Assembly: GCA_030272155.1 (NCBI GenBank)
Contig: CP126200.1
Location: 4,650,001-4,714,000 of the forward strand
Reading direction: 5' to 3'
From: Tetradesmus obliquus
Lineage: Eukaryota > Chlorophyta > Chlorophyceae > Sphaeropleales > Scenedesmaceae
Length of the DNA: 64,000 nt
Every line of letters begins with the position of its first letter. Positions within the stretch are counted from its first letter, which is position 1. Below are positions 1-64,000 of this stretch, piece after piece. The notes under the pieces were generated by a model that made no database searches, was not told the DNA's origin, and saw only the letters and a list, made by a program, of their open reading frames with translations. A program made the translations under genes and the position numbers.

Positions 1-155
1 CAATTCCAAGGGTGCGAAAGCGGTATGCGTGCTGAAGGTGGCGCAGCCAATGGTGGTGCACGCGTGCAGGAGCTCTGGCCTTCCACACGCGTTTAGCTTC
101 ACGCGTATCCAGACAAAGCTGCTGCTGCTGCTGCTGCTGCCGTTGCTGCTGCCAG

Positions 156-3100
156 GGCTGGTGTACCGTGGGGCCTACATGGTCAACTGGAGCCCGCGGC
201 TGGGCACTGCTGTGAGTGACCTGGAGGTGGAGTACAGCGAGGAGCCGGGGCACCTGTTCTTCTTTAAGTGAGTGGGGCGGCAAGATATTACCAGCACAAG
301 ACCATGCTTTTGTGAAGGTTACATGTACTGCTGTGAGGGACCTGGAGGTGGAGTACAGCGAGGAGCCGGGACACCTTCAAGTGAGTGAAGCAGTGAGGCA
401 ACAAGGACATTCTGGTTTAGAGGTTTGTAATGAAACACCTGGCGGTGGAGTACAGTGAGGAGCCGGGGCACCTGTTCTTCTGCGAGTGAGCATGGGCTGG
501 GCTTGCAGGCTTTTACTTTTGACAGATACATAATTCGGCACGGGCACTGCGGTTGCAAGGGCAGCACATGTTGTCTTATTTGCTGATGCCAGGAAAGCAC
601 CAGCCCCCTTGTGAATATGCTGTATCCCAGTAACGTCCCAGTGGGATTCAGGTCACCTGCACCTGCTCTTTGTCCTTGTGGCGGGCCTGCCGCTTGTATC
701 AAGTCTCAAGCCTCAGCCGCTCTGCATCCTGCATGTTGGAGCACCACACCTGCTGCATCACTGACATGTCATGCACTGGCCCTGGCTGCGCTGCCCCTCT
801 CTGCTTGTCCAGGTACCCCCTAGCAGACAGTGACACCGAGGAATACCTACCAGTGGCCACCACTCGCCCTGAGACCATCCTTGGTGACACAGCAGTGGCG
901 GTAAACCCTGCGGATGAGCGCTTTAAGGCCTACGTGGGCCGGCGCGTGACAGTGCCCATGTCTGGCGGCCGCACCATCCCTGTCATTGCTGACGACTATG
1001 TTGACATGGAGTTTGGCACAGGCGCGCTGAAGATCACGCCAGGTGGGCTTTGAAATTGTGAAAAGGACTCCTTTTCCACCTTGGAGGTGCCGAGAGTCCA
1101 GGCACACCAGATTTCAAGACATGTTTGTTTAAACTGCACAATGCTTTGCAACAGTGTTATCTGCTCATTACGAGCATCACGAGCCTGGGGGTGAGCTGCG
1201 ACGGCAATACCCTGCAGCGCCTGTCACCTGAACAGTACGCACTGCGGCTGAAGCCGACACAGGTTCTGCTTGATGTTTTGCCACAAACATATCATGTGTC
1301 ACATACTTCATTTCGTGTTGCTGCCCTTTCCTGCAGGCCACGACCCCAATGACTATGAGATCGGCAAGCGCGTGGGCCTGGAGACCATCAACATCATGAA
1401 CAAGGACGGCTCACTCAACGCGGCAGCAGGTGCGGCGGCATGGCGGCAGTGTCTGCGCGGGTGGAGCTTGCCAGCTGCTTGCTTGCGCGCATGCCTGCAT
1501 CTCGTGCTCTGCTGCGTACCTGACTGCCTGTCGTGCACCAGCAGTTTTGCACATAGTAATGCATGATGAAAATGAGCACCTAGTATCTGCTGTTTTCTGT
1601 TCCGCACCAGAGTGTTTGGTAAGGCAACTGTAGACAAGCCGCATGGCATCCTCCAGCGTCAACTGCCTGCTCTGTTCTGTCCCTCTGCACCCAAGCCACA
1701 CCTGGCACGTGCACGTGACAACATATATGCTTGGCGCTCTGCTGGGCTGGCGCACTGCAGGCGCGTATGCGGGCATGGACTGCTTTGATGCAGCTAGGGG
1801 TGCTGCTCCTCTCCCGTTGTGTTGCCTTCCTGCCGGCTTCCGCACGTGAATGCAACTCTTCCGCCTGCTGCATGTGGTGTGCTGCAGGCGCGTATGCTGG
1901 CATGGACCGCTTTGATGCGCGGCAGCAGCTGTGGAAGGACATGGAGGCTGCGGGGCTGGTCATCAAGAAGGAGGCCTACACCACGCGGTGAGCGGCAGGC
2001 AGATGCACAAAATGCCCAAAACACTGTTCTGTGTGTGCCCTAATTGCAGCGCGGGGGCGAGGTGGTAAAGCTTCTGATTAGTGGTTTGTGCGACCTGTGT
2101 GCTTGCACATGACCCAACAACTCACCATGTCCTTCTGCAACTGTGATGTGTGCTCTGCGTGCAGCGTGCCTCGCTTGCAGCATGGTGGCGAGGTTGTTGA
2201 GCCGCTGCATAGCGAGCAGTGGTTAATGCGACCTGCTGGCTTGAACATGACCCAGCAACTCACCTTGTCCCGCTATGCTGTGTGTTCTGTGCAGCGTGCC
2301 CCGCTCGCAGCGTGGGGGCGAGGTTGTGGAGCCCCTGGTCAGCGAGCAGTGGTTTGTGCGCATGGCGCCTCTGGCTGAGCCTGCACTGGCTGCTGTGGCT
2401 GATGGCAGCATCACAATCATGCCGGAGCGCTTCGAGAAGATCTACAACATGTGGCTGGAGAACATCAAGGTGGGCAGGGTTTTGGTTGCCAAAGGGTCAT
2501 GTCCTTTGGTACATGCATGTTAGTTTTGTGGTTACTGAAAGTGATGTTTAAGTTTAGGTCAGCAAGCGGTGGTTTGTGCGCATGGCGCCTCTGGCTGAGC
2601 CTGCACTGGCTGCTGTGGCTGACGGCAGCATCACAATCATGCCGGAGCGCTTTGAGAAGATCTACAACATGTGGCTGGAGAACATCAAGGTGGGCGGGGT
2701 GCTGTTTGCTGTTGCGCTGCACCTTGTACGTGTGTTACTTTGTCCGGCTAGTACCCCTGCCCTGGTCTGACTCTGCAAGTCCTGGTAAAGAGATCTTGCC
2801 GAAGACGAACCGTCGGCAAGGTTTGCATAGCTGGAAGCAAGAAAGCGTTCGCAGAACGCGAGGTTTTATTGGCCCAACCACCCCAAGTGTGCAGGACTCA
2901 GCCACAGGTTGGCAGGATTTCAGTGACCCTCAGCGTGCCGCCTGATGCATGCTTGAAGCGCTACTATCAAACGCACAGCCTGCCAAATCAGCACACACAG
3001 GCTCGCGCATGCACCATAACAATGCTGGAACATTTTCCTACCGGTGCCGCTGTCTGTGCGTTGGGCTGCTGCTGCTTGCATGATTGATGTGTGAGCCGCC

Positions 3101-4461
3101 AGCTGTGGTGGGGCCGCCGTAATCCGGTGCTGCTGCACCGCACACATTGCTGTGCATATGCACCTCCACACATGCATAATGCTCATCCTGAAAGCAGCTG
3201 GTGCATGTGGCTGCTGCTGCTTGCAGGACTGGTGTGTCAGCCGGCAGCTGTGGTGGGGCCACCGCAATCCGGTGCTGCTGCACCGCACACATTGCTGTGC
3301 GCATGCGCTTCTATACATGCATAACGCTTATGCTGAAGCAGCTGCTGGTGCATGTGGCTGCTGCCGCTTGCAGGATTGGTGTGTGAGCCGGCAGCTGTGG
3401 TGGGGCCACCGCATCCCTGTGTGGTACGTGCACGCCAGCCAGGCAGCCGCTGACGCAGCAGAGGAGGGCCGCAGCGACAGGTGAGGGCGGGGCGGTTGCA
3501 TGGTGCACAATAGTTGATGTTTCAACCGCAGTTTCCAACACCTGCCCAGCTGAAAAAGCTGTACTATTCAGGTCCTTGTAAGAACACTTGCCGCAGCTGC
3601 CACATATGCTGCTTGAGTTGTACACAGAAAGCAATTGGATGTTCTTTCCTAGTTCACTGGTCACAATGCTTCGTATGTTGCGGTGTGTTGCTGTTGTCGC
3701 AGGTACATTGTTGCGCGCAACGCGGCAGAGGCAGCAGAGAAGGCAGCAGCGCAGTGGGGCCAAGGGCTGGTGCTGGTGCAGGTAGGCAGTGTGGCCAACA
3801 TGAGACACACAGGTGGCAGCAGCATTACAGACCCAAATAAGGCAACAGCAATGTGTTATGATAAGAGCTGAAGGATAGGTCGGGGTGCCTTATTCTACCA
3901 TCTTACTTGTGGTATGCATGACACTCTGCCTTCATCAGATATGCAGCTAGGTGCTGCCTGCCTCTTGCAAAGGGCACCCTGCACACGGCACATCCACTCT
4001 TCCCATCAGGCAGATGCTGCTGCTGGCCTTGCTGGTATCTTGCAACTGTAGTCCTTCTGTTGTTGTTGCTGTGCTTGCACTGTTTCAGTGTCTCACAGCT
4101 GCCTGTAAAATTTTGAATGTTGTCATTTTTTTGTCTTGCAGGAGCCTGATGTGCTGGACACGTGGTTCAGCAGCGGGCTGTGGCCCTTCAGCACGCTCGG
4201 CTGGCCCAACAGCAGCGCAGCAGACCTGAAGCAGTTCTACCCAACACAGGTGACCGCCGAGCTACAGCGCAGCGCTGCACACAGCATGCTGCGAATTGCT
4301 GCTGGCTTACGTGGAGTCACTGCCATCTGGTTGACAGAGCAGGCAGTGGTTTGTGTTGCCTTGTTGGCTCCTCCTGTACACCTGCTACACTGCTTCAAGC
4401 CGTCTAATGCTTGCTGCTGCTGCTGCCGGCGCAGGTGCTGGAGACTGGCCACGACATCCTG

Positions 4462-4493
<32 letters not shown>

Positions 4494-7400
4494 CATCGGG
4501 CTCACAGGCCAGGTGCGCTGGCGGCTGCTGCTGCTGCTGCTGCGAATGAACTTCCAGGCGCATGCCAGCAACATCATTAACTAGTGCTGTTTATCAAGGC
4601 CGTGACAGCAGTCCGTTTCATCCCCATATGCTGCTGCATCTGTCATGCGTTCTGTCACCGGGTTTGTTGTACCACTCCACTGTACTGCCTGACATGCATT
4701 GTACCGCCTGCATAGCACTGTCTGACATGCATGTGTACTGCTTCAGGCCCCGTTCAGCACGGTGTACCTGCACGGCCTGGTGCGTGATGACAAGGGCCGC
4801 AAGATGAGCAAGAGCCTGGGCAATGTGATCGACCCGCTGGATGTGGTGGCACAGTACGGCACTGACGCGCTGCGCTTCACCATGGCCACAGGTGAAACAG
4901 AGATATATGTGACTGATGTACGGCAGCCGTTTGTGTAACTTTAAAGTTGTTTGAATTTGATGTGTAGCTTGCCTCAAGCCAGCTTGAATTGCATACGGCT
5001 GCGCGCCCGTGCATGTCTCAGGTCACTGCATCGTTTTCAGGTCGCTGCTGTTCCTGCACCGCTGCGCTACCGCCCTGCAGGCACCACTGCCGGCCAGGAC
5101 CTGAACCTCTCACTGGACCGCGTGAATTCCAACAGGAACTTCACAAACAAGCTGTGGAACGCCGGGAAGTTCATACTGTTCCAGCTGGAGGGCGTTAGTG
5201 ACGCGGAGTGGCAGCAGCTGTCGGGCGCGGACTTCAGCAGCAGCAGCAGCTGGCAGGGCCTTAGCCTGAGCGACCGATGGGTGCTGTCCAGTTTGCACCA
5301 GGTGCGCAATTGGCGGTTGTGTTTGCTGCTGTTTGACAAAGCGTGGAAGGAAAGGTTGACCTGGCTGCAGCGCGTTGATTCGGTGGCAGCCTGCCAGGAG
5401 CACGTAAACACCTGCTCATTCACTTTGACCTGTGGATGTGCCTTCTGTCAGGCATGTTTGTGTGCCTGGCTGCAGCTTTTCCCCAGGCTTGCCAGGACTG
5501 CTTACTGCCACCTGCTGCTGCTGTGTGACCTGCGTGTGTTGACTACTGCAGCTTGTTGACCAGGTCACGGCCTGCCAAGAGCTTCGACTTCAACGAGGCC
5601 GGCCAGGAGCACCTCAACACCTGCTGCTGCTGCTGCTGCTGCTGCATCTGCTGCTTGACCTTGTGTTTGCCTCTTCTGTTTGACCTTGCTGCAGCTTGTT
5701 GACCAGGTCACGGCCTGCCAGGAGCGCTTCGACTTCAACGAGGCAGGCCAGGCGCTTTACAGCTGGGCCTGGGGCGAGTTTGCGGACTGGTGAGCGGCCG
5801 CTGGCGCAGCTGCAATGCAGTCACATTCATCAATCTTGTTGCTTGATGCCGAGAACTATGGGGCCCTGCGCGGCGATATGTGTGGTTCTTCTGGGATGCC
5901 GCTGGGTATGCGAGTAGTACTATGCGGCCAGGGGTATGCAGGCTGGCATTTGTTGCACGGCCATGCGACACAGCAGCTCTTGCTGCGGCGCTGTGAACCA
6001 TACCATTGATCACGCTGGTGCTGCTGCTGCTGCTGCTGCCATCGCCGCCGCCGCCGCCGCTGCTGCTGCTGCTGCTGCTGCTGCAGGTACGTGGAGGCCT
6101 CCAAGGCGCGCCTGTACAGCGCCAACTTCAGCAGCGTCAGCAGCGTAGAAGACCCAGATGGCGGCGGCAGCGCAGTCAGTGCTGACCCACATGCAGCCGG
6201 CGTGACGCGTGGCGTGCTGGTGTATGCGTTCAACGTGCTGCTGCGGCTGGTGCACCCCTTCATGCCCTTCATCACTGAGGAGCTGTGGCAGGTGAGGTTC
6301 TTGAGGGTTTGCTTTTCTTTGATTTTTGTGCAGTGGGTTTGGGTAGATTTGCTGTCATCGTGTTGCTTGTCTGCACAAGGCTGTTTTTTAAGCTACGTGT
6401 CCTGCTACCTATCCTGCTACATAGCGCTAACAGACGTTTGAGGTGGTGGGGGGAGGGCTGTGTTCAACGTGCTGCTGCGGCTGGTGCACCCCTTCATGCC
6501 CTTCATACCGAGGAGCTGTGGCAGGTGCGGTTGATATACAAGGTTCAAATCGATGTACAAGGTTCAGACATAAAGCTCTGCACGGCCGAAGTCAGGTAGC
6601 AGCAGGAATGTACAAGGTTGAGATTGATGCACAAGTTGAGACACAGAGCTCTTGCACGTCTGACGTCAGGTAGCAGGATGGCTGTACACCTGCTGTGCCA
6701 CACCTTGCTCCTAGCTCGCGCACTGGTGTGCCTTTGACTCAAAACTACATTTACCCTTCATTGTCCTCCTACCGGCCGCGCTCGCTCAGTGACCCTGCTT
6801 CATATGCTTCATATATATCTTCGCTCTGATGCAGGCGCTGCCGCACCAAGGTGTCACTCTGATGAAGGCAGCATGGCCCAGCCATGAGGCAGCGGTTGAT
6901 GCAGCAGCAGTCACGCAGTTTGAGCAGCTCAAGGAGCTGGTGCGCGGCGTGAGGAATGCACGCACCGAGTACGGCCTGGAGCAGGCGCGCAAGGTATGAG
7001 GCCACCTCACACATGGAGGGTCTACGAAAATGTGGTTTCATGCGAGGCCTGCCACCATGTAAAGCAGCTGTCGCGCACTGCGTACGGCCTAAAGCAGGCG
7101 TGCAAGGTATGGCGGCTGTTGCTGTTGCGCTGCCGAACTTGCATATGCTGTGTTTCATGGCATCTTGTGTTGTTTGTGCTGCTGTGTTGTGCCCTGCCAC
7201 GAGCTGCTTAAGCTACTTGCCAAGTCTCAGCAAGGTGGTGCCGCTGCTGTTTCAGCATAGACGGGTCACCTACTTGCTGTGTTCTGCTCTGTTCTGAACA
7301 CCAGCCTGCTGCTTTGCTGGCTGCAACATGTGCCTGAGCTGCGGTCATTGCCCAGCAGCAGCAGACCCAAATTTTCTGACGCATGTCCTGCTGCTGAAGC

Positions 7401-8632
7401 CTGCTGCTGCTTGCATTGTCGGTGACAGGTGGCTGCCGTGCTGGTGGTGAGCGACCAACAGCTGCAAGAAGTTGCATTGTATGACTTACGCCCTGATGCC
7501 GCGCTGTTTTGTTTGCATGTGCTGTCGCCTGCCAGGTGGCTGCCGTGCTGGTGGTGATCGACCCCCAGCTGCGCAAGGTTATAATGGAAACCCTTGTGAC
7601 TTAAGCCCTGCTGCTGCACTGGTTTGTTTATCTGTGCTGTCGCCTGCCAGGTGGCTGCCGTGCTGGTGGTGAGCGACCCGCAGCTGCGGGAGGTCATGCA
7701 GCAGGAGCTGCCCGTGGTGTGCCTGCTGGCAAAGCTGGAGCCAAGCAAGGTGAGGTTGGTGTGCTGTGCTTTTCAAGTTCAGCACTGCCTGCACGCGTTG
7801 ACTAAAATTGTGATGGGTCGAACAAGTCAACTTTGGCGCCTGCCAAGCGCCGCCCGCTGTGGTCTGCACCATTTGTTTACTCTGACATCAGGCATCCAGC
7901 AAATCACACAGGTCTCACAGGTATTGACTGGTGCTGGCATCTGGCTGAGCCATCAACTTTTCAACACCTCGTGCCGCAGGTGTCTGTGGTGGGCAGCGCT
8001 GAAGAGGCGTCTGCGGCAGCGCCTGCAGGCGGCTGCGTGAGTGTGGTGGTGAATGAGGGCCTGCAGCTGCTGCTGCCGCTGGCTGGGCTGTTTGACGTGG
8101 ACAAGGAGCTGGCGCGGCTGACCAAGCAGAAAGCAAAGGTGGGCCTTGCTATACATTTGCACTGGCAGTTGAGCTGGGTACACGCGGGACTCGATGCATC
8201 TGTGAAGTGAAGAGAGCTATATACAGCGGTCAAGTGTTTTGGCGTGTTTGCGGGTGTCGCATCGCCCTGCAGCTACGCTTGTTCTCCGCTGCATGCAGCT
8301 GGGGTTCAGCAACAGTCCGTTCTGCTGTTTTTTGCATGCCTGCCAGTGGCGGCCGGCCGTTCTAGCCTGGGCAGTAAGCAATTCGCGTCACACATCACAC
8401 AGCATCACACACTGACGCAGCAATCATCAATTCAACTGTCTGTTACGTTGTCAATGTGCAGGTGGAGAAAGAGCTTGGGGGCATCATGGGCCGCCTGAAT
8501 AATTCCAAGTTCGTTGAGAAGGCGTCAGCTGACTACATCGCTGAAGTGCGGGGACAGGCAGCAGACGCGCAGGACAGGCTCAGCAGCATAGAGCAGAAGC
8601 TGGCGCAGGTGCAGGCGCTGAAGCAGCAATAG
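156..8632 (+). CDS. Valyl-tRNA synthetase, organellar (cyanobacterial/EMB2247-like) type, 5' partial
   Basis: Charges tRNA-Val with valine, most likely in chloroplast and/or mitochondrion. Exons that join in phase: 156-267, 813-1042, 1337-1429, 1888-1987, 2295-2469, 3374-3480, 3703-3781, 4142-4249, 4435-4512, 4747-4891, 5081-5301, 5695-5789, 6087-6291, 6835-6993, 7651-7749, 7980-8138, 8462-8632, giving 777 residues to the TAG. Visible landmarks in order: [20 protein letters not shown]; editing-domain [11 protein letters not shown] and [68 protein letters not shown]; the class-I KMSKS loop at 4801-4815; [21 protein letters not shown]; and the C-terminal coiled-coil arm ([13 protein letters not shown]). 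The HIGH motif and N-terminus lie upstream of the window. Residues match the plant chloroplast enzyme better than the cytosolic one (from memory of family sequences). The first 155 bases look like intron ending in a CTG-rich acceptor. Introns hold many exon fragments, listed separately. Confidence 0.95.
331..488 (+). repeat. Two intronic echoes of the 3' end of the first visible ValRS exon
   Basis: The stretch encoding [13 protein letters not shown] at the end of exon 156-267 recurs at about 331-380 and 435-486. Each copy ends at a usable donor (GTGAGTG at 381, GTGAGC at 487). The copies carry base changes and small indels, so they are decayed rather than fresh. They are donor-side echoes: exon end plus start of intron. 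Confidence 0.85.
1747..1795 (+). repeat. Intronic echo of the 5' end of ValRS exon 1888-1987
   Basis: A CTGCAG acceptor followed by codons for [10 protein letters not shown] duplicates the start of the exon at 1888 ([10 protein letters not shown]). This acceptor-side echo lies about 130 bases before the real exon and soon diverges. Confidence 0.8.
2045..2228 (+). repeat. Two acceptor-side echoes of ValRS exon 2295-2469
   Basis: Copies of the exon start (RGGEVVEPL...SEQW) lie at about 2047-2093 and 2162-2228, each after a CAG. The first has lost the frame beyond VV; the second is close to the real exon for about 65 bases. With the real exon and the copy at 2560-2689 this makes four related blocks within 650 bases. 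Confidence 0.85.
2560..2689 (+). repeat. Near-identical donor-side duplicate of ValRS exon 2295-2469
   Basis: The 3' two thirds of the exon, encoding [17 protein letters not shown] through MWLENIK, is repeated almost base for base and ends at the same donor, AAG|GTGGGC. It lacks the exon's first part but begins in QW codons. The few differences are mostly third-position changes, so this is a young duplication. A splice from a preceding acceptor could use it in place of the upstream copy's 3' half. Confidence 0.9.
3079..3290 (+). repeat. Two acceptor-side echoes of ValRS exon 3374-3480
   Basis: CVSRQLWWG coding blocks at about 3085-3130 and 3227-3290 precede the real exon ([18 protein letters not shown]). 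Flanking intron is copied too: all three units share the run through [12 protein letters not shown] sequence and a TGCTGCTTGCAG-like acceptor. The period is about 145 bases. Confidence 0.88.
5550..5625 (+). repeat. Acceptor-side echo of ValRS exon 5695-5789
   Basis: CTGCAG followed by LLDQVTACQ and then [12 protein letters not shown] codons, with a small deletion that shifts frame in the middle, duplicates the exon at 5695. A (CTG)n tract separates the copy from the real exon. Confidence 0.85.
6461..6531 (+). repeat. Donor-side echo of ValRS exon 6087-6291
   Basis: [14 protein letters not shown]...EELWQ coding sequence is repeated downstream of the exon, ending in a CAG|GTGCGG donor like the original. 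One base is missing in the ITEE region, so the copy is out of frame. Confidence 0.85.
7045..7110 (+). repeat. Donor-side echo of ValRS exon 6835-6993
   Basis: The exon end ([17 protein letters not shown]) recurs as a diverged block ending AAG|GTATGG. It keeps the donor and loses coding similarity upstream. Confidence 0.8.
7428..7580 (+). repeat. Two acceptor-side echoes of ValRS exon 7651-7749
   Basis: VAAVLVV(S/I)D(Q/P)QLR coding blocks at about 7430-7472 and 7536-7578 precede the real exon at 7651. All three follow a similar acceptor region and the units repeat about every 110 bases, so intron and exon start were copied as one block. Confidence 0.88.
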
Positions 8633-9175
8633 CAGCAGCAGCAGCAGAAGCAGGAGCAGCAGCGCGGCATTGGTGTGATACGTGATGCGAAGAGATAGTG
8701 TGTCGAGACAAACATGATCAGCTCATGAGCTGGCTGGTGGCGGTCAAGTCCAGATTGAGTCACTTGGGAGTTGGGCACGTTAGCCATGTGCATGGTCATC
8801 TTGGATAACGTGGGATTCCGTGTGTGGCCCGGGCTTGGCTGCTGTTATGGTCATGTGTTGTGAGTGAGGTGTAATACTGGTCACCAGCGCTGCACCACTT
8901 TCCTGTGTGGACAACATGTTGAATGGCTAGCGTGCAGCACAATGCGTGCTGTCGGATCGAAATGAATTGGTGCAAGCAAGATCGTTCAAGAAGCATAAAA
9001 AAGGAGCAAGGGTGCCTCGGGAATTGGGGGTGAAGCGTCTGTTCACCTGCCTTGGATTACTGACCATGGGTTACTGACCATGCCTTCAGCAAGTCGCACG
9101 CCATCCGACCAGTGACTTGCGGTTTTGCAATACTAGAAGCAATTCTTCGAAGAGCTTGTGAAGCAACCAAGCCTA
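8633..9175. other. Intergenic region between ValRS and alpha/beta hydrolase
   Basis: Contains the ValRS 3'UTR with a candidate TGTAA poly(A) signal at 8870-8874 and, presumably, the promoter and 5'UTR of the next gene. A CAG-rich tract follows the ValRS stop. I see no RNA gene or convincing coding sequence. Confidence 0.6.
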
Positions 9176-12100
9176 ATGGCGTTCAGTACGCTAGCACCAC
9201 AGAAGGGCTGTCTCAGACATTGCAGTTTACGTGCTCCTGTGCGCACAAGGATACTAAGAGCAGCTGTACGTTGCGATGCATCAAACAGAACCGAGATCAA
9301 ACCTGGCGTGTTTGAGGGGTGAGTGGTTACAGCAGCAGCACCATCAGCAGGACTCGCTCTTCTAAAGAGCCTGAGCACCGTTGCATCATCAGGACCCTGT
9401 ATATGCAGGATTCTTATGTTTTGACTTGTAAGTGAAGTCCGAAGCCTGTCTGGCTATGTTAGCAAGGCGCATGAGCACATTAGTCACCACAATGTCAGGC
9501 TCGAACTGCTGCTTTTCAGCTGCTGCCAGCCACCCCTTGATTAGCAAACAGCAGTAGCGCATCACCTTTGTGCACGGGTGCCGTGGCTAATGCTAATGTA
9601 ACAGTTCAAAACATCCAGGCCATAGGGTTGCATAGCCCAGCACACGCGTCTTCCTGACAGCCCTGCACCCTGCCTGCCTTGCTGCAGGTACTGGCAGTGG
9701 CAGGGGCACAAGATTAGGTACCAGTGCAGCGGAGATAGTGGCGAGCCCGTGCTGCTGGTGCATGGCTTTGGCGGCAACTGGTGAGCAGCACAGCAGTGGT
9801 CTTGCTGAGGCGCAGCGGGCAGCAGAGGGCATTCTGTGTGCATGGCATCCTAGAGGTATCTCTGGAGATACACTTGCTGTCTGGTGGTGCACCAGCAAGG
9901 GCGCAATCTTGCACTAGCGGTGAACTCTTGGGGTGCTCACAATGTCTGGTTTGTGCTAGCCGCCCGTGAATGAAACAGAGACAGCCACTGTTTCAGCCCG
10001 AAGGTAGCCCGCAGTGCACAGACGCCGCACACTGCAGCAGCATCAGCGTCGCAAACGTGCCCTGTTTATGCTTACTGCCTCTGTGTATGTCACTACCTAC
10101 CCTGTGCGCAGCGACCACTGGCGCAAGAACACACCGCAGCTAGGGCAGCGCTTCAGGGCCTTTTCCATAGACCTGCTTGGCTACGGCTTTAGTGACAAGC
10201 CTGACCCTAGGCAAGCCCCACCCAACTCCATCTACAACTTTGACAACTGGGGGCAGCAGCTGGTGGACTTCACTGAGCAAGTGATTGGGGCGCCAGCCTA
10301 CATCAGCTGCAACTCAGTCGGAGGTGCGCGGAGTGGTTTGTTGATGGCGGGGCACGTAGTATATTTGCTAGCCTAGAACGTCGCAGCTGTGCAGCTGCAG
10401 CCAGGAAGTATCGCAGGGACACTTGAGGTGCAGCAGCAGCAGCGGTGGCAGGGGTCGTGGCAGCAGCTGGCTGTAGCAACATCTACAACTTTGACAACTG
10501 GCAGCAGCTGGTGGACTTCACCAAGGAAATCTTTGGGGCGCCAGCATACATCAGCTGCAACTCAGTCGGAGGTGCGCAGGGGACATGGTGTAGGTGTAGG
10601 CTGAGCAGGTTGCTGGCGCGCCAGCTTTCATGCGCGTTCAACTCAGTCAGAGGTGCGCGGCGTCGCGTCGTGTAGTTGAGGGTTGAGCAGGTCGCTGGCG
10701 CGAGCAGAGACTGGGGCACCAGCATACGTCAGCTGCCACTCATTGAGAGGTGCGCGCAGTGACGCTGTGGGGGTGGTGCAAGAAGGGTTGTGCTAGGCCG
10801 TGAATGTCACTGCAGTACGGCTTTCAACAGGAAGCAGGGAGCGCAGAAATGCAGCACAAACTCGCACCAACCAACCGACAAACGTGCACATCCTGCTGCC
10901 CGCTGCAGGCTTGGCTGGCCTGAAGGCAGGCATCCTGCGGCCAGACCTGGTGCGCGGCGTGCAGCTGATCAACATCAGCCTCAGGGGTTTGCACGTGGAG
11001 CGGCAGCAGCCCTGGCAGCGGCCGCTGGTGGCAGCCTTCCAGCGCTTGCTGCGGTGAGTGGCATGCTGCTTGGTGTTCTTCTTGTCAAGGCAACATGGAC
11101 AAAGCACCTGGCGTTGCACGCTGCATGGCATGTGCAACGGCATGTAGCGCAACTGCATCGCGCAGTTGCTGCTGCGCCCGAATGGCCTGGACCTTTGTGT
11201 TGTTTTGGGATGTTCATGGAGCGCACGCCGGCCTCATGCTTGAGATCTGCTGTGTGCACAGCCCTGGCAGCGGCCGCTGGTGGCAGCCTTCCAGCGCTTG
11301 CTGCGGTGAGTTGCTTGCTGCTGTCGTTTGTTGTGACGTTGTGGTCAGTAATGAGGGAAAACAAGCTTATGGTGTTGCATGTTGCGTGACGAGCAGTGGC
11401 ATGTGCAGTGTGCCTGCGATGCGCAGTTGCTGCTGTGCGCAACCGGCTGGACTTTCACGTTGCCATGAATGTTGCAGCAGCCCTGGCAGCAACCCCTGGT
11501 GGCAGCCTTCCAGCGCTTGCTGCGGTGAGTGGGTGGCAGCTTTGTGGTTTTTTTGGTTGAAGATGTGAATGTGGTGTTACACGATGCGTGGCAGGTGCCG
11601 CAGCACATGGTGCAACTGTGTCGCGCAGTTGCAGCTGCGCCCGGATGCTCTGGACTGTCATGTTGCTTCAGATGTTGTTGGAGCCCACGCACCCCTCATG
11701 CCAGGTGTGTGAGCACAGGTGGGGGCTCTCGTGATCTAGCATTGCTGGAAGGTGCGCAGCTGTGCATTTGACTCCAATAAAAAGTGTATTTTTACAGCCC
11801 TGGCAGCGGCCCCTGGGGGCAGCCTTCCAGCGCCTGCTGCGGCGAGTTGGCTGCTGCTGCGTAATCTTGATTAGTAATGACGTCACAGTACTATACAGAG
11901 GATTAGCATGGTGCACCTGCCACACGCACCTGCTGCTGCTCGTGAAAGGCCTAGACTAATGTGTTGCTTTCAGCAGCTGCAGCAGGCTGCCGGAGCTGGG
12001 CTGGGGCTTGAATGATGTTCATAGGTACATATGGCACTTGCACGCCTCATGCCTGCGACAACCGTCTCCTATGCTGCTGCTGCATTGTGCCGTGCTGCTG

Positions 12101-13796
12101 CAGGGAGACGTCGCTGGGCTCTGCCTTTTTTGGCAGCGTGGCCACGCCGCGCACTGTAAAAAACATCCTGTGCCAGGCCTATGCGGACGACTCAGCAGTA
12201 ACTGACGAGCTGGTGGACGCAATCCTCAAGCCAGGGCTGCAGGTGAGGCGTGGTTGTACTGTATGTACCGCTGCGTTGCGCTGTTCAACTGCGCCGTGCT
12301 GCGCTGCGCTGTGCAGTGGTGACTGCCGAGATGGTGGACGTGATCATCAAGCCGGTTGCAGGTAGGCAGTGCTGTGCTGTTTTGTTCAACTGTACGGTTC
12401 AGCTGTGCTGTGCTGTGCAATGCTGTGCTTTGCTGTGCAAGCAGTGACTGACGAGCTGGTGGACGCAATCCTTAAGCCAGGGCTGCAGGTGAGGCGTGGT
12501 TGTACTGTACGTTGCGCTGTTTCAGCTGTGCTGTGCTGTGCTGTGCTGTGCTGTGCTGTGCTGTGCTGTGCTGTGCAATGCTGTGCTGCGCTGTTCAGCA
12601 GTGACTGACGAGCTGGTGGATGCAATCCTCAAGCCAGGGCTGCAGGTGAGGCGTGGTTGTACTGTACGTTGCGATGTGCTGCGCTGTTCAACTGCGCTGT
12701 GTTGCGCTGTTCAACTGCGCTGTGCTGCGCTGTTCAACTGCGCTGTGCTGCGTTGTGCTGCGCTGTTCAACTGCGCCGTGCTGCGGTGCGCTGTTCAGCA
12801 GTGACTGACCAGCTGATGGACACGATCCTCAAGCTAGGGCTGCAGGTAGGCAGTGCTGTTCTGTTCAGCTCTGCTGTGCTGATCTGGTGTGCAGTGCCCA
12901 GTACCCACCCAACCCGCTCAGAGCATGCACATCGACACAACCCACCCAACCCGCTCAGAGCATGCACATCGACACAACCCACCCAACCCGCTCAGAGCAT
13001 GCACATCGACACAACCCACCCAACCCGCTCAGAGCATGCACATCGACACAACCCACCCAACCCGCTCAGAGCATGCACATCGACCTCGGTCTGCTGTTGA
13101 CTGCGTGTCTGCCTGCTGTCCACATGCACGCAGCCTGGCGCTGTGGATGTGTTCCTGGACTTCATCTGCTACTTCCCATGCCCCTCCTGCAGCCTTCTCT
13201 GGCGCATGCACAGTGACCTGCTGCTGCTGTTTCTGCTTGCTGTCCATGCAGCCTGGAGCCGTGGATGTGTTCCTGGACTTCATCTCCTACTCTGGCGGCC
13301 CACTGCCTGAGCAGCTGCTGGCTGCCACACCCCCAAGCGTGCCTGTGAGCATCCTGTGGGGGGCGGCTGACCCCTGGGAGGACATGGCTGAGGGGCGGCG
13401 GCTGTTCGCGCACTACCCCTGCGTCACAGGTGAGTGCTGTGATGGCTTGCATATGTAAGTGTTGTGATGTTACGTAGCACTTAAATGTGCACGGCGCCTG
13501 GCACCCGCAGGCTGTGGAACTGCAGAGGTGACAGTTTTCAAGTTGTCCTGCCAAGTTCACAGAACCTGACGAGCCTGACACCGCCGCAACTGCTGCTCTG
13601 CTGCTCTGCCGCTGCCGCAGAGTTTGTTGAGCTGCCAGGCGTGGGCCACTGCCCGCAGGACGAGGCACCCCACCTGGTCAACCCACTCATCGAGGCCTTC
13701 GTGCTCAGCAGCAGCAGCAGCAGCAGCAACAGTACTGATGGCGGCAGCAGCAGCAGCACCGCAGCAGCACAGCAGCAAGGGGTGGCTGCTGCTTGA
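9176..13796 (+). CDS. Chloroplast alpha/beta hydrolase, complete
   Basis: Serine hydrolase of the plant chloroplast alpha/beta-hydrolase group (relatives of At5g38520 and pheophytinase); substrate not deducible. Exons: 9176-9318, 9688-9780, 10112-10323, 10909-11053, 12104-12242, 13252-13429, 13621-13796; all joins keep phase, 361 residues. Exon 1 encodes a transit-peptide-like N-terminus (MAFSTLAPQ, then Arg- and Ala-rich, few acidic residues), which supports plastid import. Landmarks: VLLVHGFGGN oxyanion region; DHWRKNTPQL; LLGYGFSDKP; nucleophile elbow CNSVGG with Ser147 (the family usually has GNSLGG, here Cys replaces Gly); LLNISLR-like LINISLRGLH; NILCQAYAD; acid GAADPWED with Asp284; GVGHCPQDE with His313; a C-terminal Ser/Gln tail from CAG repeats. 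Start chosen as the first ATG after an in-frame stop at 9134. Four introns carry exon echoes. Confidence 0.92.
10480..10755 (+). repeat. Donor-side echoes of hydrolase exon 10112-10323
   Basis: At 10484-10573 the exon end (IYNFDNW.QQLVDFT, IFGAPAYISCNSVGG) is repeated through the donor. Two shorter pieces of the same end follow (about 10635-10660, NSVRGAR; about 10710-10755). One copy is long and nearly in frame, with only a three-residue deletion; the other two are short scraps. Confidence 0.85.
11262..11842 (+). repeat. Three echoes of the end of hydrolase exon 10909-11053, each with acceptor and donor
   Basis: Blocks encoding PWQRPLVAAFQRLLR at 11264-11307, 11481-11524 and about 11799-11842 repeat the exon end at 11010-11053. 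Each is preceded by an AG and the first two are followed by GTGAGT. Measured between AG and GT, the unit is 44 nt, so inclusion would shift the frame. Flanking intron (GCATG..TGCGCAGTTGCTGCTGC) is co-duplicated; the period is about 215-320 bases. Confidence 0.9.
12310..12850 (+). repeat. Four echoes of the end of hydrolase exon 12104-12242
   Basis: VTDELVDAILKPGLQ coding blocks begin near 12318, 12444, 12600 and 12801, after the real one at 12196-12242. Every copy has an AG just before TGACTGA and ends in CAG|GTGAGG or CAG|GTAGGC. The AG-to-GT span is 44 nt in the best copies, and in the phase of the upstream exon the first codon would be TGA, so inclusion terminates translation. Between copies lie TGCTG/CTGTG simple repeats. 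Confidence 0.9.
12535..12590 (+). repeat. (CTGTG)n microsatellite
   Basis: About ten uninterrupted CTGTG units within the echo array of the hydrolase gene; related TGCTG/GCGCT pentamers fill the gaps between the other echoes and may have driven their expansion. Confidence 0.95.
12903..13087 (+). repeat. 37-bp minisatellite, five perfect units
   Basis: Units starting ACCCACCCAACCCGCTC and containing GCATGCACATCGACACA repeat at 12903, 12940, 12977, 13014 and 13051. They are essentially identical, so the array is young. It lies in the last-but-one intron of the hydrolase gene, just before an echo (about 13133-13180) of the start of exon 13252-13429. Confidence 0.95.
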
Positions 13797-15604
13797 GCAT
13801 GCGCGCAGTTCTTGCAGCAAAAATTGTAGGAATACCAGCTGTACTACAAGCGAGGTGCAGCAACTTTACCGCTAGTCCGGTTGATTGGCAGCTGTGCAGT
13901 CTGTCAAACCTTTTGAAACACCTCTTGGAAACACTGGCCAGTGATAAGGGCGACGCTGCTTGATGACGGCGGCGCTGTACATAATTTTGTGTTGTCGGCC
14001 CCAGGGTGCACGTTAAATCCAGTGCATGCTGGGTAGCAGCCGGTGCAGCACCAAAGCGAGCAGCTCTGCATAGCTGGGCTATGCTGTGCACAGCACACTG
14101 CGCCCCTTCCACCTGGCAAATGCTGCTGCATCCGCTGCCGCACTTGCATATGGCGTGCATACGAGGTTTTTTCTCCCTTACAACGCTGCCATGGTCAGAT
14201 GATTTTGTTGGAGCCGTGGTCTGAGCTAGTGGGATTTCCTGGAGTTGGTACGGCTTCTCCCTGTCCAAGACTCTACCTTGACTATAGACTCCTTTATTGG
14301 GGCGGCTGGCACTGAGTGTTGGTCGGGTGTGTGCAGCGTGCAATTGAGCTGTAGCACACCAAGGGGGTGTGGGGGTTCACCTCCCCTGCTTATTTTTTTG
14401 GTCGGGGCGCTGGGGACCTCCTGTATAGGGGTGTTAGACGTGTCTTGCTGGTGGAGGCAACGCCTTTGTGGCCCCTGCAGTCAGGTTCGCCTGGCTGCTG
14501 CGTGTGACTAGCCAGTAGGATTTCTTCCCCCCTGGTAACATAAAAAAATACGAGGATCAGGTGTACAACACTGTTGGTGGCACCAGTAGTCTAGCTCATG
14601 GCACTGCAGCTTGTTCTGCCACGTGGCACATCCTTACCGCCTGCCACCCATGGTCGTGCCAGCAGCACCGTACCATCTGTGCACCGCACGGCTGTCACGA
14701 AGTGTGTTAGATCAAATTTCAAGTTAAGTTGACAGTCAGGCGTTGATGGCGTTGTTGCCACGGCTTGGTTGGTGATGTGACGATGAGAGCAGGCATGCTG
14801 CGCCACTGCATGTATCCACTGTTGATGTATCGGCTTGCCAGGCAGCTGGTGTAACTTTAGTAACCGCCAAACCTCGATGATGCGCATGTGTTGGTAAGCA
14901 GGATTACACCCAAATTTTCAACATGGCTGTGCACCACGTGCGGGCCCAACAGCAGTAGACCAGGCCACATAAAACACCAGGCAGCTTGTAACAGCTGGGG
15001 CGCATGTCTGCAAGCATGCGAGAAGGCGACACTGTTGCTGCTAGTAAGCACCCGGTGCCCGCCTGCTTCAGCCTGCGACAACTGGACACTGCAAATGTGC
15101 TGATATACCACGCTGAGACAGTGTGACCTGCCGCCACCCATTTGTGCTGCACCAAAAAAGTAAAACAACGGGCAAAGGGTCCCACGCTGCAGGATGCTGC
15201 AGTACAGCCACGCGGCCGCACCCAACGAGCACGCCCAAAACCAGCAACACGAGAAGCTGCAAGCCCGAAAACTGCGTGCCACGAGCCCGTGGCTCAGGCA
15301 GGCATGCGCAGACGCACAATATGCAAGCTATTGCTGATGCTTGCCGTAAGCTGAACGGTCAATCCAACATGACGCGGCAGAGGTTGAGCCCAGGCTGCTT
15401 GCAGGAACGCGGCACATCTGCAGAAGACACCCTGCTCACAAGCTGCCGGCAGTGCGTTGCGCTACCACTTGCGCAGTCACAGCAACTGCATGCGCCACCC
15501 AAGTAGAGCTATGCAGATAGCGGCACGATGCAGCACAGCTTAGTGCATGCATGTTCAACAGAAGCCCCTGCCAGGTCACCGCCCCACCAACACAATCACA
15601 CTCC
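13797..15604. other. Convergent intergenic region, no gene recognised
   Basis: Holds the 3'UTRs of the hydrolase (+) and the SAP30BP-like gene (-). A TGTAA signal in minus orientation at 14904-14908 could end the latter. Around 14260-14530 the sequence is GT-rich with runs of G and T and low CAG content, unlike its surroundings; it may be an old transposon relic, but no coding similarity is visible. Confidence 0.5.
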
Positions 15605-17123
15605 TTACTTGTCCCATTTCGACTTCTTAGTCGCGTTTGACAGCAGCGCATTTGCCAGCGCCTGTGCCTGCGCCTGCGCAACCTCAACCTTTCGAGGATC
15701 AGGCGGCAGCATCTTCGGCGCTGCTGGCAGCCCAGACCCAGCAGCAGCAGCGCCGCCACCACCCGGCAGCGCTGCTGCCGCTGCTGCCGCTGCTGCAGCA
15801 CCTGCACCAGCCTGCTGCTGCTGCTGCTGCCCGCTGCTGCGGAACTGCACCTCTGTGCCGCGCGCGCGCTTCCGCTGCTGCAGCACTGCGGCCAGCGCTG
15901 GCCACTTGTCTTCATCAGGAATCCCCTTCGGATCAAACACATCGCTGCTGAGCGACGAGCCGTACTGATCTAGGTGGTAATACCGCACCATTTTCTCTAG
16001 GAAGTCAGGGTTCTGCCAGCGGCGGTTCTTCCGCAGCACGCTCACAATGCTCTTGCCGGTCTGCATTTGCGTGCGGTATATGCTCTCCACACGCGCCTGC
16101 ATGCCCTCACTCGGCTGACCTGGTGGAGGCTCCCGCAGCTCTGGAGGCAGTATCAGCCTTGCAGGATCGGCTGCTGCTGCATCTGCGTCTGCTGCTGCAT
16201 CAGCAGCATCTGGGTCGCCTGCTGCTGCTGCTGCTGCTTGATCAGGCGCCGCGTCAGCGCCAGCTGTTCCTGCAAGGCCCACCATGTCAGCGTGTGGTGG
16301 GCTGAGGCCCTCCAGCGGCGGTTCAGGGTTTGTGCTTGGGCCGTCCATGACACGCAGTGGCAGCGGGTGATCCATGTCGCTATCGGTGCCCTGCTGCTGC
16401 TGCTGCTGCTGTGTCGCGCCTGCTGCATCTGCTGCTGCTGCTAGCTGCTCTGCTTTGCTGGGTGATGCCGAGGCTGCGCCTCCAAGCATGCCTAGCAGCG
16501 GCAGGGCGCCAGATGGGGAGTCGACTGCAGCGCAAGGCGGAATGCAAAGCACGCAGCAGAGCAAAGAAGTGTAAGCATATCAGTGTGAGCAGACCAGTGT
16601 GAGCAGACCAACACATGTAGCAGACATTGCTGGTGGTGTACAAGTAGATGCAGCAGGATTATTTCAGATGTTGACGCGTCCTGAAGTGAGTGCACAGCAG
16701 AGTTGTGCGTAAGCATATGATAACAGGCAACATGTGTGCACACACGTGGACAGATGCAGCCCTCATGATGATCAAGCGCTTTGCGCACTGCTGCTGCAGA
16801 TGTTGTCCTTCAAGCTGCTGTGCTGTATGCAGGGTTGCCCAGGCAATGCTGCTGATCCCCCGCTGCACAAGCCCTGCTGCTGCCATAGCACACAGAAAAT
16901 CAGCATTGCTACCCACAAGTTCAAGCTTTTGTGGCCCACTTTGCTCTAGCAACCATGCACAACAGGTGTACACAGCTGATCGCATGCAGCACAGCTGTTC
17001 CACTGCAGTATATCAAGAGCAGCGCTGCTGCAGCTGCTGCTCACCATGCTGTCCTTCCTCCATCTCATCATCTTCATCACTGCCGCTGCCGTATCCGCCC
17101 AACAGTGCTCCTAAGCCAGCCAT
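15605..17123 (-). CDS. SAP30-binding protein / HCNGP-domain nuclear protein
   Basis: Nuclear regulator of the HCNGP (SAP30BP) family, linked in other eukaryotes to transcriptional repression and to splicing. Two exons on the minus strand, 17123-17045 and 16524-15605, joined through a GTGAGC donor and CTGCAG acceptor in phase; 332 residues. The N-terminus is the family-typical short hydrophobic-Gly stretch and acidic patch (LLGGYGSGSDEDDEMEE). The HCNGP domain is about residues 153-253: PPELREPPPG, RVESIYRTQMQTG, NRRWQNPDFLEKM, DQYGSSLSSDVFDPKG, followed by the basic RKRARG. Between them is a low-complexity Ala/Asp/Gln linker from CAG-type repeats, and the C-terminus is Ala/Gln-rich ending KKSKWDK. 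The start is the ATG just before LGALLGG; a longer upstream reading is possible but looks unrelated to the family. Confidence 0.9.
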
Positions 17124-17637
17124 GCTGGCTGCTGCTCCTGCTGATGCTTCTGCCGCTGCTGTTGCTCCTGCTGCTGGTGGTGTCTGCTGCTGCTGGCTGC
17201 TTTGCAGCACCACTTCGGCAAGCAGGCCAACGCTTGATAAACCACTTCGAGTACAGTTTACTCGTGAGCGGAGCAATCAGCAAGGAACGACCCGTTGCCA
17301 ACACCTCTTTTCACAAGGTTATGGAAGTGCCTTATGCTACCATAAACATTGCATAGTAAGACAGCTTAAAAACACATTCATCGCTACCAGAGCGCAATAA
17401 GATAGGTAGCTTGCTCTGTGCTGACCAGTGTCGTGTGTCACTACCAATATTACTCACCCTGTGCTTCGCCCTGTTGTCAGTTGGGGCGCTGCACGCGATG
17501 ATGATGAGTGCTGTAGAGCCAGGATCGCGTGTCTGCCTTTCAGCCAGTTCTCATGTCACCAGCCTGGACAGGCAGCACTACAGCACTGTTCAGGCCTGCT
17601 GTCAAGCTGACACTGTGATCCCTTAGAGCAACACGCT
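17124..17637. promoter_or_regulatory. Shared divergent promoter region (SAP30BP-like / SRFR1-like)
   Basis: About 510 bases separate the two start codons, which face away from each other, so both promoters and 5'UTRs must fit here. I see no clear TATA box. The minus-strand gene's side is CTG/CAG-rich, the plus-strand side is not. Confidence 0.5.
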
Positions 17638-20600
17638 ATGTTTAGGCCTTCTGCCAATGGCAGCTTTGCTGTCCTGGTGGCCAGCCAGGACTTCTCTGGT
17701 GCAGTGAAGGTGCTAGACGAGGCTATCGATGAAACAAGGCAGGACTACACTGCTGCGCAGTTCAGGCTGGTGCAACTGCACCTCAACCGTGGCATATGCA
17801 ATCAGAGACTTCATTTGAACCGCAAGGCGCTCAAGGTAAGGGGCCGCGCGCAAGTATCTAGGAGAGCGCGAAAACTGCTTTGCAGTGCTGCTGCTGGCTT
17901 GGCCTGTGGTAGCGCATCCTTTGCGCTCGTGCTGTGACTACTTGGCGGATTAACTGTTTTATCGTTACTTTGTTGGCGTGTGTGCTCCCATGCAGGACTA
18001 TGACGCTGTACTGGCGCTCATGCCCAGCAATGTCAACGCGTTGCTGCGCAAGGGCCAGGTCCTGCAGTCAATGGGAAAGCAGGCAGTGAGTTGCTGGCTG
18101 CTGTACACGCTTGGCTGTGACCATGCAGGCATGCTTGGGATCAGCTGCTCTGGACAGGCTGTAGCGTTCCTGCAGCAGCGCAGCAGCTACAGCAAAGCCA
18201 GCTCAAGCGGAAGGGTGTCCTGCGAGGAGTGTGGCACCCTGCACAGCTGCACCTGAGCTGAGTTATGGCATAAGCTTTTGCGTTGCATGATTCAGCAGTG
18301 CAGCACACTTGTGTTTGTTTGGAACATGCACTATCAAGAACAGCACGGCGCACAGCAGCTGCGCATCGCATGTGCGCACCACCGGCCAAATAGAGCAACA
18401 GCAAGCTGAGCGGCATGGTTGCCATGCACTGCGGCCGCACCAAGGCAAACACACAGCAACACACAACCACTTAGCATCGCTCTGCAGACGTCCAAGGTTG
18501 CTTGCAGGAATGCTTGCAGGACAACGCGCGTCGTGCCGTTGTTGCTGCATGCAAGGCACACGCCAGCAGGCCGCAACGCACAGCAGTCAACCTTGTCTTA
18601 CAATCGAGATGCTTAGCACCTGTTTTGAGCCGTTTTGGCCTCTGAGCAGCTGTGGCTGTGTCTCTCTGCCTCTTCTTTTTCCCTGTTTTGCTTGCAGGAA
18701 GCGCGGGTAGTGTGGGAGGCAGCCACCAGCCTGGCAGACCCAGCCTCAGACCTAGAAGTGCTACTGGAGATCCAGGCAGCACTTGCAGGAAACACCAGCA
18801 GCAGCAGCACACCAGCAGCAGCGCCGAGCTCGCCACAGCCAGCGCCAGCAGCCACTGCAAACGGCACAACAGCAGCAGCAGCACAGGAGTTGGCTCCGGC
18901 ATCTGCAGCCGCAGCAAATGCTGAAGCCGATGGAGCAGCAGCAGCAGCAGAGGGTGCCAGCAGCAGTACTGCCCCTGCTGCCGCCTCTGCAGCTCCTGCA
19001 GCACCAAGCACAAGCAGCAGCAGCCAGCCTAAGTCCAAAATCACAAAGGGCTTCTTTAGCAAGGCATCAGCAAGCGATGCCAGCAGCCATCCAGCAGCCA
19101 AAAGCCCAGCAGCAGCTGCAGCAAACAAAGCGGCGCCAGCAGCAGCAACAGCAGCGCCAAAGGTCCAGCCGAGGGGCAGCAGCAGCGCACGCAGCAGGAA
19201 CAGTGCGGATGCTGTTGTGGAGATCGACTGTGCAGCAGAGCAGGAGCAGCAGCAGGTGCAAGGCGTGGGTGGCGGCGCTGCTGCAGCTGGCAGCTTTGGT
19301 GCGCAGGTGCAGCAGATGGCAACCAACTCCGTGGCCCTGCAGATTGCAATCAACCAGGTGGGCAGCGTTGTGTAGCAGCTGTCTGTTGCAGTCAGGGTGA
19401 GGAGCATCTGCAGGTTGTTGTGTTTCCACCACGTGTGGGCCTTGTATAATCAGGCTGCGCAGATCAACGGGGGCCAGGTGGCGCAGGCAGAGGCGCTGCT
19501 CAACACCAGCCCTGGCTCCTCTTCTATTGCTGTTACTGCGTAGATCACAGCGGCCAGGTGGAGCAGGCAGAGGCGCTGCTGGACAGCATCCTGGCCAGCA
19601 ACCCATCTGATCTTTCAGCACTCCAACTTGACCACGCTGTTGCTGGTTTGCACATCACATGCCTGCACAGGCCTGCTGTCATTGCAGGTGCACGGCGGCC
19701 AGGTGGAGTGGCCGAGGTGCTGCGCTGTGCTGCTGTTGCAACCACCCTTTTGCTGTCGCTGCTCACATCACGCAGCACCCGCTTTGTCTGTTTGCAGATC
19801 AACGGCGGCCAGAGGAGTGTGTCGAGGCGCTGCTGGACAGCATCCTGGCCAGCAGCCATCTGATTTTGTCTTGTATTATTCCTGTTGCTTCACTATTCCT
19901 TTTGCTGCTGTGCTGTGCAGATCAACGGCGGCCAGGTGGAGCAGGCCGAGGCGCTGCTGGACAGCATCCTGGCCAGCAACCCATCTGACCTGTCAGCGCT
20001 GGTGGCGCGCGGCACGGCTCGCGCGCTGGCGCGCAAGCTCAAGGAGGCGGTTGCTGACTTCACCAAGGCGATTGAGATTGAGCCCAGGTGAGCCTGAGCG
20101 CTTTGCAGTTGACTCTGCCTAACGCAAAGTTGGTTGCATATGTATCGTATGGTCTTGCTGAGCAGTGCTGCAGCAAGGCGGGGGTGCAAGTTTCAGACAT
20201 ATCAGATGTCAGCATGGGTGGTATGGCGCCGACTGAAGCGGGCATGCCTTGCTGGTGCTGCACACCCTCATCAAGAGAGGTCGCGGACACACCGGCAGTG
20301 GCGCGCTGCCCGCTTCAGCTGTTGCTTGTTGTTCCACTTTGAGCGCGCTACTGCTGCTGCTGCTGACAACGCCGACGTCCTGAGTCTGTTCACTGCCATG
20401 ATCTTGCCTGACCGTGCTGCCAGGTACCCGGACACCCACAAGAACGCGGCTGGGCACACCGTGACCATGATGTGCATGATCACTGCCTGAATCTTGCCTG
20501 CACCTTGCCGCTCACTGCTGTGCATGCGCCTGTGAACACCCTTCCAACCTTGCACCCTGAAAACCCTGCAATAACCCCTGGCCTCAGGTACCCGGACACC

Positions 20601-22105
20601 TACAAGCGCCGCGGCCAGGCCAGGTCAGCGCTGGGTGATGTGCAGGGCGCGCTGACAGACCTGGAAAAGGCAGCACAGCTGCTGGCGGAGCTGCCTGGGG
20701 GCGCTGCTGACGCGGCTGGCGGCCCGGCAGACTGCCACGCAGGTGTGTTGTAGTGGGCTTGTGCTGCTGTTTCAAGGGTCGGCGGTGGTGTCTGGGCAGT
20801 GTCCTGTTCTTCTTGTTGTTGCATTGGGCTAGGAAAGCCCTGTACTTTGTGTGGATGGGGGAAACTGCTTAGCTGTGTGAGGGGCGCTGGCAGACCTGGA
20901 GGCAGGACAGTTGCTGGCGGAGCTGCCCGCGGGTGCAGCAGATGCGGCTGGCGGGCCGGCAGACTGCCATGCAGGTGTGCTGTAGGGGTCTGGCTGGCTG
21001 GCAGTGGCTGTTTGTTGGCCGGGGTACGAGTGACAGCGTGCGCACGACAGCGCTGCTTGTGTGGTTGAGGAGGGCAGATTTGCAGGGCGCGGGATGCATT
21101 TCAACAGCAGCCGATGGCAGTGCTGCTGTCATGGTGTGACAGTGCCGCGAACCTCTGCCTGCAGCAGGCACACGAGAGCAGCAGCAACAGGTTGTGCTAT
21201 GTGCTGCTGTGCTATGTGCTGCTGTGCTGATTTGCTGTGCAGAGCGCGGCATGCTGTTCCACAAGCAGCGCGACTACCGCAGGGCAGTCAAGGAGCTGGC
21301 CAAGGCCACGGAGCTGGACCCCAGCAACGCTCAGGTGAGCGATGTCTCTGCTGTGAACGAAGTTGCGATGCATGCGGAACATTGGCTTGCTTTCTCAGTT
21401 ATGGCCAAGGCCACGGAGCTGCACCCCAGCAACGCACAGGTGCGCGGATTGGCACAGCTGCTGCAGCTGCACATGTGTTTGATCAGTGGTGCGTCTACTT
21501 GTACCCAGTCGCAGCATAACATGCTGACTGCCTCACACTTGCTGCCCATTGCCAGGCGTGGAATTTCTGGGCCTGGGCGGCATATCCATGGGTGACATCC
21601 GCAAGAGCTGCACTGCTACAACACGCCATGCACAAGCACCAACTGCAGAAACCCCTGCGCACCACCCCAGCTGTCGCTGCCTGGCGCGCCTGGGTCAACC
21701 TCTCTCTCTGTCAATGCCCTTCTCTCTCTGACCGACACCCCCACCCATCTCTCACTTCTTCATGTGCTGACTCACATGCTGACTCACGCATGCGCATCCA
21801 TGCAGGCGTGGAACTACCTGGGCCTGGGCCGTGTGTCCATGGGCGACATTCGCGAGGGCTGCAAAGCGTATGAGAAAGCCATCGAGCTGGCGCCGCAGAT
21901 GAAGGAGGCGTGGCTCAACCTGGGGCAGGCGCTGAAGGAAGAGGGGCGGGTGAAGGAAGCAGAGCGCGCACTGACCAAGGTGGGTGCTGTTTGCCGAGAT
22001 GTGCAGTGATTGTTGTTGTGGCTTTTGTGGCAGGAGACGGGCCCTGCTTTGCTGTGGGTTTTGGGGCAGGAGAAGGAGGCGTGGCTCAATCACTGAAGCC
22101 AGTTC

Positions 22106-22166
<61 letters not shown>

Positions 22167-22701
22167 AGGCCATGACATCTGCTGATGGCGGCGCGTGCCT
22201 GGCTGCGTACCGGCTGCTGGCCACGATGCGGCAGGGCCAGGGGCGGCAGGCTGACGCAATCAAGGTGCTGGACAAGGCGCTGGGGTTCAAGCGCGAGGAC
22301 CAGGTGGGGTTTTAGGTGTGGCATAGTGTTTTGAGGTGTTGTAGGGTTTTGAGGTGCTCGGAACACCCCCCTTTGTCGCCATCAAGGTTCTGGACAAGGC
22401 GCTGGGGTTCAAGCGCGAGCACCAGGTGAGGTCTTGGGGCGTGGGGTGTGGCTTGTAACTGGTGTGGTTCCATAGCATTGTTCCCTTGTTTCTCGTGAAG
22501 CATGTCGCAATGTGCCCCATCTGCTGCTGCTGTCGCTGCTGCTGCTGCTGCCCTACCTTGATTTGCTGTGCAGCGTGTGGAGCTGCTGTTCATGCATGCC
22601 ATCTGCATCACCTCAACTTGCTGCTGCTGCTGCTGCTGCTGCTTCTCTCACCTGCAGCGTGTGGAGCTGCTGTACATGCGCGCCACCTGCATCACCTCAA
22701 C

Positions 22702-22743
<42 letters not shown>

Positions 22744-25700
22744 CTCTCAACTGCAGCGCGTGGAGCTGCTGTACATGCGCGCCATCTGCTACCACGCGCT
22801 GGGCTATGCCAGGGCAGCGCTGGCTGACTATGAGGCCTGCATGAACTGCAAGCCGCGCGTGGACGAGGGGCCCGCAGGAGAGGAGAGCCGGTGAGACAGC
22901 TGCTGTGCTGCTGCTGCGCCCAGCAATATGATAATGCCGTATCTGGGCTGTCAGCTGTGCACGCCTCCTGTTCACCCCTGTTCACCATCAGCAGGCGTGC
23001 GTTACGATTATTGTGCTGCAGACTTCATCCCTCGCTCAAGCTCAGCTGCCTGCCTGCTGCTGCTGCTGCTTTGCTGTACTGCTGCTGGCCGCACCTCTGC
23101 ATCGCCGTGCGCCATGCCGTGCAGCATGTTCCAGTTCCTGTCCTTCTACCAGCGCGAGATGGCGCTGTTTACCGCGCACAGCCTGGACAGGAGGGCGGCA
23201 GACTTCTGCCTGGACTCGGAGCTCACGCCGCTGTTCAAGGTGCGGCAATGTTTGCTCGCTTATCATGTTTGCATGGTTCATTGCGCATTCCGTTAAAGCT
23301 GCGGGCAGCAGGGTGTGATGCGTAGATAATGTTGGCCGCCGTTCAAGATGCGCTTCGCGCGCTGCCTTCACTAGGCATGGGTTCGCTTGCCTGCTGTGCT
23401 GCTCTGGTGCACTGAAGTGCCTATTAGTCTGAGCTGCTTGCTTGCCAATCCCGTTTGTCTGCACGGGGCCACCTGTTGAGTCGAACCAGCAGTGCTGAAT
23501 GTCATGGGTTGCTGCTTGGGCAAAGCTCGGCAAGGGCCTAAAGGTTTTGCATCAAGGTACATTCACTCACCGGCATCGAAAGTGACTCATCTGTGTTCCT
23601 GCCGTGGCCCTGCAGGAGTGCTGGTGCAAGAAGGGCGCCCGAAGCCCCGAGCTCATCACCTGCTTGTATCCCTTTCACAGAGCAAATTTTGTGTCATTGT
23701 ATCACAGGAGTCATCCTCACTGCCATGCTGTGCAGGAGTGCTGGTGCAAGAAGGGCGTTCTAAGCCCCGAGCTCTTCACCTGCTTGCCATTTCTCTCATA
23801 GAGCCAGTGTTGGTGTCATTCAATAAGAGAAGTCATTTTACTGCCGTGCTGTGCAGGAGTGCTGGTGCAAGAAGGGTGCCCAGAGCCCGCAGCTCTTCAC
23901 CTGCTTGCCGTGCCGCGCCATGCCGCTCATAGTGCAAATGTTGTGTCTTTGTATCACAGAAGTCATTTTCAATGCCGTGCTGTGCAGGAGTGCTGGTGCA
24001 AGAAGGGCGCCCCCAGCCCCGAGCTCTTCACCTCCTACAAGATGCAGCCGGCGCTGCCGGCGGAGCGCAGCAGCGGCAGCGGCCGCGGCAGCAGCAGCGG
24101 CGCGGAAGGTGGCGCAGATGCTGAGCAGGTGGCCGCTCTAACCGCGGCTGCTGACGTGATTGGGCAGCTGCTGCAGAACCACCACCAGGTATGTGTGTGT
24201 ATGTGCTGTGACGCACGTGACTGCGTGTGCAACTGGCTGGCATTGCCTCAGGTGGCCAGGCTTGTACCAGCACTGTGTGCTGTTGGTTTGTTGCTTAGCA
24301 CCCAGGGTCCTGCGTGCGCGTGAGCGTCACAGACAGACAATGTAGTTAACAACGTCATGCCCGACTCATGCACACATTTGCCAGCAGCACAGCACAACAA
24401 ACGCGGCGCTGCTACGGACACCCTCATCGACTCTGCCTGCATGTCTTGCCACAGGGCTTCCTGCCCAACATGCGGCAGCAGTGCGCAGCAGTCCCATGCA
24501 CACACCTTGCAGCATTGCATCCAGCTTCGTGTTCATTCACCCACACCTTATCTTGCCGTCTGCATTGCTATGGCTTATCGCAGGGCTTCCTGCCAAACGT
24601 GCGGCAGCAGCGCGCAGCCGGCTACGCAGCGGCAGAGCTGGCGCAGGCTGTGCGGGCGCTGCTGGCGGAGCGTGCTGCGGGGCGTGAGGGGCTGTGGGTA
24701 AACAGCGAGGGTGCCAGCGGCCAGGGAGGCTGCAGCGGGCGGCACCTGTTCGGCTGGAGGGACGCCATGGACATAGTGGTCAAGTGAGTGCTTGAAGAAG
24801 ACGGGTAAAGAGGGGAAGGATTGCTGCTGTTGTGTTGTGGTTTGCAGTGCTTCCAGTTGTTCAGCTGCTGGAGTGCATACCACTCCAACAACAAAGGTAT
24901 GTTCTCCAGCCCCCACCAGCACACAGAAGCCCATGCAGACACTTATGGGCTTAACTCTGCTGCTGCGCACACGTACCCCCCCTCCCTCCCCCCTCACACA
25001 CACAATGCACCTGCAAACTGTCTGCTGTCGCAGGTGGCGGCAGCTGGCCGAGCCTACTGACCAGGTGGTGTGGGTGGACCTGCTCATTTCCGTTATGTCA
25101 CACAAACCAATGCCCATACACATGCCTTCTGCTGTCTGTCTCCTGCCGCCTGCTTTCATTCCTTGCGCAGGTGGCGGCAGCTGGCCGAGCCAGCAGACCA
25201 GGTGGTGTGGGTGGACCTGCTAGTAACCCATCTCCACGACTCGTATATCAACCCTTTTTTTCTGGTCGAATGTCAACCATGCCTGCTGTCTGCTTGTGCA
25301 GGTGGCGGCAGCTGGCTGAGCCAGCAGACCAGGTGGTGTGGGTGGACCTGCTCACCCCGCGTGAGTTTGAGGCTGGCTTTGGCAGCCACACGCCCATGTT
25401 CAGCGGCCAGACCAAGTGTGTGCGCTACTTCATGAACTTCAACAGAGCGCTGGAGCTGGCCAAGGAGTGCCTGCTGGAGGTGCGTGAGTGATTTGTTTTC
25501 CTTACCTTTGTGTGACGAGTGTGCTGAGTCACTTGGTTTGTGTGCATGCAGCGTTGGTGATGCTGCTTCATGGTGCCTGATGTGTGTGCGCGGTTTTGCG
25601 TTGTGTTCATGTTCAGCGGCCAGACCAAGTGCGTGCGCTACTTCATGAACTTCAACAGAGCACTGGAGCTGGCCAAGGAGTGCCTGCTGGAGGTGCGTGA

Positions 25701-28700
25701 GTGATTTGTTTTCCTTACCTTTGTGTGACGAGCGTGCTGAGTCACTTGGTTTGTGTGCATGCAGCGTTGGTGATGCTGCTTCACGGTGCCCTGTTGTGTG
25801 TGCGTGGCTTTGCTTTGTGGTCATGTTCAGTTGCTAGACCAAGTGTGTGCGCTACTTCATGAACTTCAACAGAGCACTGGAGCTGGCCAAGGAGTGCCTG
25901 CTGGAGGTGCGCATTTGCGTACCCCAACCAAAAAGCTGCATATGCGTAGCTTCGTGCTCGGAGTGCAACACGATTGTGTGACATGATGCGTGTACATGCA
26001 GCATGCAGCCTTGATGGCCCTCTACTGCTTGCCGATATTTCAATGGCTGGGCGAGCCCCTCAACCCTGCTCAGTCCTGCTAAATCCTGCTGAACCATGCT
26101 GAACTCAACGTTGAAATGCACCTTCCAAATGCCGCAGAAGGGCCACGCGTACGATGCGCAGAACCGCGAGGTGGGGCTGGGCGGCGAGGACAAGCAGGAG
26201 GCGGTGCGCAAGGCGCGCAGCGCGCTGGAGCTGTACAGGGTCATCGGGTGAGTGCCTGTTTTTTTGCTTGACTTGTTTTTGAGTGGACTTTCAGGCTATA
26301 TCTCAAACTCCAACACAGGAGCTGGACAGCACAGCGCGCTGGAGCTGTACAGGGTCATTGGGTGAGTGACTGCTTGCTTGTGTAACGTAGCATCATGTAA
26401 CACTTCAGCAGGAGCTGCTCGCCTGTGTGGTGATGTGACACAGCAGCTGGGCAGCGCAGCGCGCTGGAGCTGTACAGGGCCATTGGGTGAGTGGCTGCTG
26501 CGAGATTTTTTCAATGTTACTGCCAATGAAGCATAGCAACTATGCCACTGACTGCACGACCTAGAGCGGGAGATTCAGAAGGACTGCTCGATGTGATTAT
26601 GATTGCTTGATGCTGCCTCTGCGTTGTGCACTGCTGAGGATCCGCCTGCATGTCTTCATAGTCTGGTTATAACCTGGGCTGTGGTGGCTCTTTTGTCTGC
26701 AGGCAGGACAGCTGGGTGGTGGTGCCGCTGCATAGCCTACACAAGGCACAGCAGCAGCAGCAGCAAGGCAGCTCTCCGGCAGCCGCCGCCAGCAACGGCA
26801 ACACCAGCAGCAGTCGCCCCGGCACCAGCGGCAGCAGCAGGCCTGGCAGCAGCAGCGGCAGCAGCAGCAGGGCGGCACCTAAGCGCATTTCAGATGCGAT
26901 GGTGCCCCCGCTGTGCATTGAAGGCACACGGCTGACACTGGTGAAGGTGCCAAACCAGCCTGATGCAGTGGAGTTCAGCATCAGGACCCCTGTCACGCCA
27001 CCACGGTGCGCTCTGCTCGGTCCGTGCTGCACTCACTGCAAGGTTGTCAGCAAGCGACTGTATGATCATTCTCTTTGAAAGGAGGCTGCAGGATCCAAGG
27101 ACTGCGTGTGCATACCTGCTTCAGCAACGGTGCGTAGTCTGCCGCAGATTGATGCAATTGACTTGACATCTGCTGGTGCTGCTGCTGCTGCTGCTGCCAG
27201 GTGGCGCGAGTTTGACGCTGAGCTGGAGGCAGCGTGGGAGCGGCTGATTGATGCGATGCTGCGCGGCGACAAGCCGGCAGCAGCAGCAGCCATCCTGTGC
27301 TACGCCTACTACTGGTACAACTTCATGCCGCTGGCGCGTGGCACTGCTGCTGTGGGCTACACCACCATGCTGGGGCTGTTCTGGGCGGCAGGCATGCCCA
27401 TCAGCCAGCCCATCCCCACAGACTACCAGGTGCGCAATCTATGTGTTTGTTACTTTGTTATTGTTACGGTTGGCAGCTGGGTTGATGGCAGACACAGCAG
27501 CTGCGCGCATGCCCATCAGCCAGCCCATCCCCACAGACTACCAGGTGCGCATTCGATGTGTTTGTTATGTCTGTTATGTTTGTTATTGTGACGGTTGGCA
27601 GCTGGGTTGATGGCAGACACAGCAGCTGCCTGCATGCCCATCAGCCAGCCCATCCCCACAGACTACCAGGTGCGCATTTGATGTTTTTGTTATGTTTGTT
27701 ATGTTTGTCATTGTTACAGTTGCCAGCTGGGTTGATGGCAGACACAGCAGCTGCCTGCATGCCCGTCAGTCAGCCCATCCCCACAGACTTCTAGGTATGG
27801 CCGGCAGCAGCAGCAGCAGGAACTGCGCACCTCATTCTGCATGAACCCACATGTAACTATGCTCTCTGTAAACAACTAGTATCTGGGGATCGGTCGGTTT
27901 CTGTTTACATCGGCTGAATCATGGGGGGGGGAGGCTGGTTTTCAGATAGCTTGGCGTGTCAGCGGATGCCATACTCAACTGGGTGGCATGCCTAAAGGTT
28001 GTTTGACGCTGGTTTTTGTGGCAGCTGGGGTGAGCAGGGTGTGCTGCTGACGCAGAAGCAGAAGCAACACCTGCCTGTGCCTGGCCTCTGTCGCCTTCTG
28101 TGGGGCGACTGCAGTGGCCAGGCATGGCAGGGATGCTTCTGCTCCGCACACTACTGACACCAATCTTGTGCAGCAGAACAGCTCAATCGCGCGTGCGCCT
28201 GCGCATTGAGCTGTGTAGCGTAGCTAGTGTGCTGTGCACTGCTGTTGCAACAGCATCTGCTGTGCAGCTGGCATGCATCCTTCGCGCTGTGCTGCTGTTG
28301 CCATTCTGGTTGGCGCAGGGAAGCGCCAGCATGCACGATACAAACAAAGTGTAACTGAGAGATGTTATGGGTGGTGCATCATCGCCCACCGGGTGGTCCT
28401 CAGGCCATGCATGTGGTGCATATGTGCAACCCTGATCGCCACATCTCTCAAGCTCTGCGCTGCGGACACTGAGCTTCAGCACTCTCAAGGTGGATGCTGT
28501 GCTGCCACAATGTGCTGTTGGTGTGCAGGTGGACTGGGAGGCGATCTTGGCAAAGCACCCGCAGCAGTTCATCGACCGGCTGTCGCGCTGGTTTGTGCCC
28601 GAGGATGCGCTGCCTGTGCCTCCCCTGCCATCCACATCAGCAAGCAGCAGCAGCAGCAGCGCTGGCGCTAGCCCTGCGGCCTCGCCGCGCGGCGGCAGCA

Positions 28701-28846
28701 GCAGCAGCAGCAGCAGCAGCAACAAAGTGGTTGCTGCTGCCAAGGCACTGCCAGATGTGCAGCAGATGCCTGCTGTCGCTGAAGTGCTGGCGACGCTGAG
28801 GCAGCGCCTGAAAGCGCTGAATGGCCCTGATGCAAAGCCAGTGTAG
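17638..28846 (+). CDS. SRFR1/TTC13-type tetratricopeptide-repeat protein
   Basis: Orthologue-like to plant SUPPRESSOR OF RPS4-RLD1 (a negative regulator of immune signalling that scaffolds via TPRs) and animal TTC13. Seventeen exons: 17638-17835, 17996-18085, 18698-19357, 19921-20087, 20588-20742, 21243-21334, 21806-21979, 22169-22303, 22757-22890, 23125-23239, 23988-24188, 24584-24783, 25302-25479, 26138-26247, 26703-27005, 27201-27429, 28529-28846; every joint keeps phase, 1152 residues (Arabidopsis SRFR1 is about 1050). N-terminal TPRs (DFSGAVKVLDEAI, DYDAVLALMPSNVNALLRKG), a long Ala/Ser/Gln-rich insert about residues 100-315, more TPRs (AVADFTKAIEIEPR, AVKELAKATELDPSN, AYEKAIELAPQMKEAWLNLG), then the family-specific C-terminus: FLSFYQREMALF, GFLPNVRQQRAAG, FGSHTPMFSGQTKCVRYF, and YYWYNFMPLARG at about 1007-1018. 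Gene size is inflated by introns rich in exon echoes. Candidate TGTAA signals at 29352 and 29463. Confidence 0.93.
19462..19860 (+). repeat. Four acceptor-side echoes of SRFR1-like exon 19921-20087
   Basis: INGGQVEQAEALLDSILASN-type coding starts recur at about 19463, 19544, 19688 and 19799 before the real exon at 19921. The first two keep QAEALL; the fourth has a deletion and frameshift (GGQRSVSRR). Each follows an AG. A CTG-rich, TTTGCAG-like intron end is copied with them. Confidence 0.9.
20415..20450 (+). repeat. Echo of the start of SRFR1-like exon 20588-20742
   Basis: CAG followed by TACCCGGACACC and AAGAACGC duplicates the exon start (YPDTYKR) about 165 bases upstream; similarity is lost after about 30 bases. 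Confidence 0.75.
20880..20976 (+). repeat. Donor-side echo of SRFR1-like exon 20588-20742
   Basis: GALADLE...LLAELPAGAADAAGGPADCHA coding sequence, ending GCAG|GTGTG like the real exon, follows it by 140 bases. A small deletion removes the KAAQ part. Confidence 0.85.
21398..21612 (+). repeat. Donor-side echo of exon 21243-21334 and acceptor-side echo of exon 21806-21979
   Basis: AKATELHPSNAQ|GTGCGC at about 21400-21440 copies the preceding exon's end; GVEFLGLGGISMGDIRKSC at about 21555-21611, after a CAG, copies the following exon's start (AWNYLGLGRVSMGDIREGC). One intron thus carries an echo from each side. Confidence 0.85.
22381..22425 (+). repeat. Donor-side echo of SRFR1-like exon 22169-22303
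   Basis: Codes for IKVLDKALGFKREHQ and ends CAG|GTGAGG; the real exon ends IKVLDKALGFKREDQ|GTGGGG. Nearly identical over 43 bases. Confidence 0.9.
22569..22710 (+). repeat. Two acceptor-side echoes of SRFR1-like exon 22757-22890, with CTG tracts
   Basis: RVELL(F/Y)M(H/R)A(I/T)CI coding starts at about 22573 and 22660, each after GCAG and each followed by CACCTCAACTTG and a (CTG)n run, precede the real exon at 22757. The unit of about 87-97 bases contains exon start, an AC-rich linker and CTG tract. Confidence 0.9.
23614..23905 (+). repeat. Three acceptor-side echoes of SRFR1-like exon 23988-24188
   Basis: ECWCKKGA(R/V/Q)SP(E/Q)L(I/F)TC coding starts at about 23615, 23735 and 23857 precede the real exon at 23988 (ECWCKKGAPSPELFTSY). 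All follow TG(C)TGCAG and all keep frame for 17 codons. The period is 120-131 bases, so a complete intron-end-plus-exon-start unit is tandemly repeated four times. Confidence 0.93.
24454..24490 (+). repeat. Acceptor-side echo of SRFR1-like exon 24584-24783
   Basis: CACAG followed by GFLPNMRQQCA codons duplicates the exon start GFLPNVRQQRA 130 bases upstream. Confidence 0.85.
25034..25222 (+). repeat. Two acceptor-side echoes of SRFR1-like exon 25302-25479
   Basis: WRQLAEP(T/A)DQVVWVDLL coding starts at 25035 and 25172 precede the real exon at 25302, each after GCAG and in the same frame, about 130-137 bases apart. They are nearly perfect copies of the first 17 codons. Confidence 0.93.
25612..25912 (+). 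repeat. Two donor-side echoes of SRFR1-like exon 25302-25479
   Basis: The exon end (QTKCVRYFMNFNRALELAKE...LLEV) is repeated at about 25616-25691 and 25836-25905, each ending GAG|GTGCG. The intron between real end and first copy is also duplicated almost verbatim (TGATTTGTTTTCCTTACC), giving a unit of about 214 bases. The same exon therefore has echoes on both sides. Confidence 0.93.
26326..26487 (+). repeat. Two donor-side echoes of SRFR1-like exon 26138-26247
   Basis: SALELYR(V/A)IG coding ends recur at 26328-26361 and 26457-26487, each running into GGGTGAGTG(A/G)CTG as in the original. Preceding AG dinucleotides make short exon-like units. Confidence 0.88.
27430..27800 (+). repeat. Three donor-side echoes of SRFR1-like exon 27201-27429
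   Basis: MPISQPIPTDYQ coding ends at about 27508-27543, 27633-27669 and 27758-27793 follow the real one. The unit (115-125 bases) includes the donor, a T/G-rich intron start and a GTTGATGGCAGACACAGC stretch. The last copy has TTCTAGGTATG instead of TACCAGGTGCG, so its donor has changed. Confidence 0.9.
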
Positions 28847-29512
28847 GCTCACTGGATATGCATGATAGCAATTTAGGTGCTGCTGCCAGGGCTGATGGAA
28901 CAGCTGGCAGCGTGCTGGCGTGCAGCAGTGAGGAGAGCGGGTCAGTTGCTGCGGTGTGGTGGTGGTGCCGTGCGGTGCGGTCCTGTCTGAGAGCATGCAT
29001 GACCTTGCAAAGTGCATGTGCTTTGCGAGCAGCGCAGATTGTCGGTCACTCGTAGGTGGTGTGCATGTGTTTGAAATGGAAAGCATATGCACAAGCAGCG
29101 TACGTCCATGGAGGTTCAGGTGATGCAAGGTGAACGTTGTCCCAGCGGTCTGAGAGCCAGCTGCATTCAAAGCTCTCTATGTGCAGCGCTGCTTTAAATG
29201 GTACGCCGTGGGCGACGGGTGTGCAGGCACTTGCTGTTTCGCTTGCTTCGCAAGTTTTGCGCATCAGTGTGGCTGTGCCAGGATGCGTGCTGTGTTGGCA
29301 GAGGGGCATCACATTCAACACGGTGTGCTCGTCTGCACTGCAACATTGTGCTGTAACAGCGCAGGTGGTGTTGCCCGTGCCAGATGCCCCTGCAGGTCTC
29401 TGTGTTCGCGTCACCATGTCCTTGAATGGCGCAGAACCAACCTTATCAGTGTTTGCTTAGCATGTAAAAAGAGCAAAAAACACGTAGTGCGCCGAAGAAG
29501 AGGGGTTACACG
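28847..29512. other. Intergenic region after the SRFR1-like gene
   Basis: 3'UTR with TGTAA at 29352-29356 and 29463-29467, then an imperfect tandem repeat (GAAGAAGAGGGGTTACACGG, two units near 29492-29562) directly in front of the reverse-transcriptase fragment. No other coding sequence is supported. Confidence 0.5.
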
Positions 29513-30325
29513 GTGTGCACACTTGGTGCGGCGGAAGAAGAAGAGGGGTTACACGGTGTGCACAGGCAACTACGTTGCAACGAGCAGTGCAGTGCTGCCA
29601 AGCTAGAAGCTGTGGTACAGCAGCAGAGTGCCTACTGGCCTGCAATCTATAAACGCTTTATGAATGATGGCTTTTGTCTGTGGGAGCAGGATTACGCCAG
29701 CCTTTTGCTGTTCCTGCAAGCACTCAACAGCACACTGCCCAACATACGGCTGACTTGGCAGGTCAGCCACACCAGCATACATTATATGGACATCACTATC
29801 AGCAAGTGCATGGACTCTGCTGGTCCCTCAGTGGGTTTTGAAGTTACCACATACCAAAAACCCCACAACCAGTACATGTATATTCCCTGGCACTCATTTC
29901 ACAGGCCAGGCATGTACAAGGGTTTCATCAAGGCAGAACTGCAGCGTTATGCTGTTACTAATACACTGCCTGGTGACTTTCAACGCATGAAAACTCTGTT
30001 CATGAACAGGCTGTTGGACAGAGGTTACCCAGCACGCCAGCTGCAAAGCTGGTTTGCTGCTGTGGATCATTCATGCCGCACTGCACTGCTCAGCCGCCCG
30101 CCAGGCAGACGGCAGCAGCGTAGAGGTGATGCCCCAGTGCTTGTCTTGCCTAATGGGCAGTTTGAGATGATAGCACGTATTGGTGTGGTGATGAACCGCG
30201 TGTATGCGCAGTACAAACATCACCCAGAGGTGTCACGGATATTTGGGGGCCCTGCAGCACGTGTTGTAGTTGCCTACACCAAACACAAATCCATTGCATC
30301 GCGCCTGATTCGCGCGCGGCACTGA
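29513..30325 (+). mobile_element. Penelope-like retroelement fragment (C-terminal reverse transcriptase), truncated
   Basis: Reads as the palm end and thumb of a Penelope-like element reverse transcriptase. Visible: AIYKRFMNDGFCLWE at the position of the family's (K)RY.DD.F..W catalytic motif, HYMDITISK, TYQKPHNQYMYIPWHSFHRPG (the K-P-x-x-x-x-x-Y...S-x-H-P-like run), RLLDRGYPARQLQSWF and a C-terminal AYTKHKSIASRLIRARH, like the family's YK...L...LVRA. The catalytic box reads FMND rather than YxDD, so one metal-binding Asp is Asn. Fingers and the first palm motifs upstream, and a GIY-YIG endonuclease downstream, are missing. The 270-codon frame is otherwise open, and its codon use lacks the CAG bias of its neighbours. 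Dead copy, in my reading; a hAT- or LINE-type origin fits less well. Confidence 0.75.
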
Positions 30326-31336
30326 AGTTTAAGTGCCTTGCATATGCTTGCATTTACCATGCTTGCATGCTGCTTGCCTTGCATGATCACATCACATGGC
30401 AGCACCGTACTTTCACTGCCAGAGGCAGTACACGTACAGCTGGCACTGTCAGTGTCGTTGTCAGCTGTACTGCTCGTTCGTGAGCACCTATATACTTAGC
30501 CTTGCACGCATGTGGTCTACCAGGATCTGATGAGGCTGTCAAAAGCCGAAACTATAGTTTCCAAAAGCCGAAACTATAGCTAGTCATCCTTGTTAAGGAC
30601 TTCACGTTCGTCTAAGGCTCCTTACGTACCGCTGCCTGGGTCGCTGACAACCACTTGCTTGTTTACAATCGTAGTGCGCTTTTGTTTGTGTTTGTTACAC
30701 ATGGGGCCCAGGCAATTCCAGCCTCTTGAACTGGCATATCATGCGCCTTAGTGTATGTTACACATGGGGGCCAGGCAATTCCAGCCTCTTGAACTGGCGT
30801 ATCAAACCAGCCAGGTAGGGTTTCAAGTCCAACTCCGTCCCCCCCCACCATTTCGACGGAACAGCAAGTCTGCAGCCTCACTGCCCGCCTAGCAAAATGA
30901 CCACAATGCTGCAGCAAAACCGAGTGGTCGCCTCCAAGGGACAGCATGGCATGGCAAGCAAGCATGTAAGCGCATAGCATGATAGAGCATGCAAGCAACG
31001 CTGACAGAGACCTGGCTGCAACACCACACTGCTGTTGCTGCATGACAAGCACTAGGCTGCACTACATCCAAGCAAAAAGAAACCACTCCTACCGCTGCAA
31101 CTAGCTAAGCTGACCTACAAAAAACAAAAAAACCACTCCTACCGCTGACTACATGCAGCAACTCCACCGCATGGCGCCGGGTTGAGAGAGGTGGGGGAGA
31201 GAGAGGTAACTAAACCGAGAGAGAGGTCTGTTACAGGTAACTAAACCGGGTTCGATACCCCTATCTATATATTCGACGAATATATTTTGCAGCAAAGCAG
31301 GCTGCAGCATCATCACCCGGAGTGACCCGCTTGGGC
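30326..31336. other. Intergenic region with small direct repeats
   Basis: Near 30540-30580 a 20-base unit (AAAAGCCGAAACTATAG core) occurs twice in tandem. At about 30690-30740 and 30752-30803 a block with TTACACATGGGG and CAATTCCAGCCTCTTGAACTGG is duplicated. A GAGAGAGGT stretch and a T-arm-like GGGTTCGATACCCC at 31249-31262 lie just before the tRNA. No gene seen. Confidence 0.6.
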
Positions 31337-31408
31337 GGGAACTTGGTCTAGTGGTATGATTCTCGCTTTGGGTGCGAGAGGTCGCGGGTTCGATTCCCGC
31401 AGTTCCCC
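31337..31408 (+). tRNA. tRNA-Pro (anticodon TGG)
   Basis: Cloverleaf folds without intron: acceptor GGGAACT/AGTTCCC (31337-31343 with 31401-31407), discriminator C, D-arm with GGTCTAGTGGTATGAT, anticodon stem CTCGC/GCGAG around loop TTTGGGT (anticodon TGG), T-arm GCGGG/CCCGC with TTCGATT. The body is nearly that of plant nuclear tRNA-Pro. Internal A and B boxes are intact and a run of T about two bases after the gene is the Pol III terminator. CCA is not encoded, as expected for a nuclear gene. Confidence 0.96.
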
Positions 31409-31425
31409 GGTTTTTTTTTTTATTA
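31409..31425 (+). terminator. Pol III poly-T terminator of tRNA-Pro
   Basis: An uninterrupted run of eleven T starts right after the discriminator and two G residues. Confidence 0.85.
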
Positions 31426-32490
31426 GTTCAAAGACAATGTTGCAAACAAACGTCTTGCTCCATCCACCTTGTAAGTCTAATTGTCGAGAATGTATTGGGC
31501 AGAGCACAGGATCCACGTTGGGCTGTGTTCCTAGCACAGCTGCTGTTGCAGAGGACGGGCCTAACTGCCGCACCAGTGTAGCCAGTGCACGATGGCCCAA
31601 CGCAGCATCATAGCAATGTCTTACTCTGTCGTTTGGATCCTGGCTTTGTCTAGAATTTGTCATTCTACTCCATGGCTGCTGTTGCAGAGGACACAACAGC
31701 GTTCTGTAACAAAAACTCTGCCTGCCCGCTGCTACCTGCATGCATTGAACACTTCTATGTCATATCTGTGATGCACAATGCCTAATGCTTTGCTTTTTTG
31801 CTGTATTGTGATGTCACCCCGAGTGTCATGACTGGACCCTACACCACGGTCTACCCAGGACTACTTGAAGACCGGGGGGCAGGGGTCACAGGTGGTCCCG
31901 CCCATGGACCCCTAACGACCCTGCCCTGTAACCTTCTCTGCGCCTACAGGTATGTCTATCGCTTGATGCCATGTTGCCGAGCAGTCGTGCCTACATGAAC
32001 AGCCCACTTGGAGTGCCAGGAGACTTTGGCGGGGGTCTTCTGGCTCAGCATTGCTTGAAGGTATGCCTATTGCATGACAGTGGTACTGGGCAGCTGTGCC
32101 TGCGTGATCAGCCCACTTGGAGCGCCAGAAGCCTTCGGGCAGGGGGGCTTCTGGTCCAGCATTGCTTTCGGTTGTGCATTTACCATGCCTAAAACTGTCA
32201 TATTACACAGCGGCGGGCCTAAACTGCTGCACCAGTAGGAGCCAGTGCACGATGGCCCAACGCAGCATCATAGCAATGTCTTACTCCATGGCTCCCTATG
32301 ACATGGATTCCTGGCTGTGACCAGTAGCTGACCAATATGGCAAAAGCCGCCTCCGCCGCACTCCCAGTCTAGCAGCATCAGCGCAGCAAACAATGCGACA
32401 CACTGTTGGCAACCGACGTGCTGGCATCATGTGGTGTGTTGATGCTTAACCACCAAGGTGCTGCCTCATCTACGGACCATTGCGAGTACC
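31426..32490. repeat. Intergenic region with dispersed and tandem duplications
   Basis: A block around GCACGATGGCCCAACGCAGC at 31560-31625 recurs at 32218-32284. At 31985-32070 and 32108-32175 a unit with CCCACTTGGAG(T/C)GCCAG and AGCATTGCTT is tandemly repeated. No convincing coding sequence; may be a decayed non-autonomous element. Confidence 0.6.
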
Positions 32491-32579
32491 CCATCAGCAC
32501 AAACAGTCCGCAACTGCCCAGTCGCAGACCACAGCAGCACGCGAGCACCACCATTTTATGCTGCATGCCCCCAACCAAC

Positions 32580-32871
32580 CAATTTCTCGTATCACGCTGC
32601 ATGCTGCTGCACGGTCTTGGGCCTGAACACTGCGGCAGCCCACTGCAATCACGCCAGCTGGTTCACTTTCAACAAGGCGCAATTGAATGCCACAGCAGAG
32701 CCAGAGCACCGCCCAAATCACGCCGCATGCTGCATTCATTTCTCGTATCACGCTGCATGCTGCTGCATGGTCTTGGGCCTGAACGTCGCCACAGCCCACT
32801 GCATGCGCGCCGCCTGCTGCATGTTTGTCACCCGCGCTGCATGCTGCTGCGTTCTGTTATCACTCTCAAGA
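32580..32871 (-). repeat. Downstream echoes of the 3' end of the metalloprotease gene
   Basis: On the minus strand the last codons and stop region of the metalloprotease (ATFRPKAMQQHAA, stop) recur at about 32740-32810 and 32585-32660, with shared flanks CTGCATGCTGCTGCA and TTGGGCCTGAAC. So even the terminal exon has echoes, placed in 3' flank rather than an intron. Confidence 0.8.
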
Positions 32872-33331
32872 TCATGCTGCATGCTGCTGCATGGCCTTGG
32901 GCCTAAACGTCGCCACAGCCCACTGCATACGCGCCACCTGGTTAGGCGAGAACATCATGCTGCAGGGGTCCGGGCTATACGACATAACATTCCAAACATT
33001 ATCAATCTGCGCGTCGCCAAGCTTATCTGCAGCCACAGCAGCCTTCTGCTGCTTGCTGCCTGCTGCGCAGCTCCGGAACTGCAGCAGCTCAGATGCCTTA
33101 GGCTTCTCTCCCACCCGGAAGTCACTGCACCAGCCAGTCAGCGCAGCCAGAAGGTTCTGCTCCGCAGCCCAAGCATCGACTTGTATGTTGGCTGGTGTGT
33201 CTGGCACTGCATCGCCTTTTGCAATGCCATTTGTGTCGCACTCGCTGCTGCTGTCGGCTGCCTCATGGGTGTGCATCAGGCCCAGGAAGTGGCCCAGCTG
33301 TGCAGCAGCAGCAGCAGCAGCAGCAGGAGGA

Positions 33332-33364
<33 letters not shown>

Positions 33365-35336
33365 GCAGCAGCGGCGGACAGATCGTGTTCAAAACAGGGG
33401 TTGGTTGCTGCATGGTTCAGCAGTAGCCGCTGTGGTGCTCAACCACAACACCCTTTCAGCGCCAGAGCCAGCTTCAGCCCTGCTTACACGTTGCCAAATA
33501 CAAAGTCTCCCTTTACCACACACCTGCAGACCCCATCTGCACATCCCTTCCAGTGCATTTGCTGGGTCTAATCAACACGCCTTCCACCTCGTGTGTGATG
33601 CTTGATGCTCCCGTGATGGCTGTTACAGCTGTATAAATATTCTTGCAGCAGCACCCCAATCCGCGCCCACCTCGTGTGCAAACGTAACGCCGCCGCCATT
33701 CCAGAAGCGAGCCGAATTCCGCGTCGCAGGGTTGAACATGTCCCATGTGATAGACAGCCAGTTATCTTCTGTCTTGTCCTCGCTCCAAGGCTGCGGCTCC
33801 TGGTCAGCAAACCAGGGGCCGCTGGCCCCGCAGTAGCCGGCATACAGCTGCGTGCAGATGGGCGCTGGCTGTGCTGTTGGGTCGCACCATGTCGGCTCGT
33901 CCCTGGCACCTACAGCAAGACAGGCAGTTCGTTTGCATAGTTTCTCTCGACTCGACTCCGTGCAGGCACGCGCACGTGTGCAGCTCTTGCACTCAGCTTG
34001 TGCTGTGATGTATTGTGGCTGCATGCATCTATCAAGCGAGCCACAGCGCGGATGAGCATGTCCCATCACAGGAATATGCTAGGCAGCAGCAGCGCACCCG
34101 CCACGAAGACGTTGATGGCGTGCTGGTCCTCCACGATAGGCGCCACAGAAGGCTCCTGTGCCAGCCTGGTGAGGCAGGGGAAGCCTTTTTCGTCTTCAGG
34201 GGGGTTGGCGCTGCAGGCCTGGAGGCAGCAGCAGCAGCAGCAGCAGCAATGCAGCAAAGTGTTGTGCAGTGCACGCAAACTTCAGTGTAGGGCACAGCTG
34301 AGAATGCAACATCTGCGCAGCTGCAACTCTGCTGTGAAGAGTTGGGCTGCTGGATGGGTGGCGTGTAGAGATATCTGGGTGGAGCCACACCATGTACCGG
34401 CTTCGACATCTAATGTGCTGATGCTAGATCGACTATAACCATGTCGGAACTATGCCAAGCGGCTGCTGTCAGCGCATGCAGGTATATGTGCGTGTTATGG
34501 TTTGCCGATCGTAATATTGCTGTGTATGCAGTGTATGCTGTGTATGTACTGTATGCTGTGCATGCACTTTGTGCTGTGTAAGCACTCCTGTGCTGTCTAA
34601 GCACATTCTGTGCTCTTGCATTCTCTGTACTGTGTCTACGCACTCTCTGTGCTGTGTATGCAGCTGGTGCTGCTGCCACACACCTGCCATGCTTCCATGG
34701 AGGGCATCATCAGGTAGGGGAATTGTACAGGGTCCGAGCGAACCTGCTGCAGCTTGAACCTGCAAAGGAGGCAGCAAACAGGAGTGCGGCAATGCAGGGA
34801 TCGGTAGCTGTTGTCAAACTGCGTGCTGCGTGGCTTGCTGAACAACATCACGCTACCTTTGTGATGCCATCTCTCTCATACCTTCTGAGATGGTGCCAGG
34901 ACCCACATGTAACTATCCTCCTTTGTGATGCCATCAGTGCTGCCACCCTGTGCACGTGGCGCCACATGGTGCCAGCTACACATGCTTACGTGCTGCTGGC
35001 TTCATCATATTCTGTCAACAACACAGACAAAGCAAGTGGAGCCATGAATTATAACTGACACAAAGTGCTCACTGGATGCCTGTGCTCTTGTGGAGCAGCA
35101 GCACATGCCGGCATGCTGTTGGCTGCATCAATATGGACAACAAGATGAAGCAGGTACTATACCATAACATGACATAACATAATATAATGTTGTGTAACAC
35201 AACGTAACACAAGGTGCTCACTGGATGCCTGTGCCCTTGTAGAGCTTGTTTGCCACGTCCACCAAGTTCTGGCCGGTGGCCAGTGGGTCGAAAATGGGTG
35301 GGGCCAGCGTGCTGCCTTTCTTGAACCGCAAGCCTG

Positions 35337-35382
<46 letters not shown>

Positions 35383-36501
35383 TGAAATACATGAAGAGGT
35401 GGGAATGCTTAGTGCGCTGGGCCTTCGGTTCAGACGTGTAACAAACAGCACACGGCTGTGCCAAAGATGGAATGACAGCTGCTGCTGCCCAATTTGGCCG
35501 GTGCCCAAAATAGCCGCTACTCAGTGCAAATACTGGCAGCCACAGCTGGACGTGCGCCACAAGACTCAGCCGCCGCTGGACGTGCACCAGCAGCACTGCT
35601 CAACACTCATTATCAGCACCGGCCTGACAAGTTACTGAGGATGCCACATAACAGTATCATTTGACAGTGCCACACAACAGATGTAACATGTATCACTCAC
35701 AGTGGAAGACGATGGGTATCACCAGCGGCTGAAACACCACCCCCTTGTAGGCAAAGAGCCCCATGCGCAACATCGAGCACCCATCAACAGCCTCTTTCCC
35801 AGCAGCTGCAGCCGGCAGCACTCCTGCAAGGCCTGTGGGGCTGAAACTTTGGATGCTGCACAGCATCTGCTTCAGGGATTGCTGTGGGCTGTCAGTGGGG
35901 AGGCCCCTGCCAGCTGTATTGACCTCAGGAATGACGTATGCTGCTGTTGCTGCCTGCAGCCGCCGCGAGTGCTGCTGGCGGCGCTTGATGCGGCGTAGCA
36001 GGGCACCTGAGCTGGGAGTGTTGAGGCTTGCTGCTGCCAGCCGCCTGCCAGCAGGGCCGACGACCTGCGTTGTGGTGTTACATTGTTGTTGCATCATGTG
36101 AGGGATTAACAGTATATAATCGCAGGATGGCAGGTGGAGGAATATATGCAGTTATGGTTAGCTGCAGCTGCTCCCAGGTGGTTTGCAAGGCTGCACAAGT
36201 CGACGCTGCCTGGTCACAGCTGGCGCCTGCTAGCTTGATCAGGCAGGCAGCGCAGGCAGCAGCTTGACAGGAGCACTGCTTCGGGAAGGCTGCTACACTG
36301 CCTAGCCCAGGAGACTGTGTAAGCATGCACGCCGCAGGATGAGAGCTGCAGCCATGCGCAGCAGCAGCTGGTTTCTGCTGCTTCTGCCGCTGCTGCTGCT
36401 GCTAATGCCCGCAGCTAACTGTTCTTTTTCAACCTCAGCACGTTGTACTACCGCATCTCACCCACCTGCACTGCCGCCTTGGCATCAAAGCAGCTGCTGG
36501 T

Positions 36502-36538
<37 letters not shown>

Positions 36539-37864
36539 ATCTTTAGCTGGCTGTTCTCTACTTTTGCTCAGTGTTTACAGCCCACCTGCACTGCCGCCTT
36601 TGCACCAGAGTGCTCCCCACTGCCCTGCTGGTTTCTGCTGCTGCTGCTGCTGCTGCTATCTTAAGCTGGCATTTCTCTACTTTTGATCAGTGTTTACAGC
36701 CCACCTGCACTGCCGCCTTGGCACCAGAGTGCTTCCCACTGCTAGCGCTGCGCCCCACACTGTCACTCCTGCCTGATGCAAGGTACCAGCGATTGAGATT
36801 TTCGAGGTTGAGCAGCGCCTCAACCTCACTTTGAAGTTCATCAGGGTCGGTACTCTGAAGATCAAACTGCCCAGTAGCACTGAAGTCCCGCAGCAGCTGC
36901 AGCAGGGTTCTGCTCCTGCAGAACCTCAAGTAGTTCAAAACATCGGTTGCAACACGGATGAAGGGCTCCACATCTATCTGTAGTGCATTTTGTGAAGACG
37001 CTGCTGCTGCTGCTGTTGCTGCTGCAGGTGTTGCTGTTGCTGTGCGGTTGACCAGGCTCTTGGCGCCCCTTGGATAGAGCGACGCCTGCAGCTGCTGCAG
37101 CTGCTGCTGCTGCAGTGATAGCTGGGAGAGGAAGGTTGCGGAATATTCCCGTGTGATGGCTGCTGCGTCCTGCTCGTAGTCGTACAGCTCGCGTATCCAG
37201 GCTGCAAAACCCAGGCAGATACAGTGTACACAGCAGCAGCAGCAGTGTACACAGCCGCAGCAGGCGCAGCAGCAGGCGCAGCAGCAGGTGGTAACTCCAT
37301 GGCTGTGGTGTGCCTAATTGGTGTGCAGCTTGCAGCTGCCTCGACACCCTTGGCTATGCACATGTTAGCTCATGCTGTTCCCTGGACAGCAGCAGCAGCA
37401 GCAGCAGCAGAAGCACATTGTGGCTCTTGCTTGATGACACGCCGCTGTACTGCAGTCCAGTAGTCCAATGAGCACCCAATTGTAGCTGTTATGCCCCTGC
37501 TGGTGGAGTGACTGGGGTCTGCTTGGAGTGAAGCATGAGCAGGAACTCTCAACGCTGCTCACAACTTGGGACTATGCGAATGCTCAGCTCAGCACAGCCC
37601 ACCTGGCGTTGCTGGGTCTGCCTGCAGCTTCTTTGCTGCCTCACTTCCTGGAGGCGGCAGCTGTTGCAGCTGTGATAGGTCCTGCCTGTCTGAGTTCGCA
37701 GCGCTGCTGCTGCTGCTGCTCGCACACCTGCCTGGCAGCAGACCCAGCAGCAGGCCAATAAGCAAACCTGCACACACCAGCACTGCCACGATACATACTG
37801 CTATGATGTTCTTCCGGTTGCGTGGACCCACTTTGCCTGCAGGCAACAAGTTGCGGGAAAGCAT
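32872..37864 (-). CDS. Membrane-anchored M43/pappalysin-like zinc metalloprotease
   Basis: Predicted metzincin-clan protease facing outside the cell. Minus-strand exons: 37864-37603 (N-terminus with a 20-odd residue hydrophobic segment, IIAVCIVAVLVCAGLLIGLL, preceded by basic residues: signal anchor or type II topology), 37201-36787, then 36064-35701, 35333-35222, 34759-34684, 34218-34098, 33909-33671, 33297-32872. The last six joints keep phase (445 residues); a further exon of length 1 mod 3, probably within 36330-36110 (Cys-rich), is needed to link the first two. Landmarks: PLVIPIVFHC, NLVDVANKLYKGTGIQF, HAINVFVAG, YAGYCGAS, the zinc-binding HExxHxxGxxH assembled across an intron (FAHE|LGHFLGLMHTHE), DTPAN, and the Met-turn region NVMSYSPDPCSMMFSPNQVARM. 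These match M43B peptidases. Exact N-terminus is uncertain: an acceptor-like TTGCCTGCAG lies just inside, so an upstream first exon is possible. Confidence 0.85.
35342..35382 (+). repeat. (CAG)n tract forming the acceptor side of a minus-strand intron
   Basis: About thirteen AGC/CAG units on the plus strand read as (CTG)n on the coding strand and end at the CTGGCAG acceptor of the metalloprotease exon 35333-35222. It serves as the pyrimidine-containing tract. Confidence 0.8.
36386..36730 (+). repeat. Tandem duplication with CTG tracts in a metalloprotease intron
   Basis: Three related units (CCCACCTGCACTGCCGCCTT, then CTGGTTTCTGCTG(CTG)n, then ATCTTTAGCTGGC) repeat with a period of about 115 bases. 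They have no exon similarity I can see, unlike the echoes elsewhere. Confidence 0.75.
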
Positions 37865-38880
37865 ACAGAGAAGTGCAGAAGTTCAGCACTGCTCCCAATA
37901 AGTGCGACCGGGTGCTCTATGTTTGTTGCTGTCAGCCTCTGAGCACGCTTCTGGAGCTACAAAAGATGAAACAATACCATGTACTAGGCAATTCAGCGGG
38001 GTGCGCCCCGAGAAATGTATATACAGACGGTGTCACCAGGCGAGTACTCATCACCAAACCACGCTCCGAAACCCACCCAGCATCACTACCAGCCTTCAAT
38101 GTTATCGTACGATATACATAAGAGAATCACGCAGCTCGTCGCTGCAGGCAGTCGGTGAGAGCATCCTGTGTTGCAAAGATGGCCGTCTGCTGTGAAATCG
38201 CGTGGTCTACTCCAGAGGTATATATTCGTGATAGCAGTTACTAGGATACAGCACAACGCGTAGGGTACTGGCGCAAAGCTAGCCTCTTGCCCAAACAGGG
38301 CCCAAAGCTGTCATGTCATCTGTCAGCCCACATGCATACCACCAGCCCGGCAGAACAGGCAGTCAGGATCCTGCCGTACAGCAGGATGCCACGCGCTGTC
38401 GGTTCCAACTGTCAAATTGTAGCTTCTCAATCAACTTTGACGGTCAACTTGCATGTTGCAGCACCAGCTGCAGCTGTCTGTTGCCCACCTCCTCTACAAT
38501 CCAGCCACATCCGCCAGGGTAGATGTGGCTGGGTAGTGGAGAGTATTTGGGTAAAAAAATGCAGGAGGGTCTTGACGTTAGACGACCCAAACCACGCCGG
38601 GTACATGCCAGTTTGAGTAACTCAAAGAGTGATACTTGTGCTAATACACCGAAAAGTAATGCCTCGCAACCTTCAGGCGCCTACATTGTTGTTGGCCGGT
38701 CTGACAGTGTAATGCATGTTGCCGTGCCGACCAACTTGACGCTGGACAGCTGCGAAGCACCCCTTGCCTCCGTCGGCGATAGACAGGTAGACCGACAACA
38801 GCTGCTGGCTGTTCTGGTGTCTGCAGGGGCGCAAGCCGGTAGACAGCTGCCCCAGCTGCCTGCCTCATCTGCATGCTGCA
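37865..38880. other. Region upstream of the metalloprotease, no gene recognised
   Basis: Presumably holds its promoter and possibly a first exon. Base composition is more even and CAG tracts are rare. I see no supported coding sequence. Confidence 0.5.
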
Positions 38881-38885
38881 CCCCG

Positions 38886-39105
38886 ACAGACACTAGACTG
38901 TTCTCCACAAGCATCCCTGCTCGCAGCGCTGCCTCACTAGACACTAGACACACCTGTGGCTGCGCTGGCGATCACAGGGGCACTAGACGCTAGACAAGCT
39001 GCCTTCTGCACTGGCATGTGCACCCGGATAGACACTAGACAGTTGGACGCAAGCCTGCCTTGCACGCTGCGGCGCTTCACTAGACACTAGACAGCCTTGT
39101 TTTTT
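38886..39105 (+). repeat. Scattered GACACTAGAC direct repeats
   Basis: The decamer GACACTAGAC or close variants occurs at least five times between about 38888 and 39094, spaced 40-70 bases apart, leading into the satellite array. Confidence 0.75.
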
Positions 39106-39940
39106 GCCCCTTGCACATTCAGGCATTTTCAGCAGGCCAGCACATCATCGTTGCTGGTGCCCTGAAATATTCAGCAGGTCAGCACACCATTGCCTGCACT
39201 GCAACCTGGCAGGTGCAGCAGGCACAGCATGCTGCTGTCCACCCTTGTTATTTTTGGCCCCTTGCACATTCACGCGTAGTCAGCAGTTGGCACATCATTT
39301 CTAGCGGTCAGCAAATTGGTGCTTGCACATGCAGCAGGCGCAGCATGCTGTTGTCCACCCTTGTTTGTTTGGCCCCTTGCACATTCACGCGTAGTCAGCA
39401 AATTGGTGCTTGCACATGCAGCAGGCACAGCATGCTTTTGTCCACCCTTGTTTTTTTTGGCCCCTTGCACATTCACGCGTAGTCAGCAGTTGGCACATCA
39501 TTTCTAGCGGTCACCAAATCGGTGCTTGCACGTGCAGCAGGCACAGCATGCTGCCCACCCTTGTTTTTTTGGCCCCTTGCACATTCACGCATATTCAGCA
39601 GTTGGCACATCATTGCTAGCAGGTCAGCAAATCGGTGCTTGCACGTGCAGCAGGCACAGCATGCACCCTTGTTTTTGTGGCCCCTTGCACATTCACGCAT
39701 ATTCAGCAGTTGGCACATCATTGCTAGCGGGTCAGCAAATTGGCTTGCACGTGCAGCAAGCACAGCATGCTGCTGTGGACCCTTGTTTTTTTGACCCGTT
39801 GCACATTCAGGCATATTCAGCAGGTCAGCACACATCATTCAAAGTCAAGTCAAGTCAGCACACATCATTGCCAGCAGGTCAGCAAATCGGTGCTTGCATG
39901 TGCAGCAGGCGTAGCATGCACCCTCACCAGCTGCAAGCTG
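39105..39940 (+). repeat. Satellite-like array, unit about 113 bp
   Basis: CCCCTTGCACATTCA recurs at about 39107, 39260, 39373, 39462, 39575, 39680 and (as CCGTTGCACATTCA) 39796. Units include CAGCAGTTGGCACATCATT, GGTCAGCAAAT(T/C)GGTGCTTGCA and GTGCAGCAGGC.CAGCATGC. Spacing is mostly 105-114 bases with one shortened unit of about 89. Unit similarity is high but imperfect. Confidence 0.92.
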
Positions 39941-40488
39941 CCACCCTGTAGGCTAGCCTAGCGCTGGAGGGGCCTCGGACTGCAAGTCGATTGCGTAGGT
40001 GCCTCAAAACACAAAGACGGCGGGACAGAAAGACGTGGACACAAAGACGGCGGGATAGCACATGCAGAATGTGCTCACGGTAGCTCCCTGAAACATCCGA
40101 CATTTTCACATTCCAAGTGCACCACAGCCATGGCCAGCACTGCTGATGCGCAGGTGCCACCAGCTTGTACAAGGTGGATTGAGTGCCAGCCGGATGGTTT
40201 TCCGCACAATGTACAGCCACGTTAGATGATCGTATATTGCTTTCTCCCCTTTTCATCGTGGGATTCAGATGCAAGCCGCTGAGTGAGGCCACATTGGCCA
40301 CTCTGCCACAGCACCAGCCAACGTAACAACCCCAACCCGGGAGATGCGCATAACGGAACCGCTCAGTTGCTGTACTTTTGCTATTCGCGCACGCTTGGAC
40401 TAATAGCTGTATACGAACTACACGTTGCGACGCGCACAACCATATCGGAGCAGTCGCAAGTGCTAGTCGATTCGTCACTGCTGCAGTC
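39941..40488. other. Upstream region of the GST gene
   Basis: Contains a short duplicated AAGACGG(C)GGGA(C/T)AG motif near 40013-40055 and presumably the GST promoter. No coding sequence supported. Confidence 0.5.
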
Positions 40489-40610
40489 ATGGCGGGCTTA
40501 GATCAGCCAATTTCCCTCAAGTACTTTGATTTGAAGGGCCATGGCGGGCTGTGTGGGCTGGGTGGCGGCATTCGATTCTTCTTCTACACACAGGGCATCC
40601 AGTAGGCACC

Positions 40611-40641
<31 letters not shown>

Positions 40642-43600
40642 GGCAGCAGCAGCAATGATGAGCAACACAGCAGTAGCAGCAGTACGGCAGAGAACCTACT
40701 CAACGTTACTTGTGCACAGCAACAACCACATTGTGCTTGCTTTGCAGCACACATATGGCTCCTGGCAGCAATTCGTGTACGCATGTGCAGCTGGCTGTGC
40801 AACTTGCCAGAACACACCAGCAGCTTGAACAGCAGCAACTGACTGCTGCTGCTGCTGCTGTGCCGCAGGTTTTCTGACGAGACGGTTGTGCTTGATGAGT
40901 GGAAGGCCGGGCTCAAGCAGGAGGCAATGAAGTCAGGCCAGACCATCACAGGTGTGCTTGCAGATATAGGGTTGGGGCTGAACTTCATATTTTGACTGCA
41001 GCCGGCCTGTGTGTGCTATGCTAGGTGAGTACAAGGCAGGAGAACAGGAGACGAGTGATGGCTCAAGCAGCAGGCGATGAAGCAAGGCCCGGCCAGCACA
41101 GGCGGTGCTGCGCAGCTCGATGGGCACGTAAATGACAAGCAACCGTCAGCTGCGCAACATCAATTTGCAGCCTTTGGATGATTGCACGCTTACACGTTTA
41201 ACAAGAATATTAACATTGTCAAACTCGGCAGTTTTCATGCGTCACCGCTACCTGTGCCTCCACGCGCCAAACCGCCTGCCCATTGTGAGCATCGCTAGTC
41301 GCAGCTATGTATGGAGAGCAATGCAGCGCTGCTAGCCGGCCGGCGGCTGGGATTTTACGCAATTGACGCTGCCACCTCTACCACCATAAAAGCTAAGCTG
41401 CTGCCCCATGCCAGCTTGCATCGATCTGTCTGCTTCTTGTTCTCATGTGTGCGCTTGCTTGCTCTATTTTCTGCAATCGCTCATCCGTGTGTTCAGGCCA
41501 CCTGCCGATCGTGAGCTTTGGCGGCCGCAGCTACATTGAGAGCAACGCGGCGATGCGGCTGGCCAGCCGGCGGCTGGGGCTGTGAGGGCACGTAGCTGCC
41601 ACCTCTACCACCACTAGAGCTAAGCCTGCTGCCCCCTGCCAGCTCGCACCAATTCTCTCTGTCTGTTTGCTGCTTCCTCTCATGTGTGCGCTTGCTTGCT
41701 CTAATTCCTGCTTTCACTCATCCGTGTATTCAGGCCACCTGCCGATTGTGAGCTTCGGCGGCCGCAGCTACATCGAGAGCAACGCGGCGCTGCGGCTGGC
41801 CAGCCGGCGGCTGGGGCTGTAAGTACATGCCGCTGCCACCTCTACCACCACTAGAGCCAACCTGCTGCCCCCTGCGAGCTCGCACCAATGCTCTCTGTCT
41901 GTTTGCTGCTTCTTCTGATGTGTGTGCTGATCTGCTTTATTGCTGCATGCACACGGCCGTATATTCAGGCCACCTGCCGATCGTGAGGTTCGGCGGCCGC
42001 AGCTATATTGAGAGCAATGCGGCGCTGCGGCTGGCCAGCCGGCGGCTGGGACTGTATGGGACCGACGCTGAGGCAGACTACTGCGTTGACATGGCGGCTG
42101 ACATCATTGTGGAGGCACGGTGAGTGCTTTTTTGAATATAATTCCAAAAAGCTGGTATTTGGGTGATTTTTGTTGAGGGTTTGGGGGATTGACACCAAAA
42201 ACTTCTGGACCTGTGAAGTGTGGGGGCTGACACAGCGCTGCCCAAACACACACAAGGACACGTAGCGTCATCATCCCAAGCCGGACAGCCGGCGGCTGGG
42301 GCTGTACGGGGCTGACGCTGAGGCAGACTACATGGTGGACATGGCGGCAGACATCATTGTGGAGAGCACGGTGCGTGCCTTTTTGACTTTTGAATTTTGA
42401 ACTTTAAATTTTGAACTTTGAACTTTGAATTGATATCCGGACAGCTGGTATATGGGTACATTCTGTTGAGGTTTTGGGGATTGACAAAGAAACTTCTGGA
42501 CCTGTGAAGTGTGGGAGCTGACACAGCGCTGCCCAATTACACACACAAGGACATAGCGTCATCATCGCAAGCTGGGGCTGTACGGGGCTGACGCTGTGGC
42601 AGACTATTGTGTTGACATGGCGGCCGACATCATTGTGGAGGCGCAGTGCGTGCTGTTACAGCTGGATGAGTGTCAGCAGCAGTGTCACTGCTTTTGTTCA
42701 CTCACTGCTTTTGGAGTCCAACGTGACAGCATCTCTCTATTTCAAGTTCGGCATCTGAAGCATAAAATTTTGGGCTTGTGAAGTGGTGCTGACACAGCGC
42801 TGCTCAAGCTTACCCAAAGGAAAAGTAGCAACAATGCTCACTCAAGCTGGCCAGCCGGCGGCTGGGTCTGTACAAAAACGACGCTGAGGCAGACCACTCA
42901 ATAGATTTGGCGGCCGACATTGTGGTGGGGGAGCAGTTAACCAAATGTGTGGCAGTCCTATGTGATTACAATAGCTGCAAAAGTCTCTGCTTGCGTGATG
43001 ACTGTTTGCTGTTTGTAGGTCCGCGTGGCACGATGCTGCTGTTGCCGGGCCTGAGGCGCGCGAGGCCTACTGCAGTGCGCCAGACAAGCGCAAGCACCAG
43101 TACCAGGTGCTGAATGCGCTGATTGCGCAGAGCAAGGGCCAGGGGCCCCACGTGATTGGCAGCAGCAGCACCTTTGTGGATGCGGTGCTGTTTGCAATGC
43201 TTTGGGGTGAGTGCGGTTGGGCTGCACATCTGCTGCCATGATACTTTTGTAGTTATCTATACTCGAAACCTGCCTGATAGAGCAGCAATTCCATTTACCT
43301 GACACACCTGTTGACCGCCGACGTACCTGTGAACGAGGGGTGTGCTTCTGTTTGTTGCTCTGCTGCTTAGCTGCTGGCAGTTGAGCGAGTTGTGGACTTC
43401 TGCACTGCATTGCTAATCGCTGCATTACTTTACTGGTGTACTGCTGCGCTGCTGTACTGCTGCGCTGCTGTACTGCTGTACTGCTGCACTGCAGGATACA
43501 CACACTGTGACAGATGACGTGGTACTGTGCAAAGGTAGTGAGTACCTTTGGACTGCTGCACTGCTGTATTTTCGTCGTCTAAACTCTCCCTCTGCCCTGC

Positions 43601-43802
43601 TGTCCCGCTGTCCTGCTGCACTGCTCTGTTACTGTTGCTGTTTGCACTCGCAGATGACGTCGTGCTGTTCAAGGGTGATGAGTACCTGTGGACTGCGAAT
43701 CCTCACCTGGAGCTGTTCTTCAAGAGCTACCTGCAGCAGCCCAAGGTGGCAGAATGGTGCAGAAGCATGCGGCCAGACCTAGTTGAGGGCTCTGCTAGCT
43801 GA
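40489..43802 (+). CDS. Glutathione S-transferase, sigma-like two-domain form
   Basis: Conjugates glutathione to electrophiles in the cytosol. Five exons, 40489-40601, 40869-40951, 41969-42119, 43019-43206, 43654-43802, all in phase, 227 residues, the usual GST length. N-terminal thioredoxin fold: ISLKYFDLKG with candidate catalytic Tyr12, IRFFF, FSDETVVLDEW, cis-Pro in HLPIV and the glutathione-binding ESNAALRLASRRLGLYG (family: (Q/E)S.A..RY). C-terminal helical domain: VLNALIAQSKGQG, FVDAVLFAMLW (GST C-terminal Asp as N-cap) and LELFFKSYLQQPKV. Odd point: about six extra residues (GLCGLG) sit between KGHGG and GIRFFF where the family has K-G-R-x-E-x-I-R. Exon 3 has at least six partial copies in flanking introns; the one at 41969 is chosen because only it continues through GTDAEADYCVDMAADII in the right phase. 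TGTAA at 43982-43986 is a good poly(A) signal. Confidence 0.93.
41260..41820 (+). repeat. Three upstream copies of GST exon 3 start, two with intact splice sites
   Basis: A decayed copy at about 41265-41350 and two clean ones at 41497-41581 and 41734-41818. Each clean copy has CAG|GC at the front, encodes the HLPIVSFGGRSYIESNAA block, and ends CT|GTGAGG or CT|GTAAGT at the point where the real exon continues with TATGGGAC. Exon-like length is 85 nt, not a multiple of three. The intron in between (ACTCATCCGTGT.TTCAG and CCACCTCTACCACCACTAGAG) is co-duplicated with a period of 237 bases. Confidence 0.93.
42278..42935 (+). repeat. Three downstream copies of GST exon 3 end
   Basis: SRRLGLYG(A)DAEADY..DMAADII-type blocks at about 42283-42372, 42570-42650 and 42848-42935 follow the real exon end. 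They include the intron start with TTGGGGGATTGACA and CTGACACAGCGCTGC. A TTTGAACTTTGAA microsatellite (about 42380-42430) lies between. Copies become more diverged downstream. Confidence 0.9.
43508..43558 (+). repeat. Acceptor-side echo of GST exon 43654-43802
   Basis: CAGATGACGTGGTACTGT and then GAGTACCTTTGGACTGC copies the exon start (DDVVLFKGDEYLWTA) 145 bases upstream; CAAAGGTAGTGAG replaces CAAGGGTGATGAG, creating a GGTAGT donor-like site inside. Confidence 0.85.
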
Positions 43803-44102
43803 GCACGGATGATGCAGGGGTGTTCAGCACGAGTCTGAAGGTTGTGGAGGTGATACAGTGACAGCCACACAGCATCGGAGATCGTGGTCATGCGAACGTC
43901 CATCCTGTGCCGTTTATGTGATTGCGCACAATTGGGATGTGTGGAGAACACGAAGACCTAACACCATGGGCGACCGTTCCGTGTAACTTGTCATCAAGCC
44001 TTGCTGGCCCGTGTTGCGTGGCGTAAATGAACGCAAAGGTTTTTCAGCTTTGATCGTGCATACGTTTAAACCCAGTTGCATCAGGTGTAACCAGCTTGCC
44101 TG

Positions 44103-45078
44103 ATGGGTCGCAACGTGCCCGTCTCAAAACCAGGGAGAAAGAAGAAGCTGTACCAGGACCTGGACAATGCTACTAATAGTCTACTTGATGTCCAGCGACA
44201 GGTCACTGCTCTGCAGCGGCAGCAGTCCAGGCTAGCCATCAAGGTTGGTGCTGCTGCTGTCACTCCTTGCTACAGTGCCACCAGCCCTGTCACTGCCAGG
44301 CTTCAGTAAGGAGCTGACTGCAGCGTCAGCATGCGAAAGTCAAACTACACAACGTGTAAACCAGCAAATGTCCCGTTTGCACTGTACTCGGCGCCACCCA
44401 GGCAGCTGTGCTGTCCAGACAGCATGTCAGCACACTGTGCTTGTGGTATTTATGTACGCTACATGCACCAGTTGCTCTACAGCCACCAGCACACTGCAAC
44501 TGCTGCTGAAAGTAGCCTGCTTAGCGTCCGGAGGCTTTCAGTGGAGAGCAGTAGCAGAGGAATTACATCAGTGCGCTCATGCTGCAAATGCTGCCATTGA
44601 TACCTGGTCAGATAGGAGCGATGCAAATAGCCCTACCCAGCGGAATCTAGCGGCACCAGAATGCACAAAGCAGGCAGAAACCTATCGGCAGGATCTAGCA
44701 GGCAGGATTCTAGCGGCAGGAATCTAGCCGGCAGGAATCTAGCGGCAGGAATCTAGCCGGCAGAAATGTAGCGGCACCAGCATGCACAAAGCAGGCACAC
44801 ATGTACAGGGCAAACATGCTATTGCTCCGCTGGCTGTTGTGTATTAGATCGTAGCATATCCTGACATCTGCGTGTGGTGCACATTTGTGCAGCATGACTT
44901 CCTTGTAGCGCTGTGTGTAACAATGGAGCACCTGCAGACCAGCTGGTTCGGCAGCGACTGCGCAGCAGCAGATCAAGAGGCGGCTGACCAGCAGCAGCAG
45001 CTGCTGCAGGAGCTGCAAGGCATGCGTGAAAACCTTGAAGACACCAGCGGCATCAGCAGTGATGCCACAGCAGCCGCC

Positions 45079-45110
<32 letters not shown>

Positions 45111-45640
45111 AGGTGGCAGCAGCCTTCTCAGGAGCACCAGCTACTGCAGCAGCCGCAGCAACCCAGGCAGAGCTGTTGCCATTTGGGGGTGACGGCGTGC
45201 TCCTGATGCAGCACCTGATGCAGCTGGTGGGTTTCTTTTTCAACACGCTGTGGCAAGCTGACCGTAGCATTGCCGCACACGTTCCGTCACATGCCTGGCA
45301 ATTGCAGCTGCAAGCATCAGCCCTGCACAGCAGTGCTGTTTCTGGCAGTTGAGCTTGCAGCCAAATGCGTCTCTGCATTTTGCCTGCTTGTCATGAAGCT
45401 CTGGGCACAAGAGGTGCAGCATCACTCCTGCCTGTGAATGCTTGAAACCAGACAATCTCAGTCTAGGGCAGCGTAGTAACGTCATATTACAATCTCTGTG
45501 CACTGCTTGTCATGCAGCCGCCGCCCCCAGGCATCGAGTCAACAAGCGTGAAAGACTTGGTTTCTGCCTACGCCAAAAGGCTAGGGCAGCTGGCATTGCA
45601 GCTGCACATCTACACTGCAGTCACTGCATCAGGCTGCAGC

Positions 45641-45675
<35 letters not shown>

Positions 45676-45717
45676 GCAAACTTGGCAGCAGCAGCAAATG
45701 CAGCAGCAGCAGCAAAC

Positions 45718-45761
<44 letters not shown>

Positions 45762-47262
45762 CGCCGCACGACCCTGCGCGTGTGCTTCAGCGCATCAGGG
45801 AGATCTGCTTGGGGCACATGCGTACTGTTATGAGCCTGGCCAGGGCCGGCAAACCGGAGCTGGTGATAGCGCTGTGAGTGGCCGCTGTGGTTGGCTGTGG
45901 CGGCTGTCGCTGTTGGGGTGCTTGTCATGAGTGGCGGTTGTCGCTGTTGGGGTGCTTGCTGTGAGTGGCGGCTGTAGCTGTTGGGGTACTTGTCATGAGT
46001 GGCGGCTGTGGCTGCTGGGGTGCTTGCTGTGAGTGGCGGCTGTAGCTGTTGGGGTACTTGTCATGAGTGGCGGCTGTGGCTGCTGGGGTGCTTGCTGTGA
46101 GTGGCGGCTGTAGCTGTTGGGGTACTTGTCATGAGTGGCGGCTGTGGCTGCTGGGGTGCTTGCTGTGAGTGGCGGCTGTGGTATGCTGCGGCTGCTGTAG
46201 CTGCTGCGGCTGCTGTCGCTGTTGGGTTGCTTGTTGCGGGGGGCTGCTGTGGATGCACGACTTGCGATGCTCCCTGCACATTGAAGACCCCGCGCTTGGT
46301 TCTGCAAGCAATAGATCCGCAGTGCCCGTGCCAGCATGCACCATCACTTGACTTACGCGGCTGAATATCCAGTTGAAATGTGTGTTGTGTGCCGTGCAGG
46401 GGTGCAACTGATTATGAGACTGGCCAAACCCTACCAAAGCTGCCGTCTGGGCTACTGACGGAGCTGCACCGGTGAGAGCTTTGGTCAAACTTGTTCTAAT
46501 GTATCATCATTTGTGCTGCATGTGCTCGAGCTACTCGTTGACGCTGATACTTTTGCTTATCACAAGCTGGCACTTCTGATCACAAGCGTGGCTTTGCTGC
46601 CAAACTTGTTCCGCTGCACGTTTGCTGCCACACCTTTGTGCTGCTGCACCTTTGCTGCTGCTGCAGGTATGCCATCAAGCAGCTGCAGCTCAGTGAGCAG
46701 CAGAAGCACCGCATCGCAGACATTTTCTCGGTGGTTGTAGAGCTGATGCAGGCAGTGGCAGCACACGAGGTGCACCTGATGCAGCCGCAGCCGGGCAGCA
46801 GCAGCAGCAGCGGCGGCAGGCAGGGTGACGGCAGCGACAGCGGTTACAGCAGGTTGAGGGGCAGCAGCATTGCTGCAGTGCAGAGCCAGAGTCGGCTGCA
46901 GCACACCATACAGCTGTGGGCAGGGATTCACGCTGGGGCAACGCAAGGTGGGTGTTGGTCGATATGCATGGAACATGTCACTGATTGTTTGGTTGCATGC
47001 CTGGTGTTGTGCTGTTCTGCAGCTCGAGCAAGTTGTGTGATGCATGGTGGCAGCGCACTGACAACCATGCAGCTTCTACAAGTGCTGTCCCTGCTCAGGA
47101 TGCTGAGCTACATTTATTAGTATAAAATCAACGTAATGTAAATAATTAATGAATAAAGAGTTTGTGACCTATGTACGGCGCAGCATTCCACTGCATTCCA
47201 CTGCGCCTGGTCTCTGTTGCTGCCTGTGCAACCAAACCATCCCCTGCACAACGGCTGCAACA

Positions 47263-47308
<46 letters not shown>

Positions 47309-47855
47309 TCAAGCTGTTGGCATACACATGCACTCTGACGCTCCTGACACGCTTCCACGCTTTCGCGCTCTGTTGCGCGCCACCACCATGCTCGAGTAGT
47401 TCATGCAATGCCATACATCCGATATTTGGTGTGCCACTGCAGCATGCATCTGCTGCTGCTGCTGCTGCTGCCAGGAGTACATGTTCCGCATGATCTGTGG
47501 CGCATTCGTGTGTGCAAGCCTCACATGGGTGCAGCAGGCACAGCTGGGGATCTACTGCAGGTGAGGCTGGCTGTAGCACCACACGGCTGTAGCACCACAC
47601 GGCTGTAGCACCACACGGCTACAGCACCACACCACTGTAGCACCACATGGCTGTAGCACTGCACGGCTGTAGCACGACGAGGCTGTAGCACGGCGAGGCT
47701 GTAGCACCACACGGCTGCAGCACCACACGGCTGCAGCACACCATGGTATGAACAGGTGTATGCTTAACATCGACGCGCTCGTTGCCCTGCTGTACATAAA
47801 GCAACGGCTGAGCACAATTGCACGAGTTACCGCGCTGCGCTGCATTCACATAGCG

Positions 47856-47889
<34 letters not shown>

Positions 47890-48405
47890 TGAGGTCAGCA
47901 AGCCTGCATGCATGCTGCTATGCACACCCGTCTGTAAGCAGTGGTTGCCACACTATGTACATCAAGTTGCAGACACCTTCCAGCAACAGTTTGTTACTGT
48001 GGTGCCAGAAGTCTACCATGAATGCCAATGATCATCCCTGCGCACAATGACATGGCAAGTGCTGTGCTGCATTGCATACAGCAAACTGCCAGCAGCTGCT
48101 GACACCTTCCGCCTGGCGTTCTGCTGCCATGCTCTGTGGCAACGCTGTGCTGCTGCGCACTGCACCCTGCGGTCAACATGCTGTGCTGTGCTGGTGTGTT
48201 CTGTGCTTCTGCTGTGCCGTTGTGTGCTGGTGTGTGCTGGTGTGCTGGTGTGCTGTGGTGTGCTGGTGGGCTGTGGTGTGCTGTGATGTGCTGGTGTGCT
48301 GGCGGCCTTGCATGCAGCCCTTATGCATTTTCCACCACACTCGTGGCAGAGGTTGTGGCTGAAGAAGTGGCTGCACAGCAGCAGCAGCAGCAGCAGCAGC
48401 AGTAG
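44103..48405 (+). CDS. Q-rich multi-exon protein, possibly bZIP-like; model incomplete
   Basis: Not recognised with certainty. A 47-codon first exon (44103-44243) encodes GRKKKLYQDLDNATNSLLDVQRQVTALQ: a basic stretch then heptad leucines, like the end of a bZIP. A further likely exon begins at 44893 (coiled-coil-like DQQQQLLQELQGMRENL). Then in phase: 45113-45226, 45518-45873 (with a long poly-Q), 46400-46470, 46667-46947 (LLTELHRYAIKQLQLSEQQKHRIADIF). From there exon 47023 joins in phase and stops at 47118-47120, with TGTAA at 47137-47141. Alternatively exons 47476-47560 (EYMFRMICGAFVCASLTW) and 48321-48405 (SPYAFSTTLVAEVVAEEVAA plus poly-Q), which join each other in phase, form the end of this gene or a separate one. 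The Gln-rich central part and zipper suggest a transcription factor; this is inference. Exons between 44243 and 45113 are not settled. Confidence 0.45.
45882..46200 (+). repeat. Intronic minisatellite, about 65-bp higher-order unit
   Basis: GAGTGGCGGCTGT(A/G)GCTG(T/C)TGGGGT(A/G)CTTG(T/C) repeats about nine times; two alternating variants (TACTTGTCAT and TGCTTGCTGT endings) form a 64-65 base dimer. It starts exactly at the donor of exon 45518-45873 (CTGTGAGTGGC), so each unit carries a copy of the GTGAGT donor. Confidence 0.92.
47572..47740 (+). repeat. 15-16 bp minisatellite (GTAGCACCACACGGCT)
   Basis: About ten units of CTGTAGCACCACACGG or close variants follow the donor of exon 47476-47560. 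Again the array starts at the splice donor. Confidence 0.92.
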
Positions 48406-48519
48406 ATGACTCCTGCAGGCAGCAGCAGCAGCAGCGGCGGCAGCAGCATCAGCAGCGGCAGCAGCAGTAGATGATGCTTGCAGGCAGCAAGTCGATGCTA
48501 GCCGAAAGCAGCAGCAGCT

Positions 48520-48845
48520 GCGGCTGCCCCGAAGGGCCGCCAGTCTTGCTGCTAGCATATGGTGTGAGGCAAAGCCCACCAGCAGCAGCAGCAGCAGCAG
48601 TGGCTGCCCCAGAAGGCCACCCGTCTTGCTGCTAGCATGCGGTGTGAGGCAGTGCCCAGCAGCAGCAGCAGCAGTGGCTGCCTCAGAAGGCCACCAGTCT
48701 TGCTGCTAGCGTGCGGTGTGAGGCAGGGCCCACCAGCAGCAGCAGCTGCTGCAGCAGCAGCAGCAGCAGCAGCGGAGGCGGCTGCCCCAGAAGGCCACCA
48801 GTCTTGCTGCTGGCATGCGGTGTGCGGCAGTGTGCCCATGTTCCC
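48520..48845 (+). repeat. Four-unit repeat with CAG tracts after the Q-rich gene
   Basis: Units start CTGCC(C/T)C.GAAGG(C/G)C(A/G)CC, continue GTCTTGCTGCTAGC and TGTGAGGCA, and end in (AGC)n. Unit length is 73-105 bases because the CAG tract varies. No exon match identified. Confidence 0.88.
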
Positions 48846-50030
48846 AGCCGCCATGCAGGGGCAGAGGCTGATCATGCTGCTGCTGCCGCAGCAACAGCAG
48901 CTGATGCTCTTCCTGCGTGCACACAGCCAGCGAGATTGTGGCTTGCCGTCTGTATTGCATCACAAACAGTATGAATCTGTAATGAATCCACATTGCGTGC
49001 ATCAAGTTAGTGATGTTGGTGTGTGCTGCTGGTTTGTTACTGTGTGGTCAGGCGCAGTGAATTTGTGGAAGGCAATGCTTGCAGTTGCAGCTGCCTGCTC
49101 TTTTCATGTCACTGAATGGCATGCAGGATTGAGGCCGGTATGTTTGGGCTGTATCTGAGCTGCATTTTCCGGACAGCTGCTGCATACACTTACTATGGGG
49201 ACGCTGTGAACTCTGAATTTATTGGTGCATTCAAAGCATTTGCACCATCTTGTCTCAAATGTCTGCAATGGTTGATACCCCATCTGTGGCATCTCTCCAA
49301 TTCATACCTGAGCATCATAAACAATTGTGCTCTGCTGTGCACTCTGCACATGCACAGTGCTGCTGCACTGCCTTGAAGCAGCAGTGTTTGAAAGAAAGTG
49401 CACTGTGACAGCTCTTGGATGCTTTGCCTTGAGGTATGTTATCTATTGTGTGTGTCTGCACGCTCGTCTTCTGCTATTGCAAAAAAGTATATGCACGCAC
49501 GTGCCTGCAGCCGTGCGATGGTTGCAGTGAGAGCAGCAGGCGATTCTGGGCGTGAGATTGCAGGCGGCATGCGCCTGCAAACGGGTTGTGGACACGGCAA
49601 AAAAGAACATAACATGATAACTATAAGTTTGGGAAGCCATGGCTGACATCATGTATGCAAGGAGGAATCTAGTCATATGCATGTGCACCATGATGTGGCG
49701 GAGTGTGTTACATCACACAACAACATGGCTGAGTGTGTTCTGTGGGAGGTGTTTGAACTGACTGGTGTCTGCTGCATGCAACCCGCATTTGATGTGAGGC
49801 TGGCGACTGATCATCCGGGCATGAATGCTGCATGCATACGTTACACAATACACTTCCGGGACTGAACCCGCCCCAGGCACTAGCCCAGTGAGCCGCTACC
49901 CCGCTCATGGGGGATGCATTACATGGGTTTTGGGGTCTAGATTCCGGTGGCTGAAAGGGGCGCATGTGCGGTGTGTCATCATCCATATACCGATCTAGCT
50001 ATGCGGCGGTGCCTGCTGTTCACCTGCTGT
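48846..50030. other. Unassigned region
   Basis: Parts of 48846-48960 (MFPAAMQGQRLIMLLL) and 49117-49375 (GLYLSCIFRTAAAYTYYG) can be read as short open stretches, the second less repetitive than its surroundings. I cannot join them to a gene. The rest looks non-coding. Confidence 0.4.
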
Positions 50031-50039
50031 GCCCATCAG

Positions 50040-50600
50040 CATGTGTGGCAATGTCATGGAAGCTGTTAACATCTGTGCACAATCGTGTGGATTATGTATG
50101 ACGACTGTCAGCATCTGTGCATGTATCGTGTGGACGATATATGGCAATGTAAAGGGAGCTGTCGGCATCTGCGCATGATCGTGTGGACTATGTATGGCGA
50201 CGTAAAGGGAGCTTTTAGCATCTGTGCATGATCGTGTGGACTATGTATGGCGATGTAAAGGGAGCTGTTAGCATCTTTGCATGATCGTGTGAACTATGTA
50301 TGGCGACGTAAAGGGAGCTGTCAGCATCTGTGCATGATCGTGTGGACTATGTATGGCGACGTAAAGGGAGCTGTCAGCATCTGTGCATGATCGTGTGGAC
50401 TATGTATGGCAATGATAAGGGAGCTGTCAGCATCTGCGCATGACCTTAGGGACTGTTTATGGCGACGGCAAAGGAGCTGTCAGCGTTTGCGCACAACCTT
50501 AGGGACAATGTACGTACAGGGAGTTGTTAGCATAAGCGCATGATCGTGTGGACTATGTATGACGATGTGAGGGAGCTGTCAGTATTTGCGCATGACCTTG
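50040..50600 (+). repeat. Minisatellite, unit about 54 bp, about ten copies
   Basis: Unit: GTGTGGACTATGTATGGCGA, then (C/T)GTAAAGGGAGCTGT, then (C/T)AGCATCTGTGCATGATC. Copies from about 50070 to 50590 with 54-base spacing; central copies differ by one or two bases, outer ones by more (for example TGACCTTAGGGACT). Confidence 0.95.
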
Positions 50601-51432
50601 TTGAGTAAGCATAGAGCACCCGAGCGTTGCATAACCTCCTTTGCATGCTGCACCCAACAACAACATGTTGTACAGAAGGTGTGGTGTGGCACTGCATGTG
50701 CAATATTGCGTGTAGGGGTGTTGTCCCCCCTGGTTCCGACAATGCACTGTGGCCTGAGGTTTGTGCCAGCATGCGGCTAGCTATGGGGTGTGCTGTGTCT
50801 CCGTGGTGATTGCATAGCTGCGCACCGTCAAGCAAGGCTGCATCAAAAACTACCTGTTGTGGCCTTGGGTTGCATCCCAGTAAATGCGGAACGGTGATGG
50901 GAGCTTCTGCCAAGCGGCGTTTGTGCTGAATGTTTTGATCTTGGCTGCATTTTAAGTACTACTTTCAATGTCTAGGTTACACTATACCAATTACTGCAAT
51001 ATGCAGCACCTGCGCATTGTTGCGCTCTAGAGCAGAGCAGATCTGCTACATTTTGCTGCACTGCTTGCATGCGGCAAAGATGCAGTATAGAGGACCTGCA
51101 GAGGTGCAGAGTTGCTACTGCTCCATATGGCGGCATGCATGTTTGACTCATGGTAATCGGCGCTGGGTGATGTTGAACATCAAATTGAGAGGAGGGGTGC
51201 TGTCGAAACCCTAATACCCTGGATTGTATGCTTCGTCTGGGCCCGGTACATGACGCGAAGAAGCGCAACGGCACCAATTTTGTCCGTCGCGCGTGTTGTC
51301 GTTAGCCATAACCCAATCACATGATTGAGACAGATTACTGTAGTTGTGATAGCTCGACCCGCTCCCGAAAGGCTTGCTTAGTAGGCTGAGGCACGCCATC
51401 CATCACCCCTTTATTACAAATACTAGCATAAC
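50601..51432. other. Intergenic region upstream of the LRR gene
   Basis: Low in CAG repeats. No gene or RNA seen; the promoter of the LRR gene should lie near its right end. Confidence 0.5.
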
Positions 51433-52329
51433 ATGGCTTTATGTCAGGTAGACGAGAGCCTGAGTACGTTGCAGCAGCAGCAACCTCAGCACGGGCAGCA
51501 GCAGCAGCAGCAGCAGGAAGATGTCATCACTCTGCTGCTACAGCAGCCTGCTGTCTCCAGCAAGCAAGCCATTGTTGCCAAGCTCTTGGCAACCAGCAGA
51601 ACAACCGGCAGCTTGGTGACACATCACTGCAGGCAAGCAAGCACTGCCTCAAGTGCCCATGAGATGCCATCTCATAACCGGGTTGCTTTTCACAGACAAG
51701 CACACTTCTTGCCAATAATATTGGTTCATGACGAGCATGCACGTGCTCAAATGCATGCAACGACTGCATCATGATGATCAGCGTTTTATTATACGAGCTC
51801 CATGCAACAGCATACGCAAGACAAAACCCATGCTGCTGTCAGTGTAGCTCCAAGGCGCCCACAACCACTGCCCTGCTGCCTTGCCGCCACCCATCATGCA
51901 GAGGGAGAGTCAACCTGCAGAACGAGGCAGCAGCAGACAACGAGCAGCAGCATGCATGCTTCCTGCAATGGCTGCAGCATCATGCCTGCCTGGTGAGCCA
52001 CCTGCAGTGGCGCTGCCCAGGAGCAGCAGCAGCAGCAGCACAGCAACAGGCCTTTGAAAGTGCCTTGGCAGCGGGGCTACAAGATGCAGCAGCGGCAATG
52101 CAGAGGCCAGCACCCAACACAGCAGCAGCAGCAGCAGCAGCAGCAATGCAGAGGCCAGCACCTAACACAGCAGCAGCAGCAGCAGCAGCGCTGCCCTGGT
52201 TGCAGTCTTATGTGTGCAGCTCTGCAGGGCCTGCAGCACACAGCATCCTGGCACTGCTGCCAGCCAGCTGCCTGACACAGCTGGAGCTGCATTTCACACA
52301 TCAGGGAGCTAATGTTGACCTCAGCGTGC

Positions 52330-52367
<38 letters not shown>

Positions 52368-52480
52368 GACGACAGCAGTGCGCCGCCTTATGGTGCATTT
52401 GCCGCTGCGCTGGCAGGACTGACCGGCTTGCAGGCCCTCAGCTTGCACACAAAGTGGTTCCCTGTGGATCACTTGCTCAT

Positions 52481-52547
<67 letters not shown>

Positions 52548-53291
52548 TGCTGCCTGAGTGGCCTGCAGCAGCTGACTCAGCTGTCTCTGGGGAGGCTCTG
52601 GGGCCTGCAGTGCCTGCAGCAGCTGCCACCACAGCTGCAGCAGCTGCAGCTGCTGCTGCATGAGCCAGACACTGCAGCACAGCCGTTGCAGCTAGGCAAT
52701 CTAGCAGCACTCACAAGCCTCTCCCTGCAAGGCAGCTTTGAGTCATTCTCAGCACAGGATGTTTTACCACCTGGACTAAGAGCACTGCAGGTGGCTGGCT
52801 GTGCACGATGTGTGCAGCCACTGTTGGGATTGCCGCAGCTGACACAGCTATGTGTGGCGGCTAGTCGCATCCCTGCAGCTCAGCTGCAGCAGCTGGCTAG
52901 CGCCTGCACAGCACTGCAGCATATTGAGCTGGCGTACACGTCTGCTGCAACAGCAAACGCAGCAGCAGCAGCCTGGCCAGCACTGCCGATGACAGCCTTG
53001 GAAATCAGCACGCATTTTGGCCTGGCAGCAGCAACGTTTGAGGCGATCGGCCAACTGACAAGCCTCACTCGCTTGATCATCCGCAGCATGCCGCTGAGTC
53101 CACACAAAATAACGCCTAGTCAGCTTGCAGGACACCTGCGGCAGTTGACGGCGTTGCAAGAGCTGCAGATCGTGCGGTTTGACTTCCAGCAGCAGCAGCA
53201 GGCGAGCCAGCAGGAGCTGCAGGAGCAGCAGCAGCGGCAGCAGCTGTACCAGCAGCTGAATGCGCACCTGCGGCAGCTGCATGTACAGCGC

Positions 53292-53322
<31 letters not shown>

Positions 53323-53705
53323 TGCAGCAACAGGAAGCAGAGGCGGATCCTGAACAGCAGACATCCCAACACTTGCAGCAGCATCCGATATCTGCACCAG
53401 CCAGTGCCTCAGCTGACACTGATGCACATCCTGACATGCTGGCTGCACCAGAAGCCTCAACTGAAGCAGAACCCGGCACACCAAACACCGCTGCATTTGT
53501 GGTGCGGCAAGACATGCTGGAGCTTGTGCAAGCCATCAGTAGCTTGCCCAGCCTGCGCAGCCTTGAGCTGAAGCGCACGCGGCTGGGCAATGCAGCGGCG
53601 CAGCTTGCAGCAGCCAGCCAGCTGAGCCATGTGCGGCTGGAGGATTGTGGCGTGCTCGACCCTGCTGCGCGGCGCGCCGTGCTGCAGCTCAACATGCTGG
53701 GCTGA
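51433..53705 (+). CDS. Leucine-rich-repeat protein with poly-Q/A/S tracts
   Basis: LRR scaffold of an expanded algal family; partner unknown. Two exons, 51433-51632 and 51902-53705, joined across a GC-AG intron (CAG|GCAAGC ... ATGCAG|A) that keeps phase, giving 667 residues. Exon 1 has TLLLQQPAVSSKQAIVAKLLATSR and TGSLVTHHC, which reads like the N-terminal helical part; exon 2 continues FLQWLQHHACLVSHLQW. LRRs follow from about residue 165: LTGLQALSL, LQQLTQLSL, LAALTSLSL, LPPGLRALQV, LPQLTQLCV, LTSLTRLII, LTALQELQI, LPSLRSLEL, LSHVRLEDC. Long Ser, Gln and Ala runs, all from CAG/AGC/GCA repeats in different frames, interrupt the repeats. If the GC-AG intron is not used, a 644-residue reading from 51771 is the alternative. 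TGTAA at 53958-53962. Confidence 0.85.
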
Positions 53706-54559
53706 GGGTGTTTTGAGGTGTGAATCGTATCAACACCTGCTGCCAGTTGATCCACAGCCATGCAATGGCGGCGGTAATTGCACAATGCCGCGACGCGGCT
53801 CGTTGCTTGATCATGAGCCTACCAGACTCGCAGCATCTTCAAATTTTATTGAACGGCACACTCAGTCTGCATGCTGCACTGGCCTGGCTTTCATGTCTTT
53901 GATCATGATGCTTTTATGTTTTACCAAGCAAAATGCCTGTCACATATGTCCGTGGCATGTAATGCGTGCCTAGGCGGCCCGAATCTTAAGTGCAGCTGAG
54001 TGTAACCAGAGCTGCTGGTGACGCCAGCGGACTGGTGACGCTGCCAGTGGACAGTGGACGTGTGGTGGCATATCAACAGATGTGCAAGCAGGTTGCCTGT
54101 GGGAAAACTAATAGGAACTATTTTTTTGTGCCAGGGAACATTCAAGCAGGCGGACGCATGGACAGTTTGAAGAATACCGAAGTCAGGTGGCAACAATGCT
54201 GTTCTGCAGAACTGCACCATGCAGCCTCCATGGCACCACTGCAACAGGTATCGATGCCCCAAATACTTTTACGACAATTATAATCGTCAGGCATAATTGG
54301 TTACTAGAGTACATAAGCCATCGAGTAACCCGTGGGAACAGAACTTGACGAAAATGACACTCCCAAGTTTATCGATATGGCCAGAGGCCCCCACGCACGC
54401 TGATAGCCGTGTTGATCCGAGAGTCTTATTGTGGCATATATAAGTGTCCTCACACACATATATATTCAAGCACAGAGTGCTGTGACTGCTGTGCTGAATA
54501 CAGTTCGGTCAATCATCAACGCATACACCGCGAGGCTTGCATATATATTGCATAAAAGA
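53706..54559. other. Intergenic region between LRR and Gly-rich genes
   Basis: LRR 3'UTR with TGTAA at 53958-53962; later AT-richer sequence with CATATATA stretches (54433-54470, 54541-54550) that could supply a TATA element for the Gly-rich gene. No gene seen. Confidence 0.55.
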
Positions 54560-57500
54560 ATGCGTAGGGTGTTCATCGCCCTGCTTTGCGTCGTGGCCGG
54601 TGAGAGGGACCACCAGCATGATTATCGATAAGCAAGCACGGTCAGGATCGCATCTGTCGGCCTTCCACAGACACGATCTGCACGCTTGATAGTTATACAA
54701 GCATTGTGTTGCTGGCCTTTGCTGCCAGGCGCACGTGTGGTTGTGCTTTGACTCTGTGGCTGACCTGTGCTCGTGCTGCCGCAGCTTTGGCGGTCGCGAA
54801 CGCATCCATAACCATTGATGATAGCTCAGCAGTGCCAGGTAGGCTTGGCCGGCGAGCAGCAGGGTGGCGCGGGATTACTGGACAATGTTCTGCTGATTCG
54901 TTTCTGCGCGATAGCAGCGACAGTACACACCAGCCATTGCAATTATTGATCACCAAAATCAAAGTTGACGATGGCGCTTGCCGCATCGACAGTGTCACCA
55001 GCAACTCAACACTGCTTGCCCTCCAGCTGTCTCAGCGTAGCAGCAGTGCTGCTGCAGCACGCAGCTAGTGGTAGCCTCTGCCACTAGCTAGAGGGGCTGC
55101 ATCCCGACCTCCCTCCCTCAGCGTACCGGTTGCATAATTGCAACAGCAAGCAGTAGACTCTTATAGATGCAACTGCCGACGTATCAAAACGTGCTCCAGC
55201 CCCAGTGCTCACCCCTGCTGCCCCCATCCTGCTCCTGCTGCTGCTGCTCCTATGACACTGCTGCTGCTATGGCACTACTGCTGCTGCTATCACACTGGCA
55301 GCAGTTGCTGGCAAGAAGCTGCTGGGCACAGATGCAGTGCAGGCAGCCACTGCAGCCACTGCAGTCAACAAGGTTGATAAAGTCAACAAGGTCGACAAAG
55401 CTGACAAGGCGCAGTGGGGAGGAGGCGGCTATGGAGGCTGGGGAGGCGGCGGTGAGTCACTGGTTGTCATTTTTGATTCAAGTATGTGCATGACAGCAAT
55501 TCCTGCCGTAGGGATGCATGTGGACACAGGGGTGGAGTTGGTGCTAGGGCGTGCACTGCAGCAGCAGGGCAGAGGACAGCAGCAGCAGACACAGTGGGTG
55601 ACAGTGCCCTTGCAAAGCAACGAGGCAGATGCTCTGAGGCAAGCAGCAGCTGCCTGAGTCAATACGTTACAGTTTGGGGGGTTGCAGCGACTGTGCACCT
55701 ATCATTCCAGCCTTAGCAGTGGAAAGATGTGGATCAAGCAGGCTCATGTGCATGGCGTGTCCCAATTGCCGCTGCAGGCAGCATGTCTCAGGCCCAGGCT
55801 CAGGCTCAGGCGCAGTCTGGGGGCTGGGGTGGCGGAGGTATGAGCAGCTGATGTGTTATAACAATGGTGGATTGCTGTTGTAGCATAACAGGTGCAGATC
55901 TCATGAGCAGATGCACACAGACCGCTTCATGCCGCAGGCAGGCTGCGTTGTGACGATATTACATGCATATGTGTGCAGCAAGCTTTCCTGCTGCTCCTGC
56001 TGCCTACGCATCTCACAGCTGAAGCAGCTCATCACTTGTTTGCAGCCCATCGATGCTTTGCAGCTTCATTACCACGAGGCTTGGTTACCTAAAGAAGTTG
56101 TGTTTCCTAAAGAAAACATAGCACAGTTTGGCCCTGTGTTTGTGTCAGTAAATTTGTGCTTGCCTGTGCATCTCCCTGCTGCTGTCAGGCTCCCAGGCGC
56201 AGGCTCAGGCCCAGGCCCAATCCATGGGGTGGGGAGGTGCGTGCATCAGACGCACAAGGCAGCTGTGCAAGCATTGCAGCAGCAGGACTGCATACATTCG
56301 CAGCAGCAGCAGCAGGACTGCTGTATGACAGCAAGCAGTGGCATGGGGCGGTGCGTGCAGCAGCGTTCCAGTGGAGAATAGCAAACATCATAAAAGGAGC
56401 AGCAGCAGCAGCAGGACTGTGTGCATTCGCAGCAGCAGCAGCAGGCCTGCAGCATGCCAGCAAGCAGGGCACGCCAGGAGCAAAAATGCTGGGTATCAGG
56501 CAGATAGTATATGGTAAATGCAGCTGCGCGCTGGCAGCTGCTGCCTTCTGTGCAACTATGATCCAACACTGCTGCTGCTGCTGCTGTCTTGTTCCTGTGC
56601 AGGCAACAGCTTCAGCCAGGCCCAGGCGCAAGCTCAGTCTCAGTCCTTTGGTGAGGGTTAGGGTTGGGGGTTTAAGGGTTACGTTGCAAACCCTCAACAC
56701 TAGAGTGAGGCATGCACAGCGCCGCTCAGCACAGCAGCAGCAGCAGCAGCAGCAGCAGCGGTGACTACTTGCAGTTGCATCAAGAGACAAACGCAACACC
56801 TTCCTGTAGGCCAGCAAGTAGTAGTAGCAGTAGCAGTAGCAGCAGCAGCGGGCATCACAAAGACAGCAGCAGTTGTTCCTGGTCATTGCATGCCGTGCCG
56901 CACAGGAGCAGCTGCCCTTGTTTCCAGCCACATTCTTGCTTTGCAGTTGCAACGCGCTATCCTGTTTGCACATCTACACAACTAGAGTTGTTACGGCCAC
57001 TCTAGCCTCATCATCAGCCTGCTGCCTCTTTGTTTGGTGTTGCAGGTGGCGGTGGCGGTGGCGGTGGCTGGGGCAACCCATATGGCGGGTATGGCGGTGG
57101 AGGTTGGAACCAGCCTTACGGCGGTGAGCAGCAATGAGCAGCTGCGCATGCAGCAGCTGATGTTCAGCACATCCTGTGAGTCAACTAATGCTTTGCAGTG
57201 TGTACATGATGACCAAGCTGACATATACGTGCATGGCAAATCATGTTATGTTGTTGAACACAGCCAATGATGTATTCTTCTTCTTCTGAGTTTGTCCTGC
57301 CTGCCTGCTTTTTTTGGCTCCGCATTTTTGGCTGCGTGTTTGGTGCAGGCGGCTGGGGTGGTAACCGCGGCGGTTGGGGCCGCAACCGTGGCTGGGGCAG
57401 GAAGCTGCAGTCTCTGCTGACTGGTGCAGCTGACTCAGCAAATGCTGTACCCATCACCCTTGCCGGCAATGATGACTCAGCCGGCTCAACAAGGAAGCTG

Positions 57501-58290
57501 CAGGGTGAGTGGCGCACAAACGAACACATGTTATACTTGAAATGTAACATGATTTGAAAAGACAGCTGCATGGCTGCATGGTTGCTGGCTGCTGAAGCTT
57601 CTGTGTGGGATGCTAGAAGGAACAGCTCATGTGGAGCAGCTACAGTCGCATGCATGCAGTGGCACAACCGCCCGGCTGGAAGGAAAAGGAAAAAGAATAA
57701 AGCCTGAACTATGCGCATTTGATAGGCGCTTGACATGCTGCACAACTGGCTGCTGCCGCTGTTTCCTGCAGGCGCCAAGAGCACCCAGTGGGGTGGCCTG
57801 GGCTGGTCTCCATACTACGGGGGTGAGAGGCGGTGGCAGCTGCTGCTTGCAGGAAACTGCACACGGCTGGCTCTCTACACTTGCTGATACGCTTCGGCAC
57901 GCCTGCCCTTTCCTAACACTTTGTTGACACAGCCTTCGAAGAAGAGCAGCGCGCTGATGTTTGCAGGCTGTCAAAAGTGTTTAGTCAGCATGCGTACGCA
58001 CCCTTAGCAATGTGTGCTTGCTGCAGGTGGCTGGGGCGGCTACAACCCATACGGTGGTGGCTGGGGAGGAGGCAACAGCTGGTCCCAGGCCTCTGCTTCT
58101 GCAAGTGAGTTGGGATGTTCGGGGGCCAGCCGCGTTCTGCTTGGCAGTCGGGGTTAAACAAGTATGCTGCAGCTATTTCCCAGCTGGGGCAGCTGGCGTG
58201 TGACTTACTGCTTTAATCTGTCCCTGTGTTACATCTTCAACCAGATCTTTGCAGACCCAGCGCTCTACACCGTGTTGACCTTCATTACCC

Positions 58291-58326
<36 letters not shown>

Positions 58327-60873
58327 ACTGCAATTGCAGATGCTGGCAGCTTTGGTGGCCCCTGGGGTGGCAGCAACTCTTTTGCTCAGGCATCAGCATC
58401 TGGTGAGTCCACTAAACATGGCGTTGCATGAAATTTGTTCTAGCTGGCAGGCACAGCAGGCGGTTGTTGGCGCACGCATATCAACATATCTGGCAGCTCA
58501 ATGCATTGTCCATGTCACATACCATTGCACAGCAGCAAACCAATGTTCCTCCATCCTCACGATACAGCTTGTCTTGCCTGCTGCTGTACTGCCTCTGTGC
58601 TGCTCTCAGCTGGCTCTGGCAGCGGCTGGGGAGGTTGGGGCCGCAAGCTGATGAATGCACAGAAGGCCGACAAGACCAACAACAACTATTTCTGACGACA
58701 CATGTTGTCCTGCCTGCTGCTGTACTGCCACTGTACTGCTGCTGTATTGTACTGCCTCTGTACTGCTACAGCTGGCTCTGGCAGCGGCTGGGGAGGCTGG
58801 GGCCGCAAGCTGATGAATGCACAGAAGGCTGACAAGACTGACAAGCTGCAGCAGTGGGGAGGGTGGGGCGGCGGCTACAGCCCTTATGGTGGCGGCTGGG
58901 GCGGCAACGGCGGCTGGGGCGGGTCCCCCTGGGGTGGCGGTGAGTGCGATGCGCTGTGCTGCTGCTGCTGCTGCTGCTGTTTATGCTGATGCACCAGGCT
59001 GGGGAGGCTCCCCCGTGGGGTGGCGGTGAGTGCGATGCGCTGTGTTGAGCACACAGGATGCTGTTGACAAAGGATGCGAGCAAGGGCAGGTCAGAGTTAC
59101 ACTCGCAGAACCCAGCACGCAGGCCGCACGCAATGCGGCTGCAATGGTCAGCGCACAATGCTGCACCTGAACGGGTGAGTGTACTGGTGCACATGCTTGC
59201 ATCTTGGGAGCCCACAGGGAATCTGAATGTGCTGGCACCCGCTGGTCTGCTGCTGCTGCTGCTGCTGCAGGTTGGGGCGGCTCCCCGTGGGGTGGTGGCG
59301 GCTGGTCCAACAGCCAGGCACGCGCCTCAGCAAGCGCTGGTGGGTTGGCATTAGGCAGAAAATCAGCAGCAGCAGTAGCAGCAGCAGCCCTGCCAGCACA
59401 TCAGTTTGTATGCCTTGTTTGTTTCGTCGCATCAAATGTGGCTGGTTGGACACATCTTCGGACTAACGAGTGTTGTGATGCAGTGCCACTCAGGGCCACA
59501 TGCATTAAATACAGGAGAAGTGCCAGCTTAAGCATGGTGTGGTTATGCATTTGCTCTTGTCCAAAGGGCATGCTCTGACAGCTGTTTGCTGCTGCTGCTG
59601 CTGCTGCTGCTGCAGGCTCCCAGGGCTGGGGTGGCCCCTGGGGTGGCAGCAACTCCTTTGCCCAGGCATCAGCCAGTGCAGGCTCCGGCTCAGGTGAGCA
59701 TGAAGTCTTTGTGATATCTTGGCTTTATGAAAATCCTTATCTGGATCAACTGTGGTGGTCTTGATCGCGAAGCTGTCTGCGGCATTGTTGAGCCTGCTGT
59801 TGGAGCGGCACATGGCAAGTGGCTGTGTGTGAATCTGCAGCAGCTGAAGTGGCGGCTGTATGCAAGCGGGCAGGACATTAAACCCGAGACGCAAGCACTA
59901 GCAGCACACAACCTTGTTGCTGTTTTTCAAAACCATTTATAGCAGGCTGGATGGTATCGTGCGTCTAGAAACAAAGCGCCCGCTGACCTGTTGTTGCTGC
60001 AGGCTGGGGTCGCAAGCTGAAGTTGGCTGTGGCTGGCAGGAAGCTGCAGGTGAGGCAGCAAGCACAGTACTACAGCATAGAAGAAAAGACCTGATAGAAC
60101 CATGCACGCAGGTGTATTCCTCACCTTTGTGTAGCTGATCACCTGGTGGTCAAGCGCGAGCAGCTGCAGCAGTGGCAGCATGTGAGAGTTCAGAGCAACA
60201 CAGCAGCTCTGGCGCATGTAGGTAGACTGCCAGCGCGTTTGGAAGCCCTGAGCTTGAGCAATCCATGCAGCTAGCTAGCAATCCATGCAGCTAGCACATG
60301 ATGCGTGCACACACTTGGTGCACCATGGTGCACAATGATATCAATGCTCGAAACAAGTTGGGAGATCTACAGCACGTCAGCTACAGTCCAACCTCGGCAG
60401 CACTAATGCGTTGCAAGCCTGCTTGTGCATGTGTCCTTGCCATGCTGCGCTCTCATCTACTCCCTTTTGCAGTGAGCGAGGAGGGCCGCAAACCCTCTGC
60501 TGAGCTGAAATGCAACACAACTCTACTGCAGAGTGCCGATGCAACTGATCAGTTTGGAGGCTCTTCCTCTTTTGCAAGCGCTGGTGCTAGCGCTGGAAGC
60601 GGCGGACCGTGGGGTGGCAACAGCTTTGCATCACCAGCAACAGCATCATCAAACAGCTTTGGAGGAGGCGATTTTGGCAGTTTCCCTGGCGGCGGTTTTG
60701 GAGGTTTTGGAGGTTACCCAATGTGGGGCGGCGGCGGCGGTTTTGGCGGGTACCCGGGCGGCGGCGGTTTTGGCGGCGGCGGGGGTTATGATTATAATGA
60801 CTATGGTGGCGGAGGTTATGGCCGGAGGTTGTTGAGGCATGCCGCTGCTGCTGCTGACAAGAAGCAGGCATGA
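54560..60873 (+). CDS. Secreted glycine-rich, silk-like protein built from repeated exon cassettes
   Basis: Probably an extracellular matrix or cell-wall protein; function not known. Exons: 54560-54599, 54785-54838, 55302-55451, 55778-55837, 56189-56236, 56603-56650, 57046-57123, 57349-57504, 57772-57822, 58027-58104, 58340-58402, 58772-58939, 59271-59339, 59616-59693, 60003-60049, 60532-60873; every joint keeps phase, 509 residues. The N-terminus is a signal peptide (MRRVFIALLCVVAALAVANA). The body alternates QAQAQAQ runs, GGWGG.. and NPYGG.. runs, SQASASA runs and basic motifs WGRKL, AGRKLQ, AGKKLL, ending GGGGYGRRLLRH. The basic motifs look like dibasic processing sites. No Cys in the mature protein. 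Thirteen internal exons are multiples of three with phase 1 at both ends. A duplicate of one exon at 58610 carries a stop. TGTAA at 61081-61085. Confidence 0.88.
58610..58695 (+). CDS. Alternative terminal exon (or poison duplicate) of the Gly-rich gene
   Basis: Same start and phase as exon 58772 (GSGSGWGGWGRKLMNAQKADKT) but after KT it reads NNNYF and a stop at 58693-58695, with no donor in between. Preceded by its own CTCAG acceptor. If used, the protein would end here and lose its C-terminal third. The co-duplicated upstream intron (CTTGCCTGCTGCTGTACTG) points to a recent tandem duplication. Confidence 0.75.
58998..59030 (+). repeat. Frame-shifted duplicate cassette in the Gly-rich gene
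   Basis: CAG|GCTGGGGAGGCTCC then CCCGTGGGGTGGCG|GTGAG resembles the start of exon 59271 and the end of exon 58772, but has one extra C (run of five), which would turn the reading to VGWR and a stop. Both splice sites are kept. Confidence 0.8.
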
Positions 60874-62216
60874 GCAACAGCAAGGAGGATGAGCTGTGCA
60901 GAGAGTTCTTCATATGATGAAGTTCTTGCTGCTGTGCTGACCCTGCTCGTGCTGTTGATGTCTTGCATTCCATGCCCAAGAGCAGGCATCGCAGCTTGGT
61001 GCATAGAGGCCCGTATATTAATGCATGCAAGCACGGCACCAACACGTGGCATGCTCTAAAGCACTTGATGTATGTTGTGCTGTAAGTTGGGCTCAACAGT
61101 TCGAGTCGTGTATGTCTCTGCATGCCGCCCATGTGATCAGCTATACTCCTGACATCAGGTGTTGTTGGGTTGTAGGCGTCTCTTCACGTGCGGGTGTGAC
61201 CACCGTGACATTGATTATCGGCATGTTGGTATGCCTTTTATGTTGTCTGCATTGGAGATAGATCAGATGTCTGCTAAAAATATTGTGTACATGCTACACA
61301 CTATGCACATATGAGCTGCCTTGCTGTGATTACCCTACAGTGCGAGCGAGTTGTATTTGTGCATGCAGCAACAGGGCCTGTCACACTGCAACGCATAACA
61401 GTGTGTCCTGCTTTGATGTGAACACTGAAGTCACACAGATGGTGTGTGGGGCCAGCCACTGCTGGCAACTGCAGTGTGCATGGGCTTTTGCCTGCTGGCT
61501 GTCATTAGTGGCTGATGCTGGCAGCCGCCGAACATCCTTTCGAAGCGTGATTGGCAGGTTCAGACCCGTGAGCTGGAGGTGTTGACAGAGGGATTGCAGC
61601 TGGACTGTGCTTGAGCACTGCGGGGTGCAAATATATTACATCAGATGTGAGAGGCCTGTGTGCTTGCAATATGATCAGCCCAGCCGGGCGGGTGCTGGCA
61701 TGGTTGTTGTTGCAGTGACTGCTCCGCCAGATGCAGCTGCAGTTGCTGCAAACTTCTGAGCGTACCCGTTATGAATGGATGCCTGGTAACACAAGAGGCA
61801 GTTTATTTTGTCGGCTGAACGGGCCGTAGGAAACACTTTTAACTGAGCATTGTTGTGTTGACCAGGCGGGTTCAAACCCCAAACCCTGCAGTTATGCACC
61901 AGCCTGGTGCCACCACCAGGGTTTGCAAGCGCTCAAGTGGTCCGCAGTGGTCACTGCGGACCACCTGATCATTCCGCAATCGTGTAGCAGAGATTATCTT
62001 TGCCAGGTGTCACAACCACATTCTGCTTGCACGTAGTTGCGGCGTTCATACAGCCCGGCACCCAACACGAACTGGAAACCCTTGAAGCTGGCTTACGACG
62101 GGCTAATGACGCAATAGTGACTTAAACCACATCCTGAACAGCTTTATCTACATATAACCTGGGGCTTGCACGCCGAGAGCTGTGCCGAGCAGTAGGCTTG
62201 GACCGCCTGCTGCTGG
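60874..62216. other. Intergenic region with a perfect hairpin
   Basis: 3'UTR of the Gly-rich gene (TGTAA at 61081). A B-box-like GGTTCAAACCCC at 61869-61880 has no tRNA body around it. A long inverted repeat at 61937-61964 is listed separately. No gene seen. Confidence 0.55.
61937..61964. repeat. Perfect 13-bp inverted repeat, 2-base spacer
   Basis: GTGGTCCGCAGTG, then GT, then its exact reverse complement CACTGCGGACCAC. Could form a stable hairpin or be a dimeric protein site or transposon end. Confidence 0.95.
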
Positions 62217-63242
62217 ATGAGCAGCGATAAAGAAGCACAGGCAGAAGAACGCGAGTCCCTGCACGCAATCTACGACGCAGACTGCGAGTACGATGCAGAT
62301 GCCTGCAGCTACAAGGTGAGCTGGCTGTGTGCAGCGCTGCTACCGCTGCTACCACTGCTGCTGCTGCTGCCGCTGCTGCTGGCAAGATAACCAGCCCTGC
62401 AGCTCCGACACTCCCCTATAGCAGTGCAGGCAGCACTCCCTGCGCCACAGCCTCATGCTTTTTCCTATTGGCCGAAATTCACACCAGACCCGTGCTCCCT
62501 GCAGCTGTACCTGCCCAGCAACAGTGCTGCATCAGTGGCAGTAGGCATCCTCTATGAAGCTCACACCAACCCCTGCAACCAATAACTGCAATGCCTGCAG
62601 CTGTACCTGCCCAGCAAGAGTGCCGCTCCAGTGGCAGTAGTAATCTTCTGAACAGCTCACATCAGCCCCCCTTGCAACCACGCATTGCATCCCCTACAGG
62701 TGTACCTGCCCAGCAAGAGTGCCACTCCAGTGGCAGTGCTCATACTCTTATAATCTCACACCAAACCCCTGTAACCGCTTATTGCAAACTCTGCAGGTGT
62801 ACCTGCCCAGTAAGAATGCCTCTCCACTTGCAGTGCTGCGGGCACTGCTGCCAGCAGCCTACCCCTCAGCAGTGGGGCCTGTGCTGGAGCTGGATGCGCC
62901 ACACCTGCCGCAGCAGCAGCTGGTGGCAGCGGTGGCAGAAATGGAGGCCATGTTCTGCCCTGGTGAGTGATAGAGGTGGCAGCAGCTGCAGCAGCAGTGC
63001 CGGAAAGCATGCAATGGTCTGCTTTACATAGCCAGTGAGGCATGGGTGATCGGCAGCAGCTTGAGGCAGCAGCGTGGTAGGCAGGCGTCCACATTTTGAA
63101 TAGTCAGTGAGCCGTGGGGCCTGTGCTTGAGCTTGATGCACCACACCTGCCGCAACAGCAGCTGGGGGCAGCGGTGGCAGAGATGGAGTCCATGTTCTGC
63201 CCTGGTGAGCGGCTACAGCAGCAGCAGTGGTAGCAGCAGTGG

Positions 63243-63275
<33 letters not shown>

Positions 63276-63591
63276 TGGCAGCTGGGGGAAGCGGTGGCAG
63301 AGATGGAGGCGATGTTCTGCCCTGGTGAGTGATAGAGGTGGTGGCAGCAGCAGCAGCAGCAGCGGCGGCGGCGATTGCAGATTGACGCAGCAGCATCGCA
63401 CAAGAGAGGCTGTGTGCTGTGTGCTGTGTCCAGTCAGCTGTTGTTCAGCGAGATTTCGAAGCAATGTCAGCAGTAGCAGTGGCCGCCACCTCTGTTTCCT
63501 TGTGCCACTTAGGCTGGCGGCTGCGTGCTGTGCTTGACTTACATATGGTACTGCAGACACACGAGTATGTTGCAGCTCAGGTGCTTGTATG

Positions 63592-63624
<33 letters not shown>

Positions 63625-64000
63625 AGGTGACGTCTGTCTCTTCACACAGGTTGAGTGGCTACGGGAGCAGCTGCAGCAGTGGCAGGAGGAGGAGCAGCAG
63701 CAGCAGCTGGCAGCAGCACTGCAAGCCAGCCTAGCCCTGGCTGGCAGCAGCGGCGGCAGCAGCAGCAGCAGCGAGCCAGGAAGCAGCAGCCATACAGATG
63801 ATGAGCTGGACGATGCGCTGCATCATCTGCCAGAGTCATCTGAGAGGGTGAGTTTAAAATGTGTTACAAACATGTTAGAAATCACTCAAACGCAGCCGAT
63901 GTACGTATGTAATGATCGAGCAGGCAGCAACATGCCGCAAGCGCTGGCGTGCCATTGAGCGTGCGGGAATGTCGCCTTTAACAGGCATGCCGCCATGGCA
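62217..64000 (+). CDS. RWD-domain protein, 3' partial
   Basis: RWD domains bind other proteins in GCN2-pathway and ubiquitin-ligase factors. Exons: 62217-62315, 62797-62962, 63627-63847, 63924 to the window end, all in phase. Start: ATG before SSDKEAQAEERESLHAIYD, the family's E-L-E-x-L-x-x-I-Y opening. Exon 2 has VYLPSKNASPLAVLRALLPAAYPS then PVLELDAPHLP and EAMFCPG, the YPS..P.. core of RWD. Exon 3 continues GDVCLFTQVEWLREQL (RWD's last helix) and a Gln/Ala/Ser-rich linker with an acidic DDELDDAL patch. Exon 4 begins AATCRKRWRAIERAG and runs off the window. Whether the C-terminus carries a RING or UPF0029/IMPACT domain cannot be seen. Exon 2 has echoes on both sides. Confidence 0.85.
62500..62745 (+). 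repeat. Three acceptor-side echoes of RWD exon 62797-62962
   Basis: (L/V)YLPS(N/K)SA.(S/P)VAV-type coding starts at about 62506, 62602 and 62700 precede the real exon at 62797 (VYLPSKNASPLAV). All follow C(C/T)(T/A)(G/C)AG and share CTCACACCA(A/G)CCCC linker. The period is 96-98 bases. Confidence 0.92.
63107..63328 (+). repeat. Two donor-side echoes of RWD exon 62797-62962
   Basis: The exon end AVAEMEAMFCPG|GTGAG is copied at about 63108-63205 (from AVGPVLELDAPHLPQQQL onward, MESMFCPG) and 63280-63325. Both keep the TG|GTGAG donor; CAG tracts separate them. Confidence 0.92.

Follow-up and report, generated by a model that had tools for sequence, protein, structure and literature searches.

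Introns in genes of Tetradesmus obliquus contain partial copies of the edges of neighbouring exons, and the analysis confirmed that these copies are real. A copy of this kind, lying inside an intron and comprising part of the adjoining exon edge with its splice signal, is termed an echo here. Self-alignment of the window, the whole stretch of 64,000 nucleotides that was analysed, gave 104 direct matches and no inverted ones once microsatellites had been masked (E<=1e-6); 92 of them lay <500 nt apart and all lay <1.3 kb apart. Exons were mapped in four genes (ValRS, alpha/beta hydrolase, SRFR1-like and GST), which together have 42 introns and 84 junction sides. A Smith-Waterman search of these found 38 echoes at a score of at least 56, against 0 in shuffled introns (one dinucleotide shuffle per side), and at a looser score of 50, run without the shuffle control, 51 echoes in 23 of the 42 introns. 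The preliminary description had counted more than forty copies, which is already true of the four genes alone, and had described them as ranging from near-identical to barely recognisable, which agrees with similarities of 0.68-1.00 over 96 best-echo rows. Its statement that echoes occur throughout the introns was too strong, as 19 of the 42 introns and 12 of 25 loci sampled elsewhere had none. The principal sources, echoes and arrays are listed in the Table.

Table. Sources, echoes and arrays at exon edges in the window
Feature	Position	Strand	Details
ValRS exon end + donor (junction 267/268), source	219..276	+	echoes 327-376, 437-496
ValRS acceptor-side array	2044..2360	+	period ~131; exon start 2295
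ValRS source, exon end 133 nt (exon 2295-2469) + intron 20 nt	2337..2489	+	
ValRS echo of 2337-2489	2557..2709	+	~95% identity; 67-nt spacer; unrelated sequence beyond
ValRS acceptor-side array	3046..3421	+	period ~145; exon start 3395
ValRS source, exon end 67 nt + intron 8 nt	6225..6299	+	
ValRS echo of 6225-6299	6459..6532	+	
Alpha/beta hydrolase source, exon end 95 nt + GTGCGC	10229..10329	+	spliced-alignment exon map
Alpha/beta hydrolase, three echoes of exon end 10229-10329	10480..10834	+	starts 10480, 10601, 10702; identity 0.93, 0.81, 0.76 with distance
Alpha/beta hydrolase source, exon end 51 nt + intron 17 nt	11003..11070	+	
Alpha/beta hydrolase, three echoes	11256..11858	+	starts 11256, 11474, 11795
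Alpha/beta hydrolase source, exon end 51 nt + intron start	12192..12288	+	
Alpha/beta hydrolase, three echoes	12440..12864	+	starts 12440, 12595, 12795; GCTGT repeats between
SRFR1-like, four acceptor-side echoes of exon 19921-20087	19454..19867	+	starts 19454, 19528, 19673, 19793
SRFR1-like donor-side source and echo	20639..21000	+	source 20639-20769; echo 20876-21000
SRFR1-like acceptor-side array	23596..24036	+	period ~121; exon start 23988
SRFR1-like donor-side array	25395..25911	+	213 nt x 2.4; final partial copy 25822-25911 = exon end + 5 nt only
SRFR1-like donor-side array	27392..27796	+	final partial copy 27757-27796 = exon end + 2 nt
GST acceptor-side array of exon 41969-42119	41272..42056	+	three echoes, period ~226-237
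GST donor-side source from 42030 (exon end 42119) with echoes	42030..42931	+	echoes 42280, 42571, 42846
Gly-rich gene, echo of acceptor + start of predicted exon 58772-58943	58585..58844	+	echo 58607-58682
RWD gene acceptor-side array	62497..62837	+	period ~97; predicted exon start 62797

Exon maps were obtained by spliced alignment of P0001 for GST (227/227 residues), of P0006/P0007 for the SRFR1-like gene and of P0020 for the alpha/beta hydrolase, stray end pieces and zero-length pieces being removed or replaced by judgement. Those of ValRS came from a PDB match (1gax) and a custom gene finder, and two predicted exons (456-485 and 2558-2689) were left out as echoes, again by judgement. Best echoes numbered 127 before and 96 after a low-complexity filter; for the analysis of offsets the 96 rows were merged to 84 unique pairs, 79 of which (<420 nt) were used, and for the comparison of flanks 38 pairs with identity of at least 0.88 were selected, 37 being usable.

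Duplicated blocks were found to be concentrated at exon edges. Among 69 matches in the four genes, 39 paired an intron copy with a copy spanning a junction, 13 an intron copy with an exon and 17 two intron copies; 11 of the 13 intron/exon matches in fact pass the junction by 1-7 nt and the other 2 end 1-4 nt before it. None of the 69 pairs had both copies exonic (exon overlap of at least 8 nt each), where circular shifts gave an expectation of 13. Grouped into families, 29 touch an exon edge and 2 are confined to introns, which upholds the claim of the preliminary description that exon edges are copied more than intron interiors. The same description favoured a mechanism centred on splice junctions and named CTG/CAG slippage, R-loop-linked breaks and template switching with unspliced RNA as candidate routes. 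The edge bias on which it drew stands, but the absence of duplicated exon middles is no evidence for it, because such duplications would alter the protein and be removed by selection, which leaves a junction mechanism indistinguishable from an exon-wide one. If breaks favoured whole exons, selection would be expected to leave the same survivors.

The shape of the young copies is distinctive. Blocks include 31-153 nt of exon, and their ends cluster from a few to ~25 nt past the junction on donor and acceptor sides alike. Of 54 best echoes with identity of at least 0.9, 32 stop 0-25 nt beyond the splice site, which bears out the claim that copies span junctions, and in all 32 a spacer of at least 30 nt separates source and copy. 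The median extension into the intron was 11 nt overall, 15 in the mapped genes and 6 in other loci, while 10 of the 54 blocks reach >60 nt and are read as array expansion. Blocks ending inside the exon were few (7/54 overall, 1/19 in mapped genes), and some may be only apparent, since exons in the 25 other loci came from the custom gene finder, which called some echoes exons. Beyond the blocks the 37 pairs showed no anchored flank similarity (0.383 vs 0.375+-0.009), and spacers bore a weak unanchored similarity to what follows the echo (1.17 vs 0.95+-0.05, reached by 3 of 200 permutations). Offsets of the 79 pairs clustered near 125 and 240 nt. Block length was negatively related to spacer (r -0.64), which may be a selection effect as the pairs were chosen by offset. 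Several families consist of tandem copies at a fixed period, which single spaced echoes do not show, and some arrays have no spacer between copies.

Once formed, echoes decay like dead copies, free of coding constraint. Changes private to an echo fall evenly over the three codon positions (29/28/31), those separating an exon from all its echoes number 0, 1 and 6, and 12 of 27 echoes have a frameshift or stop. Against this, differences between echoes are uneven over the codon positions (60/476, 48/474 and 83/471), and the other 15 of the 27 have neither defect. Substitutions at positions 1, 2 and 3 and in intron parts were 37/636, 34/630, 95/629 and 285/2138. In seven of eight families the echo least like the exon is also the farthest from it, the eighth being tied, with the proviso that aligned lengths differ. 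Across the four genes intron length follows 296 + 152 nt per echo (r 0.81), and echoes seem to have lengthened the introns that hold them.

The phenomenon extends beyond the window: at a score of 64, echoes were present in 13 of 25 other 10-kb loci and absent from 12. These loci yielded 173 direct repeats <2 kb apart, 8 direct repeats >2 kb apart and 2 inverted repeats, with 8 of the 25 lacking any direct repeat <2 kb. When positions 1-2000 of the window were compared with the wider genome, scoring of 40 of the 368 candidates gave simple repeats and one match of 68 nt at 84%.

The best explanation, to which slightly less than even weight is given, is duplication with filler, in which breakpoints are confined to exons and the ~10-20 nt beside them, followed by decay and expansion of arrays. 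Short local duplications would recur in the form of a source, an unrelated spacer and a direct copy. Those falling inside an exon would alter the protein and be lost, while a duplication that included the splice signal would leave one copy with a working splice site and another, intronic, that is spliced out, would be invisible to selection and could decay freely. Unequal exchange or slippage between the two similar stretches would then multiply source and spacer in tandem into arrays with a partial last copy, and repetition over time would make for longer introns. The absence of inverted matches among the 104 in the window speaks against unconstrained template-switch insertion. When filler duplication was simulated with breakpoints fading into introns, 20/24 and 41/60 echoes fell in the observed class, with a median extension of 11.5-14 nt. 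The exon-biased filler model gave intron-only families in 0/37 and 1/59, where uniform filler duplication gave 54-62%; its blocks ended inside the exon in 0/84 and reached >60 nt in 1/84, fewer than the 7/54 and 10/54 observed, array expansion being no part of the model. A caveat is that the exon-biased model was built after the data had been seen and with hand-chosen lengths, and that it does not predict the offset clusters at 125 and 240 nt.

The strongest rival, though an unlikely one, is copying bounded by the splice junction itself, with the exon and its splice signals as template, for example through a putative exon-limited RNA or RNA-DNA hybrid, and the copy landing ~125 or 240 nt into the intron. 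The position of block ends on both sides, the clustered offsets and the rarity of intron-only families (2/31) are all in its favour. Against it, the lack of inverted copies and the placing of echoes on the intron side of their own exon edge are what duplication by DNA repair would give, and the copies include intron bases, so that spliced mRNA was not the template. A fuller form, in which a boundary-reading process copies exons and splice signals as bounded units into the adjoining intron in offset steps of ~125 nt, is a shade more doubtful still.

Simple tandem duplication at random, in units of 100-250 nt, with purifying selection and neutral decay leaving the junction bias as that of the visible survivors, is improbable. 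It has the merit that short ancestral introns alone yield many junction-spanning units: in simulations started from short introns, accepted intron-only and junction events stood at 41:69 and 75:141, and at higher rates they were near even (1072:1184, 1617:1449, 1746:1754). An earlier estimate from geometry, of 3.5 intron-only families for each junction family, was discarded as wrong, having used present, already lengthened introns, and was replaced by the short-intron simulation. Substitution levels by codon position and in introns also agree with a pair in which only one copy is under constraint, some arrays have intron parts that can be aligned, and a BLAST-based measure of the simulations, which ignored the spacer, placed 39% of 18 and 25% of 24 block ends within 25 nt. 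Measured with the same code as the real data, however, the simulations of this model produced the observed block shape in only 14/477 young echoes (pilot 2/86), compared with 32/54, and the explanation is already disfavoured. It also gave 20-45% intron-only families (16/53, 12/60, 64/232, 47/104), against which the real 2/31 is low even at the 20% end, but not extreme.

Somewhat less probable again is that the echoes are old tandem duplications in which gene conversion, or unequal exchange, with the constrained exon preserved the likeness of the exon parts but not of the intron parts. Identity between exon and echo is mostly above that between echoes and mostly decreases with distance, the last copies of arrays are partial, and at high conversion rates the simulations produced 11-18 blocks per run ending inside the exon, as 7 of the 54 real blocks do. 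With rates from 0.05 to 80, however, this admittedly simple model reached the observed block shape in at most 16/117, and the four-gamete failures at 6/14 site pairs, drawn from a small number of sites, may reflect recurrent mutation.

That selection maintains the echoes as functional alternative exons or as splice decoys is very improbable: an ab initio model does call several of them exons, many retain the splice signal and 15/27 keep an open frame, but the other 12/27 have a frameshift or stop, echo-private changes ignore codon position, inner edges carry AG in only 4/25 and GT in only 6/21 (counted, and inspected by eye), and annotated T. obliquus GST and SRFR1-like proteins hold each duplicated peptide once. 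A duplicated or mutually exclusive exon would be complete, have its two splice sites and be under coding constraint, and echoes are partial exons. Assembly error is scarcely credible, for although tandem arrays are prone to misassembly, most copies differ by a few to >20% and have different offsets, and echoes recur in 13/25 other loci.

Introners are reportedly dispersed families and a genome-scale source of intron sequence. Echoes resemble them as a source of intron sequence, but each in the window matches only its own neighbourhood, all 104 matches lying within 1.3 kb and not in many unrelated introns. Minisatellites form arrays with fractional copy number, as echoes do, but the arrays here are tied to splice junctions, and many echoes occur singly with a spacer. 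According to one study, fill-in repair of breaks with staggered ends by Pol alpha-primase/CST gives small tandem duplications, the copy being immediately adjacent (PMC8355091). Echoes are likewise direct, local and tens of nt long; they differ from that account in touching an exon edge and, in 32/54 young copies, in having a short overhang and lying beyond at least 30 nt of unrelated spacer. Intron gain by tandem genomic duplication, in which a new intron comes to be delimited by two copies of AGGT, as another paper sets out (PMC3443670), is similarly a within-gene duplication made harmless by splicing, but echoes extend an intron that already exists, and 0/69 pairs have both copies at exons. 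In Daphnia, new introns carry direct repeats of 4-12 bp left by staggered breaks, repetition of adjacent exon ends is read as a footprint of repair, and internal breaks are suggested to lengthen introns (PMC4202315); the copies here, in contrast to those repeats, comprise 31-153 nt of exon, form arrays of up to 4 echoes and include old members. No description of the exon-edge echo pattern was found in the open-licence literature searched.

How introns grow is a long-standing question, and in four genes of T. obliquus a countable local process accompanies much of intron length. The age of an echo can be read because the exon stays nearly fixed. If boundary-reading copying were true, splicing or an exon-limited RNA-DNA structure would shape DNA duplication and drive intron growth in this lineage. 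Block ends just past the splice signals, together with the 125- and 240-nt offsets, allow a direct test of whether exon structure and DNA breakage are linked.

Self-alignment of the window, with microsatellites masked, returned 104 direct matches, every one at most 1.3 kb apart, and no inverted matches. The four genes with mapped exons (ValRS, alpha/beta hydrolase, SRFR1-like and GST) held 69 matches, of which 39 paired an intron with a splice junction, 13 an intron with an exon and 17 an intron with an intron, and none had both copies in exons; random circular shifts gave expectations of 17, 12, 26 and, for exon/exon pairs, 13. Among pairs with an intronic copy the junction share was 0.57, against 0.31±0.07 by shifts, and was equalled in 1 of 2000, the 69 matches being mutually non-independent. 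On that footing duplicated blocks do overlap splice junctions above expectation in the four genes, as the preliminary description had proposed. A directed search over 84 junction sides found 38 echoes (partial intronic copies of a neighbouring exon edge with its splice signal) and a control of one shuffle per side found none, while a looser search run without that control found 51 copies across 23 of the 42 introns; the earlier count of more than forty copies is reached by the looser search. Each duplicated peptide in the GST and SRFR1-like genes was present once in the species' annotated proteins. Across the four mapped genes just two families are intron-only, and the minisatellite in the alpha/beta hydrolase gene is one.

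Repeat features in the window and in sampled 10-kb loci (L)
Feature	Position	Unit or extent	Location
Clearest block	2337-2489 vs 2557-2709	133 nt exon + 20 nt intron	ValRS
Minisatellite	12903-13084	37 bp, 4.9 perfect copies	within alpha/beta hydrolase intron
Larger minisatellite array	39092-39924	about 108-203 nt	beyond the four mapped genes
Larger minisatellite array	45897-46252	34/68 nt	beyond the four mapped genes
Larger minisatellite array	50105-50595	53 nt	beyond the four mapped genes
Array	L015:7171-8587	near 198 nt	called intergenic
Array	L026:1-1135	near 191 nt	called intergenic

The exon maps were fixed with homologous or annotated proteins; by judgement, two predicted ValRS exons were discarded as echoes and stray ends were mended. 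All 42 introns are GT...AG, and the GST protein encoded in the window matches OEZ86_005729 of Tetradesmus obliquus. At window 18698-19357 the species' UniRef SRFR1-like protein P0006 has a single exon, where the annotated OEZ86_005727 (P0007) splices out 18758-19306. A small gene finder was trained on 25 loci sampled elsewhere in the genome (104.66 Mb in 17 contigs) together with the window's initial 60 kb, with GTGAG at donors and CTGCAG at acceptors.

Young blocks (identity at least 0.9; 54 rows) reached 31-153 nt into the exon (median 56) and a median of 11 nt into the intron. They ended 0-25 nt past the splice site in 32/54 cases, inside the exon in 7, at 26-60 nt in 5 and beyond 60 nt in 10, the corresponding counts for the mapped genes (n=19) being 12, 1, 2 and 4. 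The clearest block is 97% identical over its exon part plus 6 nt of intron and 95% overall, and is followed in its two copies by unrelated sequences; in the array at 25395-25911 the final partial copy halts 5 nt beyond the donor. Behaviour was alike on donor and acceptor sides, and an inner-edge AG or GT was found in 4/25 and 6/21.

Simulated and real data were measured with the same code, the target being young echoes with a short overhang and a spacer. The closest model separates source and direct copy by unrelated filler, with breakpoints fading into introns over 10-20 nt; selected post hoc, with hand-set lengths, it gave the target shape in 20/24 and 41/60, and intron-only families in 0/37 and 1/59 of those detected (2/31 in the real data, 20-45% in tandem models). 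It nevertheless placed 0/84 block ends inside exons, against 7/54 observed, and 1/84 beyond 60 nt, against 10/54. Uniformly placed duplication with random filler reached the target in 32/74 and 37/67, but overproduced overhangs of 26-60 nt (31 and 24, against 5/54 observed), and its detected intron-only families outnumbered junction families by 102 to 63 and 47 to 40. With conversion added to tandem duplication, the best result across rates from 0.05 up to 80 was 16/117. Pure tandem duplication with selection and decay gave 11/194, 1/123 and 2/160 (pilot 2/86). When an earlier run was measured by BLAST with the spacer ignored, 39% of 18 blocks and 25% of 24 had overhangs of at most 25 nt.

Unequal exchange, slippage and exon-limited hybrids were considered as possible causes. 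A wholly exonic duplication would add sequence to the protein and be lost, and if the splice site must travel with the copy, every survivor would include it; a break bias across the whole exon and a junction-only process would thus leave identical survivors, and the junction-centred mechanism suggested at the outset is not proved. Predicted exon/exon pairs in the sampled loci had offsets divisible by three in 6/10, a small sample, made up of 5/6 in L010 and L026 (102, 240, 102, 243 and 909; not 496) and 1/4 in the tangled array of L029.

Direct repeats within 2 kb were found in 17 of the 25 sampled loci (173 matches) and were absent from eight; the two inverted matches both lay in one locus, L014. 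By gene-finder calls the 173 comprised 58 intron/junction, 26 junction/junction, 12 exon/junction, 20 intron/intron, 18 exon/intron and 10 exon/exon pairs, with a further 19 intergenic and 10 mixed, the junction/junction and exon pairs being partly echoes miscalled as exons. Best echoes (score at least 64) were retained for 96 junction sides from 351 introns after 31 low-complexity rows were dropped; 67 of these fell in 13 sampled loci and none at that score in the other 12. Density was highly variable, with 15 junction sides in L020, 10 in L033 and none in other loci of equal size; the process thus has a patchy genomic distribution.

Exon and echo differed at 37/636, 34/630 and 95/629 sites at codon positions 1, 2 and 3, and at 285/2138 within intron parts. 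Across 15 families with at least two echoes, changes private to a single echo were even over codon positions (29, 28 and 31), and those setting the exon apart from all its echoes numbered 0, 1 and 6. We read these comparisons as echoes decaying freely next to a constrained exon. Pairwise echo-echo differences were less even (60/476, 48/474 and 83/471), which would still allow for a degree of constraint or a common history; single-echo families had 17, 10 and 29 changes. A frameshift or stop was present in 12/27 echoes with at least 30 nt of exon and neither in 15/27.

Source-to-best-echo offsets on 23 mapped sides fell at 99-143 nt (10), 213-253 nt (10) and 372-403 nt (3), and source-echo distances in 84 unique pairs from the window and sampled loci clustered around 125 and 240 nt. 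The best period was 129 nt (79 pairs below 420 nt, p 0.0005 against a smoothed null that we devised ourselves), with 130 nt in the mapped genes alone (reached by 0/2000 null draws) and 148 nt in other loci (p 0.03). Just 1 of the 96 best echoes had an offset below 95 nt. Echo-free introns in the mapped genes have a median length of 234 nt, and length rises by 152 nt per echo. In eight families with at least three echoes, exon-echo identity mostly exceeded echo-echo identity, and the farthest echo was the least exon-like in seven, the eighth being a tie. From this gradient in the sequences it would seem that new copies are made beside the exon and older ones displaced inward, or that conversion declines with distance.
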